From Pseudoflavonifractor phocaeensis (GTDB lineage Bacteria > Bacillota > Clostridia > Oscillospirales > Oscillospiraceae), in contig NZ_JADYTU010000003.1 in assembly GCF_021531375.1 (NCBI RefSeq), positions 47,317 through 111,316 of the forward strand: 64,000 nt of DNA, in the 5' to 3' direction. Under the pieces are notes generated by a model that was given only the letters and a program-made list of their open reading frames with translations, did no database searches and was not told the origin of the DNA. How positions within the stretch are numbered: position 1 is the stretch's first letter; the number at the start of each line of letters is the position of its first letter. Shown here piece after piece: positions 1-64,000 of the stretch. The translations under genes and the position numbers were made by a program.

Positions 1-439
1 AGGCGTTGACAAAGCCGGCCTCGCTCTCGCTGACCACGTCGTCCACCGCGGCAAAGAGCAGCAGGATCAGGGTGAGCTGGTCGGCGAACCGCCGGGCCAG
101 CGTGGTGCCCTTCCGGCGGTCGTACTGCCGCAGGTCCTCAAAGAAGACCGGGGGCTGGAACAGGTCGAAGTTCGCCACTCCGGCGGCCACCTCCCAGTAC
201 AGGGCGGAGGGCACCGGATTGCCCGCGGACCAGACGGCGTTGTAAAATTCCACATGCCGGGGGGTGATGGAGCTGGCGTTGTCCGCCTGCCACACCCCCA
301 AGATGTACTGGCGCATGCAGCTGTCTACCTGGCGGCTGAAGCTCATCCGCAGGCCGGGGTCCGGGATCAGCTTGCGGAAGGCGGTCACGGCCTCGCTGTA
401 CTGCTTGTGGACTTCGCTGGCAGTCATGGTGCCTCTCAT
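1..439 (-). CDS. N-terminal part of a hypothetical protein (runs off the window)
   Basis: An open frame on the minus strand begins at an ATG (437-439, with a second in-frame ATG at 425-427) and continues without a stop to the window edge. About 146 residues are visible. The start at 439 has GGGAG about 10 bases upstream; the start at 427 has AGAGG 4 bases upstream, so the choice is open. The visible part is helical and soluble, with no signal peptide. It ends in an acidic LLLFAAVDDVVSESEAGFVN stretch resembling the metal-binding helix of TerB-like domains. From memory, similar N-termini precede SpoVK/CbbX-type AAA+ ATPase domains in related Clostridia, but no ATPase motif falls inside this window, so the function is not assigned. 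Confidence 0.6.
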   Translation of the reverse strand, partial: MRGTMTASEVHKQYSEAVTAFRKLIPDPGLRMSFSRQVDSCMRQYILGVWQADNASSITPRHVEFYNAVWSAGNPVPSALYWEVAAGVANFDLFQPPVFFEDLRQYDRRKGTTLARRFADQLTLILLLFAAVDDVVSESEAGFVNA

Positions 440-820
440 GTCGGTCACGCTCCCATCTTCAGATCTGACCATACGTTATTATGCGCACGAAACAAAGCCT
501 TTGACCTTCACAGCCAAGGCGTTTCAATAGAGGGCCGCGCAAGAAACCGCGCCGCGGATTCTTCAGCAGACCTTATTATAAGGGAAAGCGGGGCGCAGGT
601 CAAGGTGGCGGGGCACGCCTTCATGGCCCGGTAAATTCCGGTTTTTCGGACCGCCGGACGACGCTGTCCCGGTCCGGCGGGGCGGATAGCCGGACAAAAG
701 TGGACATAAAAATGTTAATATTTTGTTATTTCGACTTTCCCCGTTGACGAGGCGGTTTTTTCCTTGTACAATAGATTTGAACCGTTTTTGGCGGAAAAAA
801 GGTTGAGCGGAGGAATCAAT
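440..820. other. intergenic region between divergent genes
   Basis: This 380-base gap separates the truncated minus-strand gene from the plus-strand SH3 protein, so it should hold both promoters. It contains an AT-rich stretch (about 700-780) and the ribosome-binding site CGGAGG at 808-813. I see no RNA gene or convincing -35/-10 pair. Confidence 0.4.
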
Positions 821-1822
821 ATGGCAGAGAGACAAAATCCCTCCCGTCGTACTGCAGAAAAGCGCGTCGCGGCCGGAAAGCAGACGGCCCCCCGGCGCGA
901 TACGATAGAGAAACAGACGCCCTCCCGCCGCAGCGACGTGATCCGCTGCGAGAACTGCGGAGAGGACTATTCCATCACCTATAAGCGCTGTCCCTTCTGT
1001 GACGAGCGGCCCGGCCGAAGCGGCATCGGCGGCCGTCGGGCGGCCGGCGGACGGGGGACGGTCCATCCCGTGCAGGTGATCGGCCTGGTGATCTCCATGA
1101 TCGTGATCATCGTGGCGCTGTTCATAGTATTCAAGTATGTGGGGCCGCTGATCTTTGGAGACAAATCCGGCGGCCAGGGCTCCTCGGTGAGTACCAGCCA
1201 GTCCGCTCCCGGCAGTTCTGCCTCCACCAGCCAGCCCGGGGGTGACGCAAGCTCCGGCGGCGATGTATCCTTGGAGGTCCCCCAGGTCCCTGTGACCTCC
1301 CTGACGCTGAACAAGTCGGACATCACCCTGACGGCCAATGAAGTATTCCCCTTTGTAGCCACGGTCAGTCCCGCCGACGCTGTGGTCACCTGGAGCAGCA
1401 GCGACGACTCCATCCTGAAGGTGGAGCAGGACGGCACCGCCACCAACGTGAACACCACCGGCAGCAAGGTGAAGGTCACCGTCACCGCCACGGCCGGGGA
1501 CAAGAGCGCCCAGTGTACCGTCTACTGCAACAGCGCTGCCGGTTCCGGCACCGGCACGACGACGCCCTCGGGCGGGAGCGGCACCTCCACCAAGCCCAGC
1601 GGCGGCACCGTGGCCCCCAACACCCCGGGTACCATCGTCAACGCGGGCAGCGGTCTGAATATCCGCTCCGGTCCGGGCTCCAGCTATGAAAAACTGGCCA
1701 GCGCCGCCAACGGGTCCAAAATCATTATCCTGGAGGACACCGGAAACGGCTGGTACAAGATCGACTACGGCAACGGCAAGGTGGGCTATGTCTCCAGCGA
1801 CTATGTCTCCGTGGGCAACTAA
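821..1822 (+). CDS. membrane-anchored zinc-ribbon / BIG2 / SH3 domain protein
   Basis: The 333-residue protein starts at 821, where CGGAGG lies 7 bases upstream; longer in-frame starts lack a site. A basic N-terminus is followed by a four-cysteine zinc ribbon (C43, C46, C57, C60), a single membrane span (about 85-107), a Ser/Gly linker, a bacterial Ig-like BIG2 domain (about 150-232), a Thr/Ser/Gly-rich linker, and a C-terminal SH3b domain (about 270-333; LNIRSGPGSSYEKL and GWYKIDYGNGKVGYVSSDYV). The arrangement puts the zinc ribbon in the cytoplasm and the Ig and SH3 domains outside. SH3b domains of this kind usually bind peptidoglycan, so a cell-wall anchoring or sensing role is inferred. 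It is monocistronic, with its own terminator. Confidence 0.85.
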   Translation: MAERQNPSRRTAEKRVAAGKQTAPRRDTIEKQTPSRRSDVIRCENCGEDYSITYKRCPFCDERPGRSGIGGRRAAGGRGTVHPVQVIGLVISMIVIIVALFIVFKYVGPLIFGDKSGGQGSSVSTSQSAPGSSASTSQPGGDASSGGDVSLEVPQVPVTSLTLNKSDITLTANEVFPFVATVSPADAVVTWSSSDDSILKVEQDGTATNVNTTGSKVKVTVTATAGDKSAQCTVYCNSAAGSGTGTTTPSGGSGTSTKPSGGTVAPNTPGTIVNAGSGLNIRSGPGSSYEKLASAANGSKIIILEDTGNGWYKIDYGNGKVGYVSSDYVSVGN

Positions 1823-1833
1823 AGAAACATGAT

Positions 1834-1864
1834 AAAAGGGCGTCCCCACTGGGGACGCCCTTTT
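1834..1864 (+). terminator. rho-independent terminator of the SH3 protein gene
   Basis: A strong GC hairpin (AAAAGGGCGTCCCC / GGGGACGCCCTTTT) directly follows the stop codon. The flanking A and T tracts suggest that it can act in both directions. Confidence 0.85.
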
Positions 1865-1954
1865 CATTTTAGAACTGTCAGTTACTCTGCGTGACCTGTC
1901 CTGCTTCGCAGGGGAAATGCGCCAGCAGTTCCGAGAGTCCTTTGGTCCTTTCTT

Positions 1955-3616
1955 TCAGGAAAGGACAGCTCCCTTGTCGGCAGAGGAGACCAGCTTGGCG
2001 TACCGGGCCAGGTAGCCGGTCTTGATCTTGGGCTCGGGGCAGACCCAGGCGGCCTTCCGGGCGGCCAGCACCTCGTCGGACACCTTCAGGGTAATGGTGT
2101 GGGCGGGGATGTCGATGGCGATGCGGTCGCCCTCCTCCACCAGACCAATGGTGCCGCCGCTGGCGGCCTCGGGGGAGACGTGACCGATGGAGGCGCCACG
2201 GGTGGCGCCGGAGAAGCGGCCGTCGGTGATGAGGGCCACGTCCTTGTCCAGGCCCATGCCCGCGATGGCGGAGGTGGGGTTGAGCATCTCCCGCATGCCG
2301 GGGCCGCCCTTGGGGCCCTCGTACCGGATGACCACCACGTCGCCGGCTACGATCTTGCCGGCGTAGATGGCCTCGATAGCCTCCTCCTCGGAGTTGAAGA
2401 CCCGGGCGGGGCCCTCATGGACCATCATCTCGGGGGCCACGGCGGACTGCTTGACCACGCAGCCGTCGGGGGCCAGGTTGCCCTTCAGAACGGCGATGCC
2501 GCCGGTCTTGGTGTAGGGATTCTCAATGGGCCGGATGATGTCGGGGTTGCGGTTTACCACGCCCTCGAGGTTTTCCGCAACGGTCTTTCCGGTGCAGGTC
2601 ATCAGGCTGGTGTCGAGAAGGCCCTTCTTGGCCAGCTCGGCCATGACGGCATAGACGCCGCCCGCCCGGTCCAGATCCTCCATGTAGGTGTCGCCGGCGG
2701 GGGCCAGGTGGCACAGGTTGGGAGTCTTGTCGCTGATCTCGTTGGCCATGTCGAAGCTGAGCTCGATGCCGCACTCATGGGCGATGGCGGGCAGGTGGAG
2801 CATGGTGTTGGTGGAGCAGCCCAGAGCCATGTCAATGGTCTCGGCGTTGTGGAAGGCGGCCTCGGTCATGATGTCCCGGGGGCGGATGTCCTTTTCCACC
2901 AGCTCCATGATCTTCATGCCAGCGTGCTTGGCCAGACGCAGGCGGGCGGAGTAGACGGCGGGGATGGTGCCGTTGCCGGCCAGAGCCATGCCGATGGCCT
3001 CGGTGAGGCAGTTCATGGAGTTGGCGGTGTACATGCCGGAGCAGGAGCCGCAGGTGGGGCAGGCATTGTTCTCGTACTCCTCCACGCCTGCCTGGTCCAA
3101 CTTGTCGGCGTAGTAAGCGCCCACCGCCTCAAACATGTGGGACAGGCAGGTGCGGCGGCCGTTGTTCAGGGTGCCGGCCAGCATGGGACCGCCGGAGACG
3201 AAAATGGTGGGGACGTTCACCCGGGCGGCGGCCATGAGCAGACCGGGGACGTTCTTGTCACAGTTGGGGATCATGACCAGGCCGTCGAACTGGTGGGCCA
3301 TGGCCATGGCCTCGGTGGAATCGGCGATGAGATCACGGGTGACCAGGGAGTACTTCATACCCACATGGCCCATGGCGATGCCGTCGCAGACGGCGATGGC
3401 GGGGAATTCCACGGGGGTGCCTCCGGCGGCCCGGATGCCGGCCTTGACGGCCTCGGCGATCTTGTCCAGGTTCATGTGGCCGGGGACGATCTCGTTATAG
3501 GAGCAGACCACACCGATAAGGGGGCGCTCCAGCTCCTCCTTGGTGTAGCCCAGAGCATAGAGCAAAGAGCGGTTGGGGGCGGCGGGGATGCCTTTTTTCA
3601 CAACGTCGGAACGCAT
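1955..3616 (-). CDS. ilvD: dihydroxy-acid dehydratase
   Basis: The 553-residue protein is full length for the IlvD/Edd family. It catalyses dehydration of 2,3-dihydroxy-isovalerate and 2,3-dihydroxy-3-methylvalerate in valine/isoleucine synthesis, using an Fe-S cluster. Signature stretches are visible: NCDKNVPG with Cys119, the [17 protein letters not shown] block with Cys189/Cys192, and the C-terminal [10 protein letters not shown]. The start at 3616 follows AGGAGG by 9 bases; the upstream in-frame ATG at 3667 is not needed. The gene stands alone, divergent from a FadR-type regulator with operator-like sites at its promoter. FadR regulators often control sugar-acid genes, so a sugar-acid dehydratase role is the alternative, though the sequence reads as classical IlvD. 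Confidence 0.9.
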
Positions 3617-3647
3617 ATGGATTGACCTCCTGAATTTTTTAACAGAG

Positions 3648-3677
3648 TTGTCTGATAACTCTTGCATTGTCTGACTA
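3648..3677 (-). promoter_or_regulatory. two FadR-type operator-like sites
   Basis: Two 11-base sites, TTGTCTGATAA (3648-3658) and TTGTCTGACTA (3667-3677), are spaced 19 bases apart centre to centre. The second matches the FadR-subfamily half-palindrome pattern TNGTCNGACNA at every fixed base, and the first differs at one position. They lie just downstream of the predicted ilvD -10 box, where a bound repressor would block transcription. The GntR/FadR gene starts 170 bases away on the other strand. Confidence 0.55.
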
Positions 3678-3678
3678 C

Positions 3679-3707
3679 ATGCTATATCATGAAAGCATAG
3701 ATGTCAA
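3679..3707 (-). promoter_or_regulatory. predicted ilvD promoter
   Basis: On the minus strand TTGACA (3702-3707) lies upstream of an AT-rich TATAGCAT region. TAGCAT at 3679-3684 gives a 17-base spacer, and TATAGC at 3681-3686 gives 15. The -35 is perfect and the -10 is mediocre, as expected for a regulated promoter. Confidence 0.5.
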
Positions 3708-3850
3708 GAGGCGGGAGAGATTTTTACAGTCTGGAATTTGAACGGGTGTTTTTTGGCTGACATCTCTCGGGACGGGGCAGGCGCCGTCCTGAGGCGCAGC
3801 CGGAATGCCCCGTAACGTTTGGTTCACCGTCTGAAAAAGGAGCGACGATC

Positions 3851-4528
3851 ATGGAAAAACAGAGCCTTTCCCACCAGACCGCCCAGCGGCTTTACAATCA
3901 GATCGTGGTGGAGCGGCGGCTCCATCCCGGGGACAAGCTGCCCAACGAACTGGACCTGTCCCGGGAACTGGGGGTGGGCCGGACCACCCTGCGGGAGGCC
4001 ATCCGGGATCTGACGGTCCAGGGGGTGCTGGAGGTGCGCCGGGGGAAGGGCACCTTTGTGTCCCGGCAGGCCGGGCAGGTGGAGGACTTCGGCTTCTCCG
4101 CTCTGGACCGGGTGCGGGGCCAGCTGCGGGATTTGTTTGAGCTGCGGTCCATCTTTGAACCCCGGGCCGCCCGGCTGGCCTGCCAGCGGGCCAGCGAGGG
4201 GGAAATGGCGGAGATCTTGCGCCAAGGCGAGTTGGTGGCCTGCTGTATCCGGGAGGGCCGGGACCGCACCGCTGCCGACCGGGCCTTCCACGCGGCCATC
4301 GTCCGGGCCACCCACAACGAATTCATGGTGCGCTTGCTGCCCATGATCAACCAGGCGGTGGAGACCGCCATCGGCGCCGGCGAGGACCAGGAGACTCTGG
4401 CCCAGATCACCCTCCGGGACCATGCGCTGCTGCTGGAGTTTTTGCAGAAGCGGGATGCCTCCGGGGCCGAGCACGCCATGGCTATCCACATGCATCACGC
4501 CATGGATGAGATGGGTCTGGAGGAGTAG
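3851..4528 (+). CDS. GntR-family transcriptional regulator, FadR subfamily
   Basis: The 225-residue protein has an N-terminal winged helix-turn-helix (about 8-73, including PNELDLSRELGVGRTTLREA and a GKGTFV wing end). A C-terminal all-helical FCD ligand-binding domain follows (about 90-220, with DLFELRSIFEPRAARLA and the metal-ligand-like D...H/H pattern around AADRAFHAAI). AAAGGAG precedes the ATG. It is divergent from ilvD, and two FadR-type operator-like sites cover the ilvD start region, so it probably represses ilvD in response to a small carboxylic acid. The effector cannot be read from the sequence. Confidence 0.85.
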   Translation: MEKQSLSHQTAQRLYNQIVVERRLHPGDKLPNELDLSRELGVGRTTLREAIRDLTVQGVLEVRRGKGTFVSRQAGQVEDFGFSALDRVRGQLRDLFELRSIFEPRAARLACQRASEGEMAEILRQGELVACCIREGRDRTAADRAFHAAIVRATHNEFMVRLLPMINQAVETAIGAGEDQETLAQITLRDHALLLEFLQKRDASGAEHAMAIHMHHAMDEMGLEE

Positions 4529-4658
4529 ACCGGACCGTGGCTGGCGGTGCCGTAACGGAGGAAACGGGGATACCCGATGACAAAGGCCTCCGGCAGCGTG
4601 CGAGCACACAAGACGATGGCCCGGATGACTGGGATTACCGGCGCATCGGGACAAAATG

Positions 4659-4700
4659 AAAGGGCTTGCCGCCTGTGCTTCTCAGACGGCAAGCCCTTTT
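4659..4700. terminator. bidirectional terminator
   Basis: A 17-base-pair stem (AAAGGGCTTGCCGCCTG with CAGACGGCAAGCCCTTT, one G-U pair) lies between the FadR-type gene and the convergent small gene at 4837. It is flanked by A and T tracts. Confidence 0.75.
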
Positions 4701-4836
4701 GGCTGCTTCAGAACATTTGATGAATCGTTATCGGATTGTTTGAAACGCTTCGCGGTGGGGCCTGAGTGGTTTCTCCGTTCTTCAGCTCAAACCGTGGGGC
4801 GTGACCGCAGGGGCGACTTCCTGAAGAGGCGGAGGC

Positions 4837-5160
4837 TCATTCCTGAGCCTGTGCCTCCTCGGCCTTGGCCGCGTCCATTTTCTGGCACTGGGCCACCGCC
4901 TGGTTGAAGACCTCGCGGTCCCCGGCGCGGTAGGCCTGGGTCAGATCAGCGTAGTGGCGGCCCAGGAAAAGGCGCAGCTGCTCCTGGCCCTGCTCCAGGG
5001 CGGGGTAGTCCCGGTGAAGGGCTTCATAGTCCAGACCGTCGGGGCCGTACTGCTGTCTGCCCTCCCGGGCGTCGGACAGAAACATGGCCAGAGCGATGGT
5101 CAGGTCGGCACAGCCGTTCTTGCCGGAAGTCTGAAAAATGTCGTAGAGGTATTGTTCCAT
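4837..5160 (-). CDS. hypothetical protein at the end of a holin cassette
   Basis: The 107-residue protein is soluble, acidic and helical, and I do not recognise a family. The start at 5160 has GGAG about 8 bases upstream; a longer in-frame extension to 5337 overlaps the holin gene and is rejected. It is the last gene of a three-gene minus-strand cassette (5799 to 4837) whose middle member is a Hol44-type holin, so a phage-derived or holin-linked function is likely. Confidence 0.6.
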   Translation of the reverse strand: MEQYLYDIFQTSGKNGCADLTIALAMFLSDAREGRQQYGPDGLDYEALHRDYPALEQGQEQLRLFLGRHYADLTQAYRAGDREVFNQAVAQCQKMDAAKAEEAQAQE

Positions 5161-5174
5161 TCTTTTGTCTCCTT

Positions 5175-5444
5175 TCAATCCTTCTCGTTCAGTTGTTTTT
5201 TGGCCTGATTGGCGCCGGTGGCGGCCAGTCCGGAGGCGATACCCACCGCCAAGGCGGTCAGCGGGTCGTGGGCCGGGAAGCAGGCCACAGGGATATAGAG
5301 GGCCACCAGACCCAAAACTCCGCCAGTCAGACCGCACAGCATGGGAATGTAGCGGTCGCTGATCCAGGGGACCGCTTTGACCACCAGACCGATCAGATAG
5401 CAGATGACGGTGATGGCCGCCACGGACGCGGTGCCGAAATCCAT
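5175..5444 (-). CDS. phage holin, Hol44-like (superfamily V)
   Basis: This 89-residue membrane protein has two to three hydrophobic segments (about 7-25, 33-52, 62-78). Its motif pattern (IPMLCGLTGGVLGLVALY, then DPLTALAVGIASGLAATGANQ) is typical of Hol44-like holins, which form membrane holes that release an endolysin. GGAGGTG precedes the ATG. It follows a 106-residue helper gene and precedes a small soluble protein. No endolysin or other phage gene is beside it, so it is a stand-alone cassette rather than part of a prophage lysis module. Confidence 0.8.
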   Translation of the reverse strand: MDFGTASVAAITVICYLIGLVVKAVPWISDRYIPMLCGLTGGVLGLVALYIPVACFPAHDPLTALAVGIASGLAATGANQAKKQLNEKD

Positions 5445-5478
5445 ATGATCACCTCCTTTTTACAAAGCGTTGTCCGGG

Positions 5479-5799
5479 TCACTTGTCCCGGACCTCCAGT
5501 TCACGCAGAGCCTCCACCAGCTTGGTCACGGTGCCGTTGCCCCCCAGGGCGTGGTACTCCCGGTAGAGAGCCTCCACGTTTTCCAGTCCGTGGAGGGTGA
5601 TCCAGTTCCGCTCGGAATAGTGGTAGTAGGCTTGTACGATGCGGTCCCGGAGCAGCGCCTGGATGCCGCGCTCCGTGGCCTGCTGGCGCAGGTCCGACTG
5701 CTTCTGCCGCCGGTATAAAAGGCGCATTCCGGCGCTGAGAGCGGCGGCGCCCAGCCCGCAGGCCCATTGGACCCAATATTTTAGGATCGTGTCCAGCAT
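5479..5799 (-). CDS. holin-associated small membrane-anchored protein
   Basis: The 106-residue protein has one N-terminal membrane segment (about 7-27) followed by a charged helical domain. GAGGAGGGA lies 6 bases before the ATG. It is the first gene of the cassette, ahead of the Hol44-like holin. Small anchored proteins of this shape are common beside phage holins, but I cannot name the family. The XRE regulator at 5996 is divergent and may control it. Confidence 0.6.
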   Translation of the reverse strand: MLDTILKYWVQWACGLGAAALSAGMRLLYRRQKQSDLRQQATERGIQALLRDRIVQAYYHYSERNWITLHGLENVEALYREYHALGGNGTVTKLVEALRELEVRDK

Positions 5800-5936
5800 G
5801 GAAGATCCCTCCTCGTATATATTCCGCCAGAGGTAAAAAGGTGCCCGGCAGGATACATCGAAGAAAAAAGAAATGAGCCCAAAGCTTGGAATGGGGAGCT
5901 GATCGGGCCTGTTCTGGCTACCCCTCGCTTCGGGGC

Positions 5937-5965
5937 TTGCGGCGCAGTCCTATTTTTACTATAAT
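5937..5965 (+). promoter_or_regulatory. sigma-A promoter of the XRE regulator
   Basis: TTGCGG (5937-5942), a 17-base spacer and a perfect TATAAT (5960-5965) lie 30 bases before the ATG of the XRE gene. Confidence 0.7.
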
Positions 5966-5995
5966 AGAGAAAGCCTTTCAAAGGAGGTTTTACGT

Positions 5996-6463
5996 ATGGT
6001 GACTATGGCACAGCGAATTGAAGAACTGCGGACGGAGCGGGGACTGAGCCGGCCGGCCCTGTCCGCCGCCCTGGGTTTCCCCAAAAACGCGGCGGAGAAG
6101 TTTGAGACCGGCAGGGCTACCCCCTCCCGGGAGCAGCAGGAGAAAATGGCGTCCTATTTCGGCGTATCCATGTTCTACCTGCGGGGAGAGAGCAACGACC
6201 GGACCCGCCAGGAGACCTGGATGGACGCGGCTTACGCGGAAGACGAGGAGCCGGCTCCCGCACCTGCGCCCCGGCGGGCGGCCAGACCCGCAACCCAGGC
6301 TGCCCGGCCCGGACAGGAGCAGAACACTGTTTTTGACGCCTTGCTGAACAACAAAGCCTTCCAGGAGATGGTGCGTGCCACCGTGCTGGAGGTGCTGCGG
6401 TCCCAGGAGGGACAGGAACTGCTGGCCCGGACAGTCCGGAAGGAACTGGACCGCCAGCGGTGA
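5996..6463 (+). CDS. XRE-family transcriptional regulator
   Basis: The 155-residue protein has an N-terminal helix-turn-helix domain (about 4-62; IEELRTERGLSRPALSAALG and a YFGVSMFYLRGE end). A disordered Pro/Ala-rich linker (about 80-105) and a short C-terminal helical tail follow. AAGGAGG lies 8 bases before the ATG and a good promoter lies just upstream. It is divergent from the holin cassette, the usual place for its repressor. The tail (FDALLNNKAFQEMVRATVLE) may mediate oligomerisation. Confidence 0.8.
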   Translation: MVTMAQRIEELRTERGLSRPALSAALGFPKNAAEKFETGRATPSREQQEKMASYFGVSMFYLRGESNDRTRQETWMDAAYAEDEEPAPAPAPRRAARPATQAARPGQEQNTVFDALLNNKAFQEMVRATVLEVLRSQEGQELLARTVRKELDRQR

Positions 6464-7017
6464 GAGGACGGAATAGCTGACAGACAAGCGGCGGAAGACC
6501 GTTTGGGTTCCGGCCGGCTTGGCTGCGATTGCTTCTGCCGGCCAACATGTCCGCGGAGAAGAGAGGCTTACAAAGAGGACCGTCAGGGTCCTCTTTTTTT
6601 GCCTTGCGGCGTTTTGCTTTGCGCGAAAAACCGTGCCTCGCCATATGCCTCCAGATAAATTTGCGAAATATCGCCCGGATTTTCGCCCTTTTGCCAATAT
6701 TGTCTTGAAATCAGGACCTAGGAACGTTAAAACGACAAATTTCACAATAATATTGAATCCCATTTTTTGCCTGTTGGAAGGAATGACAAAAAGTGGGAGA
6801 TTTTTTTGAGGATTTAGGATTGCTAATTTAGCCTGATTATGGTGAAATGAAAAAATCCCGAAGAGGTTGCCGCTTTTTTGTGCAATTCGACTTGTGGCCG
6901 AAAAGCCTTACAGCGTACGGCCTTCACGCTGTTTGTGACAGAAAAAGCAAACGCGAATTGGGTATTTCGATACAGCCGGCATGCCGCTGTATCAACACAG
7001 AAAAAGGAGCGATGTTT
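6464..7017 (+). other. long intergenic region / leader upstream of the Dpp-type operon
   Basis: This 550-base gap holds the XRE terminator (6572-6600), then an AT-rich block (about 6600-6860), then the transcribed leader of the transporter operon. A hairpin GATACAGC...GCTGTATC (6969-6993) sits just before the AGGAG ribosome-binding site (7006-7010) and may stabilise the message. I found no riboswitch consensus and no confident promoter. Confidence 0.45.
6572..6600 (+). terminator. rho-independent terminator downstream of the XRE gene
   Basis: A 10-base-pair stem (AAAGAGGACC / GGTCCTCTTT) with a 5-base loop is followed directly by a seven-to-eight T run. Confidence 0.8.
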
Positions 7018-8636
7018 ATGAAGAAGAAATTGTCTCTCGCGCTTGCGATGCTGCTGTCTGTCTCCATGCTGGCTGTTATGCTGGCCGGCTGCGGCGGCGG
7101 CAGAAACAGCCTGCTGACAGCGGCGCCTCTTCCGGAAGCGCAAGCCAGTCCGCTGGTGCCAGCCAGCCTGCCGCCGGCGGAGCGCTGAAGCTGGTGCTTT
7201 CCACCAACGATGGCTCCACCAAGGATGACCGGGTCCCCACCCCCTGGCTCAACCACAACATGGCCACCAACCTGATGTGGCGCTGCCTGCTGATGGCTGA
7301 CAGCAGCCTGACCAAGACTGAGCCCGACCTGGCCGAGAAGGTCGAGATCAGCGAAGACGGTCTTACTTACACCATCACCCTGAAGGACGGCCTGAAGTGG
7401 TCCGACGGCGAGGCCCTCACCGCTGACGACGTGCTGTGGTCCATCGACGGTGTTCTGGCCGCCACCAACAAGAACTCCATCTACTCCGCGGCGTTCGGCA
7501 AGATCACCGAGAAGAGCGCCGAGGGCAATGTCATCACCCTGAAGCTGGACGCTCCCTATGCCTCCATGCTGGACATCCTGGCTCAGTTCTCCATTCTGCC
7601 CAAGCACTGCCTGGAGAGCGCCGATCCCGCCACCATCGACACCGCCGACTTCAGGAAGAATCCCGTCACCTCCGGCTACTACATGATGGACCAGATGAAC
7701 GCTGGCAACTACTTCACTCTGAAGCTGAACCCCAACTATGAGGGCACCGCCCCCAAGATCGAGAAGGTCACCGTTTCCTTCGTCACCGACTTCCTGACCG
7801 CCGCCCAGTCCGGCAGCGCCGACTTCCTGTACGGCAACGCCTCTGACCTGGTCAGCGGCATGGAGGCTCTGAGCAACTACCAGTCCATCCCCGTGGACGT
7901 GCTGTTCTACAAGTACTTCATCTTCAACATGAAGGGTGTTGACGGCAAGGAGAACGAGGCCATGCAGCCCATCGCGGTCCGCCAGGCTCTGATCAAGGCC
8001 ATCGACCGCGCTACTCTGGCCGCTCTGTACCCCTCCGCCCTGGTGCTGAACTCCGGCGTGCCCAATGCCAACGAGGCTTACAACGGCTTTGAGTACAAGT
8101 ACGATCCCGAGGCCGCCAAGGCTGAGATCGCCGCTTCCGGCTATGATATGAGCCGTACCCTGCGCATCTGCTACTACAACAACGATCAGACCTCCATCGA
8201 CCTGATCAACATGGTGGTCTTCTATCTGGAGCAGGCCGGTCTGAAGGTCGAGGCCACCCTGTCCAACGACGGCACCACCGACCTGTTCACCACCCGCGAG
8301 TACGACATCGGCTTCAAGGGCAAGAGCTCCTTCTCCATGGAGGAGTGGTACTCCGAGTACATGAGCACCGACGCCCTGTTCGCCAACATCTTCGGCGGCG
8401 ACACCGCTTTTGACGCCGCCATCGCCGCTCTGTCCGCCTCCACCACTTAGGAGGCCAAGAACGCCGCTCTGAAGGACCTGCAGGCCCTGGAGCAGGAGAA
8501 GATGTACAAGGTGCCTGTGTTCACCGTGGGCAACTATGTCTTCGTCAGCAACAACGTGAAGGTCCCCTCCGGCGTGGAGTTCTGCAACCCCCTGTATGCC
8601 TGTGACATTGACTATGCCAACTGGGAGCTGGCCTGA
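7018..8636 (+). pseudogene. oligopeptide/dipeptide ABC transporter binding lipoprotein, frameshift plus in-frame amber
   Basis: This would be a family 5 extracellular solute-binding lipoprotein of about 538 residues. The start at 7018 follows AGGAG by 8 bases. A signal peptide with lipobox LAGC is read in frame 1 up to about 7095-7125. The rest (from about QPADSGASSGSASQSAG onward) is in frame 3, so one base is missing or two are extra near the GGC GGC GGC repeat. The SBP_bac_5 body then runs well until TAG at 8448-8450. Beyond it the same frame continues with EAKNAALKDLQALEQEKMYK and ends at TGA 8634-8636. CAG to TAG would explain the stop. All downstream transporter genes are intact, so recent decay, sequencing error or suppression must be distinguished. 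Confidence 0.85.
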
Positions 8637-8692
8637 GCTGAACCGGCTGGTTCTCTGATAACAGTCCATCATTCCCCCAGATGATCTGAAGG

Positions 8693-8730
8693 AGGGAGAG
8701 ACGCAAGCCTTGCCCTGCGTCTCTCCCTTG
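8693..8730 (+). terminator. intra-operon hairpin between binding protein and permease
   Basis: A 13-base-pair perfect stem (8693-8705 with 8716-8728) and a 10-base loop lie between the binding-protein gene and the first permease. The tail is only weakly T-rich, so partial read-through or message stabilisation fits better than full termination. Such an arrangement usually raises binding-protein expression above that of the membrane subunits. Confidence 0.6.
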
Positions 8731-8786
8731 TCATTCCACCGGAGATATTTGAGGTCCGTTTCCCTGCGAACAAAAGGAGTGAAATC

Positions 8787-9746
8787 ATGCTCAAATTCAT
8801 TCTGAAAAAACTGGCGATGATGATCCCCATGCTTCTGGTCATCAGCCTTATCGTATTTGTGGGCCTGCGGTCCACCGGCATCGACCCGATCACCTTTATG
8901 GTCCCGCCGGAAGTCCAGTCCCAGTCCCCCGAGATCGTGGATCAGCTGCGTGAGGAACTGGGTCTGAACGATCCGCTGATCGTGCAGTATGTCAGATGGC
9001 TGGGCGATATCCTGCACGGCGACCTGGGCCTGACCAACAAGGGCGAGAGCGTGGCCGACATCATTGCCACTCGATTGCCCTATACGCTGGAGCTTTCGGC
9101 CTATGCCATGCTCTTCAGTGCCGTCATCGGCATCGGCATCGGCATTATCAGCGCCATCCGGCAAAACGGCATCGTGGACTATATCGGCCGTGTGCTGGCG
9201 GTGCTGGGCCAGGCGGTGCCCCAGTTCCTGGTGGGTATCGTGCTGATCTGGATCTTCTCCATCAAGCTGGGTATCTTCCCTGCGGCGAACCGCGTCAGTC
9301 CTGACGCCACCAACGCCTTTGTGGACGCCTTCATGCATCTGTTCCTGCCGGTACTCACCCTGACCATCGGCATGGTGGCCGTGCTGATGCGCTATGCCCG
9401 CAACACCATGCTGGACGTGCTCAACAGCGATTACATCAAGACCGCCCGCTCCAAGGGCATCCCCGAGTGGAAGGTCTACATGAAGCATGGCTTCCGCAAC
9501 GCCATGAAGCCCGTGCTGGTCATCCTGATGTACCGCATCCCCGCCCTCATCGGCGGCTCCGTGGTCATTGAGTCGGTGTTCTCCTATCCCGGTATCGGGA
9601 CCACCATGGCCAACGCCGTCACCTCCATGGACTATAACCTGGTGCTGGTCATTACCCTGATCATTGCCGCCGTGATGCTGATCTGCTCCTTCATGGTGGA
9701 TGTGTTCAATGCGCTGCTGGATCCCCGTGTCCGGCTGGGCGAGTAA
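8787..9746 (+). CDS. ABC transporter permease, DppB/OppB type
   Basis: The 319-residue protein is full length for DppB-type permeases and has six membrane spans. The N-terminal segment (about 9-28) is followed by an extracellular loop with GLNDPLIVQYVRWLGDILHGDLG. The BPD_transp_1 domain carries the coupling helix around YIKTARSKGIPEWKVYMKHGFRNA, which contacts the ATPases. It forms the channel with the DppC-type protein encoded next and imports di- or oligopeptides or related solutes. AAAGGAG precedes the ATG. Confidence 0.92.
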   Translation: MLKFILKKLAMMIPMLLVISLIVFVGLRSTGIDPITFMVPPEVQSQSPEIVDQLREELGLNDPLIVQYVRWLGDILHGDLGLTNKGESVADIIATRLPYTLELSAYAMLFSAVIGIGIGIISAIRQNGIVDYIGRVLAVLGQAVPQFLVGIVLIWIFSIKLGIFPAANRVSPDATNAFVDAFMHLFLPVLTLTIGMVAVLMRYARNTMLDVLNSDYIKTARSKGIPEWKVYMKHGFRNAMKPVLVILMYRIPALIGGSVVIESVFSYPGIGTTMANAVTSMDYNLVLVITLIIAAVMLICSFMVDVFNALLDPRVRLGE

Positions 9747-9762
9747 GAAAGGAGGAACGGCT

Positions 9763-10656
9763 ATGAGCGAAACCAAGACACTGAGTATCAAGGAACAAAA
9801 TAAGAGCGCGGCCTCCTCTCTGATGAAGAAGAATATCCGCAAGTTCCTGCGCAACAAGCTGGCCGTATTCGGCCTTGTGGTCATCGTGATCATGACCGTG
9901 GCCTGTGTCGCCGGCATGATCCTTGGGGTCGATTACAGCACCCCCAACCCCACCATCATGAGAGCCGCACCTGACGCGGCCCACATCTTCGGCACGGACA
10001 CCATCGGCCGTGACCTGTTCGCCCGTGTCCTGTACGGCGGCTGCTACTCCATCTTTATCGGCGTATTCTGCGCCGTGCTGTCCAGCGTGGTGGGCGCCAT
10101 CCTGGGCGCCATCGCCGGCTATTTCGGCCGCTGGGTGGATGCGGTCATTGTCCGTATCTCCGAGATCTTCCTGGCGTTCCCCCAGCTGGTGCTGGTCATG
10201 ATGCTGGTGGCCATCCTCAACAAGCGCAGCATGGGCAACATGCTCTTCGTGTTCGTCGTCACCGGCTGGATGACCACCTTCCGTATGGTGCGAAACGAGT
10301 TCATGAGCCTGAAGGGCGAGACCTACGTCAAGGTCTGCGAGGCCTTTGGCATGTCCCGGGCCAACGTGATGTTCAAGCAGATCCTGCCCAACGTCATGAC
10401 CCCCATCATCGTCTCCACCACCACCAACGTGGCCTACTTTATCCTGCAGGAGGCCGCCCTGAGCTTCATCGGCCTGGGCGTGGCCGACTCCACCCCCACC
10501 TGGGGCAACATCCTCAACGCCGCCAAGAGCATCCAGGTGGTGCAGAACCAGTGGTGGATCTGGGTGTTCCCCGGTCTGGCGATCAGTCTGTTCGTGCTGG
10601 CTATCAACTTCTTTGGCGACGGCCTGCGCGATGTGCTGGACGCCAAGCAGCAGTAA
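9763..10656 (+). CDS. ABC transporter permease, DppC/OppC type
   Basis: The 297-residue protein begins at 9763, where AAAGGAGG sits 7 bases upstream. The longer frame reaching into the preceding gene is rejected. It has the OppC N-terminal segment (about 24-50), the conserved HIFGTDTIGRDLFARVLYGG entry motif, a BPD_transp_1 domain with five further spans, and the coupling loop around GETYVKVCEAFGMSRANVMF. It pairs with the DppB-type permease 16 bases upstream and the two ATPases downstream. Confidence 0.92.
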   Translation: MSETKTLSIKEQNKSAASSLMKKNIRKFLRNKLAVFGLVVIVIMTVACVAGMILGVDYSTPNPTIMRAAPDAAHIFGTDTIGRDLFARVLYGGCYSIFIGVFCAVLSSVVGAILGAIAGYFGRWVDAVIVRISEIFLAFPQLVLVMMLVAILNKRSMGNMLFVFVVTGWMTTFRMVRNEFMSLKGETYVKVCEAFGMSRANVMFKQILPNVMTPIIVSTTTNVAYFILQEAALSFIGLGVADSTPTWGNILNAAKSIQVVQNQWWIWVFPGLAISLFVLAINFFGDGLRDVLDAKQQ

Positions 10657-10668
10657 GGAGGCGGCAGT

Positions 10669-11727
10669 ATGGATAACAAAGAGATCATTCTGGACGTAGA
10701 AAATCTGAATACCACCTTTATCTCCGATCGGAAGAAAATCCGTATCGTAAAAAATGTCTCCTTCCAGCTCAAGCGGGGCACCGCCCTGGCTGTGGTGGGC
10801 GAGTCCGGCTGCGGTAAGAGCGTGACCATGAACTCCATCATGCGGTTCTTGGGCAAGAACGCCATTGTGGAGGCGGACAAGATCCAGTATAACGCTCTGC
10901 GGGACGGCAAAGTCACCGAGTACCGGCTGGAAAATATCGAGAAGCCCCACGGTCCTGAAATGCGCGCCCTGCGCGGCCCCGAGATGTCCATGGTGTTCCA
11001 GGACCCCATGTCCAGCCTGAACCCCGTGTATAAAGTGGGCGACCAGGTGGCCGAGGGCCTTTTGCAGCACAACAAGGGCATGACCAAGGCCCAGGCCCGG
11101 GAAAAGGTGCTGGAGATGTTCCGCAAGCTGGGCATCCCCGATCCCGAGGAGCGCATCGACTGCTACCCCCACCAGTTCTCCGGCGGCATGAAGCAGCGCG
11201 TGGTCATCGCCATCGCCATGATCTGTAACCCCGAGCTCATCATCTGCGACGAGCCCACCACCGCTCTGGACGTGACCATCCAGGCCCAGATCATGGAACT
11301 GCTGAAAGAGATGCAGCTCAAGGACGGCAAGAGCATCATCCTCATCACCCACAACATGGGTCTGGTGGCTGAGATGGCCGACGAGGTGTGCGTCATGTAC
11401 ATGGGCCGGGTGGTAGAATTCGGTTCCCTGGAGGACGTGTTCGACCACACCAGCCACCCCTACACCCAGGCGCTGCTGCGCAGCGTGCCTGTGCTGGGTC
11501 TGGCCGACGGCCAGAAGCTGGAGACCATCCCCGGCGCCACGCCCAACCCCGCCGACCTGAAGGGCGGCTGCGAGTTTGCTGACCGCTGCCCCTATGCCAC
11601 CGACGCCTGCCGGGAGAAGGACATCCCCATGTTCCAGCTGTCTCCGGGCCACCGTGTGCGCTGCCTGAGATACAGCGAGTATCCCGTCGTCGGGAGCGGC
11701 GAAGCCGAAGTTGCGGAGGTGCAGTAA
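10669..11727 (+). CDS. ABC transporter ATP-binding protein, DppD/OppD type
   Basis: The 352-residue ATPase has Walker A GESGCGKS (44-51), a Q-loop (MVFQDPMSSLNP), the signature FSGGMKQR, Walker B LIICDEPTTALD and an H-loop (ILITHNMGL). The C-terminal oligo_HPY extension holds a cysteine set (GCEFADRCPYATDAC...C) typical of OppD/DppD proteins. AAGGAGG precedes the ATG. It powers peptide-type solute import together with the next gene product. Confidence 0.93.
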   Translation: MDNKEIILDVENLNTTFISDRKKIRIVKNVSFQLKRGTALAVVGESGCGKSVTMNSIMRFLGKNAIVEADKIQYNALRDGKVTEYRLENIEKPHGPEMRALRGPEMSMVFQDPMSSLNPVYKVGDQVAEGLLQHNKGMTKAQAREKVLEMFRKLGIPDPEERIDCYPHQFSGGMKQRVVIAIAMICNPELIICDEPTTALDVTIQAQIMELLKEMQLKDGKSIILITHNMGLVAEMADEVCVMYMGRVVEFGSLEDVFDHTSHPYTQALLRSVPVLGLADGQKLETIPGATPNPADLKGGCEFADRCPYATDACREKDIPMFQLSPGHRVRCLRYSEYPVVGSGEAEVAEVQ

Positions 11728-11728
11728 G

Positions 11729-12772
11729 ATGAGTGAAAACAAGGAAATTATCTTTAAGGTGCAAAACCTTCGCACCTGGTTCCCCATTACCAAAGGCGCC
11801 TTTAAGAAGGTAGTGGGCCATGTCAAGGCCGTGGACGACGTCAGTCTGGAGGTCTACAAGGGAGAGACTTTGGGCATCGTGGGCGAGTCCGGCTGCGGAA
11901 AGTCCACCTTCGGAAAAACGCTGATGATGCTGGAACGTGCCACCGGCGGTCAGGTGCTGTTCAATTACGACGGCGAGTTCCGGGACATCACCAAGTTCAA
12001 TAAGGACGAGATGTTCGACTTCCGCAAGAAGGTGCAGATGGTTTTCCAGGACCCCTACTCCGCCCTGAACCCCCAGAAGAAGATCTATACCTCCTTTGAG
12101 GAGCCTCTGGTGGTCCACGGCATGAAGGACCAGGCCCAGCGGGAGGCGCGGATGCAGGAAGTGCTGAAGATGGTCAACATCCAGCCTGACTACCTGATGC
12201 GCTACCCCCACGAGTTTTCCGGCGGTCAGCGCCAGCGTCTGTGTATCGCCCGGGCGCTGGAGGTCATGCCCGAGGTGCTGATCTGTGACGAGCCCGTGTC
12301 CGCGCTGGACGTGTCCATCCAGGCCCAGGTGCTGAACCTGATGAAGGACATTCAGAAGGAACTGAATCTGACCTACCTCTTCATCGCCCACGACCTGAGC
12401 GTGGTGCAGTACATGTCTGACCGCATCGTGGTCATGTATCTGGGCAAGATCGTGGAGGTGGCCGATTCCCGGGCCCTGTATGACGAGCCTCTGCACCCCT
12501 ATACCCGGGCTCTGCTGTCCGCCATCCCCGTACCCGACATCCACAACACCAAAAAGCGCCAGGTTCTGGAGGGCGAGGTGCCCAGTCCCATCCACAAGCC
12601 CTCCGGCTGTGCCTTCCATAACCGCTGTCCCCACTGTATGGAGATCTGCAAGCAGGTGGACCCCACTCTGGCTGTGCAGAATCCCGAGAACGGCCACATG
12701 GTGGCCTGCCACCTGTATGCGGAGCAGCAGAAGAAGCTCCAGGAGGAGCAGGCTGCCGCGTCCCAGGCATAA
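11729..12772 (+). CDS. ABC transporter ATP-binding protein, DppF/OppF type
   Basis: The 347-residue protein starts at 11729, one base after the preceding stop, with GGAGG 9 bases upstream. It has Walker A GESGCGKST (52-60), Q-loop MVFQDPYSALNP, signature FSGGQRQR, Walker B LICDEPVSALD and H-loop FIAHDLSVV. The oligo_HPY C-terminus carries the CAFHNRCPHCMEIC cysteine cluster. It completes a DppBCDF-type importer whose own binding-protein gene is broken. Confidence 0.93.
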   Translation: MSENKEIIFKVQNLRTWFPITKGAFKKVVGHVKAVDDVSLEVYKGETLGIVGESGCGKSTFGKTLMMLERATGGQVLFNYDGEFRDITKFNKDEMFDFRKKVQMVFQDPYSALNPQKKIYTSFEEPLVVHGMKDQAQREARMQEVLKMVNIQPDYLMRYPHEFSGGQRQRLCIARALEVMPEVLICDEPVSALDVSIQAQVLNLMKDIQKELNLTYLFIAHDLSVVQYMSDRIVVMYLGKIVEVADSRALYDEPLHPYTRALLSAIPVPDIHNTKKRQVLEGEVPSPIHKPSGCAFHNRCPHCMEICKQVDPTLAVQNPENGHMVACHLYAEQQKKLQEEQAAASQA

Positions 12773-12787
12773 GAAAGGAAGAACACT

Positions 12788-14401
12788 GTGTTTCTGCCGA
12801 TCAATTGGCACTGTGATGTGCTGGTAGTTGGCAGCGGCATTGCCGGCCTTATGGCCGCCATTGAGGCGGCCGAGGCCGGTTGTGCTGCTACCCTCATGAC
12901 CAGCGTCAAGCTCTTCTACGGCTCCAGCTTTTACCCCGGCACTTGGGGGTTGGGGCTGATCGGTCCGGAGGATCGGGCGGACCAGGCAGACCTGGTCAGC
13001 ACCATTCAGGAAGTAGGCTGCGGCATGGCCAGCCAGGAAATGGCGGAGACTTTTGTGGACGGCATTCAACCGGCTATTGAAAAGGTGCGGGCCATGGGCG
13101 TGCGGCTGCGCCAGGCGGTCCAGAAGGACCAGCGGGAATTTATTCCCTGTTTTGACCACAAAGGCCGGGACTGGAACGGCATCGAGTTTGACAGCGCCCG
13201 ACAGGTCTTCGGAAAACGTCTGGAGGAGCTGGGCGTTCAGATCCTGGAGCGCTGCGAGGTCCTGCAGTTGGTCCGCTCCGAAGGGCGGGTATGCGGCGCC
13301 GTGGTGTGCCGCCAAAATGAGCTGCATTATTTGGGTTGCCGCGCCCTGGTGCTGGCCACCGGCGGCTACGGGAGCCTGTTCCGCTATCATCTGTGTACGG
13401 AAGATGTGGCGGGGATGGGACAGGCCCTGGCGCTGGAGGCCGGCTGTTCCCTGGTCAACATGGAGTTTATGCAGATGATGCCCGGCTACATCTCCCCGGC
13501 CCCCAAGACCATTTTCAATGAGAAGACCTTCCGCTTTGTCCACATACGCCGGAATGACGGCGGAGAGCTCCTGCCTCCGGGAGCGGAGACAGACCGGCTT
13601 TTGGATCTGCGCTCCGGGCACGGCCCCTTTACGTCACGGTTGGATTCCCGAGAGGTGGACCTGGCGCTGTTCCGGGCCTTTTTGGAGGACGAGCGGGGAG
13701 TGGAGGTGACCTACTCCGACGCGCTGCGCAAGGCCCCTCCGGAGTTTATTACCACCTACTTCGACTGGCTGCGGGAGGCCAAGGGGCTGACCATGGATGA
13801 CCCCATCCACATCGGCGTCTTCGCCCACGCCGCCAACGGCGGGGTGCGCATCGACCCGGAGGCCTTTACCGGAGTGCCCGGACTGTTTGCCTGCGGCGAG
13901 GTCACCGGCGGCATGCACGGAGCTGACCGGATCGGTGGCCTGTCCACGGCCAACGGACTGGTATTTGGCGGAAAGGCCGGACGGAGCGCCGCCGCGTCCT
14001 GCTTGGGTACGCCCCAGCCGCCGGAACAGTGCGCCTTTGAGGGCCATTCCTGTACCGACCCGGCGGGGACCCTGCGGGCGTTGCAGCAGCTGATGTTCCA
14101 AAATGCCATGATCGCCCGCAGCGAGACGGGCTTGAACGGCGCGCTGGAGCGGCTGGATGCCCTGGAGGCGGGGCTTAACCGTCGGCCCAGCGCGGACCCC
14201 CGGGCCATCGCCGGGGAGCGGGAGATCACGGCCCGGCTGACCACCGCCCGCTGCGTCCTTCAGGCGGCCCTGCTGCGGAGAGAGAGCCGTGGCTCCCATT
14301 ATCGGGAGGATTTTCCCCATCAGGATCCCGCGTTGGAGCGGCAGATCATCCTTCGAAAGGAAAACGGCATAACAGCGCGCTTTTCTGACGCATTACCATA
14401 A
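12788..14401 (+). CDS. FAD-binding flavoprotein of the fumarate reductase / L-aspartate oxidase family
   Basis: The 537-residue protein has an N-terminal FAD dinucleotide motif (GSGIAG at 15-20, with DVLVVGSGIAGLMAAIEAAE) and the conserved late block GLFACGEVTGGMHGADRIGG. A C-terminal helical domain resembles those of succinate dehydrogenase flavoproteins. The GTG start at 12788 follows AAAGGAAG by 7 bases. It lies in the transporter operon, 15 bases after the DppF-type gene, so it probably oxidises or reduces the imported compound or its product. There is no haem or Fe-S motif and no signal peptide, so it acts in the cytoplasm. The substrate is unknown. Confidence 0.8.
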   Translation: MFLPINWHCDVLVVGSGIAGLMAAIEAAEAGCAATLMTSVKLFYGSSFYPGTWGLGLIGPEDRADQADLVSTIQEVGCGMASQEMAETFVDGIQPAIEKVRAMGVRLRQAVQKDQREFIPCFDHKGRDWNGIEFDSARQVFGKRLEELGVQILERCEVLQLVRSEGRVCGAVVCRQNELHYLGCRALVLATGGYGSLFRYHLCTEDVAGMGQALALEAGCSLVNMEFMQMMPGYISPAPKTIFNEKTFRFVHIRRNDGGELLPPGAETDRLLDLRSGHGPFTSRLDSREVDLALFRAFLEDERGVEVTYSDALRKAPPEFITTYFDWLREAKGLTMDDPIHIGVFAHAANGGVRIDPEAFTGVPGLFACGEVTGGMHGADRIGGLSTANGLVFGGKAGRSAAASCLGTPQPPEQCAFEGHSCTDPAGTLRALQQLMFQNAMIARSETGLNGALERLDALEAGLNRRPSADPRAIAGEREITARLTTARCVLQAALLRRESRGSHYREDFPHQDPALERQIILRKENGITARFSDALP

Positions 14402-14413
14402 GGAGGAATTTTT

Positions 14414-14863
14414 GTGATTTATACAAAACGTGATCGGCTGGGACGCTATAAAGGGATCAGCGCCCCTCTGGATACTGCCATCGACTTTTTGGTTTCTGCC
14501 GACCTGACCAAGCTGGCGATGGGCCGCAACGAGGTAGACGGCGACAACGTGTTCATCAACCGCTTTGATTACACCACCATGCCCGAGGAGCAGGCATCCT
14601 GGGAGGGCCACAAGTATTACGCCGACATCCATGTGGTGCTGGAGGGTGAGGAGCGCATCGGCGTCACCGACGCTGCGTCCCTCACCGCCGGGGCCTACGA
14701 CGAGGCGGGGGATTTTATCCCCTATGAGGGGCCCGTAGACGCCTGGGTCACCATGCGCCCCGGCGACATTCTCATTGTCTACCCCGAGGATGTGCACATG
14801 GTGAAGGTGCAGCTCGACGGAGCGTGCCAGGTCAAGAAGGCCGTCTTTAAAGTCAAAGTGTGA
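14414..14863 (+). CDS. YhcH/YjgK/YiaL family protein (sugar anomerase-like cupin)
   Basis: The 149-residue protein is full length for the YhcH family, a cupin-fold group. It has the conserved HKYYADIHVVLEGEERI metal-binding strand, the YPEDVHM motif and a C-terminal VKKAVFKV. Family members are linked to sialic acid or other sugar-acid catabolism, and some act as N-acetylneuraminate anomerases. The GTG start at 14414 lies 8 bases after AGGAGG. It is the last gene of the transporter/flavoprotein operon, hinting that the imported compound contains a sugar. Confidence 0.85.
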   Translation: MIYTKRDRLGRYKGISAPLDTAIDFLVSADLTKLAMGRNEVDGDNVFINRFDYTTMPEEQASWEGHKYYADIHVVLEGEERIGVTDAASLTAGAYDEAGDFIPYEGPVDAWVTMRPGDILIVYPEDVHMVKVQLDGACQVKKAVFKVKV

Positions 14864-14880
14864 CCGCCATATTGTGAAAA

Positions 14881-14919
14881 CAAGACCCGTCTGGAATTCC
14901 AGACGGGTCTTGTTTTTGT
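14881..14919. terminator. bidirectional terminator between convergent operons
   Basis: CAAGACCCGTCTGGAATTCCAGACGGGTCTTG forms a 14-to-16-base-pair stem followed by TTTTTG. It lies between the YhcH gene and the convergent lyxose-isomerase-like gene. Confidence 0.85.
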
Positions 14920-14938
14920 GTGTCAGGGATAGCGGCGG

Positions 14939-15628
14939 TTACGTTCCGGCCGGGGGATACTCGGTACACAGAAGACGGTAAACGGGTTCGTCCTCGTCAA
15001 TCTGCGGGAAGCGGCCCACGGGGGCGTAAAAACGGTTGTCGTTCTGGTCGTCGTTGCACATGGAGACCTCACCCAGCAGGACGGGGCCAGTGCCGGGGAC
15101 CACCTCAAAGTCGTGGTACAAATAGGGGTAGATGGTGATGCTCTCGCCGGGATCCAGGCGGACCTGGGCACCGGCCTTTACATAGTAGGAGCGGCCGTCC
15201 TTACATACGTTTACATCGGTATCCGCAAAGGTCTCCTCCGGGGTGGAATTATATACCCGGATGAGAATGGAACCGCCGCCCCGGTTGATGATGTCCTCCA
15301 TCTTGTGCCAATGGAAGTGCATGGGAGAATATTGGCCTTCCTCCAGCATCAGCAGCTTTTCCGCGTAGGGCTTGGGGTAGCGGTCTGCCCGGCTCACGTT
15401 TCCGTTTCGCAGGGTGATGAGGGTGAAACCGGTCTTGTCAAATTCCCCCAGGCCGTAGTCGGTCACATCCCAGCCCAGCATGTTGTCCCGGATCTCGTCA
15501 TACGCGTGGCCCTTCCCGGCCCAGTCGGCGGGAGTCCAGCGGCAGAAGGGGGGCAGGGCGAAGCCATTTTCCTCCGCAAGGCGTTCCATGCGCCGGATGG
15601 CATTGTTGATCTCTGAGCGCTTCAACAC
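14939..15628 (-). CDS. D-lyxose ketol-isomerase family protein
   Basis: The 229-residue cupin protein matches the D-lyxose/D-mannose isomerase family. It has WDVTDYGLGEFDKTGFTL, the metal-binding PMHFHWHKMEDI (His-x-His and Glu ligands), a late YLYHDFE histidine and LLGEVSMCNDDQNDN. Such enzymes interconvert D-lyxose and D-xylulose or D-mannose and D-fructose using Mn2+. AAGGAGCTGATTTG precedes the ATG at 15628. It lies just downstream of a GntR/UTRA regulator on the same strand and is probably in one operon with it. Confidence 0.85.
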   Translation of the reverse strand: MLKRSEINNAIRRMERLAEENGFALPPFCRWTPADWAGKGHAYDEIRDNMLGWDVTDYGLGEFDKTGFTLITLRNGNVSRADRYPKPYAEKLLMLEEGQYSPMHFHWHKMEDIINRGGGSILIRVYNSTPEETFADTDVNVCKDGRSYYVKAGAQVRLDPGESITIYPYLYHDFEVVPGTGPVLLGEVSMCNDDQNDNRFYAPVGRFPQIDEDEPVYRLLCTEYPPAGT

Positions 15629-15679
15629 AAATCAGCTCCTTGTGATACATCGGCAGCGGCAGGACGGAAAAGGGCGGCA

Positions 15680-16405
15680 TCAGCGGACGATAAACTCAAA
15701 ATTCTCGCCGTAGCCGATTTGATAGCTGGTATGAACTGTTTGACCATCTGCCCGAACCACACGGCCCCGCATCTCCAGTTGAGGGGCGTTTCTGGGGACC
15801 TGCAGCAATTTGGATAGCTTTGCATCTGCCCGTACGATGCGAAGATGCATCGCGGTACGGCGTAGTTCTATCCCTTTTTCTTCCTGCAGGTAGCGGTATA
15901 TCGAGTCGTTTTCCAGATCAATGGACAGCAAATACGCATACTCCAACGGATAGAAATTGTCTTCCAGCACCAAGGGCTTGTCACCCGCATAGCGCAGGCG
16001 GCGAATGCGCACCACCGGCTCGTTGGATTCCACGGAAAGCGCTTTCCGGATATCAGTCGAGTCTGCGGTACAGATCTTCGCGTCCAGAATCTTCGCGGAA
16101 ACTGTGAGCCCATTGGCGCGGCACATTTCCGTAAAGCTCATGGGACCATCCAGCTGGCGGGTCAGCTTGGGCGCACAGACAAAGGTTCCTTTGCCCTGCT
16201 TTTTTTCCACAAGACCCTGGCTGACCAGCTCGTCCACAGCGCGGCGGACTGTGATCCGGCTGACACCATACTGCTGAGACAACTCCGTCTCTGTGGGGAG
16301 GCGCCCACTTTTGCTGAATATTCCATTGTTGATATCGCGCTGCAGCTGCTCTACGATTTGAGCATACAGGGGAACGATGCTGTTCGGGTTCATGGTCATT
16401 TCCAT
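15680..16405 (-). CDS. GntR-family regulator with UTRA domain
   Basis: The 241-residue HutC-type regulator has a winged helix-turn-helix (about 10-70, with ETELSQQYGVSRITVRRAVD and QGKGTFV) and a UTRA effector domain (about 90-240). Several in-frame ATGs occur (16429, 16411, 16405, 16399, 16393). I chose 16405 because GGTGAG lies 6 bases upstream. UTRA domains usually sense phosphorylated sugars. The neighbours are a lyxose-isomerase-like gene downstream and a FrlB-like SIS gene upstream, so control of a sugar or Amadori-product pathway is inferred. Confidence 0.85.
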   Translation of the reverse strand: MEMTMNPNSIVPLYAQIVEQLQRDINNGIFSKSGRLPTETELSQQYGVSRITVRRAVDELVSQGLVEKKQGKGTFVCAPKLTRQLDGPMSFTEMCRANGLTVSAKILDAKICTADSTDIRKALSVESNEPVVRIRRLRYAGDKPLVLEDNFYPLEYAYLLSIDLENDSIYRYLQEEKGIELRRTAMHLRIVRADAKLSKLLQVPRNAPQLEMRGRVVRADGQTVHTSYQIGYGENFEFIVR

Positions 16406-16491
16406 GGACATCTCACCAATCCATTCCATTTATAACGATACGAAATCTTTGCGCAAAATGATCCTATGACATTTGGTATCATATGGTTATA

Positions 16492-16519
16492 ATTATAGCA
16501 GTTTTCCTGAAAATTACAA
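16492..16519 (-). promoter_or_regulatory. predicted promoter of the GntR/isomerase operon
   Basis: On the minus strand TTGTAA (16514-16519), a 16-base spacer and a perfect TATAAT (16492-16497) lie about 90 bases upstream of the GntR start. Confidence 0.55.
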
Positions 16520-16603
16520 CTGAATTTCCAACTTTTCTTGGATCTATTTTGACAAAGTTTCAAGGCCCGCCCCCGTTTTATACACGATGAAGCGGCGGAC
16601 TCT

Positions 16604-16648
16604 AAAAAGGGACAAGCGTCCGCCGTAACTGCGGCAGACGCTTGTCCA
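16604..16648 (-). terminator. terminator downstream of the SIS gene
   Basis: On the minus strand a 16-base-pair stem (GGACAAGCGTCTGCCG with CGGCGGACGCTTGTCC, one G-U pair) is followed by CTTTTTAG. It closes the hyuB-SIS transcription unit before the GntR promoter. Confidence 0.75.
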
Positions 16649-16670
16649 CGATTGGAGCGGATGATGAAGA

Positions 16671-17669
16671 TCAATAATCAAATTTCCACATATAACGGCG
16701 GTAGGACATGGGATGCATCCGGACGTCGCCCATGGCGGCGATCAGCTGCTTGGAGACGGGGTGCAGCAGCAGGGCGTTGAAATATTCCGCAACGCTCTCG
16801 TCCAGCTCGCCCAGGCCCAGCTTTTCCGCGTCAATGACCCAGTGGTGGCCGCCGAACTTCTCCAGAAAGCGCTCAGCCCGCTCGTCCAGGGGACGGGTGC
16901 GGCCGACACTCTTGAACAGGAGAATGGCCAGGTCCTTGTCGCAGGTCTCAAAGGCACCATGGAAATACTCGCCGGAGTGGATGGGGACACAGTGGACGGT
17001 CTGCATCTCCTGGAAGAAGCAGAAAGCGTCGGAATAGGCCACTTCCCAGGCAGCTCCGCTGCTCATCACGTTCCAGACCGTGTCGTCTTTATAGGTCATG
17101 GCGAACCGGGCGGCCTCCTCTTTCAGGTCCTGATAGGCCCGGCCATAAATCGCGGGCATCTTCTCAAAGGCCTCCATAGCCTTGTCATAGGACGGATAGT
17201 TGTCATACTCCTTCAGCAGCCAGAAGGCGATCTTCAGGGCAGTACCCTGGCTGTTGCAGTGGATCAGGGTAGGATCCTGGTACCACTCGTCGGCGTGGTA
17301 GTAGGTAATGTAATATTTGGCGGTCTGCGCGGTGAGAGAGTCGGCATAGCCGGACAGGCCGATGGTAACAGCGCCCTTGGCATTGGCCACCTTCAGAGCC
17401 TCCACTGTCTCCGGAGTAGCTTTGGTGGAAGTGGCGATCACCAGGGTGTTCTTGTCCACTGACTTGGGCGTGGCATTGACGAACTCGCTGCTATTGTAGC
17501 CCTGCACCCGCAGGGAGCTCTCCTGGTTCAGCAGATAGCGGGCGGGGTAGGAGGAGGCAAAGGAACCGCCACAGGCCACGAAAATAACCTGCTTCAGACC
17601 GCCGTTTGCCTCCAGGTCGGCCTTGGCCTTGCCCATGACCTCTATAACTTCCTGCATGCCTTTAATCAT
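16671..17669 (-). CDS. SIS-domain protein, FrlB-like fructosamine-6-phosphate deglycase family
   Basis: The 332-residue protein has two sugar-isomerase (SIS) domains. The first opens with VIFVACGGSFASSYPARYLL and later STKATPETVEALKVA. The second has MSSGAAWEVAYSDAFCF and HSGEYFHGAFE. The C-terminus RRYMWKFDY is characteristic of FrlB-type proteins, which split phosphorylated Amadori compounds into glucose-6-phosphate and an amino acid. GAAAGGAAGG precedes the ATG. It follows the truncated hyuB by 24 bases on the same strand. The substrate is not fixed by sequence; other sugar-phosphate isomerases share the fold. Confidence 0.8.
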   Translation of the reverse strand: MIKGMQEVIEVMGKAKADLEANGGLKQVIFVACGGSFASSYPARYLLNQESSLRVQGYNSSEFVNATPKSVDKNTLVIATSTKATPETVEALKVANAKGAVTIGLSGYADSLTAQTAKYYITYYHADEWYQDPTLIHCNSQGTALKIAFWLLKEYDNYPSYDKAMEAFEKMPAIYGRAYQDLKEEAARFAMTYKDDTVWNVMSSGAAWEVAYSDAFCFFQEMQTVHCVPIHSGEYFHGAFETCDKDLAILLFKSVGRTRPLDERAERFLEKFGGHHWVIDAEKLGLGELDESVAEYFNALLLHPVSKQLIAAMGDVRMHPMSYRRYMWKFDY

Positions 17670-17693
17670 TGATCGAATCCTTCCTTTCTTCTT

Positions 17694-18965
17694 TCAGCGG
17701 AGCGAGGCAGTGGCCTGCTCATCAATCTGATAGTGAATGCCGTCGCTGACAATGGCCACGCCGTACTGCTCCCGGGCGGCCTGAACAGACACCTTGCCTT
17801 CGATCACGTCCTTCAGGACCTTCTCCGCGGGGCGCTTCTTGGGATCGCCGTAGCCGCCGGCGCCGGGGGTGACCACCCGGATCACGTCGCCCTTCCGCAG
17901 GGGCAGACTGGTGGTCTTGTGGCCCATCCGGGTGACGCTGCCGTCCTTCACGGATACCCGGTAAAAGGCACCGGCACCGCCCTCCCGGCCGCCCATCAGG
18001 CCCCAGGGGTGGAACTTGTGGCGGTCGCCCAGGCCGGTGTACAGCACGTCGTCCTGAAGGATCTCCAGTTCGCGCTCGATGCCCAGACCGCCGCGCATCT
18101 CACCGGCTCCGCCGGTATCCGCTTTCAGCTCGTACTTTCGTGCCAGGATCTTGGTAAACTCCATTTCGGTGGCCTCGATGGGCATGTTGGAGGTATTGGT
18201 CATGTTGACCTGGACGCCGGACAGGCCGTCAAACTTGCGGGACGCTCCGCCGCCTCCGGCAATGACCTCGTGGAAGATAAACACACTGTCAGTACCGATG
18301 GCACCGTCGCCCGCCAGAATGGTGGTGGTGCAGGCGCCATTGCCGGCGGTAGTGGCGGTATCGGGAAACACGGGAGCTAAAGCGCCAAAGATGGCATCGG
18401 GGATACGCTGCTGGCAGTCGATTTGAGCGCCGATGGGGCTGGGCTCGGTGGGGTTGACGATACAGCCCGTGGGGGCGATGATCTTGATGGCCCGGTTGAT
18501 CCCCTCGTTGGCAGGAATATCGTCGCCCATCAGCGCTTTGACGGAGAAGAACACCGCCGCCTTGGTGCAGGGGTAGGGCACATTGATGGGGGCTTTGATC
18601 TGGGCGGCGGTGCCGGTAAAGTCGAAGGTCAGGTCGTCCCCGGCCACGGTCACCTTTACCTTGATGGGCAGGGGATCGGGGTACTTGTCGCCGCAACCGT
18701 CCACATAGTCGGTGTAGCTGTATTCGCCGTCGGGCAGAGTGGCCACCACGGCGCGGACACGGCGCTCAGAGTAGGTGACCAGCTCGCTCATACAGTCGAT
18801 CAGCACGTCGCCGTAGCGGGCATAGGCTTCCCGAATGCGCTGGACACCAATGAGGTTGGCGGACATCTGGGCGGTCAGGTCGCCCTCACGCTCCTGGGGC
18901 ACGCGGGTGTTGTCCAGCAGCAGGTCCATTACGCTGGGCAGAAGCTGGTCGTTTTCCCGGATGCG
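17694..18965 (-). pseudogene. truncated hydantoinase/oxoprolinase subunit B (HyuB)
   Basis: About 420 residues match the C-terminal two thirds of HyuB (usually about 580 residues). The match begins near RIRENDQLLPSVMDLLLDNT and continues through REGDLTAQMSANLIGVQR, FTGTAAQIKAPINVPY and GGAGEMRGGLGIERE to a proper end. The first 150-190 residues, which hold the conserved start and metal-site region, are missing. Upstream of about 18965 the frame is open but reads antisense through a different gene, an abgB-like fragment on the other strand. No HyuA gene is present. It therefore looks like a remnant left by a deletion, and an active enzyme is unlikely. Confidence 0.8.
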
Positions 18966-19274
18966 AAATATGGCTCTACCGACGTTTGCGACGTGAGCTG
19001 GTTCACTCCCACCATGCAGGTGACCACCGCCTGTTACGCCAAGGATACGCCGGGACACTCTTGGCAGCAGGTTGCCCAGGGCAAGCGGCCGCTGTGTTAT
19101 AACGGCATGATGACCGCGGCCAAGGTCATGGCCCTCACCGGCGCCCAGCTGCTTGTGGACCCCCAGGCGGTGGCTGATATGCGTGCGGAGTTTGACGCGG
19201 CCATGGAGGGGCGCACCTATGAATGTCCCCTGCCGGAGAGCATGCGCCCCAGTGCGGACAACGGCAATCTCTGA
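18959..19274 (+). pseudogene. C-terminal fragment of an M20D amidohydrolase (AbgB-like)
   Basis: About 100 residues match the end of AbgB-type M20 peptidases: GSTDVCDVSWFTPTMQ, then TPGHSWQQVAQGK, then NGMMTAAKVMALTGAQLL and an ordinary C-terminus. The N-terminal 350 or so residues are absent. The fragment begins exactly where the opposite-strand hyuB fragment begins, so both genes lost their 5' ends at one junction near 18960-18970. Deletion of the region between two divergent genes explains this most simply. Family members hydrolyse N-acyl amino acids or p-aminobenzoyl-glutamate. Confidence 0.75.
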
Positions 19275-19417
19275 TACCATAACCCCCCTTTCCTGACTGA
19301 GACTGGGGGACTGTACTCCCGCTGAATGGAACATAAGCCGCAGAACTGTGGCCCGCGGCGTGTGGGGATGCCGAGCTGCCTGCCGCGTCCAAAGGATTCG
19401 CGGGTAAGAATAGATTG

Positions 19418-19450
19418 AAAGGGGACCGTCACGGTCCCCTTTCATTTTTA
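19418..19450 (+). terminator. rho-independent terminator after the abgB fragment
   Basis: AAAGGGGACCG / CGGTCCCCTTT form an 11-base-pair stem with a TCA loop, followed by a T-rich tail. Confidence 0.75.
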
Positions 19451-19706
19451 TGTTCCAGTATGACGGACGCTGAGTCAGCATGAAGCCATGGAAAATGAAC
19501 GGGGCAAGTGATTTTCTGGTTGGTCCGTCTTACTGATTCAAGGGCACGTGCATGCAAAAACTGCGGCAAAGAAATCTGTTGGGAAAAGACCTCTATTCTC
19601 ATAAGCGGGCAGCCGGGTGGGAACATGCCACAACGGAGACCCAATGGGGTCGGGAAGATAGATGGATCATCCTTTGAAAAAATATGCCGGCGGCATAAAA
19701 ATGGGG

Positions 19707-19734
19707 TTGACATTTTTTCGGATAAGATTATAAT
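19707..19734 (+). promoter_or_regulatory. sigma-A promoter of the TrpXYZ-type operon
   Basis: A perfect TTGACA (19707-19712) and perfect TATAAT (19729-19734) are separated by 16 bases, 59 bases before the start codon. This should be a strong promoter. Confidence 0.8.
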
Positions 19735-19793
19735 ACAAACATGCTTTATCGCCAAAAAGCGTTAAAGTGACAAAGCTCATGAGGAAAGAAGTA

Positions 19794-20843
19794 ATGAAAA
19801 TGAAACTGTCTAAACTTGCCGCACTGGTTCTGGCCGGTGCTATGATGCTCTCTCTGGCTGCCTGCGGCGGCAGTTCGGGATCTGCCCCTTCCGCCAGCTC
19901 CGCGGCTTCCTCCGGTGCAGCCTCTTCCGGTGCTGCTTCCTCCGAGCCCAGCGAGGGTACGGCGACTTATACGGTTGGCATCTGCCAGCTGGTCCCCCAC
20001 GACGCGTTGGACGCCGCCACCCAGGGCTTCAAGGACGCTTTGAATGAGGCGCTGCCCGGCCAGGTGGAGTTCAAGGAAGGCGTCGGCGCCGGCGACTCCG
20101 CCACCTGTACCCCCATCGTCACGGACCTGGTTTCCTCCAATGTGGATCTGATCATGGCCAACGCCACCGGCGCGCTGCAGGCCGCAGCCGCCGCCACCGA
20201 GGATATCCCCATTCTGGGCACCTCCGTCACCGAGTATGGCGTGGCTCTGAACATCGCCGACTTCACCGGCACTGTGGGCAACAACATCTCCGGCACCAGC
20301 GATCTGGCGCCTCTGTCTGAGCAGGCCGATATGGTCACCGAGTGGTTCCCCGAGGCCAAGACCGTGGGGCTGCTCTACTGCTCCGCCGAGCCCAACAGCC
20401 AGTATCAGGTGGATGAGGTCCAGAAGTTCCTGGAAGCCAAGAACCTGACCTGCACCCAGTATCCCTTTGCCGACTCCAATGATATGGCCGCCGTGACCCA
20501 GACTGCCGCCGCGGAATGTGACGTCATCTATGTCCCCACCGACAACACCGTGGCTTCCAACACCGGTATCATCGACAATATCTGCCGTCCCGCCGGCGTC
20601 CCCGTTATCGCCGGGGAAGAAGGTATCTGCAAGGGCTGCGGCGTAGCTACCCTGTCCATCAGCTACTATGATCTGGGCGTCGCCACCGGCAAGATGGCCG
20701 CCAAGATCCTGACCGGCGAGGCCGATGTGTCCGAGATGGCCATCGGTTATGCCGAGAACGTCACGCCCAAGTACAACCCGGTGATCTGCGAGGAGCTGGG
20801 ACTGACGCCTCCGGACGGGTATGTCGCCATCGAGATGAACTGA
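19794..20843 (+). CDS. ABC transporter substrate-binding lipoprotein, ABC_sub_bind (TrpX-like) family
   Basis: The 349-residue protein starts at 19794, where GAGGAAAG lies upstream. A lipoprotein signal (LSKLAALVLAGAMMLSLAAC) is followed by a Ser/Ala linker. A type I periplasmic-binding fold follows, with YTVGICQLVPHDALDAATQG, PILGTSVTEYG, KTVGLLYCSAEPNSQYQ and VPTDNTVASNT. This is the ABC_sub_bind family, whose characterised or predicted ligands include tryptophan and tyrosine. It forms an importer with the BPD_transp_2 permease and ATPase encoded next. The ligand is inferred only at family level. Confidence 0.9.
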   Translation: MKMKLSKLAALVLAGAMMLSLAACGGSSGSAPSASSAASSGAASSGAASSEPSEGTATYTVGICQLVPHDALDAATQGFKDALNEALPGQVEFKEGVGAGDSATCTPIVTDLVSSNVDLIMANATGALQAAAAATEDIPILGTSVTEYGVALNIADFTGTVGNNISGTSDLAPLSEQADMVTEWFPEAKTVGLLYCSAEPNSQYQVDEVQKFLEAKNLTCTQYPFADSNDMAAVTQTAAAECDVIYVPTDNTVASNTGIIDNICRPAGVPVIAGEEGICKGCGVATLSISYYDLGVATGKMAAKILTGEADVSEMAIGYAENVTPKYNPVICEELGLTPPDGYVAIEMN

Positions 20844-20856
20844 TATTCCATAAAAT

Positions 20857-20896
20857 TAAAAAACTGGGAAAGGGGACTTCCCTTTTCCCAGTTTTT
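20857..20896 (+). terminator. intra-operon terminator/attenuator hairpin
   Basis: AAAAACTGGGAAAGGG pairs with CCCTTTTCCCAGTTTTT across a short loop and runs into TCTTAT. It lies between the binding-protein and permease genes and probably lets only part of the transcription continue. Confidence 0.8.
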
Positions 20897-20952
20897 CTTA
20901 TAAAATACTAGACGCTCGAATTTCAGCACCAATCTGACAGGGGGAACAAGTT

Positions 20953-21915
20953 ATGACCAACCTCGCCAACTTTATTGGCGCTTTGCCCGGAGCCATATCC
21001 CAGGGCCTCATATGGGGCATTATGGCTATTGGTGTGTACATCACCTACCGTATCCTCGACATAGCCGACCTGACCGTGGACGGCTCCTTCTGTACCGGAG
21101 GCGTTGCCTTTGTGGTCCTCTTCTCCGGCGGGATGAACCTCTGGCTGGCGTTGGCCCTGGCGTTTTTGGTGGGGACCCTCACCGGATTTGCCACCGGGCT
21201 GCTCCATACACTGTGCGGAATTCCCGCCATCCTGGCCGGCATTTTGACCCAGTTGGGTCTGTGGTCGGTAAACCTGGCCATCATGTCCATGAAGGCGAAT
21301 GTGTCCATCAATGTCATCGACAAAGCGTCTTTGAACCGTTTGCTGGTCTCTCTGCGCTTTGTACAGGATGTGGCCAAGGGCGAGCGGCCGGTCTGGCAGC
21401 ATCCGATCTTTGTGGTGGGCCTGTTCACTATTGTGATCATTGCCGTCCTCTACTGGTTCTTCGGCACCGAGCTGGGCTGCTCTCTCCGGGCTACCGGCTC
21501 CAACCCCAATATGGCCCGCGCCCAGGGCATCAACACCGACTTCAATAAGGTCCTGGGTCTGATGATCTCCAACGGTCTGGTGGCCGTGTCCGGCGCTCTG
21601 CTGGCCCAGTACCAGAGCTACGGCGATATCAATATGGGCCGCGGCGCCATCGTGATCGGTCTGGCGGCCGTCATCATCGGCGAAGTGGTATTCAGCCGTA
21701 TCTTCCACAACTTTGCGCTGAAGCTGCTGGCGGTTTCGTTTGGTTCCATTATCTACTATGTGGTCATCCAGGCGGTGCTTTCCTTCACCGAAATCAATTC
21801 CAACTATCTGAAGCTGATCTCCGCGGGCATCGTGGCCCTTTTTCTGTCCGTCCCGTACTGGAAGGACAAATACTTCTCCAAGCCCGTCAAGAGGGGAGGC
21901 ACCCAGAATGCTTGA
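20953..21915 (+). CDS. ABC transporter permease, TrpY-like (BPD_transp_2)
   Basis: The 320-residue protein has about eight membrane segments and the branched-chain-type permease fold. The cytoplasmic coupling segment GCSLRATGSNPNMARAQGIN sits mid-protein, and LAAVIIGEVVFSR lies near the end. AGGGGGAACAAG precedes the ATG. It overlaps the next gene by 8 bases, which suggests coupled translation with its ATPase partner. Confidence 0.9.
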   Translation: MTNLANFIGALPGAISQGLIWGIMAIGVYITYRILDIADLTVDGSFCTGGVAFVVLFSGGMNLWLALALAFLVGTLTGFATGLLHTLCGIPAILAGILTQLGLWSVNLAIMSMKANVSINVIDKASLNRLLVSLRFVQDVAKGERPVWQHPIFVVGLFTIVIIAVLYWFFGTELGCSLRATGSNPNMARAQGINTDFNKVLGLMISNGLVAVSGALLAQYQSYGDINMGRGAIVIGLAAVIIGEVVFSRIFHNFALKLLAVSFGSIIYYVVIQAVLSFTEINSNYLKLISAGIVALFLSVPYWKDKYFSKPVKRGGTQNA

Positions 21916-22702
21916 CATCAAAAATATCTATAAGACCTTCAACGCGGGAACGGTCAACGAAAAGACCGCGTTGAACGGGGTCTCGCTCCACCTGAATGAA
22001 GGCGATTTTGTTACCGTGATCGGCGGAAATGGCGCCGGAAAATCAACCCTGCTGAACGCCGTGGCCGGTACTTGGCTGGTGGACGAGGGGTCCATCACCA
22101 TCGGCGGAGTGGATGTTACCCATCTGCCCGAACACAAGCGGGCCAAGTACATCGGCCGCGTCTTTCAGGACCCTATGATGGGCACGGCGGCAACCATGCA
22201 GATCGAGGAAAACCTTGCACTGGCCTTCCGCCGCGGAAAGCCGCGTACCCTCCGCACCGGCATTAACAAGGCGGAGCGGGAACAGTACAGGGAGATGCTG
22301 AAGATTCTGGATCTGGGGCTGGAGGACCGTATGACCTCAAAAGTGGGACTTCTTTCCGGCGGTCAGCGGCAGGCGCTCACCCTCCTCATGGCCAGTCTGG
22401 TCAAACCAAAGCTCCTGCTCCTGGACGAACATACCGCTGCGCTGGACCCCAAGACTGCCGCAAAGGTTTTGGACGCCACCGAAAAAATCGTGACGCGGGA
22501 CAACCTGACCACCCTGATGATCACCCACAACATGCGAGACGCGATCATGCACGGCAACCGGCTCATTATGATGTACGAGGGCAGGGTCGCGCTGGACATC
22601 TCGGGCGAAGCAAAAAAGAACCTTACCGTTGAGGACCTGCTTGCCAGGTTTGGACAGGCGACCGGCTCCACTGAGGCCGACGACAAAATGCTCTTGGCGT
22701 GA
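21908..22702 (+). CDS. ABC transporter ATP-binding protein, TrpZ-like
   Basis: The 264-residue ATPase has Walker A GGNGAGKST (about 39-47), Q-loop VFQDPMMGT, signature LSGGQRQALTLL, Walker B LLLLDEHTAALDP and H-loop MITHNMRDA. The His in DEHTAALD replaces the usual Pro, as is common in this subfamily. The GGGGAGG ribosome-binding site lies inside the upstream permease gene. It completes the three-gene importer. Confidence 0.92.
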   Translation: MLDIKNIYKTFNAGTVNEKTALNGVSLHLNEGDFVTVIGGNGAGKSTLLNAVAGTWLVDEGSITIGGVDVTHLPEHKRAKYIGRVFQDPMMGTAATMQIEENLALAFRRGKPRTLRTGINKAEREQYREMLKILDLGLEDRMTSKVGLLSGGQRQALTLLMASLVKPKLLLLDEHTAALDPKTAAKVLDATEKIVTRDNLTTLMITHNMRDAIMHGNRLIMMYEGRVALDISGEAKKNLTVEDLLARFGQATGSTEADDKMLLA

Positions 22703-22727
22703 TCGGCGATAAATTTCATGATTCATG

Positions 22728-22764
22728 AAAAACCACCTGGCTGATGAAAAGTCAGGTGGTTTTT
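22728..22764. terminator. bidirectional terminator
   Basis: AAAAACCACCTGGCT pairs with AGTCAGGTGGTTTTT (15-base-pair stem, 7-base loop). It lies between the ATPase gene and the convergent deacetylase fragment. Confidence 0.85.
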
Positions 22765-22786
22765 GCGTGGTTCCATTCGGTTTGGA

Positions 22787-23364
22787 TCAATTTGCCGGAC
22801 ATTGCCGCCCGGTATGGTCGATGGTATAGGGCTGGGGAAGAATAATCTGGGAGATGGGGACAAAGGTATAGCCGTCCTGAAGGAGACATTCCAGAATGGT
22901 GGGGAGAGCCTCGGGGGTGTGCTTGGCGGCGTTATGGAACAGGACGATGGAACCGGGGCAGACCTTGGAGGTGACCCGCTTGGTGATCTCGTCGGCGGAG
23001 ATGTCCTTCCAGTCCAGACTGTCCACGTCCCACTGAATGGGCTCCATGCCGATGGAGCGGACGGCGTTGATGGAATGGTCGTCGTAGTCGCCGTAGGGCA
23101 GGCGGACCAGAGTGGGGCGGACGCCGGTGACCGCTTCGATCTTATCGTTGCAGGCGTTCAGATCGGCTACCACCTGGTCGGTGGACAACTGGGGGTAGTG
23201 GGCGTGGGTATTGGAGTGGTTCATCACCTCATGGCCCGCATCGTGGAGGGCCTTGACGGATTCGGGGTATTTCTCCACCCACTCGCCTACTACGAAGAAG
23301 GTTGCTTTGATCTGGTATCGGCCCAGAATGTCGATCAGCTGCTGAGTGTCTTCATTGCCCCAGG
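22787..23364 (-). pseudogene. pdaB: C-terminal part of an interrupted PdaB-like polysaccharide deacetylase
   Basis: From WGNEDTQQLIDILGRYQIKA onward this is the NodB-type deacetylase domain of a Clostridial PdaB-like protein. It has HSNTH (metal-binding histidines), RLPYGDYDD (motif 3), QWDVDSLDW (motif 4), GSIVLFHNA (motif 5) and a DHTGRQCP end. The signal segment and the catalytic Asp of motif 1 are missing here. They lie at 50378-50570, also on the minus strand, 27 kb away. The frame can be extended into the mobile element to a TTG at 23395, but there is no ribosome-binding site and no export signal, so this half is probably not made. Joining at the CCCCAGG core restores the frame exactly. 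Confidence 0.85.
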
Positions 23365-23365
23365 G
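23354..23365. other. left attachment junction (attL-like) of the serine-recombinase element
   Basis: ATTGCCCCAGGG here and ATTACCCCAGGC at 50373-50384 share CCCCAGG plus ATT. Deacetylase coding sequence lies on the outer (lower) side and element sequence on the inner side. The recombinase gene ends 150 bases inward, the usual place for an integrase beside its site. Confidence 0.75.
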
Positions 23366-23480
23366 CGATATTATATTGCGGACGTTGGGCCCCAAGGTTT
23401 TCAGGGATCAGCGCCCGCATTTTTCTGAAAATCAGTACAGCACAGCACAAATTAGCTATAAAGGCAGGAGCTTTCTCCCC

Positions 23481-23510
23481 AAAAAGAGCGGAGGAAGCCA
23501 GGCTCTCCTC
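23481..23510 (-). terminator. possible terminator of the recombinase gene
   Basis: On the minus strand GAGGAGAGCC/GGCTTCCTC forms an imperfect stem followed by CGCTCTTTTTGG, directly after the recombinase stop codon. Confidence 0.45.
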
Positions 23511-23514
23511 TGCC

Positions 23515-25095
23515 CTACCGTTCCAGGACCCCCAGGTCATCGGAAAACGTGTATGTAATTTCCACCCGGTTATCCTCAAAGACCAGGATCTGCTTGATGG
23601 TCTCGGCCACGGTGGTCCGGTCAAGGGCGGTCAGCTTTCCCTGCCGCAAAAGCTCCGTGGTCCACGGACTGTCCACTTTGTTCCGGGGCTTGTTCAGCTG
23701 CTCCAACTGGCCGGAAAGCAGTCTCTCCTGGCGTTTGTAGTCCTCCTGATAGCGCAGGAAATCTTCTTTTGGGATAAGACCGTCTTTGTAGTCCTCATAG
23801 GCCGACTTCTTCAGCCTGCGGACCCGCTCCAGACTGCCCCGCAGGCGGTCCCGCTCCCCTTTGCGGTCGTAGGTCTTTGCCTCGGGCCGGGCCTCCTCCG
23901 CCAGTTTCTTCAGGTCGCCCACCGCCGAGATGATCTTGTTCAGGTCCTCCAGCACGATCTGCTCCAGCATCCGGTACGAGATGCCGTGGCGGCTGCACAC
24001 CGTTGGTCCGTACCGCTTGTAGGAGCCGCAGCAGTAGTACGCGCCGCCAGGACCGTTGGTCTTGCTCATGGCCCGTCCGCAATCGCCGCAGCGCAAAAAA
24101 CCGGCGAAAGGGCTGACATTTTCCTTGAAATTCAGCGTCCGGGTGTCCCGCTGCAGCAGGGACTGGACCCGCTCCCACTGCTCCACATTAATAATGGCCT
24201 CGTGGGTATTTTCCACTACCGCCCATTGCTCTTTTGCCAAAAGTTTGGCCCTGCCGTGCATGGTCTGGCGCGGAGCCCTCCCCTGTTCCATGTTGCCCGC
24301 GTACATCTGGTTTTTCAGGATGCGGTGGATGGTGGCGTAGGTCCAGTAGGTCGTCCCGCCCAGCTTTTGTCCGTTGTGGTACTTTTCGCCGTTGAGCTTT
24401 TTGTACTCGCTGGGACAGGGCACCCCCTCGGCGTTTAACAGCTTGGCGATCTTGACCTTTCCGTTCCCCTGCTCAAACAAGGTGAAGATCCGCCGCACCA
24501 CAGCCGCCGCGGGCGGATCAATGACCAGGCGGTTATGGTCCTGGGGGTCCTTCCGGTAGCCGTAGGAGGCGAACGCCCCAATAAACTCGCCGCTGCGCTG
24601 CTTGGCCCGGAAGGAGCTTCGCACCTTTTGTGAAATATCCCGGGCGTACTGCTCGTTGATGATGTTTTTCACTGGCAGCAGCATGTCATAGGGCCCCTTC
24701 TCACTGTCGATGTTGTCCCCGATGGCGACAAAGCGCACGCCGCGCTCCGGAAACCACCGCTCCAGATAGCGCCCCACGTCGATGTAGTCCCGGCCAAAGC
24801 GGGACAGGTCCTTCACCACCACGCAGTTGATCCGTCCCGCCTCAATGTCGCCGATCAGCCGCTGAAAATCCGGGCGGTCAAAGTTGGTGCCTGTGTAGCC
24901 GTCATCCACATAGAGCTGGGCATACTGCATGTCCGGCTGCCGGGACAGGTAGTCCTCCAGCAGCTTCTTTTGATTGGAGATGCTGTCGCTCTCCGGCTTG
25001 TCCCCGTCCTCCCGGGACAGGCGTGTGTAGAGGGCGGCGCGCCACATGGCTCCGCCGGCGTGATCCGTGTTTGGAATGTGCCGTGTGCGGGCCAT
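23515..25095 (-). CDS. large serine recombinase (site-specific integrase/excisionase)
   Basis: The 526-residue protein starts at 25095, with AAGGGAGG 7 bases upstream. The N-terminal resolvase domain carries the nucleophile Ser27 (ALYTRLSRED) and conserved KDLSRFGRDYIDVGRYLE. A recombinase domain follows (SYGYRKDPQD...LFEQGNGKVKIAKLLN). A zinc ribbon (CGDCGRAM...YYCCGSYKRYGPTVC), a coiled coil (about 400-480) and a short C-terminal tail complete it. All domains are present, so it should be active. Such enzymes join attP and attB one way and need a partner protein to excise. It lies 150 bases from the left junction of the element it presumably moves. Confidence 0.93.
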   Translation of the reverse strand: MARTRHIPNTDHAGGAMWRAALYTRLSREDGDKPESDSISNQKKLLEDYLSRQPDMQYAQLYVDDGYTGTNFDRPDFQRLIGDIEAGRINCVVVKDLSRFGRDYIDVGRYLERWFPERGVRFVAIGDNIDSEKGPYDMLLPVKNIINEQYARDISQKVRSSFRAKQRSGEFIGAFASYGYRKDPQDHNRLVIDPPAAAVVRRIFTLFEQGNGKVKIAKLLNAEGVPCPSEYKKLNGEKYHNGQKLGGTTYWTYATIHRILKNQMYAGNMEQGRAPRQTMHGRAKLLAKEQWAVVENTHEAIINVEQWERVQSLLQRDTRTLNFKENVSPFAGFLRCGDCGRAMSKTNGPGGAYYCCGSYKRYGPTVCSRHGISYRMLEQIVLEDLNKIISAVGDLKKLAEEARPEAKTYDRKGERDRLRGSLERVRRLKKSAYEDYKDGLIPKEDFLRYQEDYKRQERLLSGQLEQLNKPRNKVDSPWTTELLRQGKLTALDRTTVAETIKQILVFEDNRVEITYTFSDDLGVLER

Positions 25096-25134
25096 GGGCG
25101 CGCCTCCCTTCTGACGCACGTTTTGTTTGCCGGT

Positions 25135-25278
25135 TTATACAGGCTCTGTATGGGCGCAGATCAGCCGTCTCAGCATCTCCCGGCTCTGGCGTTCACAGGA
25201 GAAGCGGCGCTCCACTCGGATTTTACGAGCAGCCTGCGCTTTCTCCGGGGGCGTATGTACCGTCTCAGACTTTGGCAT
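25135..25278 (-). CDS. 47-residue basic protein upstream of the recombinase
   Basis: This small frame was found by reading the minus strand: ATG at 25278, stop TAA at 25135, with AGGAAAGG 9 bases upstream. The product is very basic (KIRVERRFSCERQSREMLRR in the middle) and ends LICAHTEPV. Its stop lies 39 bases before the recombinase start on the same strand, so the two are probably co-transcribed. Its size and place recall the small TnpV/TnpW-type proteins of Clostridial Tn elements and the partner proteins that set recombinase direction. That role is a guess from position, not homology. Confidence 0.55.
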   Translation of the reverse strand: MPKSETVHTPPEKAQAARKIRVERRFSCERQSREMLRRLICAHTEPV

Positions 25279-25590
25279 ATGGCGCGTCCTTTCCTACTGT
25301 ATTGTGGGCAATGTAAAATTATTCGCAGGAACCGCCGGATAGAAGCGAGTCGATGCAATAAGCCGAAATTATAAAATATGCGGCAAGGGGATGGGACGAA
25401 ACAATATGGCAAAAGCGTGCGTATCTGTGTCCGCACCGGACCCTAAGTTAAACCATTTTGCCCAGGGGAAGGTTATACCTTTTGGCCGAAAATGGAGGCT
25501 TTATAGGGTTGAAATACGAACTTGCTTGCTATATAATGAACTCACTAAAATGGGGTGATATAAGCCCCAATGCAATTGGAGGAACTCACT
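25279..25590. other. intergenic region between recombinase module and polysaccharide locus
   Basis: This 310-base AT-richer stretch separates the minus-strand recombinase pair from the plus-strand polysaccharide genes. It carries the locus promoter (25509-25537) and, on the other strand, presumably that of the recombinase pair, which I could not pinpoint. Confidence 0.5.
25509..25537 (+). promoter_or_regulatory. sigma-A promoter of the polysaccharide locus
   Basis: TTGAAA (25509-25514), a 17-base spacer and perfect TATAAT (25532-25537) lie 54 bases before the first gene. Confidence 0.75.
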
Positions 25591-28074
25591 GTGAGCGGAA
25601 AGAAACCCAGTATCCGAATGGGGAAGCAGCCGGCAGTGCAGGCTGTGCCGGACACGCCCACCCCTGTTTCGGAACCGATCACAAAAAAAGATCAGATTTG
25701 GATCGCGGCCTACGCGGTCCTGTTATTCCTGGCCATGACTGTTCAGACCGGCGCCATGACGCTGTTTCTGACGGTCCTGGCTTTGGTATTGTCCGTTGGA
25801 AAGGGGCCTTTGAAGCGCTTCAGGGCTCGCTTTTGTATCCCGGTGATCGGGCTGCTGGCTTTTGCCCTGATGAACGGGCTGGCAGCCATCTACTCCGACT
25901 TCGGCAGCTACGCCGTGGGCGAATATTACAAGTTCTTGGCCGCCTTTTCCATGGCGGTGATCCTGCTGGCCCGGTTTGAGAAAAAGCATGTGCGGGGCCT
26001 GCTGTGGGGCTTTGCCGGAGTCGCGGCTGTAATTTCGCTGCTGTGCATTGATATGGGCAGCTTTGGAAAGCTGTTTGACCTGTTTGCCGGGGTGATGGGC
26101 TCACTGGGCGCTGATTATTCCAGCGTCCTGGAGAATAGCCAAGGCATCCGTGTCAACGGTATCTATAATGACGCGAACGTTACCGGCGCACTTCTGGGGA
26201 CCGCAGTCCTTCTGGGGCTCCATCTGGTCCATACGGAGCGCGATACCAGACGGAGGGTGCTGGCTTCCCTGCTCATGGGCGTTTCCGCCGTTGGCTTTCT
26301 CATTGCCATGAGCCGTGGCGCGATCTTGTGCTTCGGAGTGGCGGCGTTGGTCTATCTGGCTGCTGTAGACGCCAAGGACCGGTTTTCCCTCTTTGCCCTG
26401 ATGCTGGCGCTGGGTGTGTCACTGGCCGCTACCGGGGCGGTCGCTATGACGCATATGGCGGAGGGGGCCTTCCTGCCTGTCCTCATGGCCCTCCTCTGCG
26501 GTGGGATCGCTTTCCTGCTGGATTGGGGCGTGGGTCAACGGGTGGCCCGCAAGCTGTCCGGCCACGGAAAGGCGGTGGCCGCGGTCTGCATAGGATTGAT
26601 CCTTGTGGTATGCGGACTGGGTTTCGCGGCCATGCAGGTGACGGAGCCCTATGTCTTTGAGGATGGCTCTCACCTCTACCGATCTTTGGCGCTGGAACCG
26701 GGGGAGTACACGGTTTCTGGTGACTGGGACGGCGAGGATACCACCAATGTGCTGATTTACAGCCGGAGCGATGAGGAAGCTCTGATGAATCAGACGACCA
26801 CGCTATACCGGGGAACGCTGGCGGACGCCCGCTTTACCGTTCCGGAAGATTCTGTACTTGTATTTTTCTGGTTTACAGGGGCACCGGGTGATACACTGCG
26901 GTCGGTTTCCCTGTCAGATGGGCACAATGTTCCCTTGTCTTACCGGTGGGTGCCGGAGATGATCGCCTACCGCCTGCAGGAAGGGTTCCTTCATGGACAC
27001 AGCTACCTGCTGCGCGTGCAGTTTATGAAAGATGCCTGGACCCTCTTTACCAAGAGTCCTCTGATCGGTCACGGTCTGGGCTCCACGGAGGGCCTGTATA
27101 CGGCGGTCCAGCCCTTCTATTACGAGTCTCTCTATGTGCATAACCACATCCTGCAGGTCATGTCTGACATGGGCCTGTTGGGCCTGCTGTCGTTCCTTGC
27201 TCTGCTGGCAGGCGCGCTGTGGCTGATCGTCTGCCAGCTCCGGAGTGAGCAGCGTGCGTTACCCGCAATGCTCCTCGCCTGTTGGGTCATGATCAATACC
27301 CACAGTATTATGGAGATCAATTTTTCTATCCGCGCGTTTCAGTGCTTTGCCTATCCGCTGCTGCTCCTGCCTGTGGTGCTCTACGGAAAGCCCATGGCTC
27401 AGAAGGCTGTGAAGCGGTGTGGTTTGGCGGCAGCGGGCTTTGTTTGGGCTTATTTGGCGGTGTTTGGCGGACTTCTGGCCAGCCATCGCATGGTCCAGCA
27501 GGCGGCGGCCGATTTCACGCCCAGCAGCGCCTATCAGCTGATGCACACTATGGAGACCTATACCCAGCGGGATGTGTTTGACCATGAGCAGTACCAGCTC
27601 AACTATGTGGGCAATGCTGTTCTGCTGAACGACAGCAGCTACGCGGCAAACGCGGATAAGTATGTGAAGGCTTTGAGATCCTCCGGTACCTATACCGCCT
27701 GCTCGGGTCTGGCGAGATATTATTACCTGCCGCTGGGTGAGTTTGAGGGGCTGTTTGCCTGTTCTCGGGAGGGGATCGCCCAGGAGGCGTCCGCCAAGGA
27801 GTCCTGGAATCTGCAGTTGGATTTCTATCGCAATGAGGTGCTGCCCGCCGCCGGTACGGAACATATTGGCGAGTTTATGGATGGTGTGCTGGCGCTGCGG
27901 GACTATTTGACCGAGTACAGCCAGGGCCGTCTGGAGGAGATCCAGTTGACGGAGGAAAATCAGAGCTTCCTCTCGATGGTGTCTTCCGCGGAGGAGAACG
28001 GTATTTCCGGAGAGGCGGCTTATGTGCTGCTGACCACTCTGGCCGCTGGGGCATCTGAGAGCACGACTCCCTGA
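25591..28074 (+). CDS. O-antigen ligase/polymerase-like membrane protein (Wzy/WaaL type), large
   Basis: The 827-residue protein starts at GTG 25591, where GGAGG lies 8 bases upstream; the in-frame ATG at 25570 lies before that site and is rejected. It has about 12 membrane segments. The Wzy_C-type core holds VNGIYNDANVTGALLGTA and AMSRGAILCFG. A large extracytoplasmic insert (about 350-450) precedes the typical SPLIGHGLGSTEG...VHNHILQVMSDMGLLG region. A soluble C-terminal part (about 620-827) has no known motif. Such proteins polymerise or transfer lipid-linked glycans outside the membrane. It is first in the locus, and a second Wzy-like gene lies at 38182. Confidence 0.8.
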   Translation: MSGKKPSIRMGKQPAVQAVPDTPTPVSEPITKKDQIWIAAYAVLLFLAMTVQTGAMTLFLTVLALVLSVGKGPLKRFRARFCIPVIGLLAFALMNGLAAIYSDFGSYAVGEYYKFLAAFSMAVILLARFEKKHVRGLLWGFAGVAAVISLLCIDMGSFGKLFDLFAGVMGSLGADYSSVLENSQGIRVNGIYNDANVTGALLGTAVLLGLHLVHTERDTRRRVLASLLMGVSAVGFLIAMSRGAILCFGVAALVYLAAVDAKDRFSLFALMLALGVSLAATGAVAMTHMAEGAFLPVLMALLCGGIAFLLDWGVGQRVARKLSGHGKAVAAVCIGLILVVCGLGFAAMQVTEPYVFEDGSHLYRSLALEPGEYTVSGDWDGEDTTNVLIYSRSDEEALMNQTTTLYRGTLADARFTVPEDSVLVFFWFTGAPGDTLRSVSLSDGHNVPLSYRWVPEMIAYRLQEGFLHGHSYLLRVQFMKDAWTLFTKSPLIGHGLGSTEGLYTAVQPFYYESLYVHNHILQVMSDMGLLGLLSFLALLAGALWLIVCQLRSEQRALPAMLLACWVMINTHSIMEINFSIRAFQCFAYPLLLLPVVLYGKPMAQKAVKRCGLAAAGFVWAYLAVFGGLLASHRMVQQAAADFTPSSAYQLMHTMETYTQRDVFDHEQYQLNYVGNAVLLNDSSYAANADKYVKALRSSGTYTACSGLARYYYLPLGEFEGLFACSREGIAQEASAKESWNLQLDFYRNEVLPAAGTEHIGEFMDGVLALRDYLTEYSQGRLEEIQLTEENQSFLSMVSSAEENGISGEAAYVLLTTLAAGASESTTP

Positions 28075-28255
28075 TTTCATATGAGCCCCCTGGCAATTTT
28101 ATCGCACCCTGGCATGGGGCGCCGGTGAAATTTCCGGGGCCGCTTTTTATGCGGTTGAGATTTTTTGAGTTAGACCGTATGGTTTGACCATGCCTGTGGT
28201 TCAAGGAACCTCAACAGTAGCGTTCTGGGATAGCCTATTATTTAGGAGGCCCTTT

Positions 28256-28882
28256 ATGTATGCTAAACATTTTAAACGATTGATAGACCTTCTTTTGTCC
28301 GCTGTGGGACTGATAGTGCTGTCCCCGCTTTTTCTGGTCTTAGCCATCGCCATCAAGTTGGATGACCCCGGCCCGGTGTTTTTCCGGCAGAAGCGGGTGG
28401 GCATCCACAGGAGCTACTTTGAAATATTGAAGTTCCGCACCATGAAGATGGACACCCCCCACGACATGCCCACCCATCTGCTGGAGAACCCGGACCAATA
28501 CATCACCCGGGTGGGGCGGTTCCTGCGCAAGACCTCCCTGGACGAGCTGCCCCAGATCGCCCAGATCTTTACCGGGAAAATGTCTATCATCGGCCCCCGG
28601 CCTGCCCTCTGGAACCAGTATGACCTGATCGACGAGCGGGACAAATACGGCGCCAACGACGTGCGCCCCGGCCTGTCCGGCTGGGCCCAGATCAACGGTC
28701 GCGACGAGCTGCCCATTGCGGTGAAGGCCCGGTATGACGGCGAGTACGTGGAGCGCATGAGCTTCCTGTTTGACTGCAAATGCTTCTTTGGAACCATCGG
28801 CAAGGTCCTCAAGCGCGAGGGCGTGGTGGAAGGCGGCACCGGGGAGCTGGAGAAGCGGGAAAAGGAGACAGCCGCGAAATGA
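28256..28882 (+). CDS. undecaprenyl-phosphate sugar phosphotransferase (priming transferase)
   Basis: The 208-residue protein starts at 28256 after AGGAGG. It has one membrane segment (about 12-33) and the bacterial sugar transferase domain: DPGPVFFRQKRVG, LKFRTMKMDT, TSLDELPQI, MSIIGPRPALW, RPGLSGWAQINGR. The small size fits the PglC/WbpL-like class, which moves an N-acetylated sugar-1-phosphate from its UDP form to undecaprenyl phosphate and so starts repeat-unit assembly. The stop overlaps the next start (ATGA). Given the dehydratase at 43251, the likely primer sugar is a 6-deoxy-HexNAc; this is inference. Confidence 0.9.
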   Translation: MYAKHFKRLIDLLLSAVGLIVLSPLFLVLAIAIKLDDPGPVFFRQKRVGIHRSYFEILKFRTMKMDTPHDMPTHLLENPDQYITRVGRFLRKTSLDELPQIAQIFTGKMSIIGPRPALWNQYDLIDERDKYGANDVRPGLSGWAQINGRDELPIAVKARYDGEYVERMSFLFDCKCFFGTIGKVLKREGVVEGGTGELEKREKETAAK

Positions 28883-29721
28883 AACGGATTTTGGTGGCGG
28901 GCGCCTGCAGCTATCTGGGCAGAGCTTTTGCCCGGTATATGAACCAGTGGCCGGAGGCCTACCGGGTGGACCGGGTGAGGACCTCCGACGGCAGCTGGCG
29001 GGAGAAGGATTTTTCCGGCTATGACGTGGTGTACTGCGTGGCAGGCATCGCCCATATCAAGGAAACCCCGGAAAACGCCCATCTGTATCAGGAGGTCAAC
29101 TGCGATCTGGCCGCGGCCCTGGCGGAGAAGAGCAAGGCCGCCGGTGTGCGGCAGTTCCTGTACCTCAGCTCCATGAGCGTCTATGGTCTGACCACCGGCG
29201 TCATCACGCCGGAGACCCGGCCCAGTCCCAATACGGCCTACGGCCGCTCCAAGCTGGCCGCCGAGGAGCGGCTGGCGGCGCTGGCCGACGGGACCTTCAC
29301 CGTGGCCATCCTGCGGCCGCCCATGGTGTACGGCAAGGACTGTAAGGGCAACTTCCAGACGGTTTTGAAGCTGGTCAAAAAACTGCCGTTTTTTCCCCTG
29401 TGTGAAAACGCCCGGAGCATGCTCTATGTGGACCATCTCAGCGCCTTCGTAAAGCTCCTGGTGGACTGGGAGCTGGGGGGCCTGTTTTTCCCGCAGAACC
29501 GGGACTATGTGCAGACCTCCCACATGGCGTCGCTGATGGCGGATGCTCTGGGGAAGCCCCTGCGGCTCAGCCGCCTGGCGGGCTTGGGGGTCCGGGTACT
29601 GTGCCCGCTGGTGCCCATGGCCCGGAAGGCCTTCGGCAGTCTGGTTTACCGGGACACCGAGGCGTTTGATTTCTGCTACTGCGAGACCCCCTTTGACGAG
29701 ACCATCCGAAGGAGTGTGTGA
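28879..29721 (+). CDS. NAD-dependent sugar epimerase/dehydratase (4-ketoreductase-like)
   Basis: The 280-residue short-chain dehydrogenase begins at 28879, overlapping the preceding stop. Its nucleotide-binding motif is divergent (GACSYLGRAF), while the catalytic STYK pattern is clear (SSMSVYG then YGRSKLAAE, Tyr-x-x-x-Lys). LRPPMVYGKDCKGNF is typical of extended SDRs such as WbpV/WbpK, which reduce UDP-4-keto-6-deoxy-GlcNAc to UDP-QuiNAc or UDP-FucNAc. That fits with the WbpM/CapD-type dehydratase at the other end of the locus. The exact product stereochemistry cannot be read. Confidence 0.8.
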   Translation: MKRILVAGACSYLGRAFARYMNQWPEAYRVDRVRTSDGSWREKDFSGYDVVYCVAGIAHIKETPENAHLYQEVNCDLAAALAEKSKAAGVRQFLYLSSMSVYGLTTGVITPETRPSPNTAYGRSKLAAEERLAALADGTFTVAILRPPMVYGKDCKGNFQTVLKLVKKLPFFPLCENARSMLYVDHLSAFVKLLVDWELGGLFFPQNRDYVQTSHMASLMADALGKPLRLSRLAGLGVRVLCPLVPMARKAFGSLVYRDTEAFDFCYCETPFDETIRRSV

Positions 29722-29730
29722 GGTGCGCCC

Positions 29731-30540
29731 ATGCCATTGGTAAGTGTTGTGATGCCCGCCTATAACGCGGAAAAGTATGTGGAGGCCGCCATCCGCTCCG
29801 TGCTGGCCCAGACCTTCCCGGAGTTCGAGCTGCTGGTGGTGGACGACTGCTCCAGGGACCGGACAGCGGAGATCATCCAAAGGCTTGCCCGTCAGGACAG
29901 CCGGGTGGTGTTCCTGCAAAATCCGAAAAATTCCGGCGTCGCCGCCACCCGGAATTACGCCATCTCCCAGGCGAAAGGGGAGTGGGTGGCCTTTTTGGAC
30001 AGCGACGACCTGTGGCGGGCGGACAAACTGGAAAAGCAGCTGGCCCTGCTCCGCGGCCATCCCGACGGGGTGCTGGCCTACACGGCCTCCGCCTTCATTG
30101 ACCAGGACGGAAAGCCCTATTCCTACATCATGGAGGCCCAGCCGGAGGTCAGCTACCAGACGCTGCTGCGCCGGAATCTGCTGTCCTGTTCGTCGGTGAT
30201 GGTGAAAACGGAGGTTATCCGCCGCTATCCCATGGGCCACGACGGGATGCACGAGGATTATACCACCTGGCTCCAGATCTTGCGGGAGACCCGCTGCGCC
30301 TATGGCGTGAACGAGCCCCTGCTGATCTACCGCCTGTCCCCCAACTCCAAGTCCAGCGGCCGGGTCAAATCGGCCAAGATGCTCTACCGGTCCTACCGCT
30401 ATGTGGGATACGGCTGTATGACGGCGGCCTGCCTGGTGTTCCGGTATTTCTTTTACAGTGTGCGCAAGCGGCGAAAGATCGCCGTGTCGAAGCAGGATAT
30501 GCCGTCAGGGGCCGAGGCTCCAACAAGGGAAGAAGGTTAA
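29731..30540 (+). CDS. family 2 glycosyltransferase
   Basis: The 269-residue GT-A protein has VSVVMPAYNAEKYVEAAIRS at its start, the LVVDDCSRDRT nucleotide-binding segment, and the metal-binding FLDSDDLW (DxD). A helical, basic C-terminus follows that may contact the membrane. It transfers a sugar from a nucleotide donor to the growing lipid-linked unit on the cytoplasmic face. It lies between the ketoreductase and aminotransferase genes with only short gaps. Confidence 0.88.
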   Translation: MPLVSVVMPAYNAEKYVEAAIRSVLAQTFPEFELLVVDDCSRDRTAEIIQRLARQDSRVVFLQNPKNSGVAATRNYAISQAKGEWVAFLDSDDLWRADKLEKQLALLRGHPDGVLAYTASAFIDQDGKPYSYIMEAQPEVSYQTLLRRNLLSCSSVMVKTEVIRRYPMGHDGMHEDYTTWLQILRETRCAYGVNEPLLIYRLSPNSKSSGRVKSAKMLYRSYRYVGYGCMTAACLVFRYFFYSVRKRRKIAVSKQDMPSGAEAPTREEG

Positions 30541-30543
30541 ATT

Positions 30544-31671
30544 ATGCAATTCATCGACCTGAAGGCCCAGTACCGGGCCTTGAAAGCGGAGATCGACGCC
30601 AATATCCAGGCCGTCCTGGACTCCGCCCAGTTCATCGGCGGGCCCTTTGTGAAGGAGCTGGAAGAACAGCTGGCCGCTTTCGTGGGCCGCAAACACTGCG
30701 TCACCTGCGCCAACGGCACCGACGCCCTGCAGATCGCCTACATGGTGGCGGGGGTAGGGGAGGGGGACGCCGTGTTCTGTCCGGACATGACCTTCATCTC
30801 CTCCACGGAGCCTGCCAAGATGTTCGGCGCGGCCTCCGTGTTCTGCGACATCACCCCGGACACCTACACCCTGTGTCCGGAGAGTTTGGAACGGCAAATT
30901 CAGGCCGTTCTCGCCGAGGGACGCCTGACCCCGAAAGCCGTGGTCAGCGTGGACATTCTGGGCAATCCCTGCGACTATGACGCCATCGTCCCCATCTGTG
31001 AGAAGTACGGCCTGTTCCTCATCGAGGACGCCGCCCAGAGCTTTGGCGCCTCCTACAAGGGCAAACGGGCCTGCGCCTTCGGGTACATCGCCACCACCTC
31101 CTTCTTCCCGGCCAAGCCCCTGGGCTGCTACGGCGACGGCGGCGCTATCTTCACCGACGACGATGAGATGGACGCTCTCATCCGCTCCCTCTGCGTCCAC
31201 GGCAAAGGCCCCGGCGGTAAGTACGACAACATTCGCGTTGGTATGAACTCCCGGCTGGACGCCATCCAGGCGGCTGTTTTGCTGCCCAAGCTGAAGGCCC
31301 TGGGGGACTACGAGCTGGACGCGCGGCAGACCGTGGCCGGGCGCTATAACGAGGCCTTCGCCGGAAAGCTGCAAACGCCCTTCGTGGCAGACGGCAGCGT
31401 CTCCGCCTGGGCCCAGTACGCGGTGCTGGCCAAGGACACCGCCCAGCGGGACAAGATCATCGCCCACCTGAAAGAGAAGAACATCCCCAACATGGTCTAC
31501 TATCCCACGCCCCAGCACGGCCTGCCGGTGTTCCGGGAGGAGCCCCACTACGGAGAGACGTTCCAAAACGCCGATGACTACTGCGCCCGGACCTTTTCCC
31601 TGCCCATGCACCCCTATCTGGAGGAAGGGTCGCAGCAGGCGGTCATCGGCGCGGTTCTGGAGGCGCTGTGA
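30544..31671 (+). CDS. wbpE: DegT/DnrJ/EryC1 aminotransferase, WbpE-like
   Basis: The 375-residue PLP enzyme has MQFIDLKAQY at the start, the cofactor-binding NGTDALQIA and EDAAQSFGA, and the lysine at K191 in SFFPAKPLG. This matches WbpE/WlbC enzymes, which aminate the 3-keto group of UDP-GlcNAc(3-keto)A. The partner genes for the whole UDP-ManNAc(3NAc)A route surround it (WbpD, WbpA, WbpI, WbpB types). Its stop overlaps the next gene start. It is full length. Confidence 0.9.
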   Translation: MQFIDLKAQYRALKAEIDANIQAVLDSAQFIGGPFVKELEEQLAAFVGRKHCVTCANGTDALQIAYMVAGVGEGDAVFCPDMTFISSTEPAKMFGAASVFCDITPDTYTLCPESLERQIQAVLAEGRLTPKAVVSVDILGNPCDYDAIVPICEKYGLFLIEDAAQSFGASYKGKRACAFGYIATTSFFPAKPLGCYGDGGAIFTDDDEMDALIRSLCVHGKGPGGKYDNIRVGMNSRLDAIQAAVLLPKLKALGDYELDARQTVAGRYNEAFAGKLQTPFVADGSVSAWAQYAVLAKDTAQRDKIIAHLKEKNIPNMVYYPTPQHGLPVFREEPHYGETFQNADDYCARTFSLPMHPYLEEGSQQAVIGAVLEAL

Positions 31672-32249
31672 TGGAAAAGGACTACTTTGTACATGAGTCC
31701 AGCTACGTGGACGAGGACGTGGAGATTGGCGAGGGCACCAGGATCTGGCACTTCTGCCACATCCAGAAGGGCGCCCGCATCGGCAGACGCTGTTCTCTGG
31801 GGCAAAATGTGAACATCAGCAATCATGTGAAGATCGGCGACGGCTGCAAGCTCCAGAACAACGTCTCTCTTTATGAGGGCGTGGAGCTGGAGGACTACGT
31901 CTTCTGCGGCCCCAGCTGCGTGTTCACCAACGACCTGACGCCCCGTTCCAAGTATCCAAAGGGGAGCGCGGGTTACAAAAAAACCCTCATTCGTGAGGGG
32001 GCTTCCATTGGCGCCAACGCCACCATTGTCTGCGGCCACACCGTGGGGCGCTGGGCGCTGATCGGCGCCGGCGCTGTGGTGGCGGACAATGTCCCCGACC
32101 ATGCGCTGATGCTGGGCGTACCGGCCAGGCTCGTTGGCTATGTCTGTGCGTGCGGCGCGCGCATGAAGTTTGAAAACGGCCGGGCGGTCTGTGCCGCCTG
32201 CGGCAGAACCTATCTGAAATCTCCCGACGGGAATGTGGAGGAAGCATAA
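31671..32249 (+). CDS. wbpD: UDP-sugar 3-N-acetyltransferase, WbpD/WlbB-like, with C-terminal zinc ribbon
   Basis: The 192-residue protein has left-handed beta-helix hexapeptide repeats (about 12-160: IGEGTRIWHF, IGRRCSLGQNVNIS, IGDGCKLQNN, IGANATIVCG). FTNDLTPRSKYPK is typical of WbpD/WlbB acetyltransferases, which N-acetylate UDP-2-acetamido-3-amino-glucuronate. The last 40 residues form a small zinc ribbon (CACGARM...CAACG), an addition also seen in some WbpD relatives. The ATG at 31671 shares its A with the preceding TGA; the GTG at 31668 is an alternative. Confidence 0.88.
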   Translation: MEKDYFVHESSYVDEDVEIGEGTRIWHFCHIQKGARIGRRCSLGQNVNISNHVKIGDGCKLQNNVSLYEGVELEDYVFCGPSCVFTNDLTPRSKYPKGSAGYKKTLIREGASIGANATIVCGHTVGRWALIGAGAVVADNVPDHALMLGVPARLVGYVCACGARMKFENGRAVCAACGRTYLKSPDGNVEEA

Positions 32250-33569
32250 ATGGGCATCAAGGAAGAACTGATTGAAAAAATTGAAAACAAGACCCTGACC
32301 ATGGGCGTCTGCGGCCTGGGCTATGTGGGTCTGCCCCTGGCGGTGGACAAGGCCAAGCACGGCTTCAGGACCATCGGCTTCGACGTCCAGAAGGAAAAGG
32401 TGGACATGGTCAACGCCGGCAGGAACTACATCGGCGATGTGGTGCAGGCCGACCTGGAGGAGCTGGTGTCCAGCGGGATGCTGTCCGCCACCTCGGATTT
32501 CAGCTTTGTCAGGGACGTGGACTTCATCGCCATCTGCGTGCCCACGCCCCTGGACAAGCACCAGCAGCCGGACATCAGCTACGTCCGGGACTCCACCATC
32601 GCCATCTCCAAGTACCTGACCCGGGGCTCCATCGTGGTGCTGGAATCCACCACCTACCCCGGCACCACCGAGGAGCTGCTGAAGCCCCTGCTGGAGGAGG
32701 GCAGCGGCCTCAAGTGCGGCACCGACTTCTATCTGGGCTTCTCTCCCGAGCGCATCGATCCGGGCAACCTCATCTATAAGACCAGCAACACCCCCAAGAC
32801 CGTGGGCGCCATCGGCGCCGACGCCACGGAAGTGATTGCCATGGTCTACCGGGCCATTCTGGAGGGCGAGGTCCACACCGTGTCCTCTCCCGCCGTGGCG
32901 GAGATGGAGAAGATCTTGGAGAACACCTACCGCAACGTGAACATTGGATTGGTCAATGAACTGGCCATTTTGTGCAATAAAATGGGCATTGACATCTGGG
33001 AAGTGGTGGACGCCGCCAAGACGAAGCCCTACGGCTTCCAGGCGTTCTATCCCGGCCCCGGCCTGGGCGGCCACTGCATCCCCCTGGACCCCTACTACCT
33101 GAGCTGGAAGGCGAGGGAGTTCGGCTTCCACACCAGCATGATTGAGGCCTCCATGATGGTCAACGACCGGATGCCGGAGTACACCGTGGAGCGGGCGGGG
33201 AAGATTTTGAACCGCCACAAGAAGGCGCTGAATGGCTCCAAGGTTCTGGTGCTGGGCGTGGCCTACAAGCAGGACATCGACGACTACCGGGAGAGCCCCG
33301 CCATCCGGGTCATCGGGGAGTTCCACAAGACCGGCGCCGAGGTGGACTTCTACGACCCCTACATTCCCAAATACCGGGAGGAGGGCAAGTGGTATGAGGG
33401 CCTCCCCGCCCTGACCGCTGAGACTGTGAAGCAGTACGACCTGGTCTGCATCACCACCGCCCACACCAAGGTAGACTACGCCATGGTGGCGTCCTGCGGC
33501 GTGCCGGTGTTCGACTGCAAGAACGTCTGCAAGCATATCGAAAACAGAGAGAATATCGAGGTACTGTAA
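32250..33569 (+). CDS. wbpA: UDP-N-acetylglucosamine 6-dehydrogenase, WbpA-like
   Basis: The 439-residue nucleotide-sugar dehydrogenase has the NAD motif GVCGLGYVGLPLA, ESTTYPGTTEELL, GFSPERIDPGN, the active-site cysteine in LGGHCIPLDPYYL, and a C-terminal KVLVLGVAYKQDIDDYRESP. These features separate the WbpA/WbpO group (UDP-GlcNAc or UDP-GalNAc) from UDP-glucose dehydrogenases. It makes UDP-GlcNAcA, the first step of the acidic diacetamido-sugar route. Its start directly follows the preceding stop, and 33570 begins directly after it. Confidence 0.92.
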   Translation: MGIKEELIEKIENKTLTMGVCGLGYVGLPLAVDKAKHGFRTIGFDVQKEKVDMVNAGRNYIGDVVQADLEELVSSGMLSATSDFSFVRDVDFIAICVPTPLDKHQQPDISYVRDSTIAISKYLTRGSIVVLESTTYPGTTEELLKPLLEEGSGLKCGTDFYLGFSPERIDPGNLIYKTSNTPKTVGAIGADATEVIAMVYRAILEGEVHTVSSPAVAEMEKILENTYRNVNIGLVNELAILCNKMGIDIWEVVDAAKTKPYGFQAFYPGPGLGGHCIPLDPYYLSWKAREFGFHTSMIEASMMVNDRMPEYTVERAGKILNRHKKALNGSKVLVLGVAYKQDIDDYRESPAIRVIGEFHKTGAEVDFYDPYIPKYREEGKWYEGLPALTAETVKQYDLVCITTAHTKVDYAMVASCGVPVFDCKNVCKHIENRENIEVL

Positions 33570-34652
33570 ATGAAGAAGATCTGTACGGTCGTCGGGGCCC
33601 GTCCCCAGTTCATCAAGCTGGCGGTGGTGTCCCGGGTGCTGCGGAAGGAGTTCCGGGAGGTGCTGATCCACACAGGGCAGCACTATGACTACAATATGTC
33701 CGACGTGTTCTTCGAGGAAATGGACATCCCCCGCCCGGACTACAACCTGGGGATCTCCGGCGGCACCCACGGCCAGATGACCGGCCAGATGCTTATAAAA
33801 ATTGAGGAAGTCCTGATGAAGGAGCAGCCGGATATGGTGCTGCTCTTCGGCGACACCAACTCCACCATGGCGGCGGCCATGGCGGCGGTGAAGCTGCACA
33901 TTCCCGTGTGCCATGTGGAGGCGGGGAACCGCTTCGGTACCCTGGACAGCCCAGAGGAAGTCAACCGCACGGTGACGGACCATGTTTCCGCCATCAACCT
34001 GCCCTGCACGGAGTCCAGTCTCCGCTTCCTGGAGCGGGAGGGCCTGGGCCACACCGCCACGGTGGTAGGCGATCCCATGTACGACGCCTTCCGGTATTAC
34101 ACGGAGCGGCTGGACGGCGGCGAGCTGACGGAGCTCACGGACTTTGCCGGGAGCCCTGTCACACTGCCGGAAACCTTCTATTACATGACCTGCCACCGGC
34201 AGGAAAATACAGATACGGATGAAAAGCTCCGGGGCATTTTCGACGCCATGGAGGCGCTGGACGCCCCCACCATCTACCCGGTGCATCCCCGGAATCACCA
34301 GCGTGCTGAGCGGTTACAGCGGGAGCACGGCTACCGGAACCTCATTCTGACCGCTCCCGTTGGCTACAAAACCTCCATTTCGCTGGTGAACCACGCGAAG
34401 AAGGTGGTTACGGATTCCGGCGGCGTCCAGCGGGAGGCCTTCTTCGCAGGGAAGTCCTGTGTCACCGTGCTGGACTTCGTGGTCTGGCCGGAGACGATGA
34501 AGGACCATTGCAACCAGCTGGCCAAGCCGGACAAGGCGGACATTCTGGAAAAGCTGTCCGCCTCCGTGACCTTTGACCCGGCGTATCAGCCCTTCGGCGA
34601 CGGACACTCCGCCGAAAAAATCGTAGAGAAGATCAAGGAGTTTCTGGCATGA
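33570..34652 (+). CDS. wbpI: non-hydrolysing UDP-N-acetylglucosamine 2-epimerase family, WbpI-like
   Basis: The 360-residue GT-B fold epimerase has VVGARPQFIKLAVVSR, HTGQHYDYNMS, LLFGDTNSTMAAA, HVEAGNR and the C-terminal TDSGGVQREAFF. In a WbpA/B/E/D context the WbpI/WlbD subgroup converts UDP-GlcNAc(3NAc)A to the manno form; otherwise WecB acts on UDP-GlcNAc. Context favours WbpI, but sequence alone does not exclude WecB. It overlaps the next glycosyltransferase start by 4 bases. Confidence 0.88.
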   Translation: MKKICTVVGARPQFIKLAVVSRVLRKEFREVLIHTGQHYDYNMSDVFFEEMDIPRPDYNLGISGGTHGQMTGQMLIKIEEVLMKEQPDMVLLFGDTNSTMAAAMAAVKLHIPVCHVEAGNRFGTLDSPEEVNRTVTDHVSAINLPCTESSLRFLEREGLGHTATVVGDPMYDAFRYYTERLDGGELTELTDFAGSPVTLPETFYYMTCHRQENTDTDEKLRGIFDAMEALDAPTIYPVHPRNHQRAERLQREHGYRNLILTAPVGYKTSISLVNHAKKVVTDSGGVQREAFFAGKSCVTVLDFVVWPETMKDHCNQLAKPDKADILEKLSASVTFDPAYQPFGDGHSAEKIVEKIKEFLA

Positions 34653-35758
34653 CAAAGGTTTGCCACCTCACAAGCGTCCATCCCACGGAGGATGTCCGCA
34701 TTTTTCAAAAGGAATGTGTCTCCCTGGCAAAAGCGGGGTATGACGTGACACTGGTCCAGCAGGGGAGCAGCTATGAAAAGGACGGCGTCCATATCATTGG
34801 CTTCGGAGAGATCGCCCCCAGCCGCCTTCAGCGGATGCTCCGCACCTCCCGCGCTGCCTACGAGGCCGCTTTGGCGGTGGACGCCGACGTATACCACCTC
34901 CACGACCCGGAGCTGCTGCCTTACGGCCTGAAGCTGAAGCGGAAAGGGAAGAAGGTCATCTTCGACAGCCATGAGGACGTCCCGGCGGATATTCTGGAAA
35001 AGTATTGGATCCCGGCGCCCCTGCGCAGGCTGATCTCCCGGGTGTACGCCCGGTATGAGGCCCACTGCTTTTCCCGACTGGACGGCGTGATCGGCGTGAC
35101 GCCGACGCTGTGTGACCGTCTGGAAAAAAGCAGCCGCCGGTCAGTGATGGTCACCAATTATCCCATTTTGGAGGAAGGCCTTCCCGTCCCCGCGTTCCGG
35201 GAACGGAAAATTGTATTTCCGGGGCTGGTCAGTCCCCTCTGGTGCATCGACACGCTGCTTCGGGCGGTGGAGCCCATTGAGGACGTTACCGTGGAGCTGC
35301 GCTCCCGGAATGTGGAGGAGCCTTACGGTTCCGAACTGCGGAGTCTCCCAGGATGGCAGAAGGTGAATTTCCCCGGCCGGGTTCCCCACCGGGAGGTCCT
35401 CCAGCTCATGGCGGATTGTATGTGCGGTGTGGCCCTGCTGCATGAATGCCCCAATTCCGGCGGAAAAATGGGCACCCTGGGCAACACGAAAATATTTGAA
35501 TATATGATGGTGGGCATCCCGGTGGTCTGCACGGATTTCATCCTGTGGAAGGAAATTATAGACCAATGGAACTGCGGCATCTGCGTGAACCCGGAGGATG
35601 AAAAGGAAGTGGAGGCCGCCATCCGCTACCTGCTGGACCATCCGGAGGAGGCCCGGCGGATGGGAGAGAACGGCCGCAGGGCCGTGGAGACGGAATTCAA
35701 CTGGGACACGGAGGCAGGAAAGCTGCTGGCCCTGTACGAGGAGATTCTGAACGACTGA
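34649..35758 (+). CDS. family 4 glycosyltransferase
   Basis: The 369-residue GT-B protein has VCHLTSVHPTEDVRIFQKEC at its start, the acceptor-side HLHDPELLPYGL, IFDSHEDVP, and a C-terminal donor domain with KMGTLGNTKIFEYMMVGIPV. This pattern recalls the WbpH/WlbE transferases found with diacetamido-uronic acid genes, so it may add ManNAc(3NAc)A. The donor is inferred from context only. It overlaps wbpI by 4 bases, so the two are co-transcribed. Confidence 0.85.
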   Translation: MTKVCHLTSVHPTEDVRIFQKECVSLAKAGYDVTLVQQGSSYEKDGVHIIGFGEIAPSRLQRMLRTSRAAYEAALAVDADVYHLHDPELLPYGLKLKRKGKKVIFDSHEDVPADILEKYWIPAPLRRLISRVYARYEAHCFSRLDGVIGVTPTLCDRLEKSSRRSVMVTNYPILEEGLPVPAFRERKIVFPGLVSPLWCIDTLLRAVEPIEDVTVELRSRNVEEPYGSELRSLPGWQKVNFPGRVPHREVLQLMADCMCGVALLHECPNSGGKMGTLGNTKIFEYMMVGIPVVCTDFILWKEIIDQWNCGICVNPEDEKEVEAAIRYLLDHPEEARRMGENGRRAVETEFNWDTEAGKLLALYEEILND

Positions 35759-35776
35759 GAACGGAGGAACCGAACC

Positions 35777-36856
35777 ATGAAATACGCGCTCATCGGCTGC
35801 GGCCGCATTGCCGTCAACCACATCAAGGCGGCGCTGAACAACCATCTGGAGATCGTTGCCGTCTGCGACGTGCTGCCGGAGGCCATGGAGACGCTCCTGG
35901 CCAAGCACGGGCTGGAGAAGGACACCTCCATCAGGCGCTATACGGACTACAAAACCATGCTGGCGGAAAACCCGGACCTTCAGCTTATCAGCATCGCCAC
36001 GGAGAGCGGCATCCACGCCCAGATCGCCCTGGACTGCATCGACGCCGGGGTGAACGTCATCATTGAAAAGCCCATGGCTATGAGCATGGCGGATGCCGAG
36101 GAGATCATCCGCCGCGGCGAGGAAAAGGGCGTGAAGGTCTCCGCCTGCCATCAGAACCGGTTCAACGTGGCGGTGCAGGAGACCCGCCGGGCCCTGGAGG
36201 CGGGCCGGTTCGGCAGGCTGTCCCACGGCTCTGTCCATGTGCGGTGGAACCGGAACAAGGGCTACTACGACCAGGCCCCCTGGCGGGGCACCTGGGCCCA
36301 GGACGGCGGCTGCCTGATGAACCAGTGCATCCACGGCATCGACCTGCTGCGCTGGATGATGGGAGACGAGGTGGAGGAGGTCTACGGCGTCACCAAGCGG
36401 CAGTTCCACGACTACCTGGAGTGCGAGGACATCGGCATGGCGGTGGTGAAGTTCAAAAACGGCGCCGTGGGCACCATTGAGGGCACCACCAACGTCTACC
36501 CCAAGAACCTGGAGGAGACGCTGTACCTGTTCGGCGAGACCGGCACGGTGAAGATCGGCGGCACCTCCACCAACAACATCGACGTGTGGGACTTCGCCGA
36601 CGAGGGGGAGGCCGACGAGAAGAACAAGGGTCTCCAGGAGGCCACCTCCAACGTCTACGGCAACGGCCACACTAGCCTGTTCGCCGACATCATCGACGCC
36701 ATTGAGCACGACCGCAAGCCCTACGTGGACGCGGTGGCAGGCCGGAACGCCCTGGAGATGGTCCTGGCCATCTACCAGTCCGCCGCCACGGGCAAGCCGG
36801 TGAAGCTGCCGCTGAAGGACGTGGCCTCCACGGACTTTGCCGGGAGATTTTCCTGA
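35777..36856 (+). CDS. wbpB: Gfo/Idh/MocA oxidoreductase, WbpB/WlbA-like 3-dehydrogenase
   Basis: The 359-residue protein has the Rossmann motif ALIGCGRIAVNHIKAA, the family EKP motif (IIEKPMAMSM), and the catalytic-region SACHQNRFNVAVQ with CLMNQCIHGIDLLRWMMGD. This corresponds to WbpB/WlbA, which oxidises UDP-GlcNAcA at C3 to give the WbpE substrate. AACGGAGGAACC precedes the ATG. It supplies the missing second step of the pathway encoded by its neighbours. Confidence 0.9.
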   Translation: MKYALIGCGRIAVNHIKAALNNHLEIVAVCDVLPEAMETLLAKHGLEKDTSIRRYTDYKTMLAENPDLQLISIATESGIHAQIALDCIDAGVNVIIEKPMAMSMADAEEIIRRGEEKGVKVSACHQNRFNVAVQETRRALEAGRFGRLSHGSVHVRWNRNKGYYDQAPWRGTWAQDGGCLMNQCIHGIDLLRWMMGDEVEEVYGVTKRQFHDYLECEDIGMAVVKFKNGAVGTIEGTTNVYPKNLEETLYLFGETGTVKIGGTSTNNIDVWDFADEGEADEKNKGLQEATSNVYGNGHTSLFADIIDAIEHDRKPYVDAVAGRNALEMVLAIYQSAATGKPVKLPLKDVASTDFAGRFS

Positions 36857-36883
36857 AATATCACCGTCAGGCAGGAGGTTTCC

Positions 36884-38185
36884 ATGAAGCTGGTGCTGTT
36901 CACAGCGAACTACCCATTTGGCAGGGGCGAAGAATTTTTGGAAAACGAGGTCCGGGTCGCGGAACCCCGCTTTGATGAGATCGTATTCGTGTCCCTGGCC
37001 AAATCGGGAAGCCCTGTTACAAAATATGTGCCGCGAAACGGGCGTGTTGTCTGTGTCCGGGATTATAACAGCGAATGGCTGCGCCGCGTGACCGCCCTCC
37101 GGGGGATATTCCGTCCAAGGGTCTGGCGGGAGGTTTTCCGGCTCCACAGGGAGCGGAAAGAAGCCCGTATCCTGAATGTGCTGAGCAGTGTCCTGCTGGC
37201 GGAAGACGCGATGTACTATCTGCATAAAAAGCGAGCGGCCTGGGAAAGCCCCCCGGACGCCCCGGCTCTTTATGTGTCCTACTGGCTGGACGCAAGCGCG
37301 ACCTATCTGGCCATGCACCGGCAGGACCTCCATGGCCTCTGTGTCTCCCGCGCCCACGGCTGGGACTGCTTTTATGACAGAGGGATCGTGCCTTACCGGG
37401 AGATCCAGCTGACCGCCCTGGACGGGATCTATCCGATCAGCGACGCGGGGAGACAGGACCTGCTGGCCCATTACGGGCGGCAGATCCCGGGCCTTTCGGA
37501 AAAAGTCCGGGTGCATCATCTGGGCGTCCGCCGGGAAGGCGGCGCGGAAGGGGAGCGGTATCCCAGACAGATGCGCACCATCGTGTCCTGTTCCTCCATC
37601 ATCCCGCTCAAACGGCTGGATCTGCTGATCGGTGCGCTGTCCCAGTGCGCCACACCTATCCACTGGGTCCACTACGGCGATGGCCCTCTAAAGGAGCAGG
37701 TCCTGGACGAGGCACGGGAGAAGCTGGACCCGCTGCCCCATATCACCTATGAGTTCCGGGGGAACGTGCCCAACAGCGAAGTTCTGCGGTTTTATGCGGT
37801 CGCCCCGGTGGATCTCTTTGTCAACTGCAGTGATTCAGAGGGCATCCCCGTTTCGATCATGGAGGCCATGGCCCGGGGCATTCCGGTGGTTGCCCGGGAC
37901 GTCGGGGGCAACGGGGAGATCGTGGACTCCGCCTGCGGCCGGCTGCTGCCCGCGCAGACCGGTCCCACAGACCTGGCCCGGGCCATCGACGGGCTTCTGG
38001 CACTGCCCGCGGAGCAGTTCGCCGGAATCCGGCGGGCAGCCGCGGAAAAGATCGCGGCGCAGTATGACGCGGAGTCCAATTATAAGCACTTTTACGAACA
38101 ATTGGAGGCGCAGCTGTTTTCCATTTCGCGGATGCGGGAGGATGCTCCCAAACCGCAGGTAAATGAGAGGAAAGAGAGAGAATGA
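36884..38185 (+). CDS. family 4 glycosyltransferase
   Basis: The 433-residue GT-B protein has LVLFTANYPFGRGEEFLENE at its start, SRAHGWDCFYDRG in the acceptor half, and a donor domain with IIPLKRLDLLIGAL, VHYGDGPLKE and the ESEG-like NCSDSEGIPVSIMEAMARGI. GGCAGGAGG precedes the ATG. It should add one sugar of the repeat unit; donor and acceptor are unknown. It overlaps the following Wzy-like gene by 4 bases. Confidence 0.85.
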   Translation: MKLVLFTANYPFGRGEEFLENEVRVAEPRFDEIVFVSLAKSGSPVTKYVPRNGRVVCVRDYNSEWLRRVTALRGIFRPRVWREVFRLHRERKEARILNVLSSVLLAEDAMYYLHKKRAAWESPPDAPALYVSYWLDASATYLAMHRQDLHGLCVSRAHGWDCFYDRGIVPYREIQLTALDGIYPISDAGRQDLLAHYGRQIPGLSEKVRVHHLGVRREGGAEGERYPRQMRTIVSCSSIIPLKRLDLLIGALSQCATPIHWVHYGDGPLKEQVLDEAREKLDPLPHITYEFRGNVPNSEVLRFYAVAPVDLFVNCSDSEGIPVSIMEAMARGIPVVARDVGGNGEIVDSACGRLLPAQTGPTDLARAIDGLLALPAEQFAGIRRAAAEKIAAQYDAESNYKHFYEQLEAQLFSISRMREDAPKPQVNERKERE

Positions 38186-39753
38186 ATACCTTTGTCAATG
38201 CACTGTCGGCCCAATGGAAAACGGATAAGCTTCAAGCAAGCCTGTGGGCAGCATGGCTTGCCACTGTGTTCTTTTCCTTTTGGGGCTCCAACCTTTTTTC
38301 AATCGAAGTATCCGGCGTGGGACAGCTGTTCCCGTTCCGGATTCTGCTTCCGATCACTGCCCTGCTGTATCTGATATGGGCGGTTCGGGAGAAGGATTGC
38401 TTCTGGAAAGACTCTTCCGCGCTGGAAAAGTGGGTATATGTGCTGATCCTCATTATGGTGGTGTACGGCGCGTTGTCGCTGCCCCGGGCGCTGAACGTTA
38501 CGCATACTTTCCGGAAGCTGTTCAACCTCTGCTTTGACATGTGCTTTTTCTTCCTGATGCTGCGGCTGTGCCGCAACCGGAAGCTGCTTCGCTATACGCT
38601 GTTCGTCTGCGGCTTTGCCGCGCTGCTCCTGGCGGCCGCGGGAATCTTTGAAATTTTTAACGGCGGCATTTTTGACGGTAAATATGATGGAAAAACCTTC
38701 TTTTTCCTGTTTAATACATATTTTCAGTATCCTTTGGTGGGTTTCTGCTGCTGCAACGGTTTTTCAGCGACTCTCCTGTTTGCGGTCACCGCGCTGGCGC
38801 TGTTCTGGAGCGGAAGAGAAACGCCGCCCACTCGTCCGCAGCTGTGGCTGATCGCGCTGGGACTCCCTCTTATCTGGTTTCTGCTCATTGCCTCTTCCTC
38901 CAGATTGTGCATGATGGCTTTTGCCATTCTGATGGCGGGCATTCTTCTTTATTTGTTTTTCAGCAACCGCAAGCTGATGAAGTTCCCGATCATTGCGCTG
39001 CTTTTGATCTGCTGCGTACAGTTTGCCCATGAATATCGCAATATCGTCCCGCCTATCCAGCAATATCTGGCGGAAATGAGCGCGTATAAGGAGCAAGTTG
39101 CCCAGCCAAATCCCCCTACGCCTGAGACCCCCGACACCACTGAGACTCCCGGTACGCCTGAACTCCCGGCGAAACCCGTCCTGGAGCTTGGGGATCCCAG
39201 TGCTGTAAGCTTGGGTGATGAGTTCTTTGAAACGGACGAAGAAACCGGCGAGACAGTATTGAACACACATCTGAGCGGCGGAATCCGGGCCAGCCTGCTT
39301 CTCCACGCGATAAACTGTTTCAAAAGTTCCCACGGCCTTGGTGTCGGACTTGGCAACACGGAAGTATTGGCCCCTCAGCAGGTACCGGTTTTAAGGTGGG
39401 CGGAGGATGGCTTTGACTATTACAGCATCCATTGTTTTGTCGCACGCATCATTGCCGATTACGGGCTCTTTGTGCTGCTCCCCCTGTGTGTCATTGCGTT
39501 CCTGCTTTTGAAGCGGGTGTGGGACATGCTCCGCAGCAGCCTGAAAAACCGGGATAGCCGCATGCTGGGACATACATGCATGCTCCTCTTCGCTCTGCTG
39601 GTTTTCCCGATCGCTTCCACCGCAGATGGCGACACCCAGGATCTGCTGGCGATGTGGCTCTATCTGTCCACCGTCGTGCTGTACGCGGAGGAGGATTCCG
39701 TCTCCCGCGGCACGGCCCCCCAGCCGGAGCCGCTTCCCCGGGAAGCATCGTGA
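38182..39753 (+). CDS. O-antigen polymerase/ligase-like membrane protein (Wzy type)
   Basis: The 523-residue protein has about ten membrane segments and the WaaL/Wzy-type layout. A Pro/Thr-rich extracytoplasmic loop (about 305-345, PNPPTPETPDTTETPGTPEL) comes before the HGLGVGLGNTEV segment and a late YYSIHCFVARIIADYGLFVL region. It is AT-richer than its neighbours, as Wzy genes usually are. It overlaps the preceding gene (ATGA) and lies just before the flippase. It is the second such protein in the locus; one of the two may polymerise and the other ligate. Confidence 0.8.
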   Translation: MNTFVNALSAQWKTDKLQASLWAAWLATVFFSFWGSNLFSIEVSGVGQLFPFRILLPITALLYLIWAVREKDCFWKDSSALEKWVYVLILIMVVYGALSLPRALNVTHTFRKLFNLCFDMCFFFLMLRLCRNRKLLRYTLFVCGFAALLLAAAGIFEIFNGGIFDGKYDGKTFFFLFNTYFQYPLVGFCCCNGFSATLLFAVTALALFWSGRETPPTRPQLWLIALGLPLIWFLLIASSSRLCMMAFAILMAGILLYLFFSNRKLMKFPIIALLLICCVQFAHEYRNIVPPIQQYLAEMSAYKEQVAQPNPPTPETPDTTETPGTPELPAKPVLELGDPSAVSLGDEFFETDEETGETVLNTHLSGGIRASLLLHAINCFKSSHGLGVGLGNTEVLAPQQVPVLRWAEDGFDYYSIHCFVARIIADYGLFVLLPLCVIAFLLLKRVWDMLRSSLKNRDSRMLGHTCMLLFALLVFPIASTADGDTQDLLAMWLYLSTVVLYAEEDSVSRGTAPQPEPLPREAS

Positions 39754-39768
39754 GAAAGGTTGGTCGTT

Positions 39769-41307
39769 TTGTCTGAATCCCGTATCCGCAACAGCACATG
39801 GAACCTGCTGTCCACCTTCGGCAGCACCATCGTCTACGACCTGGGTTACTTTCTGCTGCGGGCCGTTTTTGTCAGGACCCTCTCCGAGGAATATCTGGGC
39901 CTTGAGGGCCTGTTCAGCAATATTTTGAGCCTGTTTTCCCTGATGGAGCTTGGGGTCGGTCCGGCGTTGGTCGTCAGTCTGTACCAGCCCGTGGCAGAGG
40001 GGAACCGGGAAAAAATCAAAAGTCTCATGCGCCTGTACCGCAAGGCCTATCAGATCGTGGGCTGCTGCGTGGCCGTTGTGGGGCTGTGCCTGACGCCGTT
40101 TCTCCAATACCTCATCAAAGACCCGCCGGAAAACATTCCCCATCTGCGGCTGATCTTTCTTCTGTATGTGCTGAACACCGCTCTGTCTTATTTCTGTATC
40201 TATAAGCAGTCCCTGTTCATCGCCCACCAGAAGAACTACCTGGTCACGCTGTGGTACAATGGCGCCCGGCTGATGATGCTGCTGGTTCAGGGCATCGTGC
40301 TGCTGTGGACCCGGAACTTTATCCTGTTCCTGGTGGTGCAAATTTGCTTCACCCGGGGCGCAAACCTTTTCATTTCCAAAAAAGCGGACCAGTATTACCC
40401 CCATCTGAAGGAGGGGGACGTGGCGCCCCTGGATGCGGAGAGCCGGCAATCCATCTGGAAATACGCCTACGCCTCCACCTTGCACGGGGTGGGATCCAAC
40501 CTGGTAAACAGCACGGACCAGATCATCATCTCCGCCTTCGTGGGGCTGGTGCCCGGCGGCCTGTACTCCAACTACACCATGGTCACCCAGGCGCTGCGCT
40601 CCATCATGCTGAAAGCCTTCGACTCTCTGACGGCCAGTGTGGGGAATCTGAACGCGTCCGCTGACCGGGCGCATCTGCACACGGTGTTTTACCGTCTGCT
40701 GTTCTTGGACCTTTGGCTCAGCGGTTTCATCTCCATCGGCCTGTTCTGTATGTTCCAGGACCTGATTTCCCTGTGGGTGGGGCCGTCGTTCCTGTTGGGC
40801 TGGGACGTCGTGCTGTGTCTTTCGGTCATTTTCTATCTCAGCAGCGTCCGCCGCACGGTGCTGACCTTCAACTCCGCCACCGGGAACTACTACCACGACC
40901 GCTACAAGCCTCTGGCGGAAGCGGCCGTGAATCTGGTTACCTCGGTTCTTCTGGCGCGGCCCCTGGGGGTGACCGGCGTGGCCCTGGGCACCATCATCAG
41001 CACGGTGACGGTCAGCTTCTGGGTGGAGCCATATATTCTTTACAAAAATATACTGCGCGACTCCTGGCGGCCCTACTTCGGGCTGGTTCTGCGTGGCACG
41101 GCGCTGACGATTTTGGCGGGCGTCGTCACCTTCCATCTGTGCTGTCTGGTGCGGGGCAGCGGGCTGCTCTCCTTCGCGGGGAAATTCCTGATTTGCTGCT
41201 TGGTACCCAACCTGCTGTTCCTGCTGGCTTACCATCGAAGCGAGCATCTGCACTATTACCTGCATCTGGTCCAGTCGGTATTCAAACGGCTGCGGAAGCG
41301 CCCCTGA
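39769..41307 (+). CDS. polysaccharide flippase (Wzx type)
   Basis: The 512-residue protein has about 14 membrane segments and the polysaccharide transport fold. The N-terminus NSTWNLLSTFGSTIVYDLGY and FVRTLSEEYLGLEGLFSNIL, with the conserved SLMELGVGPALV, mark the Wzx/MATE group. The TTG at 39769 is preferred because AAAGG lies 9 bases upstream; TTG 39760 is too close to that site. It moves lipid-linked repeat units across the membrane for the Wzy-like proteins. It ends the main plus-strand run at a strong terminator. Confidence 0.88.
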   Translation: MSESRIRNSTWNLLSTFGSTIVYDLGYFLLRAVFVRTLSEEYLGLEGLFSNILSLFSLMELGVGPALVVSLYQPVAEGNREKIKSLMRLYRKAYQIVGCCVAVVGLCLTPFLQYLIKDPPENIPHLRLIFLLYVLNTALSYFCIYKQSLFIAHQKNYLVTLWYNGARLMMLLVQGIVLLWTRNFILFLVVQICFTRGANLFISKKADQYYPHLKEGDVAPLDAESRQSIWKYAYASTLHGVGSNLVNSTDQIIISAFVGLVPGGLYSNYTMVTQALRSIMLKAFDSLTASVGNLNASADRAHLHTVFYRLLFLDLWLSGFISIGLFCMFQDLISLWVGPSFLLGWDVVLCLSVIFYLSSVRRTVLTFNSATGNYYHDRYKPLAEAAVNLVTSVLLARPLGVTGVALGTIISTVTVSFWVEPYILYKNILRDSWRPYFGLVLRGTALTILAGVVTFHLCCLVRGSGLLSFAGKFLICCLVPNLLFLLAYHRSEHLHYYLHLVQSVFKRLRKRP

Positions 41308-41321
41308 TACAAGCCATATAA

Positions 41322-41354
41322 AGAGGACGGGCAGCCAAAGCTGCCCGTCCTTTC
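41322..41354. terminator. bidirectional terminator after the flippase gene
   Basis: GAGGACGGGCAGC pairs with GCTGCCCGTCCTTT across a CAAA loop. It lies between the flippase gene and the convergent tail-fibre module. Confidence 0.85.
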
Positions 41355-41366
41355 TATATGCTCTTC

Positions 41367-41507
41367 TCACGCGCCCAGCGCCGCCCGGACCTGGACCTTT
41401 TCCGCCTCCGTCAGCCGGGAATAGTCCGCCAGGACCGTCTCCAGGTCCTCGCCCCGCGCCACTCTGCGCCGGACCACCCGGCACAGCAGACTCAGTGCCA
41501 TTGTCAT
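41367..41507 (-). CDS. 46-residue protein at the end of the tail-fibre-like module
   Basis: This small frame was read directly from the minus strand: ATG at 41507 overlapping the preceding TGA, stop at 41367, with GGAGG 9 bases upstream. The product is basic at first (CRVVRRRVARGEDLE) and then helical (LTEAEKVQVRAALGA). Small proteins of this length often close phage tail operons. The tight overlap with the 87-residue gene supports it as real. Confidence 0.65.
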   Translation of the reverse strand: MTMALSLLCRVVRRRVARGEDLETVLADYSRLTEAEKVQVRAALGA

Positions 41508-41767
41508 TCGCCGTCACCTCCATACAGCAGGTTCGCCATCAGGTCCTCCAGGTCCTCGATGCGCTGCTCCTGGGAGGGGTGGTCCGCCCGCCAGTCCGCC
41601 CGGAGGGTGCCGGCGCAGTCCGCCGTCTCGGACAGCTCCCAGCCCTCCGCGAAGGGCCCGTAAACGGTGCCGTCGTCGGCAATTGCCTGATCGGCGGTGT
41701 AGGAGGCCACCTGCTCCAGGGTCTGTTCCGGCGTCTCCGCGCCGGTTTTGTAGAGATACAGTGTCAT
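41504..41767 (-). CDS. 87-residue phage tail-associated protein
   Basis: The acidic protein begins MTLYLYKTGAETPEQTLEQV and has a small beta-rich domain (DDGTVYGPFAEGWELSE) plus a helical end. Proteins with this opening follow tail-fibre genes in Clostridial prophages, so a tail accessory or fibre-chaperone role is inferred. AAAGGAGG precedes the ATG. It lies 11 bases after the fibre gene and overlaps the next small gene. Confidence 0.65.
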   Translation of the reverse strand: MTLYLYKTGAETPEQTLEQVASYTADQAIADDGTVYGPFAEGWELSETADCAGTLRADWRADHPSQEQRIEDLEDLMANLLYGGDGE

Positions 41768-41778
41768 ATGTTCCTCCT

Positions 41779-42858
41779 TTACAGCAGCGTGCCGTCAGCC
41801 TTGACGATCATGCCGCCCTGCTTTTTGTTGTAGCTGCCGCCTAACTGGTTTGGCGTACTGCCGCCCAGCAGCACGATGCCGCCGTGCGAGACCCAGGCGC
41901 CCACCTGGTTGTCGTGGCAGTCGTCGGCGCTGTCGCAGTTGATCCAGACCATACCGTTGTTCCGGACGATCATCACGTTGTTCAGCTGGGAAAACTGGCA
42001 GGAATTCGCGCTGATTTGGTTGTGCCGGTCGGTGAAGATGCCGGTGTCCTGTCCGCTGCCGGTGACGGTGCAGGTGTCCAGGTAGACCGCCCCGCAGTCC
42101 GCGAAATACAGCACATCGCCGGTATTTCCTTCCGCGGATGTAAAGGTAAGCCCCCGCAGGATCATGGAGACGGCGCAGTTGCTGCCCTTCAGACCCTTGG
42201 TCAGCGTGAAGGTTTCATTCTCCGCGGCCTGAACGGTCAGGAAGCCCGGGCCGTAAAAATTGTGGAGGCTCAGCGCCTCCGTCAGAGTACCGCTGACGTT
42301 GACGGTCACGTTGCCGGTCAGCAGCCGGGGCAGGCTGTCCAGAAAGGCCTGCAGTTCTCCGGCGGCCAGGGTGCGGGTGACGGCAGTCATCCGGTTGGTG
42401 GCCATCACCTTATCCCGCACGTGGGAAAATTTTTCCTCGGTGATCAGTCCGGCGGGGGAGCAGGACACAGCCACGTTCAGGTCCTCGGAGACCGTCTCCT
42501 CCAGATAGAACCGCAGCACCGTCTGGCTTCCGGCCGTAATGATCACCGGGTTGGACAGCTTGTAGATCTTGTAAAGGATCTCTCCTTCATCCGGGTCATT
42601 GGCATAAACGCCCAGTTCTGTCAGGGTGTAGCTTCCCGAGGCGCTTGCCGCCGCCAGCGTGGCGGGGATGGTTGCCGTGTTCCCGCTTTGGGTGGGGGAA
42701 TTCACCGCCAATGTCTGGCATGGGCCGGGCAGGGCGGCCGCCGTTGTCTGCGTTTTTCCGCTGCCGGCCACCACCCGGGAGATGGTCAGCACCGACCCAG
42801 CCGCCAGCTTGGCGGAAAGCGCCAGGCTCTTGGTGGTAAAATATCCTTGCATGTCCAA
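41779..42858 (-). CDS. phage tail fibre-like protein
   Basis: The 359-residue protein has an N-terminal tail-fibre attachment domain. Residues from GYFTTKSLALSAKLAAGSVL through TLTELGVYANDPDEGEILYK match the usual phage-tail layout, followed by a late beta-helix-like region rich in Asn and Asp (CTVTGSGQDTGIFTDRHNQI). No signal peptide is present. The TTG start at 42858 has GGAG 11 bases upstream; ATG 42852 is the alternative. It is isolated from any baseplate, sheath or terminase gene and sits inside a capsule-type locus on the opposite strand. Confidence 0.75.
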   Translation of the reverse strand: MDMQGYFTTKSLALSAKLAAGSVLTISRVVAGSGKTQTTAAALPGPCQTLAVNSPTQSGNTATIPATLAAASASGSYTLTELGVYANDPDEGEILYKIYKLSNPVIITAGSQTVLRFYLEETVSEDLNVAVSCSPAGLITEEKFSHVRDKVMATNRMTAVTRTLAAGELQAFLDSLPRLLTGNVTVNVSGTLTEALSLHNFYGPGFLTVQAAENETFTLTKGLKGSNCAVSMILRGLTFTSAEGNTGDVLYFADCGAVYLDTCTVTGSGQDTGIFTDRHNQISANSCQFSQLNNVMIVRNNGMVWINCDSADDCHDNQVGAWVSHGGIVLLGGSTPNQLGGSYNKKQGGMIVKADGTLL

Positions 42859-43250
42859 ATCTGCTTCAGCTCCTTTGTATGTTCAGTTGGCCGCCTCCCT
42901 GGCCGGAAGGTCGGCTTTTCTTCATCCTAACGAACCCGTCTGTCTCCGGCACTGGAAACGGTTCACAAAACGCCTGCGGAAACCGTTTCCCTGTTTTCCT
43001 TGATCATAGCCCGGAAAATCCACTATATTGATGACTTTTATATCAGATGTTTTTCGTTCGGAATCATGTCGCAGGGCGGTTTTAAAATCATGGCGGGGAA
43101 CTGTTTTCCAGCAGATAAATTTGTCGAAATGCCTTTCCAACCTCAAATGATTGTGCTATATTGTTATAGATAAAGTAACAATCCGTTGCTTTTGCATGTA
43201 TTTCGCCGGGACCTCAGGGCCCGATCGTAATCGGAAAGGCAGAAACAACC
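42859..43250 (+). other. intergenic region before the CapD-type gene
   Basis: This 390-base, AT-rich gap lies between divergent genes. A TATATT (about 43160) followed by further AT-rich sequence may be the promoter for the CapD gene, with a poor -35. I see no RNA gene and no clear remnant. Confidence 0.4.
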
Positions 43251-45176
43251 ATGAGCCGTTTTCGCAAGCCCCTTCTTTTTTTCTGTGATAGTCTGATCCT
43301 GCTGGGTGTCACACTGACCCTCAGTAAGTTTTCCCTCCGATATGGCCTCCCCGATGCCGTAGGCCGGGGCCTGCTGCTGAAGCACCTGTTGGTGCTGTAT
43401 GCCTGTACAGCGGTCTTTCAGCTGCTGTTCCACACATATGACAGTCTCTGGCGCTACGCGGAGAGCAGGGAATACCTGTCCTTGCTGACAGCCGCCTTCT
43501 GCGGCTTTCTGGCCTATGAGGTCATCAGCCGCGCTCTGATGGACAGCGTCATCTCCTTCATCCTGCTGGTGGCCATCGCCTGCCTGTGGGTACTGGGGAT
43601 GCTGCTGGTCCGGTTTTCCTACCGGGTCTACCGCAGCCGGGTCCTGTTCCGGCGGGGAGGCCCCCGGGTCCCCGTGGCCATCATCGGCGCCGGGGCCGCG
43701 GGCGTGCAGCTGCTGGAGGAGCTGCAAAGCAATCCCGACAGCCATTACACCGTTCAGTGCTTTTTCGACGACGACCCCGCCAAGGTCCACAACCGGATTC
43801 ACGGAGTGGAGGTCAAAGGGCGTATCGCGGACATTCCCGACCGCCTGCGGGCCATGGACATCCGGGAGTTGCTGGTGGCGATCCCCTCCATTTCGGAAGA
43901 CCGCCGCCATGAGATCTTGCAGGAGCTGTCCGGCCTGGAGCGGGTGCGGGTGACCATCCTGCCCAGCACTTTGGACCTGATCGCCCAGAAGCCCATCCGC
44001 AGCCAGCTGCGGGAAATCCGGATCGAGGACCTGCTGGGCCGGGAGCCGGTGCGGCTGGACCCTGCCCCGGTGGACGATTTCCTGGGCGGAAAGACAGTCC
44101 TGGTGACAGGCGGAGGCGGCTCTATCGGCTCCGAGCTGTGCCGCCAGATCGCCAAGCACCATCCCAAGCGGCTCATCATCGTGGATATTTACGAAAACAA
44201 CGCCTACGACATCCAGCAGGAGTTGCTGTACCACTTCGGCAAACGGCTGAATCTGGTGGTGGAGATCGCCTCTGTCCGGGACGGGGAGCGGCTGCGGCAG
44301 CTCTTCGCCATGTACCGGCCCGACGTGGTGTTCCACGCCGCCGCCCACAAGCACGTGCCGCTCATGGAGCAGAGCCCCCAGGAGGCGGTGCGGAACAACG
44401 TATTCGGAACGCTGAACCTAGTGCGGACGGCGGATGAGTACGGCGTGGAAAAGTTCATCCAAATCTCCACAGACAAGGCCGTGAATCCTACCTCCGTCAT
44501 GGGCGCTACCAAGCGGCTGTGCGAGATGATCTTGCAGTCCATGAAGGGGCAGAGCGGGACCACCTTTGCCGCGGTGCGTTTCGGCAACGTACTTGGGTCC
44601 AACGGCAGTGTGGTCCCCCTGTTCAAGCGGCAGATCGCCGCTGGAGGCCCCATTACCGTCACGGACAAGCGGATCATCCGCTACTTCATGACCATCCCCG
44701 AGGCGGCCCAGCTGGTGCTCCAGGCGGGGGCCATGGCCCGGCAGAACGAGCTGTACGTGCTGGACATGGGCCAGCCGGTGAAAATCCTGGACCTGGCGGA
44801 GAATCTGATCCGCCTGTCCGGCTACGTGCCCTACCGGGACATTGACATCGTGGAGACCGGCCTGCGGCCCGGCGAGAAGCTGTACGAGGAGCTGCTGATC
44901 GCCAGCCGGGACATTGAAAAGACGGAAAACGACCAGATCTTCGTGGAGCGTCAGCCCGGTATCACCCCGGAGGAACTGCGGGGCAAGCTGGCGGTGCTGT
45001 CGGCGGCCCTGGAGAAAAACGACCCCACTGTTATTCGGGACGCATTGCACCAGGTGGTGCCCACCTTCCACGAGCCGGAAGACCTGAACCGGGATCAGGG
45101 AGACGAGGTCCGAATACCGGAACCGAACGTGGAAGAAAAGGAGAACAGCGTGGTCTGCGGCAGCGCCACGCGGTAA
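43251..45176 (+). CDS. membrane-bound UDP-N-acetylhexosamine 4,6-dehydratase, CapD/WbpM type
   Basis: The 641-residue protein has four N-terminal membrane segments (about 8-125), a CoA-binding-like domain (about 140-250), then an extended SDR domain. The latter has the NAD motif LVTGGGGSIGSELCRQI, HAAAHKHVPLME, the catalytic ISTDKAVNPTSVMGATKR and FGNVLGSNGSVVPLF. Such enzymes convert UDP-GlcNAc to UDP-4-keto-6-deoxy-GlcNAc. The reductase at 28879 could finish the sugar. It is full length for the WbpM/CapD group and stands alone on the plus strand. Confidence 0.92.
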   Translation: MSRFRKPLLFFCDSLILLGVTLTLSKFSLRYGLPDAVGRGLLLKHLLVLYACTAVFQLLFHTYDSLWRYAESREYLSLLTAAFCGFLAYEVISRALMDSVISFILLVAIACLWVLGMLLVRFSYRVYRSRVLFRRGGPRVPVAIIGAGAAGVQLLEELQSNPDSHYTVQCFFDDDPAKVHNRIHGVEVKGRIADIPDRLRAMDIRELLVAIPSISEDRRHEILQELSGLERVRVTILPSTLDLIAQKPIRSQLREIRIEDLLGREPVRLDPAPVDDFLGGKTVLVTGGGGSIGSELCRQIAKHHPKRLIIVDIYENNAYDIQQELLYHFGKRLNLVVEIASVRDGERLRQLFAMYRPDVVFHAAAHKHVPLMEQSPQEAVRNNVFGTLNLVRTADEYGVEKFIQISTDKAVNPTSVMGATKRLCEMILQSMKGQSGTTFAAVRFGNVLGSNGSVVPLFKRQIAAGGPITVTDKRIIRYFMTIPEAAQLVLQAGAMARQNELYVLDMGQPVKILDLAENLIRLSGYVPYRDIDIVETGLRPGEKLYEELLIASRDIEKTENDQIFVERQPGITPEELRGKLAVLSAALEKNDPTVIRDALHQVVPTFHEPEDLNRDQGDEVRIPEPNVEEKENSVVCGSATR

Positions 45177-45205
45177 AGCGGCCGCTTAGCGGAAAAGGAA
45201 AAATG

Positions 45206-45240
45206 ACAGCGCCTGTGGTTGGAGCCGTAGGCGCTGTTTG
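45206..45240 (+). terminator. terminator after the CapD-type gene
   Basis: ACAGCGCCT pairs with AGGCGCTGT and runs into TTG. The stem is 9 base pairs with a 14-base loop and a short T tract. Confidence 0.55.
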
Positions 45241-45448
45241 AATATACCGTCCTTTTACCTGGGACTGGGAGCGCGGTACTATAATGAAACGCTTTAACGA
45301 TGTAAAGAGGTACTGTGAGATTCAGAGGCTTTGTATAGGTTCGGGAAAAAGTCTGCGCGCCGCCCTTGGCTCAAAAAATCTGGTTGCGGATTTACCGGAG
45401 ACGTGCCATACTGATCTTGATAGATGACAATATAAGGTGGTGGGAGTC

Positions 45449-46249
45449 ATGCGCGCAGCCATGATCCAGATGAAGGTAGTACATGACAAACAGCAGAATC
45501 TGATCCATGCGAGGGAACTGTTGTACCAGGCGGCCCAGGATGGAATTGATCTGGCCGTGCTGCCGGAAATGTTCTGCTGTCCCTATTCCAACCGCTTCTT
45601 CCGCGCATATGGCGAGGAAGAGGGCGGCGTGGCTTGGACCGCTCTGTCCCAGACCGCCCGGGAGCTGCAAATCTATTTGGTGGGAGGCTCCATGCCGGAG
45701 CTTTCTGACGGGAAGGTGTACAACACCTCTTATGTCTTTGACCGGGGAGGACGGCAGATCGCGAAGCACCGGAAGGCGCACCTGTTCGACATAGACGTGG
45801 AGGGTGGACAGCGGTTTCGGGAATCGGAAGTGCTCAGCCCGGGCAGCCAGATCACCGTGTTTGACACGGAATTCGGTAAAATCGGCCTGTGCATCTGCTT
45901 TGATTTTCGCTTTCAGGAGCTGGCGAAGACCATGGCCGACCGGGGCGCCCAGTTGATCGTGGTCCCCGCGGCCTTCAATATGACCACTGGCCCGGCCCAT
46001 TGGGAATTGCTGTTCCGGCAGCGGGCAGTGGATAATCAGATTTTTACCTTGGGGACCGCGCCGGCCCGGGACGAGACAGAGGAGTATGTCTCCTATGCGA
46101 ACTCCATTCTGGCGGACCCCTGGGGTACGGTTGTGGCCCGGGCCGGCACAGGGGAGGAAGTGCTTCTGGCCGAGATCGACTTTGCCCAAAATGAAGCCAT
46201 CCGCCGGCAGCTCCCCATTCGCTCCGCCCGGCGCGGCGACCTGTATTGA
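45449..46249 (+). CDS. carbon-nitrogen hydrolase (nitrilase superfamily, omega-amidase-like)
   Basis: The 266-residue protein carries the full catalytic triad: Glu40 (LAVLPEMFCCPY), Lys109 (HRKAHLFDID) and Cys150 (GLCICFDFRF). The size and the PEMF and KAHLFD motifs place it near Nit2/omega-amidase enzymes, which hydrolyse alpha-keto-succinamate and similar amides. AGGTGG lies 8 bases before the ATG; GTG 45437 is less likely. It has no evident link to polysaccharide synthesis and may be independent cargo. Confidence 0.88.
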   Translation: MRAAMIQMKVVHDKQQNLIHARELLYQAAQDGIDLAVLPEMFCCPYSNRFFRAYGEEEGGVAWTALSQTARELQIYLVGGSMPELSDGKVYNTSYVFDRGGRQIAKHRKAHLFDIDVEGGQRFRESEVLSPGSQITVFDTEFGKIGLCICFDFRFQELAKTMADRGAQLIVVPAAFNMTTGPAHWELLFRQRAVDNQIFTLGTAPARDETEEYVSYANSILADPWGTVVARAGTGEEVLLAEIDFAQNEAIRRQLPIRSARRGDLY

Positions 46250-46345
46250 CCCGCCGACACTCCTGACCGAAGGGGGCCGCTCCGCCGGATGGCTGGAAAT
46301 TGGGAACTTGTGCGGAGCGGCGGACAAAAGAAAATATTGAATGGA

Positions 46346-46380
46346 AAGGGGGACGCGGCTTGACCAACCGCGTCCCCTTA
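46346..46380. terminator. bidirectional terminator between convergent genes
   Basis: AAGGGGGACGCGG pairs with CCGCGTCCCCTT around a short loop, between the amidase gene and the convergent phosphoesterase gene. Confidence 0.75.
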
Positions 46381-46411
46381 AAGTTATCTGTTACGCTCCA
46401 CAGGGCCTGAC

Positions 46412-47002
46412 TCAATACTCAAACACATAATATCCGCTGGCGTTGATCGTTGTGGTATCACCATGGCTGGACCGCTGGGGAATATTGGGGCCGTAGCTGC
46501 GGTGGATATGACCGTGGACAAAGTATTTCGGACGGTACTGCTCCAGCAGGTCCGTGAAACACACGAAGCCCCGGTGAGGCAGCGAGTCAAAATCGTTGAT
46601 GTGCCGAGCCGGGGCGTGGGTCATCAGGATATCGAAACCGCCGCTCCGCCAAAGGCGGAACTTCAGCTTTCGGATACGGCGCGCCATCTGGGACTCGGTG
46701 TACATATGCGTTCCGTCCCGGTAGCGGTAAGAGCCGCCCAGTCCCAGGATCCGGACGCCCCGGTAGGTGTAGATCTGGTCTTCCACGCAGATGCAGCCGC
46801 CGGGCGGTGCGGCGTCAAAAGAATCGTCGTGGTTGCCATGGACATACAGCACCGGACAGTGGGCCAGGGTGGCCAGAAATTCCAGATATTCCTTCCGCAG
46901 ATCTCCGCAGGCCAGGATCAGGTCAAATTCATCCAGCTTCCCGGGGGAGTAATGATCATAAAAATATTTGGATTCCTCATCCGCAACGGCTAAAATTCTC
47001 AT
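46412..47002 (-). CDS. calcineurin-like metallophosphoesterase
   Basis: The 196-residue protein has metallophosphoesterase motifs: LACGDLRKEYLEFL, YVHGNHDD, MTHAPARH and VHGHIHRSYG. The N-terminal Asp-x-His is altered to ADEESKY, so one metal site may be changed. It overlaps the ParB-like/BMP gene by 4 bases and should be made with it. The family cleaves phosphomonoesters or cyclic nucleotides; the substrate is unknown. Confidence 0.85.
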   Translation of the reverse strand: MRILAVADEESKYFYDHYSPGKLDEFDLILACGDLRKEYLEFLATLAHCPVLYVHGNHDDSFDAAPPGGCICVEDQIYTYRGVRILGLGGSYRYRDGTHMYTESQMARRIRKLKFRLWRSGGFDILMTHAPARHINDFDSLPHRGFVCFTDLLEQYRPKYFVHGHIHRSYGPNIPQRSSHGDTTTINASGYYVFEY

Positions 47003-48993
47003 TTCTGTCCTCCGGCCTTACTGGGAGGTGTCGTCTGTTCCTTCGCCTGTGCCATCGGCTCCTTAGAAGACTGCCGTTCCTCGGTGAACAGATCGATGCC
47101 CACAATGCCCACGGTGGCCTTTCCGGTATCATTCAATTCCTCGTAGACCGGGATGGAACCCTCAATGTTTTCCACCAGCCAGTCCATATTGATGATCTGT
47201 TCCAAACTCAGGGATTGTCCCTTTTTTGCCATCAGTCTGCCGCCTTGGGCGTACAGCGGACCCTGGAAGGGACCGTACAGTCCGGCGCAAATCCCTTCCC
47301 GGAGCAGGGACGCCAGCTTCTTCGATCCGTCCGGCACTCTGTCTGAGCAGCGAAGATCCACTACCCCGGCGGACATTCCCCAGTAGTAATTCAGGGCCTT
47401 GCTGCTCTCCTCATATTCCAACTGGAAGGACTTGCTCTGGATCCGGCGGAGCATGGATTCGTAATAGACGCCCCACTGCCAGACCGGCATGGCCAGGGGG
47501 ACCTGGCCATCTTCATTGATCAGGGACAGACCGAAGCTGCTGTGCCTTCCGTCCTCCCGCTTTGCCAGATCCTGGGAGGAAATCAGCCGAATCCCACGGT
47601 CGGTCAGCCGCTTTGCGGCGGCGGCCACGCCGTCTACAGCGGACCACTCCAGATAGACCTTTACTCTGGGATTTACCAGCTGTACTCCCAGCGCAAAGGC
47701 GTTGATCCCGGCCATCTGGCCGAAAATAGGATAATCGCAGATATATCCCACAGGATTGCTGCCTGCCAGAGAACCGGCGATGGCCCCGATGATAAACTTT
47801 ACCTCGTACATTCTGGCATAGTAGGTACGGATATAGCGGTGGGATTTATTCAGGGAGCAGTTCAGGATCACACACTCCGGATGGTCCACCGCCGCGCGCA
47901 GGCTGGCGGGAAGCAGCCGGGGCGAGGTGGTAAAGATGGTGGTATTGCCGTCGGCGATGGCCCGCTCGATCACTTGCAGCGGATCGCCGTCCAGGGCGTT
48001 AAAATAGGCGGTGGTCTCCAGTTCTCCCTGGAACACCCGCTGTACATGTTGGCGTCCCAGCTCGTGGCCAAAGGTCCAGCCGGACGTGTCCTGGTTCTTG
48101 TCGTGGATAAAGGCGGCCTTCCGCACTTCGGTTTTGCTCTTGAACACCTTGGAGAGAAGCCCGCCGCCCGTCTCCTCCTCCGGGATCAGCTTGACGTCGA
48201 TGGGCGTCTCTTCCTGCTGGAGGGTGATGTCCTCCCAGACCCGGGCCACGGCCTTCTTGATCTCCGCTGCGCTCCGGCTTCGGAGGGACGGATAGCCGTA
48301 GATCTTGATATAAGCCAGCATGGCGTCCCCCACCGTGGAGCTCAGACGCTTTCCGCCGTTGGCCTCGTAGGCCTGACGGAAATAGTAGTACGCCGTGGAA
48401 AAGCCGCTGCGGTCCTCATCTGTCCAGGGCTCTTCCGGGCCCTTGCCCAGCAGCCGCTGCAGTTGGGAAAAACTGCCCAGCTTTGAGAATTCAATAAAAT
48501 TGACTTTGCTGAGCCGGTAGAACTCCAAGAATTCGTAGTAGAGCTCCACATCCTTCTGCCCGTTCCGTTCCGGCAGAATACGGGTCACCTGGGCATATAC
48601 CGTGTCCGCGCCGAAGAATTTCAACACGCTGACCCGCTTGTTGCCCTCCTCCACATAGAAGCGGTTCATATATTCATAGGCCTTGATGGGGTCCCGGATT
48701 CCTTTCTCCAGGTGGGACTGGCAGAGGTTCTGCCACTTTTTCGCAAACTCGCTCTCCTCGGGAAGCAGCGGCATAAAGTTCCGGGCAAAGGCCTCAGTCC
48801 GCTGTCTGCTCCTGGTACCCACAAGGAACTCCATGGGCACCTGAACAACACCCAGATCCATTCCCTGAAACATGCGCTCGGCAGGGACCAGGTCATCCAG
48901 CACCGGGAGATAGGGGGACAGCCCCTTGGCGGTACAAGCGCGAAATTCTTTCTGGCCCAGCTTCTGCGCATCTTTGTAATAGAGGGTGGGCAT
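46999..48993 (-). CDS. cytoplasmic fusion: ParB-like N-terminal domain plus BMP-family (PnrA-like) domain
   Basis: The 664-residue protein has no signal peptide or lipobox, unusual for the BMP group. Residues about 90-150 hold a ParB/sulfiredoxin-like box (FYVEEGNKRVSVLKFFGAD then VYAQVTRILP). A helical middle follows (150-290). Residues about 295-640 form a type I periplasmic-binding fold with TSGWTFGHELGRQHVQRVF, LAGSNPVGYICDYP and INAFALGVQLVNPRVKVY. BMP/PnrA domains usually bind nucleosides. A soluble nucleoside sensor, or an enzyme working with the overlapping phosphoesterase, is inferred. AAGGAG lies about 10 bases before the ATG. Confidence 0.75.
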   Translation of the reverse strand: MPTLYYKDAQKLGQKEFRACTAKGLSPYLPVLDDLVPAERMFQGMDLGVVQVPMEFLVGTRSRQRTEAFARNFMPLLPEESEFAKKWQNLCQSHLEKGIRDPIKAYEYMNRFYVEEGNKRVSVLKFFGADTVYAQVTRILPERNGQKDVELYYEFLEFYRLSKVNFIEFSKLGSFSQLQRLLGKGPEEPWTDEDRSGFSTAYYYFRQAYEANGGKRLSSTVGDAMLAYIKIYGYPSLRSRSAAEIKKAVARVWEDITLQQEETPIDVKLIPEEETGGGLLSKVFKSKTEVRKAAFIHDKNQDTSGWTFGHELGRQHVQRVFQGELETTAYFNALDGDPLQVIERAIADGNTTIFTTSPRLLPASLRAAVDHPECVILNCSLNKSHRYIRTYYARMYEVKFIIGAIAGSLAGSNPVGYICDYPIFGQMAGINAFALGVQLVNPRVKVYLEWSAVDGVAAAAKRLTDRGIRLISSQDLAKREDGRHSSFGLSLINEDGQVPLAMPVWQWGVYYESMLRRIQSKSFQLEYEESSKALNYYWGMSAGVVDLRCSDRVPDGSKKLASLLREGICAGLYGPFQGPLYAQGGRLMAKKGQSLSLEQIINMDWLVENIEGSIPVYEELNDTGKATVGIVGIDLFTEERQSSKEPMAQAKEQTTPPSKAGGQK

Positions 48994-49343
48994 CAATCAC
49001 CATCTCCTTGTTTATTCCGGTCATTCTCACAATCTTTCCGGACATATTTTACCCCGAAAGGGTACCTTTGGGCAACTGTTTTATGGCCTGCGGAGGTCTT
49101 TAACGGCTATGATCGACGTGTTAAAAGAGGACCCCAGTCTGCCGGGCTGCATCGGGAGTAGCTTGCGGCATCCTTCCCCCACGCTGCTTCCGGTATGAGC
49201 ATGATTCGCCGGATTTTGCCAATCTCAGAAAGCCGTGCTATAATGGCGGCAGACGGCCCGGCGGGCCCCGAGCCTTTGACGCGCCCGAGAGGCGGACGGG
49301 TGCTTGGCCGTTGACCGACGATTTTTTACACAGGAGCCGAACT
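48994..49343 (+). other. intergenic region between the BMP fusion and VanZ genes
   Basis: This 350-base gap between divergent genes carries the VanZ promoter (49216-49244) and a short GC-rich inverted stretch (about 49250-49275). I see no further gene. Confidence 0.5.
49216..49244 (+). promoter_or_regulatory. sigma-A promoter of the VanZ-like gene
   Basis: TTGCCA (49216-49221), a 17-base spacer and an extended -10 (TGCTATAAT, ending at 49244) lie 100 bases before the start codon. Confidence 0.75.
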
Positions 49344-50285
49344 ATGAACCAAATTCGCTGTTTTGACGTCCTGCGCGCTGCCGTCTGGCTGCCCGTCCTG
49401 CTCTGGTACAGAGTCATATGGAACTTTTCCGCTCAGACCGCGGCGGTCTCCGGGGACTTGTCTGACCGGCTGCTGTGGCGGCTGCTCCACAGCCTGTCCC
49501 CGGTGTTCGCCGGGGCGGACGCCGCGGCCCAGAACGCCGCCGTGGAGGTGCTGTCCTTTTTTGAGCGGAAGGCGGCGCACATGTTTTTGTACTTTGTGCT
49601 GGCTCTACTGGTTTTGTTTGCCCTCTCTTTCCTGTTGCGGCAAAAGGCTGCTAGGGGCGCTGCGACGGCCCTGCTGTGCGCGGCGCTGGCGGGGTTGGAT
49701 GAGTTTCACCAGACCTTTGTGCCCGGACGCAGCGGGCAACTCCGGGACGTTTGCATTGACCTGGCTGGCGGAGCGCTGGCATTGGGCCTGGTGGCCCTGC
49801 TGCTGTGGACGGGCCATGTCCGCCGTGGAAGGACGAGGCCTGGGCTGACGGTGCGCGCCCTGCTGCCGGTCCTGCTGTGCGCGGGAGCGCTGGCGGCGGC
49901 CCCGGCGCTGGCGGCTTCACAGTCGGCGCTTCCCGTTTTGAGCGGGCTGGCCGCCCGCTTCGTGCCGGGTTTTTCCGCCATGGACACCTCCGCCCAGGCA
50001 GAGCTGCTGCGTGCCCTCCAGCCCATTGCAGGCGACACGCTTCGGCTGGGCCTGTGCGGGCTGCTGGGATGCAGTGCGGTACTGTCCGCGGCCCTGTGCG
50101 GATTGCCGCTGCCAGGAGCGCTGCTGGTGTCCATTCCCGCGTTGCTGCTGGGGAGCGGCGTTTTTGGATGGCTGGAAGGGTCTGACATCTCCTCTTGCAT
50201 AGGGCTGACCGGGGCAGGTGTACTGCTGGCCGCCGTCATCTGGCTGGCAGCTCTGGGGCGCAAAGATTGCAGGAAGCTCCCTTGA
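49344..50285 (+). CDS. VanZ-family membrane protein with C-terminal extension
   Basis: The 313-residue protein has about eight membrane segments. The first 165 residues match VanZ: WYRVIWNFSAQTAAVSGDLS, FFERKAAHMFLYFVLALLVL, and the DEFHQTFVPGRSGQLRDVCID signature. The second half is an Ala/Leu-rich membrane extension without a known motif. CAGGAG lies 8 bases before the ATG. VanZ relatives are linked to resistance against lipid II- or wall-targeting agents. It is the last gene of the element, 90 bases from the right junction. Confidence 0.85.
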   Translation: MNQIRCFDVLRAAVWLPVLLWYRVIWNFSAQTAAVSGDLSDRLLWRLLHSLSPVFAGADAAAQNAAVEVLSFFERKAAHMFLYFVLALLVLFALSFLLRQKAARGAATALLCAALAGLDEFHQTFVPGRSGQLRDVCIDLAGGALALGLVALLLWTGHVRRGRTRPGLTVRALLPVLLCAGALAAAPALAASQSALPVLSGLAARFVPGFSAMDTSAQAELLRALQPIAGDTLRLGLCGLLGCSAVLSAALCGLPLPGALLVSIPALLLGSGVFGWLEGSDISSCIGLTGAGVLLAAVIWLAALGRKDCRKLP

Positions 50286-50363
50286 CCGGACAGCCCGGGA
50301 GGAGCGCCTTTGCCCAGGCCAGCGGCTGGCCGGGACCCGAGAAGCCTTGAGGATGGGGAAGCG

Positions 50364-50570
50364 CTAAATAGCATTACCCCAGGCCGCGTCGAAACTGATG
50401 GATACCAGTTTCTGATCCCGCTGGACGCAGTAGATGGGCAGCTGCCGCGTGGCTGCGGACACCCCCACCGCCGTTGGGAAGTTTACCATAGAGAAGATCC
50501 CCAGTGCCGCCAGCAGGCAGCCCCCAAGGGACAAAAGCCTGCGCCTGAGCAAAATGACCTTGACTTTCAT
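50364..50570 (-). pseudogene. pdaB: N-terminal part of the interrupted PdaB-like polysaccharide deacetylase
   Basis: The frame starts at 50570 with AAGGAGGAG 4 bases upstream. It encodes a basic start and membrane/signal segment (about 10-38), then QLPIYCVQRDQKLVSISFDA and AWGN, which is motif 1 of the NodB domain with catalytic Asp61. Two residues later it enters the mobile element and stops (AI, TAG). The remaining domain lies at 22787-23364 on the same strand. Joined at the shared core, the product has 254 residues, the usual PdaB length. As it stands, only a 68-residue exported stub could be made. Confidence 0.88.
50373..50384. other. right attachment junction (attR-like) of the serine-recombinase element
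   Basis: ATTACCCCAGGC here matches ATTGCCCCAGGG at 23354-23365 except for two bases. Deacetylase N-terminal coding sequence lies on the higher-coordinate side and element sequence on the other. See the mobile-element entry for the join. Confidence 0.75.
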
Positions 50571-50702
50571 AGTTCTCCTCCTTAATTTACCGTGTTTTGG
50601 TTTGCGGTCTCTGCCGCTCTACTATATGAACTGAACGCCCGCTCCATTCAAATAGACTTGCCCGCCCGGGTTCGAGAGCCCGGAATTTGCGGAAAGCGCC
50701 AA

Positions 50703-50731
50703 TTGAATTTGGGAGGTTGCTGTGCTAAACT
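50703..50731 (+). promoter_or_regulatory. predicted promoter of the esterase/ATP-grasp operon
   Basis: TTGAAT (50703-50708), a 17-base spacer and an extended -10 (TGCTAAACT, hexamer 50726-50731) lie 45 bases before the first start codon. Confidence 0.5.
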
Positions 50732-50776
50732 AATACCTATTCAATCCTTGGTAATACAACGAAAAGAGACTCTGCC

Positions 50777-51544
50777 ATGATCGAAACCTGGAATCTTACC
50801 ATCCCGGAATTGACCGGGGATGAGCCGCGGCGCGCCTATGTCTATCTTCCCGACGCCCTGAACCAGGACCCTGACGCGCGCTATCCGGTTTTATACATGT
50901 TCGACGGCCACAACCTGTTTTTTGACGGGGACGCCACCTATGGGAAGAGCTGGGGGATGCTGGAGTACATGGACGCCACCCAGACGCCCCTCATCATTGC
51001 GGCCGTAGAGTGCAACCATGACCCCAACAACGGCCGGCTCAACGAGTATTCCCCCTTCTCCTGCCGGGACCCGGAGATGGGCCGGATCAAGGGGCTGGGC
51101 AAGGTCACCATGGACTGGATGGTGAAGACCTTCAAGCCGGAGATCGACTCGAACTTCCCCACTCTGCCCGACCGGAGCCACACCTTTATTGCAGGCAGCT
51201 CCATGGGCGGACTGATGAGCCTGTATGCCGTGGCCAAGTACAACAAATATTTTTCCCGGTGCGCCGCCCTGTCGCCCTCCATCTGGCTGGCGCCGGACAA
51301 GCTGGAAAAGCTGCTGCGTACCGCCCGGCTTCGGCCGGACACCGTGGTCTACATGGACTACGGCTCCAGAGAACTGGCCAACCACGACGACATGTCCCGG
51401 GGATTTGCCGCCGTTGCCGGCCTGCTGCTGGAGCGGGGAGTTCTCCTGAATTGCCGCATCGTACCCGGAGGGGAGCACTGCGAGGCGAGCTGGGAGCGGC
51501 AGATCCCCTTCTTTCTCAATACCCTGCTCTATGAGCTGGAATAA
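50777..51544 (+). CDS. alpha/beta-hydrolase esterase (EstD/Fes-like)
   Basis: The 255-residue protein has the putative-esterase fold. It has RRAYVYLPDALNQDPDARYP, YMFDGHNLFFD, the nucleophile elbow AGSSMGGLMS (Ser), DYGSRE and a late GGEHCEASWE with the His. There is no signal peptide, so it acts in the cytoplasm. It is the first gene of a tight three-gene set with another esterase and an ATP-grasp enzyme. The substrate is unknown. Confidence 0.85.
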   Translation: MIETWNLTIPELTGDEPRRAYVYLPDALNQDPDARYPVLYMFDGHNLFFDGDATYGKSWGMLEYMDATQTPLIIAAVECNHDPNNGRLNEYSPFSCRDPEMGRIKGLGKVTMDWMVKTFKPEIDSNFPTLPDRSHTFIAGSSMGGLMSLYAVAKYNKYFSRCAALSPSIWLAPDKLEKLLRTARLRPDTVVYMDYGSRELANHDDMSRGFAAVAGLLLERGVLLNCRIVPGGEHCEASWERQIPFFLNTLLYELE

Positions 51545-51558
51545 TGGAGGTATCCCCC

Positions 51559-52311
51559 ATGCAGACTCAGTATTTTAAGCAGTACAGCCCCGCGCTGGGC
51601 CGGGATATGGAGTGCAAGGTATACGGCCACGCCGGCCGGCCGGTGCTGTTCATCCCCTGCCAGGACGGCCGCTTTTTTGACTTTGAAAGCTTCCACATGA
51701 CCGATACCTGGGCGCCCTGGATCGAATCGGGCCAGGTCATGGTCTTTTCCATCGACACCATGGACGCCGAGACCTGGTCCAACAAGGCGGGCGATCCCTA
51801 CTGGCGGGCACGGCGGCACGAGCAGTGGATCCAGTACATCACCGACGAGATGGTCCCCTTTATGCGGGACATGGCTAATTCCTGCAACGGCTGGACGGGG
51901 TTCCCAGGGGTCATGGCCTTTGGGTGCAGCCTGGGTGCCACCCACGCCGCTAACCTGTATTTCCGCCGCCCCGACCTGTTCGACGGTCTGCTGGCGCTGA
52001 GCGGGATCTATACCGCCAGCTACGGCTTTGACGGGTACATGGACGATGTGGTCTATCTCAATTCCCCTGTGGACTATCTGGCCAATATGCCGGTGGACCA
52101 CCCCTTTATCCAGCAGTACAACCAGCACAAGGGCGTCATCTGCGTGGGCCAGGGGGCCTGGGAACTGCCCGAAACCACCCACCGTATTCAGGAGATCTGC
52201 CAGGAAAAGGGAATCCAACTGTGGGTGGATTTCTGGGGCTGGGACGTCAATCACGATTGGCCCTGGTGGCACAAGCAGGTGGCTTATTTCCTTCCCTATT
52301 TGCTGGAGTGA
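51559..52311 (+). CDS. second alpha/beta-hydrolase esterase
   Basis: The 250-residue protein starts at 51559, with GGAGG 8 bases upstream and the preceding stop 14 bases away; the upstream in-frame ATG at 51544 overlaps that site. It has MECKVYGHAGRPVLFIPCQD, an elbow FGCSLGATHA (Ser), and a late WDVNHDWPWW with the His. It differs enough from the first esterase that recent duplication is unlikely. It probably acts in the same pathway. Confidence 0.85.
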   Translation: MQTQYFKQYSPALGRDMECKVYGHAGRPVLFIPCQDGRFFDFESFHMTDTWAPWIESGQVMVFSIDTMDAETWSNKAGDPYWRARRHEQWIQYITDEMVPFMRDMANSCNGWTGFPGVMAFGCSLGATHAANLYFRRPDLFDGLLALSGIYTASYGFDGYMDDVVYLNSPVDYLANMPVDHPFIQQYNQHKGVICVGQGAWELPETTHRIQEICQEKGIQLWVDFWGWDVNHDWPWWHKQVAYFLPYLLE

Positions 52312-52352
52312 CCGAGTTCTTCCCTACATAAAAAGAGAAAGCAGGAGTGAAC

Positions 52353-53546
52353 GTGAAAAACATCATCTTTATTTCCCCGAACTTTCCCACCAATTACTGG
52401 CAGTTCTGCCAGGAGCTGAAGAAGAACGGCATGAACGTGCTGGGCATCGGCGATCAGCCCTACGATGAGCTCAGCGGCGAGCTGAAGGCCAGTCTGAACG
52501 AATATTACAAAGTGGGTACCCTGGAGGACTACGACCAGGTATACCGCGCGGTGGCCTTCTTCATCTTCAAATACGGCCGTATTGATTGGCTGGAGTCCAA
52601 CAACGAGTACTGGCTGGAGCGGGATGCCCGGCTGCGTACCGACTTCCACATCACCTCCGGGTTCCAGACGGAGGATATGCCCCGGGTCAAATACAAGTCC
52701 AAGATGAAGGAGTTCTATGCCAAGGCCGGTATCCCCACCGCCCGGTATTACCTGGTGGAGGACCTGAAGGGCTGCCGGGACTTCATTAAAAAGGTGGGCT
52801 ATCCGGTGGTGGTCAAGCCGGATAACGGCGTAGGCGCCTCCCACACCTACAAGCTTACCAGTGACCAGGAACTGGAGAGCTTTATGGCCGAGAAGGAAGC
52901 GGATGTGCCTTACATCATGGAGGAGTTTGTCCACGCCGAGGTCAACTCCTACGACGCGATCATCGACGACCGGGGCGAGCCCCTGTTTGAGACGGGCAAC
53001 GTCACCCCCATGTCCATCATGGATATCGTCAACGAGAACGACAACTCCGTCTACTACATCCTCCGGGACCTGCCCGAGGACACCCGGAAGGCCGGCCGGG
53101 ATACGGTAAAAGCCTTCGGCGTCAAGAGCCGGTTCGTCCACTTTGAGTTTTTCCGCCTCACCCAGGACCAGAAGGGGCTGGGCAAGGCGGGCCAGGTGGT
53201 GGGGCTGGAGGTCAACATGCGCCCCTGCGGCGGCTTTACCCCCGACATGATCAATTTTGCCCACAGTACCAACGTGTACAAGATCTGGGCCGACATGATC
53301 GCCTTTGGACGCTCCGATATGCCGGTGGGAGAACACGCCTACTGCGCTTTTGTGGGCCGCCGGGACGGCAAGGATTTTGTACTCAGCCACCAGGAGGTCA
53401 TGGAGAAATACGCCGCCCAGATGCGGATGGTGGAGCGCATCCCCGACGCGCTGTCCGGCGCCATGGGTAACCAGATGTATGTAGCGGTGTTCCCCACCAA
53501 GGAGGAACTGGACCAGTTTTATGCCGATACGCTGAAATGCCGCTGA
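52353..53546 (+). CDS. ATP-grasp ligase
   Basis: The 397-residue protein has an N-terminal pre-ATP-grasp region (IIFISPNFPTNYWQFCQELK). The ATP-grasp core follows, with KAGIPTARYYLV, GYPVVVKPDNGVGASHTYKL (Lys and Gly-rich loop), PYIMEEFVHAEVNSYDAI and the metal-binding GLEVNMRPCGGFTPDM. The GTG at 52353 is preferred because AGGAG lies 5 bases upstream. Such enzymes join a carboxylate to an amine or alcohol via an acyl phosphate. Paired with two esterases, it suggests a make-and-cleave conjugation pathway of unknown product. Confidence 0.85.
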   Translation: MKNIIFISPNFPTNYWQFCQELKKNGMNVLGIGDQPYDELSGELKASLNEYYKVGTLEDYDQVYRAVAFFIFKYGRIDWLESNNEYWLERDARLRTDFHITSGFQTEDMPRVKYKSKMKEFYAKAGIPTARYYLVEDLKGCRDFIKKVGYPVVVKPDNGVGASHTYKLTSDQELESFMAEKEADVPYIMEEFVHAEVNSYDAIIDDRGEPLFETGNVTPMSIMDIVNENDNSVYYILRDLPEDTRKAGRDTVKAFGVKSRFVHFEFFRLTQDQKGLGKAGQVVGLEVNMRPCGGFTPDMINFAHSTNVYKIWADMIAFGRSDMPVGEHAYCAFVGRRDGKDFVLSHQEVMEKYAAQMRMVERIPDALSGAMGNQMYVAVFPTKEELDQFYADTLKCR

Positions 53547-53566
53547 GTCCCTATTGATGATACCGC

Positions 53567-53608
53567 GTGAGCCGCTGGGTGTAAGTCCCGGCGGCTCACA
53601 TTTTTTTG
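53567..53608 (+). terminator. terminator of the esterase/ATP-grasp operon
   Basis: GTGAGCCGC pairs with GCGGCTCAC and is followed by ATTTTTTTG. It lies just after the ATP-grasp stop codon. Confidence 0.8.
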
Positions 53609-53642
53609 CGCGGCGCCTTTTGTGCCCATTGCGGCGCGGACA

Positions 53643-53687
53643 AAGAAGCCCCCATGTTCCGGTGGGACCGGATCATGGGGGCTTCTT
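53643..53687. terminator. terminator downstream of glgP (possibly bidirectional)
   Basis: AAGAAGCCCCCATG pairs with CATGGGGGCTTCTT, with a smaller inner stem. It lies between the convergent ATP-grasp and glgP genes. Confidence 0.75.
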
Positions 53688-53706
53688 GCATGATGGGCAA
53701 TGTGTT

Positions 53707-56139
53707 TTAGCGGGTGGGGACGTGCCAGATATTCTTGGCGTACTCGGCGATGGAGCGGTCGGCGGCGAAGATGCCGGACCGGGCGATGTTGATCAGAGAC
53801 ATCTGGTTCCAGCGCTGCTGGTCGGCATAGGTCTCCAGAGCGCGCTGGTGGGCGGCGCAGTAGCTGTCGAAGTCGGCCAGGAGCATGTATTCGTCGGCCA
53901 TGCTGCCGCCGGCGCCGAAGAGGAGCCTGTTGGTCAGGTCGCTGTAGGACACATGGTCGCTGAAGCCGGCGGAGATCTGGTCGATGACCCGCTTCAGGGC
54001 CTGGTTCTGCTGGTAGTAGTCCAGGGAGCGGTAGCCCTGGCGCTTGCGCTCGGCCACCTGGTCGGCGGTGAGGCCGAAGAGGAAGATATTCTCGTCGCCC
54101 ACCTGCTGGTGCATCTCCACATTAGCGCCGTCCAGCGTACCGATGGTCAGCGCACCGTTCATCATGAACTTCATGTTGCCGGTGCCGCTGGCCTCCTTGC
54201 CGGCGGTGGAGATCTGCTCGGACAGCTCGGAGGCGGGCATCAGCTTTTCGGCCAGGGAGACACGGTAGTTCTCCAGGAACACCACCTGGAGCTTGTCCTT
54301 GCACACGGGATCGTTGTTGATCTGGGTGGACAGGGAGTTAATGAGCTGGATGATCTCCTTGGCCACATGGTAGCCGGGGGCCGCCTTGGCACCGAAGAGG
54401 AAGGTCTGGGGGGTGAAGTCCATGTTGGGATTATCCCGCAGCTGGTTGTACAGGTGGATGATGTGCAGCACGTTGAGCAGCTGGCGCTTGTACTCGTGCA
54501 GACGCTTCACCTGGACGTCGAAGATGGCGTCAGTGTTCAGAATGACACCGGACTCCCGGGCGATATAGCTGGCAAAACGGCGCTTATTCTCGTCCTTGAT
54601 CTTAGCCAGCTGGAGCAGGACGGACTTGTCGTCCTTGTACTTTTCCAGACCCTGGATGGCCTCGGGATGGAGGAGGTACTGGTCGCCGCCGGTGCACTCC
54701 CGGATCAGGGCGTCCAGCTTGGGGTTGATCTGGGACAGCCAGCGGCGGTGGTCGATGCCGTTGGTCACGTTCTGGAATTTGTCGGGGTGAGCCAGATAGG
54801 CGTCGTGGAACACGTCACGCTTCAGAATGTCGGAGTGGAGGGCGGACACGCCGTTGATGGCCTGGCAGGCGCAGACGCACAGGTTGGCCATGCGGACCTC
54901 ACCGCCCCAAATAATGGCCATCTGGCCCACCTTGTTCATGTCGCCGCCGTAGCGGTACTGGAGCTGCTGCTGGTAGCGGCCGGAGATCTCCTTCAGGATC
55001 TGCCAGATCCGGGGCAGCAGGGTCTCAATCAAGGTCTGGGGCCAGCGCTCCAGCGCCTCGGCCAGAATGGTGTGGTTGGTATAGCAGACGCTGCGGGTGA
55101 CGATATGCCAGGCCTCATCCCAGGAGTAGCCCTCTACATCCAGCAGGATCCGCATCAGCTCCGGGATGACCAGAGTGGGATGGGTGTCGTTGATCTGGAT
55201 GACGTGCTTCTCATGGAAGTTACGCAGGGTGCCGTACTGGGAGCGGTGCTTGCGGACAATGGACTGGACGGTGGCGGAGACGAAGAAGTACTGCTGCTTC
55301 AGACGCAGGGACTTGCCCTCGTAGTGGTTGTCATCGGGGTAGAGGACCTTGGCGATGACCTCAGCCATGGCCTGCTGCTCCACCGCCTTCAGATACTCGC
55401 CCCGGGAATACAGGGACATGTCCACAGGGACAGGGCTCTTGGCGTCCCAGAGGCGCAGAATGTTGGTGTGCCGGGTCTTGTAGCCGGCGATCTCCATGTC
55501 ACGGGGGATGGCCAGGACCGTGGTATAGCCCACATGCTCGGGATGGTTGTGGCCGTTCTCATCCCAGTGGTCCACGATCTTGCCGCCGAAACGGACCTCC
55601 TCAGCCTCGTCCAGCTTGGGGATGAGCCAGGCGTCGCCCAGACCCAGCCAGTTGTCGGCCAGCTCCACCTGCTTGCCGTCGATGATCTTCTGCTTGAAGA
55701 TGCCCAGCTCATAGCAGATGGAGTAGCCCGTGGCGGGGATCTCCAGGGTAGTCATGGAGTCCAGATAGCAGGCGGCCAGACGGCCCAGGCCGCCATTGCC
55801 CAGACCGGCGTCGGGCTCCTTCTCGAACAGATCGGAGGCGGAGAAGCCAAGGCCCTCCAGCGCATCCTTCAGGGTGTCCAGCAGGCCCAGATTGTAGGCG
55901 TTCTTCTCCAGAGAACGGCCCATGAGGAACTCCAGGGACAGGTAGTGGACCTGGCGCTGCTGGCCCTCCCACACACGGTTGTCCGTCTCCATCTGGCGGC
56001 GGGACATGATGTCCCGGAGCACCAGGGCGCAGGCCTTGAACATGTGGTCCTTGGTGGCCTCCTCCACAGTGCGGCCAAAGTTGCGCTGAAGTTTTCCTAT
56101 GATCATATCGGTAAGCTGGGCCTTGGTATATTCAGCCAT
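53707..56139 (-). CDS. glgP: glycogen/alpha-glucan phosphorylase
   Basis: The 810-residue enzyme is full length. It has LGNGGLGRLAACYLDSM near the N-terminus, QINDTHPTL, the VKRLHEYKRQLLN segment, and the pyridoxal-phosphate region STAGKEASGTGNMKFMMNGA with the cofactor lysine, followed by GTLDGANVE. It releases glucose-1-phosphate from glycogen. GGGAGG lies 7 bases before the ATG. It is the last gene of the glycogen run. A gap of about 240 bases after glgA contains a terminator and probably its own promoter. Confidence 0.95.
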   Translation of the reverse strand: MAEYTKAQLTDMIIGKLQRNFGRTVEEATKDHMFKACALVLRDIMSRRQMETDNRVWEGQQRQVHYLSLEFLMGRSLEKNAYNLGLLDTLKDALEGLGFSASDLFEKEPDAGLGNGGLGRLAACYLDSMTTLEIPATGYSICYELGIFKQKIIDGKQVELADNWLGLGDAWLIPKLDEAEEVRFGGKIVDHWDENGHNHPEHVGYTTVLAIPRDMEIAGYKTRHTNILRLWDAKSPVPVDMSLYSRGEYLKAVEQQAMAEVIAKVLYPDDNHYEGKSLRLKQQYFFVSATVQSIVRKHRSQYGTLRNFHEKHVIQINDTHPTLVIPELMRILLDVEGYSWDEAWHIVTRSVCYTNHTILAEALERWPQTLIETLLPRIWQILKEISGRYQQQLQYRYGGDMNKVGQMAIIWGGEVRMANLCVCACQAINGVSALHSDILKRDVFHDAYLAHPDKFQNVTNGIDHRRWLSQINPKLDALIRECTGGDQYLLHPEAIQGLEKYKDDKSVLLQLAKIKDENKRRFASYIARESGVILNTDAIFDVQVKRLHEYKRQLLNVLHIIHLYNQLRDNPNMDFTPQTFLFGAKAAPGYHVAKEIIQLINSLSTQINNDPVCKDKLQVVFLENYRVSLAEKLMPASELSEQISTAGKEASGTGNMKFMMNGALTIGTLDGANVEMHQQVGDENIFLFGLTADQVAERKRQGYRSLDYYQQNQALKRVIDQISAGFSDHVSYSDLTNRLLFGAGGSMADEYMLLADFDSYCAAHQRALETYADQQRWNQMSLINIARSGIFAADRSIAEYAKNIWHVPTR

Positions 56140-56320
56140 AACGCTGCCTCCCGTTTTACAGTAATATTGAAAGAAATCGGTGGAAAATCTTGATTCCTAC
56201 GGCGATACATTTTATCAGATTTTCCCAAGAGCGTCAATCGGCAGAAAGGAACAAAACGGGAGCACAAGAAGAGTTTTCTATCCGTTTTGTACAATTATGT
56301 AATAAAAATAGGGAAAATAA

Positions 56321-56357
56321 ACATAAAACCGGCCCCCGTTGGGAAACGGGGGCCGGT
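56321..56357 (-). terminator. terminator downstream of glgA
   Basis: On the minus strand ACCGGCCCCCGTT pairs with AACGGGGGCCGGT and runs into TTTTATG, ending the glgBCDA transcript before glgP. Confidence 0.85.
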
Positions 56358-56376
56358 GAGACGCGGGAAGAACGGA

Positions 56377-57813
56377 TCAGCCCTGGATACGCTGGTAGAT
56401 GTCCAGGTACTGCTTGGCGGAGTTGGTCCAGGAGAAGTCGGCGGTCATGCCGGCGCGCTGAAGGCCGCGCCAGGCTTCCTTGTTGGAGTGGTACAGGTCC
56501 ACGGCCTCCCGCAGGACCCACACCATGTCGCCGGCATTGATGTTGGAGAAGGTAAAGCCACGGCCCTCGCCGGTGAACTTGTTATACGGGGTGACAGTGT
56601 CCTTCAGACCGCCGGTCTCCCGCACCACGGGGACGGTGCCGAAACGCATGGCGATGATCTGGCTCAGGCCGCAGGGCTCGGAGATGGAGGGCATGAGGAA
56701 CAGGTCGGCGCCGGCGTAGATCATGGTGGAAAGGGGAGCGGAGTAGGTCAGCTGGGCGGCGAAACGGCCGGGATACTGGCTCTGGGCGTGGCGGAAGGCC
56801 TCCTCATACTGCCAGTCGCCGGTGCCCAGCACCACCATCTGCACGTTCATGCCCATGATCTCGTGGAGAACGTCGGTGACCAGAGAGAAGCCCTTGTGGC
56901 CCACCAGACGGGAGATGCAGGCGATGATGGGCACGTCCGGGTTCTCCTGGAGCCCCACCGCCTTCTGAAGAGCCAGCTTGCACTGCTTTTTGCCCTTGAC
57001 CAGGGACTTGGTGGTGAAGTTGGCGGCCAGACCGGGGTTGGTGGCGGGATCATAGAGTTCCATGTCGATGCCGTTGAGGATGCCCTCGATCTTGCCAGCC
57101 TGCTGGTTGATGACGCCGTCCAGGCCCTTGGCGTAGAAGGGAGTGCGCAGCTCCTGCGCGTAGGTGGGGGAGACGGTGGTGACGAAGTTGGAGGCCATAA
57201 TGGCGCCCTTCATCAGGTTCACGTCCCCGAAGTAGGCCAGCATTCCCTCGTTGAAGTAGCCGGCGTCCAGACCGATGACGTCCTTCAGCACCTGCTCGCC
57301 GTAGCGGCCCTGATACTCGATGTTGTGGATGGTGAAGACGGACTTGGCGTTAGCCAGCTGCGGGATGCGGTATTTCTCCTCCAGCAGATAGACGGGGACC
57401 AGAGCGGTCTGCCAGTCGTTGCAGTGGATAATGTCAGGGGCCCAGTCCAGCTGGCCCGGGGTCTCGATGACGGCGCGGGAGAAGTAGGCGAACCGCTCGC
57501 AGTCGTCGAAGTGGCCGTAGATCTGCCAGCGCTTGAAGTAATACTCGTTGTCCACGAACCAGTAGGTGACGCCGTCACGCTCCAGCTGGAAGACGCCGCA
57601 GTAGACCTGACGCCAGGACAAAGTGACGTTGAAATACTTCAGGAAGGTCATCTGGCTGCGCCATTCCTGGCCGATCCCCTCGTACAGGGGGAGGATGACC
57701 TTGACCTCGTGGCCTTCCTTGGCCAGAGCCTGGGGCAGAGAGCCGGCCACATCGGCCAGACCGCCGGTCTTGATAAAGGGAGCGACCTCGGGAGAAGCAA
57801 ATAAAATTTTCAT
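56377..57813 (-). CDS. glgA: glycogen synthase (ADP-glucose type)
   Basis: The 478-residue GT5 enzyme starts at 57813 (AAAGGGG upstream); the longer in-frame start at 57867 is rejected. It has the ADP-glucose-binding KTGGLADVAGSLP (Lys15), HCNDWQTALVPVYL, FTIHNIEYQGRYG and the C-terminal MPSISEPCGLSQIIAMRFG. It elongates alpha-1,4-glucan from ADP-glucose made by GlgC/GlgD. It lies 114 bases after glgD. Confidence 0.95.
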   Translation of the reverse strand: MKILFASPEVAPFIKTGGLADVAGSLPQALAKEGHEVKVILPLYEGIGQEWRSQMTFLKYFNVTLSWRQVYCGVFQLERDGVTYWFVDNEYYFKRWQIYGHFDDCERFAYFSRAVIETPGQLDWAPDIIHCNDWQTALVPVYLLEEKYRIPQLANAKSVFTIHNIEYQGRYGEQVLKDVIGLDAGYFNEGMLAYFGDVNLMKGAIMASNFVTTVSPTYAQELRTPFYAKGLDGVINQQAGKIEGILNGIDMELYDPATNPGLAANFTTKSLVKGKKQCKLALQKAVGLQENPDVPIIACISRLVGHKGFSLVTDVLHEIMGMNVQMVVLGTGDWQYEEAFRHAQSQYPGRFAAQLTYSAPLSTMIYAGADLFLMPSISEPCGLSQIIAMRFGTVPVVRETGGLKDTVTPYNKFTGEGRGFTFSNINAGDMVWVLREAVDLYHSNKEAWRGLQRAGMTADFSWTNSAKQYLDIYQRIQG

Positions 57814-57927
57814 AATAATCCCCTTTCTTGAAAAGTGCCGGAGAGATGGGATATTAAGGGGCTCCATCGCCGGAGAGAGGGGTTGCCTCCTGCCTCCGCG
57901 CGATGGAGCCGCTGTTGACGTTGGATA

Positions 57928-59043
57928 TTACACCACGGAGCCCTTGGCAATGGCAAGAGGATAGGTGGAATGGCCCATGAGCATACGGTCAGCGTTGATG
58001 GTGACATTCTTGTCCGCGATGACATAGGCCAGGGAAGCGCCGGCCTTGACCACGGTGCCCTGCATCAGAACGCTGTTGACCACCTTGGCACCCTTCTCCA
58101 CAATGACGCCGCGGGAGAGGATGGAGTTCTCCACCTCGCCCTCGATGTAGCAGCCGTCGGCCACCAGGGAGCGCTTGGAGACAGAGTTGGGGCCGTAGTA
58201 GCTGGAGGGGTTGGACATGTCCTTGGTGCGGATGGGGCGGGCGGGGTTGAACAGGTCGTCCCGGACGGCGGGCTCCAGCAGATCCATGGAGCGCTGGAAA
58301 TAGTCGCCCACGGACTGGAAACGGCCCGCATAGCCCTGGTGGACATAGGGCATCAGCTTCAGGGATTTCAGTCTGGGCTGGAGGACGCCCCGGCTGAAGC
58401 TATGTACGTCGTGGGCGGCGCAGTACTCCACCATGTCCATCAGCAGCTGCTTGGACATGATATAGATCTCCAGAGACTCCAGAGCCTTGTCCGCGGAAGT
58501 GGGGTGGACGGACAGGTCGGTGACCCGGCCGTCGGCGCTGACCTCCACATACTCGGAGAACCGGGGAGCGCCGTTCAGTGTGGGGGTGCACACCACGGTG
58601 ATATCGGCGCCGGAAGCGATGTGCTGGTCATAGACAGCCTCCACGTCCAGGTTGAGGGCCGCGTCGCCCCAGCCCATGATGACATAGTCCTGACGGATGT
58701 TCTTCAGATACCCGGCCACACCGGCCAGGGCCTCCATGTTGCCGCGGTACTCGCCGTGGCCCTGCTCACCGTAGCCGAAGGGGGGCAGAATCCGCAGACC
58801 GCCGTGCTTGCGGCTCAGATCCCAGTCCTTGCCGGAGCCCAGGTGGTCCAGAAGGGACTGGTAGCTCTCATGGACGATGACGCCCACGTCGGTGATGCCG
58901 GCGTTGACATAGTTGGACAGCATGAAGTCGATCAGACGATACCGGCCGCCGAAGGCCAGAGAACAGGTGTTGCGCGGGCGAGTCAACTCGCCCAGATTAG
59001 CGTCGGAGCGGTAGGCAAAGAGAATACCGTGGAGATTATTCAT
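57928..59043 (-). CDS. glgD: glucose-1-phosphate adenylyltransferase regulatory subunit
   Basis: The 371-residue protein is a GlgC paralogue with an altered N-terminus. [20 protein letters not shown] replaces the GGxGxRLxPLT motif, and a left-handed beta-helix lies at the C-terminus. GlgD has little activity of its own and modifies GlgC in a mixed tetramer, a pairing typical of Firmicutes. It overlaps glgC by 4 bases, so the two are made together. Confidence 0.95.
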
Positions 59044-60248
59044 GCCCGCTCACCTCCCTTCACATCTTCCCGGATCATGGCGCTGGGGGAAATCACAGCC
59101 TTTTCGCCCACGGTGACACCGCTGGCCACCACGGCGATGCCCCACTCGGGGCTGTCATCGGGGGCGGAGCCCACAACGGCCTCCGACTCGACCACAGCGT
59201 TCTCCGCCACGATGGCGTAGGACACCTTGGCGCCGGCCTTGACCACGGCGCCGGGCATCAGGATGGAATACTGGACGTCGGCGCCCTGCTCCACCGTGAC
59301 CGAGTGGAACAGCACCGAGTTTTCCACCGTGCCGTCCACCTGGCAGCCGCCGGTGACCAGGGAGTGGGAGATCTTGGCGTTGGGGCCGGTGACATGGGGA
59401 GGCTTGATGGGAGTGCGGGCGTAGATGGGCCAGCTGGGATCGTACAGGTCGATGCTGCTCCGGGGGGCCAGCATGTCCATGTTGGCGTCCCACAGGGAGT
59501 TGATGGTGCCCACGTCCTTCCAGTAGCCCTGGAACCGGTAGGCCATCATCTTCTCACCGGCGGCCAGCATGTTGGGAATGATGTTCTTGCCGAAGTCGTT
59601 GGAGGAATTGGGGTCGGCCTCGTCGTCGATGAGGTACTGGCGCAGCTTGGACCAGGTGAACACATAGATACCCATGGAGGCCAGGTTGCTCTTGGGATGG
59701 GCGGGCTTCTCCTCAAACTCGAAGATCCGGTCCTCGGCGTCCACGTTCATGATGCCGAAGCGGGTGGCCTCCTCCATGGTGACCTCCAGAACGGAGATGG
59801 TGCAGGCGGCGCCGGTCTTCTTGTGCAGGTCCACCATGTCGGCGTAGTCCATCTTATAGATGTGGTCGCCGGACAGAATGACCACATACTCGGGGTCGTA
59901 CAGGTCCAGGAAGCCGATGTTCTGGTAGATGGCGTTGGCGGTGCCCTTGTACCAGGTGCCCTGGTCACCCTCCCGCATGTAGGGGGGCAGGATGTGGACG
60001 CCGCCGTCGGAGCGGTCCAGGTCCCAGGGCTGGCCGTTGCCCAGGTAGCTGTTCAGCTCCAGGGGACGGTACTGGGTCAGGACGCCCACGGTGTCGATGC
60101 CGGAGTTGACGCAGTTGGACAGGGGGAAGTCAATGATGCGGTACTTTCCGCCGAAGGGAACGGCGGGCTTTGCCACGTGGCTGGTCAGGGCGTAGAGGCG
60201 GCTGCCCTGTCCGCCGGCCAGCAACATGGCCACAACTTCTTTTTTCAT
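59040..60248 (-). CDS. glgC: glucose-1-phosphate adenylyltransferase catalytic subunit
   Basis: The 402-residue enzyme has [20 protein letters not shown] with the nucleotide-binding loop, [32 protein letters not shown], and [19 protein letters not shown] for glucose-1-phosphate binding. A beta-helix completes it. It makes ADP-glucose, the committed step. AGAGGTG lies 5 bases before the ATG. It follows glgB by 78 bases. Confidence 0.96.
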
Positions 60249-60326
60249 ACTGTCACCTCTTGTATGTTTCAGGGAAGCTATATGGAAACAGGCGCTCGTC
60301 TGGGGCGCGCCCTGTTATTCCCGGGA

Positions 60327-62411
60327 TCACTCCTGGGCGGCCTTTTTGGTCTTGGCGCTCTTCTTGGCAGGCGCTTTTTCCGCCTTCGCCTTGGGCGCGG
60401 CAGCCTTTTTCGCCTTGGGCGCGGCGGCTTTCTTGGCCTTTGCGGGAGCCTTGGCCGGCGCGGCGGCGGCCTTGTCCGCCTTGGGCTTGCGGATAGGGTT
60501 CTTCCGGATGCAGCGGTAGATCATGGCCGACATGGGAGGCAGGTCGATGACCATAGACTGCTGCTGGTCGTGGCAGGGGACCTTTTCCGTCTTGATGGGG
60601 GCGGTGTCGCCCAGGCCCTGGCCGCCGAACTCGGCGGAGTCGGTGTTCAGGATGGGGGCCCAGGTGCCGCCGAAGGGGGCGCCCACCCGGTAGCCCTTCC
60701 GGTGCTCGGGGGAGAAGTTGCAGACCACGATCAGAGGCTTGCCAGCCTTGTCCCAGCGCAGGAAGGCCACGGTGTTGGCGTTGTTGTCGTCGGCGCACAG
60801 CCACTGGAAGCCCTGCCAGGAGTTGTCCTGCTCCCAGAGGGCGGGCTGCTCCAGATAGAGGGCGTTCATGGTCTTGAAGAAGGTCTGGGTCTGGCGGTGG
60901 GGCTCGTACTGGAGCAGGTGCCAGTCCAGAGAATATTCAAAGTGCCACTCGTTCCACTGGCCCAGCTCGGCGCCCATAAAGGTGAGCTTTTTGCCAGGGT
61001 GGGTCATCATATAAGTATAGAAGGCGCGCACGCCGGCAAACTTCATGGGGTTGTCACCGGGCATTTTGCCGAAGAAGGAGCCCTTCATGTGGACGACCTC
61101 GTCGTGGGACAGAGGCAGGATGTAGTTCTCCGAGAAGGCGTACATCAGGGAGAAGGTGATGTCCCGGTGGTTGAACTGGCGGAAGTAGGGGTCCATCTTG
61201 ATGTAGTGGCAGATGTCGTTCATCCAGCCCATGTTCCACTTGAAGTTGAAGCCCAGACCGCCGTCGCTCACCGGGTAGGTGACCTTGGGCCAAGCGGTGG
61301 ATTCCTCGGCGATCATCAGTACGTCGGGGTGGCGGGAGAAGATGGCGGTATTCAGCTTCTGGAGGAACTCGATGGCCTCCAGATTCTCGTGGCCGCCGTT
61401 CACGTTGGGCATCCAGGCCCCGTCCTGCCGGCCATAGTCCAGATACAGCATGGAGGACACGGCGTCCACCCGCAGGCCGTCCATATGGTATTCCTCCAGC
61501 CAGAACATGGCGGAAGAGAACAGGAAGGAACGGACCTCGTTGCGTCCGTAATCAAAGACGTTGGTGCCCCAGTCGGCGTGCTCGCCCTTCCGGGGATCGG
61601 CGTACTCATAGGTGGGGGTGCCGTCGAAGTTGTACAGGCCGAAGGCGTCCCGGGGGAAGTGGGCGGGGACCCAGTCCATAATGACGCCGATACCGGCCTG
61701 GTGGAGCTGGTCGATGAGGTACTTCAAGTCATCGGGGGTGCCGAAACGGCTGGTGGCGGCGAAGTAGCCGGTACACTGATACCCCCAGGAGGCGTCCAGA
61801 GGATGCTCGGTGACGGGGAGCAGCTCCACATGGGTGAAGCCCATCTCCTTCACATAGGGAACTAAGTAGGAGGCGGTGTCCCGGTAGCTGAGGAACTCAC
61901 CCTCGCCGGTGCGCCGCCAGGAGCCCAGGTGGCACTCGTAGATGTTCATGGGGTTGGTGTAGGGGACCTGCTTGGAGCGGTACTCCATCCAGCTCTGGTC
62001 GCCCCACTGGTAGCCGGTATCCAGATCGTAGATCTTGCTGGATACGTTGGGACGGGTGGCGGCGTGGAACGCGTAGGGGTCGGCTTTGCCCACGAAAGAT
62101 CCGTCCGCTTTGTGGACGGCGTACTGGTAGGCGTCATAGCGCTCCAGACCGGGGACAAAGGCCTCCCAGATCCCGCCTTCCAGCTTGTTCATGGGGGTGG
62201 CGTTGGCGTCCCAGTTGTTGAAATCGCCGATGATGGAAACTAAGGGGGCGTTAGGCGCCCATACCCGGAAGAGATACCCCTCGGTCCCGTTTTCATCCTT
62301 GGCGGGATGGGCGCCGAAACAGCGCCAGGCATGGGTGGAACGGCCTTCGGAGAAGGCTTCCAGCTCAAAAAACAGGTCGTGAGAGGAGAGATTTTCCTGA
62401 AATTTGGACAA
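60327..62411 (-). CDS. glgB: 1,4-alpha-glucan branching enzyme with a Lys/Ala/Pro-rich C-terminal tail
   Basis: The 694-residue protein starts at TTG 62411, with AGAGGTG 6 bases upstream; longer in-frame starts overlap the promoter. It has a CBM48 domain (YLFRVWAPNAPLVSIIGDFN) and a GH13 core: the nucleophile in DGLRVDAVSSMLY, the acid in LMIAEESTAWP and LPLSHDEVVHMKG. A C-terminal beta domain follows. The last 55 or so residues form a histone-like tail of repeated AAAPKAKK/APAK units, which branching enzymes usually lack. It places alpha-1,6 branches in glycogen and opens the operon. Confidence 0.93.
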   Translation of the reverse strand: MSKFQENLSSHDLFFELEAFSEGRSTHAWRCFGAHPAKDENGTEGYLFRVWAPNAPLVSIIGDFNNWDANATPMNKLEGGIWEAFVPGLERYDAYQYAVHKADGSFVGKADPYAFHAATRPNVSSKIYDLDTGYQWGDQSWMEYRSKQVPYTNPMNIYECHLGSWRRTGEGEFLSYRDTASYLVPYVKEMGFTHVELLPVTEHPLDASWGYQCTGYFAATSRFGTPDDLKYLIDQLHQAGIGVIMDWVPAHFPRDAFGLYNFDGTPTYEYADPRKGEHADWGTNVFDYGRNEVRSFLFSSAMFWLEEYHMDGLRVDAVSSMLYLDYGRQDGAWMPNVNGGHENLEAIEFLQKLNTAIFSRHPDVLMIAEESTAWPKVTYPVSDGGLGFNFKWNMGWMNDICHYIKMDPYFRQFNHRDITFSLMYAFSENYILPLSHDEVVHMKGSFFGKMPGDNPMKFAGVRAFYTYMMTHPGKKLTFMGAELGQWNEWHFEYSLDWHLLQYEPHRQTQTFFKTMNALYLEQPALWEQDNSWQGFQWLCADDNNANTVAFLRWDKAGKPLIVVCNFSPEHRKGYRVGAPFGGTWAPILNTDSAEFGGQGLGDTAPIKTEKVPCHDQQQSMVIDLPPMSAMIYRCIRKNPIRKPKADKAAAAPAKAPAKAKKAAAPKAKKAAAPKAKAEKAPAKKSAKTKKAAQE

Positions 62412-62498
62412 AGTGATCACCTCTGCTATGAGATAATACCAGGAATTGGGATAAAAAGCACAATTGACCATCAAAACAATCCCTGGATATTTATATAA

Positions 62499-62527
62499 AT
62501 TATACAACAAGCCTTTTGCGCAGTCAA
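62499..62527 (-). promoter_or_regulatory. sigma-A promoter of the glycogen operon
   Basis: On the minus strand TTGACT (62522-62527), a 17-base spacer and perfect TATAAT (62499-62504) lie about 88 bases before the glgB TTG. Confidence 0.8.
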
Positions 62528-62587
62528 GTTAAATAGAGGGAAACATCCTTTTTACGAGAATAAACAGGGAAATTGAGTAAATATGTA

Positions 62588-62606
62588 CCCGCCGGAAAAC
62601 GGCGGG
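62588..62606 (-). terminator. possible terminator of the carboxypeptidase gene
   Basis: CCCGCCG/CGGCGGG forms a 7-base-pair stem directly after the stop codon. The tail on the minus strand (TACATATTT) is only partly T-rich. Confidence 0.45.
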
Positions 62607-62607
62607 A

Positions 62608-63756
62608 TCAGTCTGCCATGAGCAGCTGCCGGAGCATCCGGCCGAAAATACCGGGGACGGTGAGCCGGTCCACCTGCTGGGCAGAGACGATGGGGACGGT
62701 ATCTCGAAGCTCTCCGTCCACATAGACCTCCAGTTGTCCCAGAGTCTGGCCCTGGTCCACCGGGGCCTCCACGTCCTCCGCGATGGTCAGGTTGGTGGTC
62801 ACCGTGCCTTCTTCCCCGCGGCGAACCAGTAGGCGGCAGTCCCGCTGGAGATGGGGCTGGACCTGGGAGACGGAACCCAGCAGGACCTCCACCGGGGCCA
62901 GAGGGGCCTCAGGGTAGACGTTGACCAGAGCGTAGTTGGCAAAGCCATAGTCCAGAAGGGCTTTGGCGTCCTCAAACCGCTCCGGACTGGTAGGAGATTT
63001 CATGACGACAGCGATGAGCTCCATGCCGTCCCGCTCGGCAGTGGCCGAGATACAGAAGCCGGCGCCGTCGGTGGAGCCAGTCTTCAGACCGGTGGTCCCC
63101 TGGTAGAACCGGACCAGACGGTTGGTGTTGGTCAGGCCGAAGGCCCCGTCCCGAATGGAGTCCATCCAGATGGTGGTGTACTGGCGGATGTCAGGATGGT
63201 TCAGAATCAGTTCCCGGGACATCAGGGCGATGTCGTAGGCGGAGGTCATATGGCCCTGAGCGGGCAGGCCAGTGCAGTTGAGGAACGTGGTGTCCGCCAT
63301 GCCCAGTTCCTGGGCCCGCTGGTTCATCTGGGTGACAAAGGCGGTCTCGCTGCCTGCCAGGTGCTCTGCCAGGGCCACGGCGCAGTCGTTGCCCGACACC
63401 ACGGTGACACATTTTATCATCTCAGAGACGGGCAGTTGCTCCCCCTCCTTCAGATAGACCTGGGAACCGCCCGTTCCGGCGGCGTGGGTGGAGACGGTGA
63501 CCATGTCATCCAGGGAGATCCGCCCGCTGTCCACCGCCTCCATCACCAGCAGCAGGGTCATGACCTTGGTGACGCTGGCGGGCTCCAGCTTGGCGTGGGC
63601 GTCCTGCTCGTACAGGACGGTCCCCGTCTCCTTTTCCATCAGAATGGAGGAGGCGCAGGATAGGGACAGATCGCCGTTCTCCCCCGCGGCGAACGAGGAC
63701 GGCATGGCGGCGGCCAGCATCAGAACCGCCAGAAACACAGCGGAAAGTCGCTTCAT
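62608..63756 (-). CDS. D-alanyl-D-alanine carboxypeptidase (penicillin-binding protein 5/DacF type)
   Basis: The 382-residue protein starts at 63756 with AGGAGG 8 bases upstream; the in-frame start at 63780 precedes that site. It has a signal peptide (about 1-24), the peptidase S11 domain with Ser61-x-x-Lys64 (SVTK), SGN at 121-123 and KTG at 224-226, then the PBP5_C beta domain and a short amphipathic C-terminus. It trims the terminal D-Ala from peptidoglycan pentapeptides outside the membrane. DacF is a sporulation-linked member of this family, but sequence alone does not tell vegetative from forespore use. Confidence 0.93.
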   Translation of the reverse strand: MKRLSAVFLAVLMLAAAMPSSFAAGENGDLSLSCASSILMEKETGTVLYEQDAHAKLEPASVTKVMTLLLVMEAVDSGRISLDDMVTVSTHAAGTGGSQVYLKEGEQLPVSEMIKCVTVVSGNDCAVALAEHLAGSETAFVTQMNQRAQELGMADTTFLNCTGLPAQGHMTSAYDIALMSRELILNHPDIRQYTTIWMDSIRDGAFGLTNTNRLVRFYQGTTGLKTGSTDGAGFCISATAERDGMELIAVVMKSPTSPERFEDAKALLDYGFANYALVNVYPEAPLAPVEVLLGSVSQVQPHLQRDCRLLVRRGEEGTVTTNLTIAEDVEAPVDQGQTLGQLEVYVDGELRDTVPIVSAQQVDRLTVPGIFGRMLRQLLMAD

Positions 63757-64000
63757 AAAGGGTTCCTCCTGATCCATCATTTGTCGGTATGGTCAGGATG
63801 TGGAGCGGGACGGCGTTCTATGCGGAACAAAAAACGGTATTTTTTTCTGGACACGCTCTCCCATACCATAATCCATCTGCGCCGTGAGATATGCCGAAAG
63901 CGGGCGAATGAGGGACGATAAATTTTCGTTTATGGATGTATTATGGGGCGTCGGGGACGCCGCCCCCTACGCACGGTTTACAATATGGCTTCGTAGGGGG
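63757..64000. repeat. intergenic region ending in a GC-rich repeat-like sequence
   Basis: No gene is visible. The last 65 bases hold GGGGCGTCGGGGACGCCGCCCC (a short hairpin) followed by CTACGCACGG and later CGTAGGGGG at the window edge. Inverted GTAGGGG/CCCCTAC ends around a GC hairpin are common among the dispersed intergenic repeats of this bacterial group. The unit is cut off here, so copy number and boundaries cannot be judged. Confidence 0.35.

What the first reader, a model, noticed from the sequence alone, without database searches (positions are those of the whole stretch)
22787..50570. A 27-kb serine-recombinase element splits a PdaB-like polysaccharide deacetylase gene
Seen directly: the N-terminal part (50378-50570) ends in SFDAAWGN and the C-terminal part (22787-23364) begins with WGNEDT, both on the minus strand and in the right order. 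The block between them starts with a complete large serine recombinase. Each junction carries CCCCAGG inside ATTRCCCCAGG. Joining them gives GCC TGG GGC AAT GAA, in frame, and a 254-residue protein of normal family length. Known: skin-type elements interrupt sporulation genes in Bacilli and Clostridia and leave in the mother cell. Inference: this is a comparable element in a deacetylase gene, but its cargo is a surface-polysaccharide locus.
Basis: partly seen in the sequence, partly recalled or inferred. Interest (0 to 1): 0.95.

Follow-up and report, generated by a model that had tools for sequence, protein, structure and literature searches.

The report
Capsule-carrying element splits sporulation-type gene
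In a relative of the gut bacterium Pseudoflavonifractor, a gene resembling a spore polysaccharide deacetylase is cut in two by a 27-kb DNA segment that carries its own recombinase and a surface-polysaccharide gene cluster; the segment likely leaves the DNA of the dying mother cell during spore formation and so would restore the gene.

Summary
One PdaB-like gene lies in two pieces around a 27,019-bp block with CCTGGGG direct repeats at its ends and a TnpX-like large serine recombinase beside one end. Recombination between the repeats would give an in-frame 254-codon gene; the genome has no other orthologue. Of 64 same-genus genomes, 39 carry the gene whole (73-85% identical) and 16 carry it split, at two different sites: site 1 (this one) in 5, site 2 in 13, both in 2. 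Each site goes with its own recombinase family: site 1 in 4 of 5 split and 0 of 56 other genomes, site 2 in 8 of 10 and 0 of 51. No split piece compared holds a stop, and pN/pS is as low as in whole genes. The host has sigE, sigF, sigG, sigH, spoIVA and SASP, and its sigK is split by another recombinase element. Relatives' pdaB promoters look sigma-E-like. I read this as a skin-type element with a new target, two target sites and capsule cargo. Excision and its timing are not shown. Against: degenerate att arms and a weak pdaB promoter in this genome, no sigma-E-like promoter above chance in the element, and related species described as non-spore-forming.

The parts
50364..50570 (-). 5' part of the PdaB-like gene (host codons to about 50384, then a few element codons and TAG)
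   Evidence: whole orthologues in 39 of 64 same-genus genomes
50621..50628 (-). CATATAGT, the -10-like element of the pdaB promoter; the -35 region is a poor sigma-E match in this genome
50377..50383 (-). core CCTGGGG at the 5' junction (attL), followed by a degenerate attP arm
23365..50383 (.). the intervening element, 27,019 bp from core to core
49311..50285 (+). VanZ-family protein
46412..48996 (-). metallophosphoesterase (46412-47002) and a protein with a Bmp/PnrA-like domain (46999-48996)
45437..46249 (+). carbon-nitrogen hydrolase
43251..45176 (+). CapD-type polysaccharide biosynthesis protein (Polysacc_synt_2)
41504..42858 (-). tail-fibre-like gene (41779-42858, phrog_7037, 3.6e-15) and a small neighbour without a match
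25570..41307 (+). surface-polysaccharide locus: Wzy/ligase-like membrane proteins, sugar transferase, glycosyltransferases, DegT aminotransferase, acetyltransferase, UDP-sugar dehydrogenase, epimerases, oxidoreductase, flippase-like protein (the last, the acetyltransferase and the epimerases named by sequence look)
25135..25278 (-). 47-aa ORF just upstream of the recombinase; counterparts precede all four site-1 recombinases; candidate directionality factor (inferred, no family match)
23515..25119 (-). large serine recombinase, 534 aa, closest solved relative TnpX
23358..23364 (-). core CCTGGGG at the 3' junction (attR), preceded by a degenerate attP arm
22787..23357 (-). 3' part of the PdaB-like gene with most of the deacetylase domain

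Best explanation
A 27,019-bp element with its own large serine recombinase interrupts a PdaB-like gene, and the recombinase is predicted to cut it out of the mother-cell chromosome during sporulation, which would rejoin the gene in frame while the spore would keep the element. Shown by sequence: one gene in two pieces, direct-repeat cores, a complete recombinase, an in-frame join, whole orthologues in relatives, and the same gene split in 16 of 64 congeners at two sites that track two recombinase families. Inferred: crossover at the TG of CCTGGGG, loss as a circle, sigma-E-driven expression of pdaB in the mother cell, and hence no loss from the germ line. The polysaccharide locus would be kept through vegetative life and thrown away only in the mother cell.
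For: In-frame restorable junctions and unique repeats. Same site and core in G020, G044, G034 and G021. att arms symmetric around TG in G044 (20 of 21 positions) and G020 (17 of 21), as expected of a large-serine-recombinase attP. Site-1 recombinase (70-84%) in 4 of 5 site-1-split and 0 of 56 other genomes; site-2 recombinase (48-100%) in 8 of 10 and 0 of 51. No stop in the compared codons of 16 of 16 split genomes; median pN/pS against the nearest whole gene 0.112 (14 split) versus 0.134 (38 whole). sigE, sigG and spoIIAB over their cut-offs, best matches for sigF, sigH and SpoIIGA, spoIVA and SASP. sigK of the same genome split 14.6 kb apart with a serine recombinase next to the 3' part. Sigma-E-like promoters in 23 of 29 whole pdaB genes, sigma-G-like in 0 of 29. 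B. subtilis pdaB is listed as sigma-E regulon (passages) and SpoIIID binds upstream of ybaN (passage).
Against: No excised junction was seen anywhere searched (viral contigs). The window's att arms are the least symmetric (12 of 21; 9 of 18 outside the core). The window's own pdaB promoter scores 6.1, under the 95% level of 8.5, and two other split genes (G008, G045) fail too. One sigma-E-like site in the element against 2.4 expected, not placed before the recombinase. The PdaB model's cut-off is not reached. G046 has lost 4 bp at the core and G085 holds an extra, frame-damaged piece with both cuts, so some copies do decay. 7 of 64 genomes have no orthologue found. Related species are described as non-spore-forming (listing).
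Confidence: 0.68

Rival explanations
1. Ordinary integration: elements with serine recombinases use conserved motifs of pdaB as landing sites, switch off a dispensable gene, and leave only to transfer; sporulation has no part in it.
For: No sporulation promoter recognised in the element. 7 of 64 genomes have no orthologue found and G046 has a frameshift. Relatives are described as non-spore-forming (listing).
Against: Split pieces keep open frames and low pN/pS. Sister genomes G000 and G020 (support 0.85) are both split at site 1 and both pieces are kept between them, with pN/pS 0.20 overall and 0.11 and 0.08 in the two conserved parts. Two unrelated recombinase families and a split sigK all fall in sporulation-type genes.
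Confidence: 0.17
2. A switch at population level: the element comes and goes in a fraction of vegetative cells, turning capsule and deacetylase on and off in opposite senses, with sporulation at most one trigger.
For: The capsule-type cargo and a restorable surface-active enzyme would suit it. The yin element of C. botulinum is found excised at all time points (section read).
Against: Excision would lose a non-replicating circle, and no excised or empty form was seen in the one assembly held. pdaB promoters look sporulation-type.
Confidence: 0.08
3. In this strain the element is a fixed relic: it once behaved like a skin element, took in the neighbouring polysaccharide locus, and its att sites have since decayed so that it can no longer leave.
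For: Degenerate arms. A related locus lies beside pdaB outside any site-1 element in G094 and G029. Own promoter weak. Recombinase placement differs between G000 and G020.
Against: The recombinase is complete, the core and frame are intact, and both pieces are conserved.
Confidence: 0.15

Closest known systems
gin element in gerE, Bacillus cereus ATCC10987 (PMC5595907; abstract and Discussion read)
   Same: Non-phage element with a serine recombinase inside a sporulation gene; att site with imperfect inverted repeats around a short shared core
   Different: Target is gerE, not pdaB; gin has three recombinases; excision there is proven and needs a second protein, GirX; no capsule locus is named in the parts read
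skin element in sigK (B. subtilis, C. difficile, C. tetani; passages in PMC4191935 and PMC5553647)
   Same: Recombinase-bearing insertion that splits a mother-cell sporulation gene; this genome also has a split sigK
   Different: Different gene and a distant recombinase (the window's is 22% identical to that of its own sigK element)
SPbeta in spsM, B. subtilis (PMC4191935, passages)
   Same: att cores with inverted repeats, restores a polysaccharide-related spore gene; excision there is confined to the mother cell
   Different: SPbeta is an active phage; here one tail-fibre-like gene only
yin element in yabG, C. botulinum (PMC10747680, passages and Conclusions read)
   Same: Single-recombinase insertion in a conserved sporulation gene
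   Different: Prophage-like and known from one strain; here two sites and 16 of 64 genomes
TnpX of Tn4451
   Same: Closest solved relative of the recombinase (2mhc, 7e-32)
   Different: Tn4451 is a resistance transposon (recalled and listing); no developmental role known to me
fdxN element and XisF of cyanobacteria (role recalled)
   Same: XisF model hits the recombinase (100.5 bits)
   Different: Far under that model's cut-off of 375; target there is a nitrogen-fixation gene (recalled)

Membership tests
Skin-type (sporulation-gene-intervening) elements | Lies inside the reading frame of a sporulation gene | tested here: inconclusive
   Best family is sporulation PdaB but under its cut-off, as for whole relatives; sigma-E-like promoters in 23 of 29 whole genes, but not in this genome
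Skin-type (sporulation-gene-intervening) elements | Direct-repeat att cores whose recombination restores the frame | tested here: met
Skin-type (sporulation-gene-intervening) elements | Carries its own site-specific recombinase | tested here: met
   association with the site
Skin-type (sporulation-gene-intervening) elements | Excision confined to the mother cell during sporulation | not testable with these tools
   needs a culture; no excised junction in viral contigs
Skin-type (sporulation-gene-intervening) elements | Recombinase or directionality factor under sporulation control | tested here: inconclusive
   No sigma-E-like site above chance in the element (1 against 2.4 expected); other sigma factors' promoters in the element were not modelled
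Skin-type (sporulation-gene-intervening) elements | Host makes spores | tested here: inconclusive
   Sporulation genes present; spore formation itself not testable; related species described as non-spore-forming (listing)
Large serine recombinases (TnpX-like) | Resolvase, Recombinase and zinc-ribbon domains | tested here: met
   TnpX best solved match
TIGR02764 PdaB equivalog | Score at or above 237.4 bits | tested here: not met
   206.9 bits joined; 204.7 and 203.9 for two whole relatives
NF041201 XisF | Score at or above 375 bits | tested here: not met
   100.5 bits
Active prophage | Set of phage structural and replication genes | tested here: not met
   One tail-fibre-like gene among the proteins scanned; the polysaccharide genes were scanned against Pfam only

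The most novel reading that the evidence does not exclude
In this genus pdaB works like a gene with removable DNA introns: two distantly related recombinase systems own two positions in it, some species (G044, and G021 on partial evidence) keep the gene in three pieces that two recombinases must join, and the species of this window must clear both pdaB and sigK before it can finish a spore. The elements have become a parking place for capsule and transport genes that are thrown away only in the mother cell.
Probability: 0.4. Interest if true: 0.9.

Novelty: new variant of a known kind. Interest (0 to 1): 0.75.

Why it matters
It would add a polysaccharide deacetylase gene to the sporulation genes rebuilt by DNA excision. 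One gene would be a repeated target at two positions for two recombinase families, with some copies in three pieces. The whole, once-split and twice-split species form a natural series for asking why sporulation genes attract such elements, in gut commensals whose sporulation is poorly known. Capsule genes as cargo would be unusual. In the library searches made, judged from their listings and from the passages cited, I saw no paper that reports pdaB as an interrupted gene.

Tried and rejected
Forespore (sigma-G) control of pdaB: a profile from SASP genes of the same genus passed in 0 of 29 whole and 1 of 13 other upstream regions, so dropped. Different paralogues for the two halves: rejected. 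Active phage: close recombinases were not found in viral contigs (1 relative, 35%) or phage records (best 40%). Excised or integrated junctions in viral contigs: none for three patterns. Small ORF as a named directionality factor: no family match for the window's. Sporulation promoter in the element: none above chance. G094 as a mix of excised and integrated forms: rejected, since its two pieces differ in sequence where they overlap. A whole gene between the same two flanking operons: 0 of 79. A first pN/pS run let a few element codons into the G008, G013, G045 and G082 rows and blanked stops beforehand; it was replaced, which trims at the junctions and counts stops directly. Structure prediction and the protein database search were not used, as they would not bear on excision.

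Full report
What is there. On the minus strand a PdaB-like gene starts at 50570 and runs to the core CCTGGGG at 50383-50377. It resumes after the second copy of the core (23364-23358) and ends at 22787. The cores are direct repeats. Joining them gives GCC TGG GGC AAT GAA and a 254-aa protein. The 11-mer ATTRCCCCAGG occurs only at these two places in 64 kb, 0.13 expected. The break falls at SFDAAWGN, the first catalytic motif of this enzyme class (motif assignment recalled), so neither half should be active.

The gene in relatives. The joined protein was searched in 80 genomes, own one included, and in 15 further same-genus genomes. Over the 64 same-genus genomes I count: contiguous 39; contiguous but shifted by a 4-bp loss at the site-1 core 1 (G046); split 16; one piece ending at a contig end and undecidable 1 (G025); none found 7 (G002, G004, G017, G026, G030, G080, G088). 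Split at site 1: G000, G020, G044, G021 (only the 3' junction seen) and G034 (only the 5' junction seen). Split at site 2, about 112 codons further on: G003, G008, G013, G014, G021, G035, G036, G044, G045, G082, G092, G093, G094 (G036 and G094 by the 5' junction only). G044 and G021 are split at both. G085 has a whole copy and an extra, frame-damaged piece with both cuts. Among the best 80 named relatives are Lawsonibacter, Pseudoflavonifractor, Flintibacter and Flavonifractor. The NCBIfam PdaB model is the best match but its cut-off is not reached, nor by the two whole relatives tested.

The recombination units. In the other genomes the site-1 junctions read GCCTGGGGTGATGTTATTTTGCGG and, on the far side, CCGYAAAATARCATYACCCTGGGGCAAY, with small variations. 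The two arms are symmetric around TG at 20 of 21 positions in G044, 17 in G020 and 12 in the window (9 of 18 outside the core; 2.8% of random window positions do as well). So the window's site is the most degenerate of the three. The attL pattern, with two mismatches allowed, hits 5 of 64 genomes: four in pdaB and one, G030, in a chromosomal spot without the gene, where it forms a complete attP-like palindrome. Recombinases of at least 70% identity occur in 4 of 61 genomes, all four site-1-split; one of the 57 others (G034) is site-1-split. The site-2 recombinase (at least 48% to that of G008) occurs in 8 of 61, all site-2-split; two further site-2-split genomes (G036, G044) lack it; Fisher p 1e-5 and 1.5e-8, not corrected for kinship. 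In genomes with many candidates only the best 24 or 26 were scored. Site-1 and site-2 recombinases are 23-27% identical; that of the own sigK element is 30-32% to site 2 and 22-23% to site 1.

Is the split gene alive? trims each piece at its junction, leaves out residues 62-68 and 176-180 and the second 3' copy of G020. No stop was found in 16 of 16 split genomes, in G046 (whose frameshift falls in the masked part) or in 38 of 38 whole ones. G038 (whole) and G025 were not in this run. Median pN/pS against the nearest whole gene was 0.112 for 14 split genes (G034 and G094 left out as too short) and 0.134 for 38 whole genes. The highest split values are G008 0.28, G000 0.25 and G020 0.23. In the tree of 53 genes G000 and G020 are sisters (support 0.85). 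They share the upstream esterase genes (82 and 93%) and polysaccharide genes, so the insertion may predate their parting; between them pN/pS is 0.20.

Sporulation setting. The own genome has sigE, sigG and spoIIAB over cut-off, and sigF, sigH and SpoIIGA as best matches under cut-off, spoIVA and a SASP. sigK is itself in two parts 14.6 kb apart, at the point where whole sigK reads on into EILM, with a serine recombinase beside the 3' part. In the genus search (61 genomes), G011, G084 and G045 also list two sigK parts. A sigma-E profile was built from those of 27 spoIVA promoters of the genus with a 14-bp spacer, and a sigma-G profile from 12 SASP promoters. They separate the two sets (27 of 27 spoIVA pass sigma-E, 0 sigma-G; 18 of 20 SASP pass sigma-G, 2 sigma-E). 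Of 29 whole pdaB regions (of 39) 23 pass sigma-E and 0 sigma-G. Of 13 others (11 split, G046, G025) 10 pass sigma-E and 1 sigma-G; the three that fail are the window, G008 and G045 (95% level from mononucleotide shuffles). B. subtilis pdaB is listed in the sigma-E regulon and SpoIIID binds its upstream region. Mother-cell control matters because excision there leaves the spore genome untouched, as shown for SPbeta (passages).

Cargo. A small ORF precedes all four site-1 recombinases. Then come about 16 kb of polysaccharide genes, a tail-fibre-like gene, a CapD-type gene and four others. The G020 element holds homologues (ligase 78%, DegT 92%, dehydrogenase 92%, CapD 81%) in the same order relative to the pdaB halves, but its recombinase sits at the other end and points the other way. 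G044's site-1 element has other genes (sequence look) and G008's 5.5-kb site-2 element has TRAP-type transporter genes (sequence look). Over the 64 genomes 22 have a relative of the ligase; the closest outside G000 and G020 is G094 at 54%. In G094 that locus (CapD 77%, ligase 53%, part of VanZ 65%) starts about 100 bp downstream of a pdaB copy, and in G029 a more distant one lies within 3 kb. The cargo may thus have been taken up from next door. In the 80 named loci only one (L076) shows cargo genes near pdaB at the limits used, apart from one distant recombinase.

Judgement. The site, the recombinase and the restorable frame are shown. Recurrence at two sites, kept pieces, a split sigK and mother-cell-type promoters in relatives make developmental excision the best reading, at about 0.68. 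The degenerate arms, weak own promoter, absence of a recognised sporulation promoter in the element, absence of any excised junction, and descriptions of related species as non-spore-forming (PMC12050419, abstract in the listing) keep it from being more.

Noticed in passing
L145 (G000:C11:157501-177000), parts at 1599-1958 and 16584-16931: sigK of the same genome is split by a 14.6-kb element with its own serine recombinase and helicase-like cargo.
   Followed up: partly
L039 and L040 (G044); L044, L045 and L301 (G021): pdaB cut at both sites, so the gene lies in three pieces (in G021 the first piece was not found).
   Followed up: partly
L300 / L244 (G030:C5:1680-1702): A complete attP-like palindrome (18 of 21 symmetric positions) in a chromosomal stretch without pdaB or a close recombinase.
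   Followed up: partly
L052 (G046), about 3076: pdaB contiguous but missing 4 bp exactly at the site-1 core: an imprecise-excision scar or an assembly error.
   Followed up: no
L043 15677-15922 (G020): A second copy of the 3' end of pdaB 13.6 kb downstream, unexplained; perhaps the end of a lost site-2 element.
   Followed up: partly
L042 2108-3703 against window 23515-25119: The recombinase sits at opposite ends of the element and in opposite orientation in G020 and the window, although both share polysaccharide genes in the same order.
   Followed up: partly
L314 (G094:C12) and L308 (G029:C27): Polysaccharide loci related to the cargo lie directly downstream of a pdaB copy.
   Followed up: partly
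L036 2657-8176 (G008): A 5.5-kb site-2 element whose cargo looks like TRAP transporter genes, with no phage gene noticed.
   Followed up: no
G011:C1:3055148-3195553: In a one-contig genome the two sigK parts lie 140 kb apart.
   Followed up: no
L299 8589-8921 (G085:C79): A piece of pdaB between both sites with a 1-bp loss, beside a whole copy on another contig; decayed second copy or contamination.
   Followed up: no
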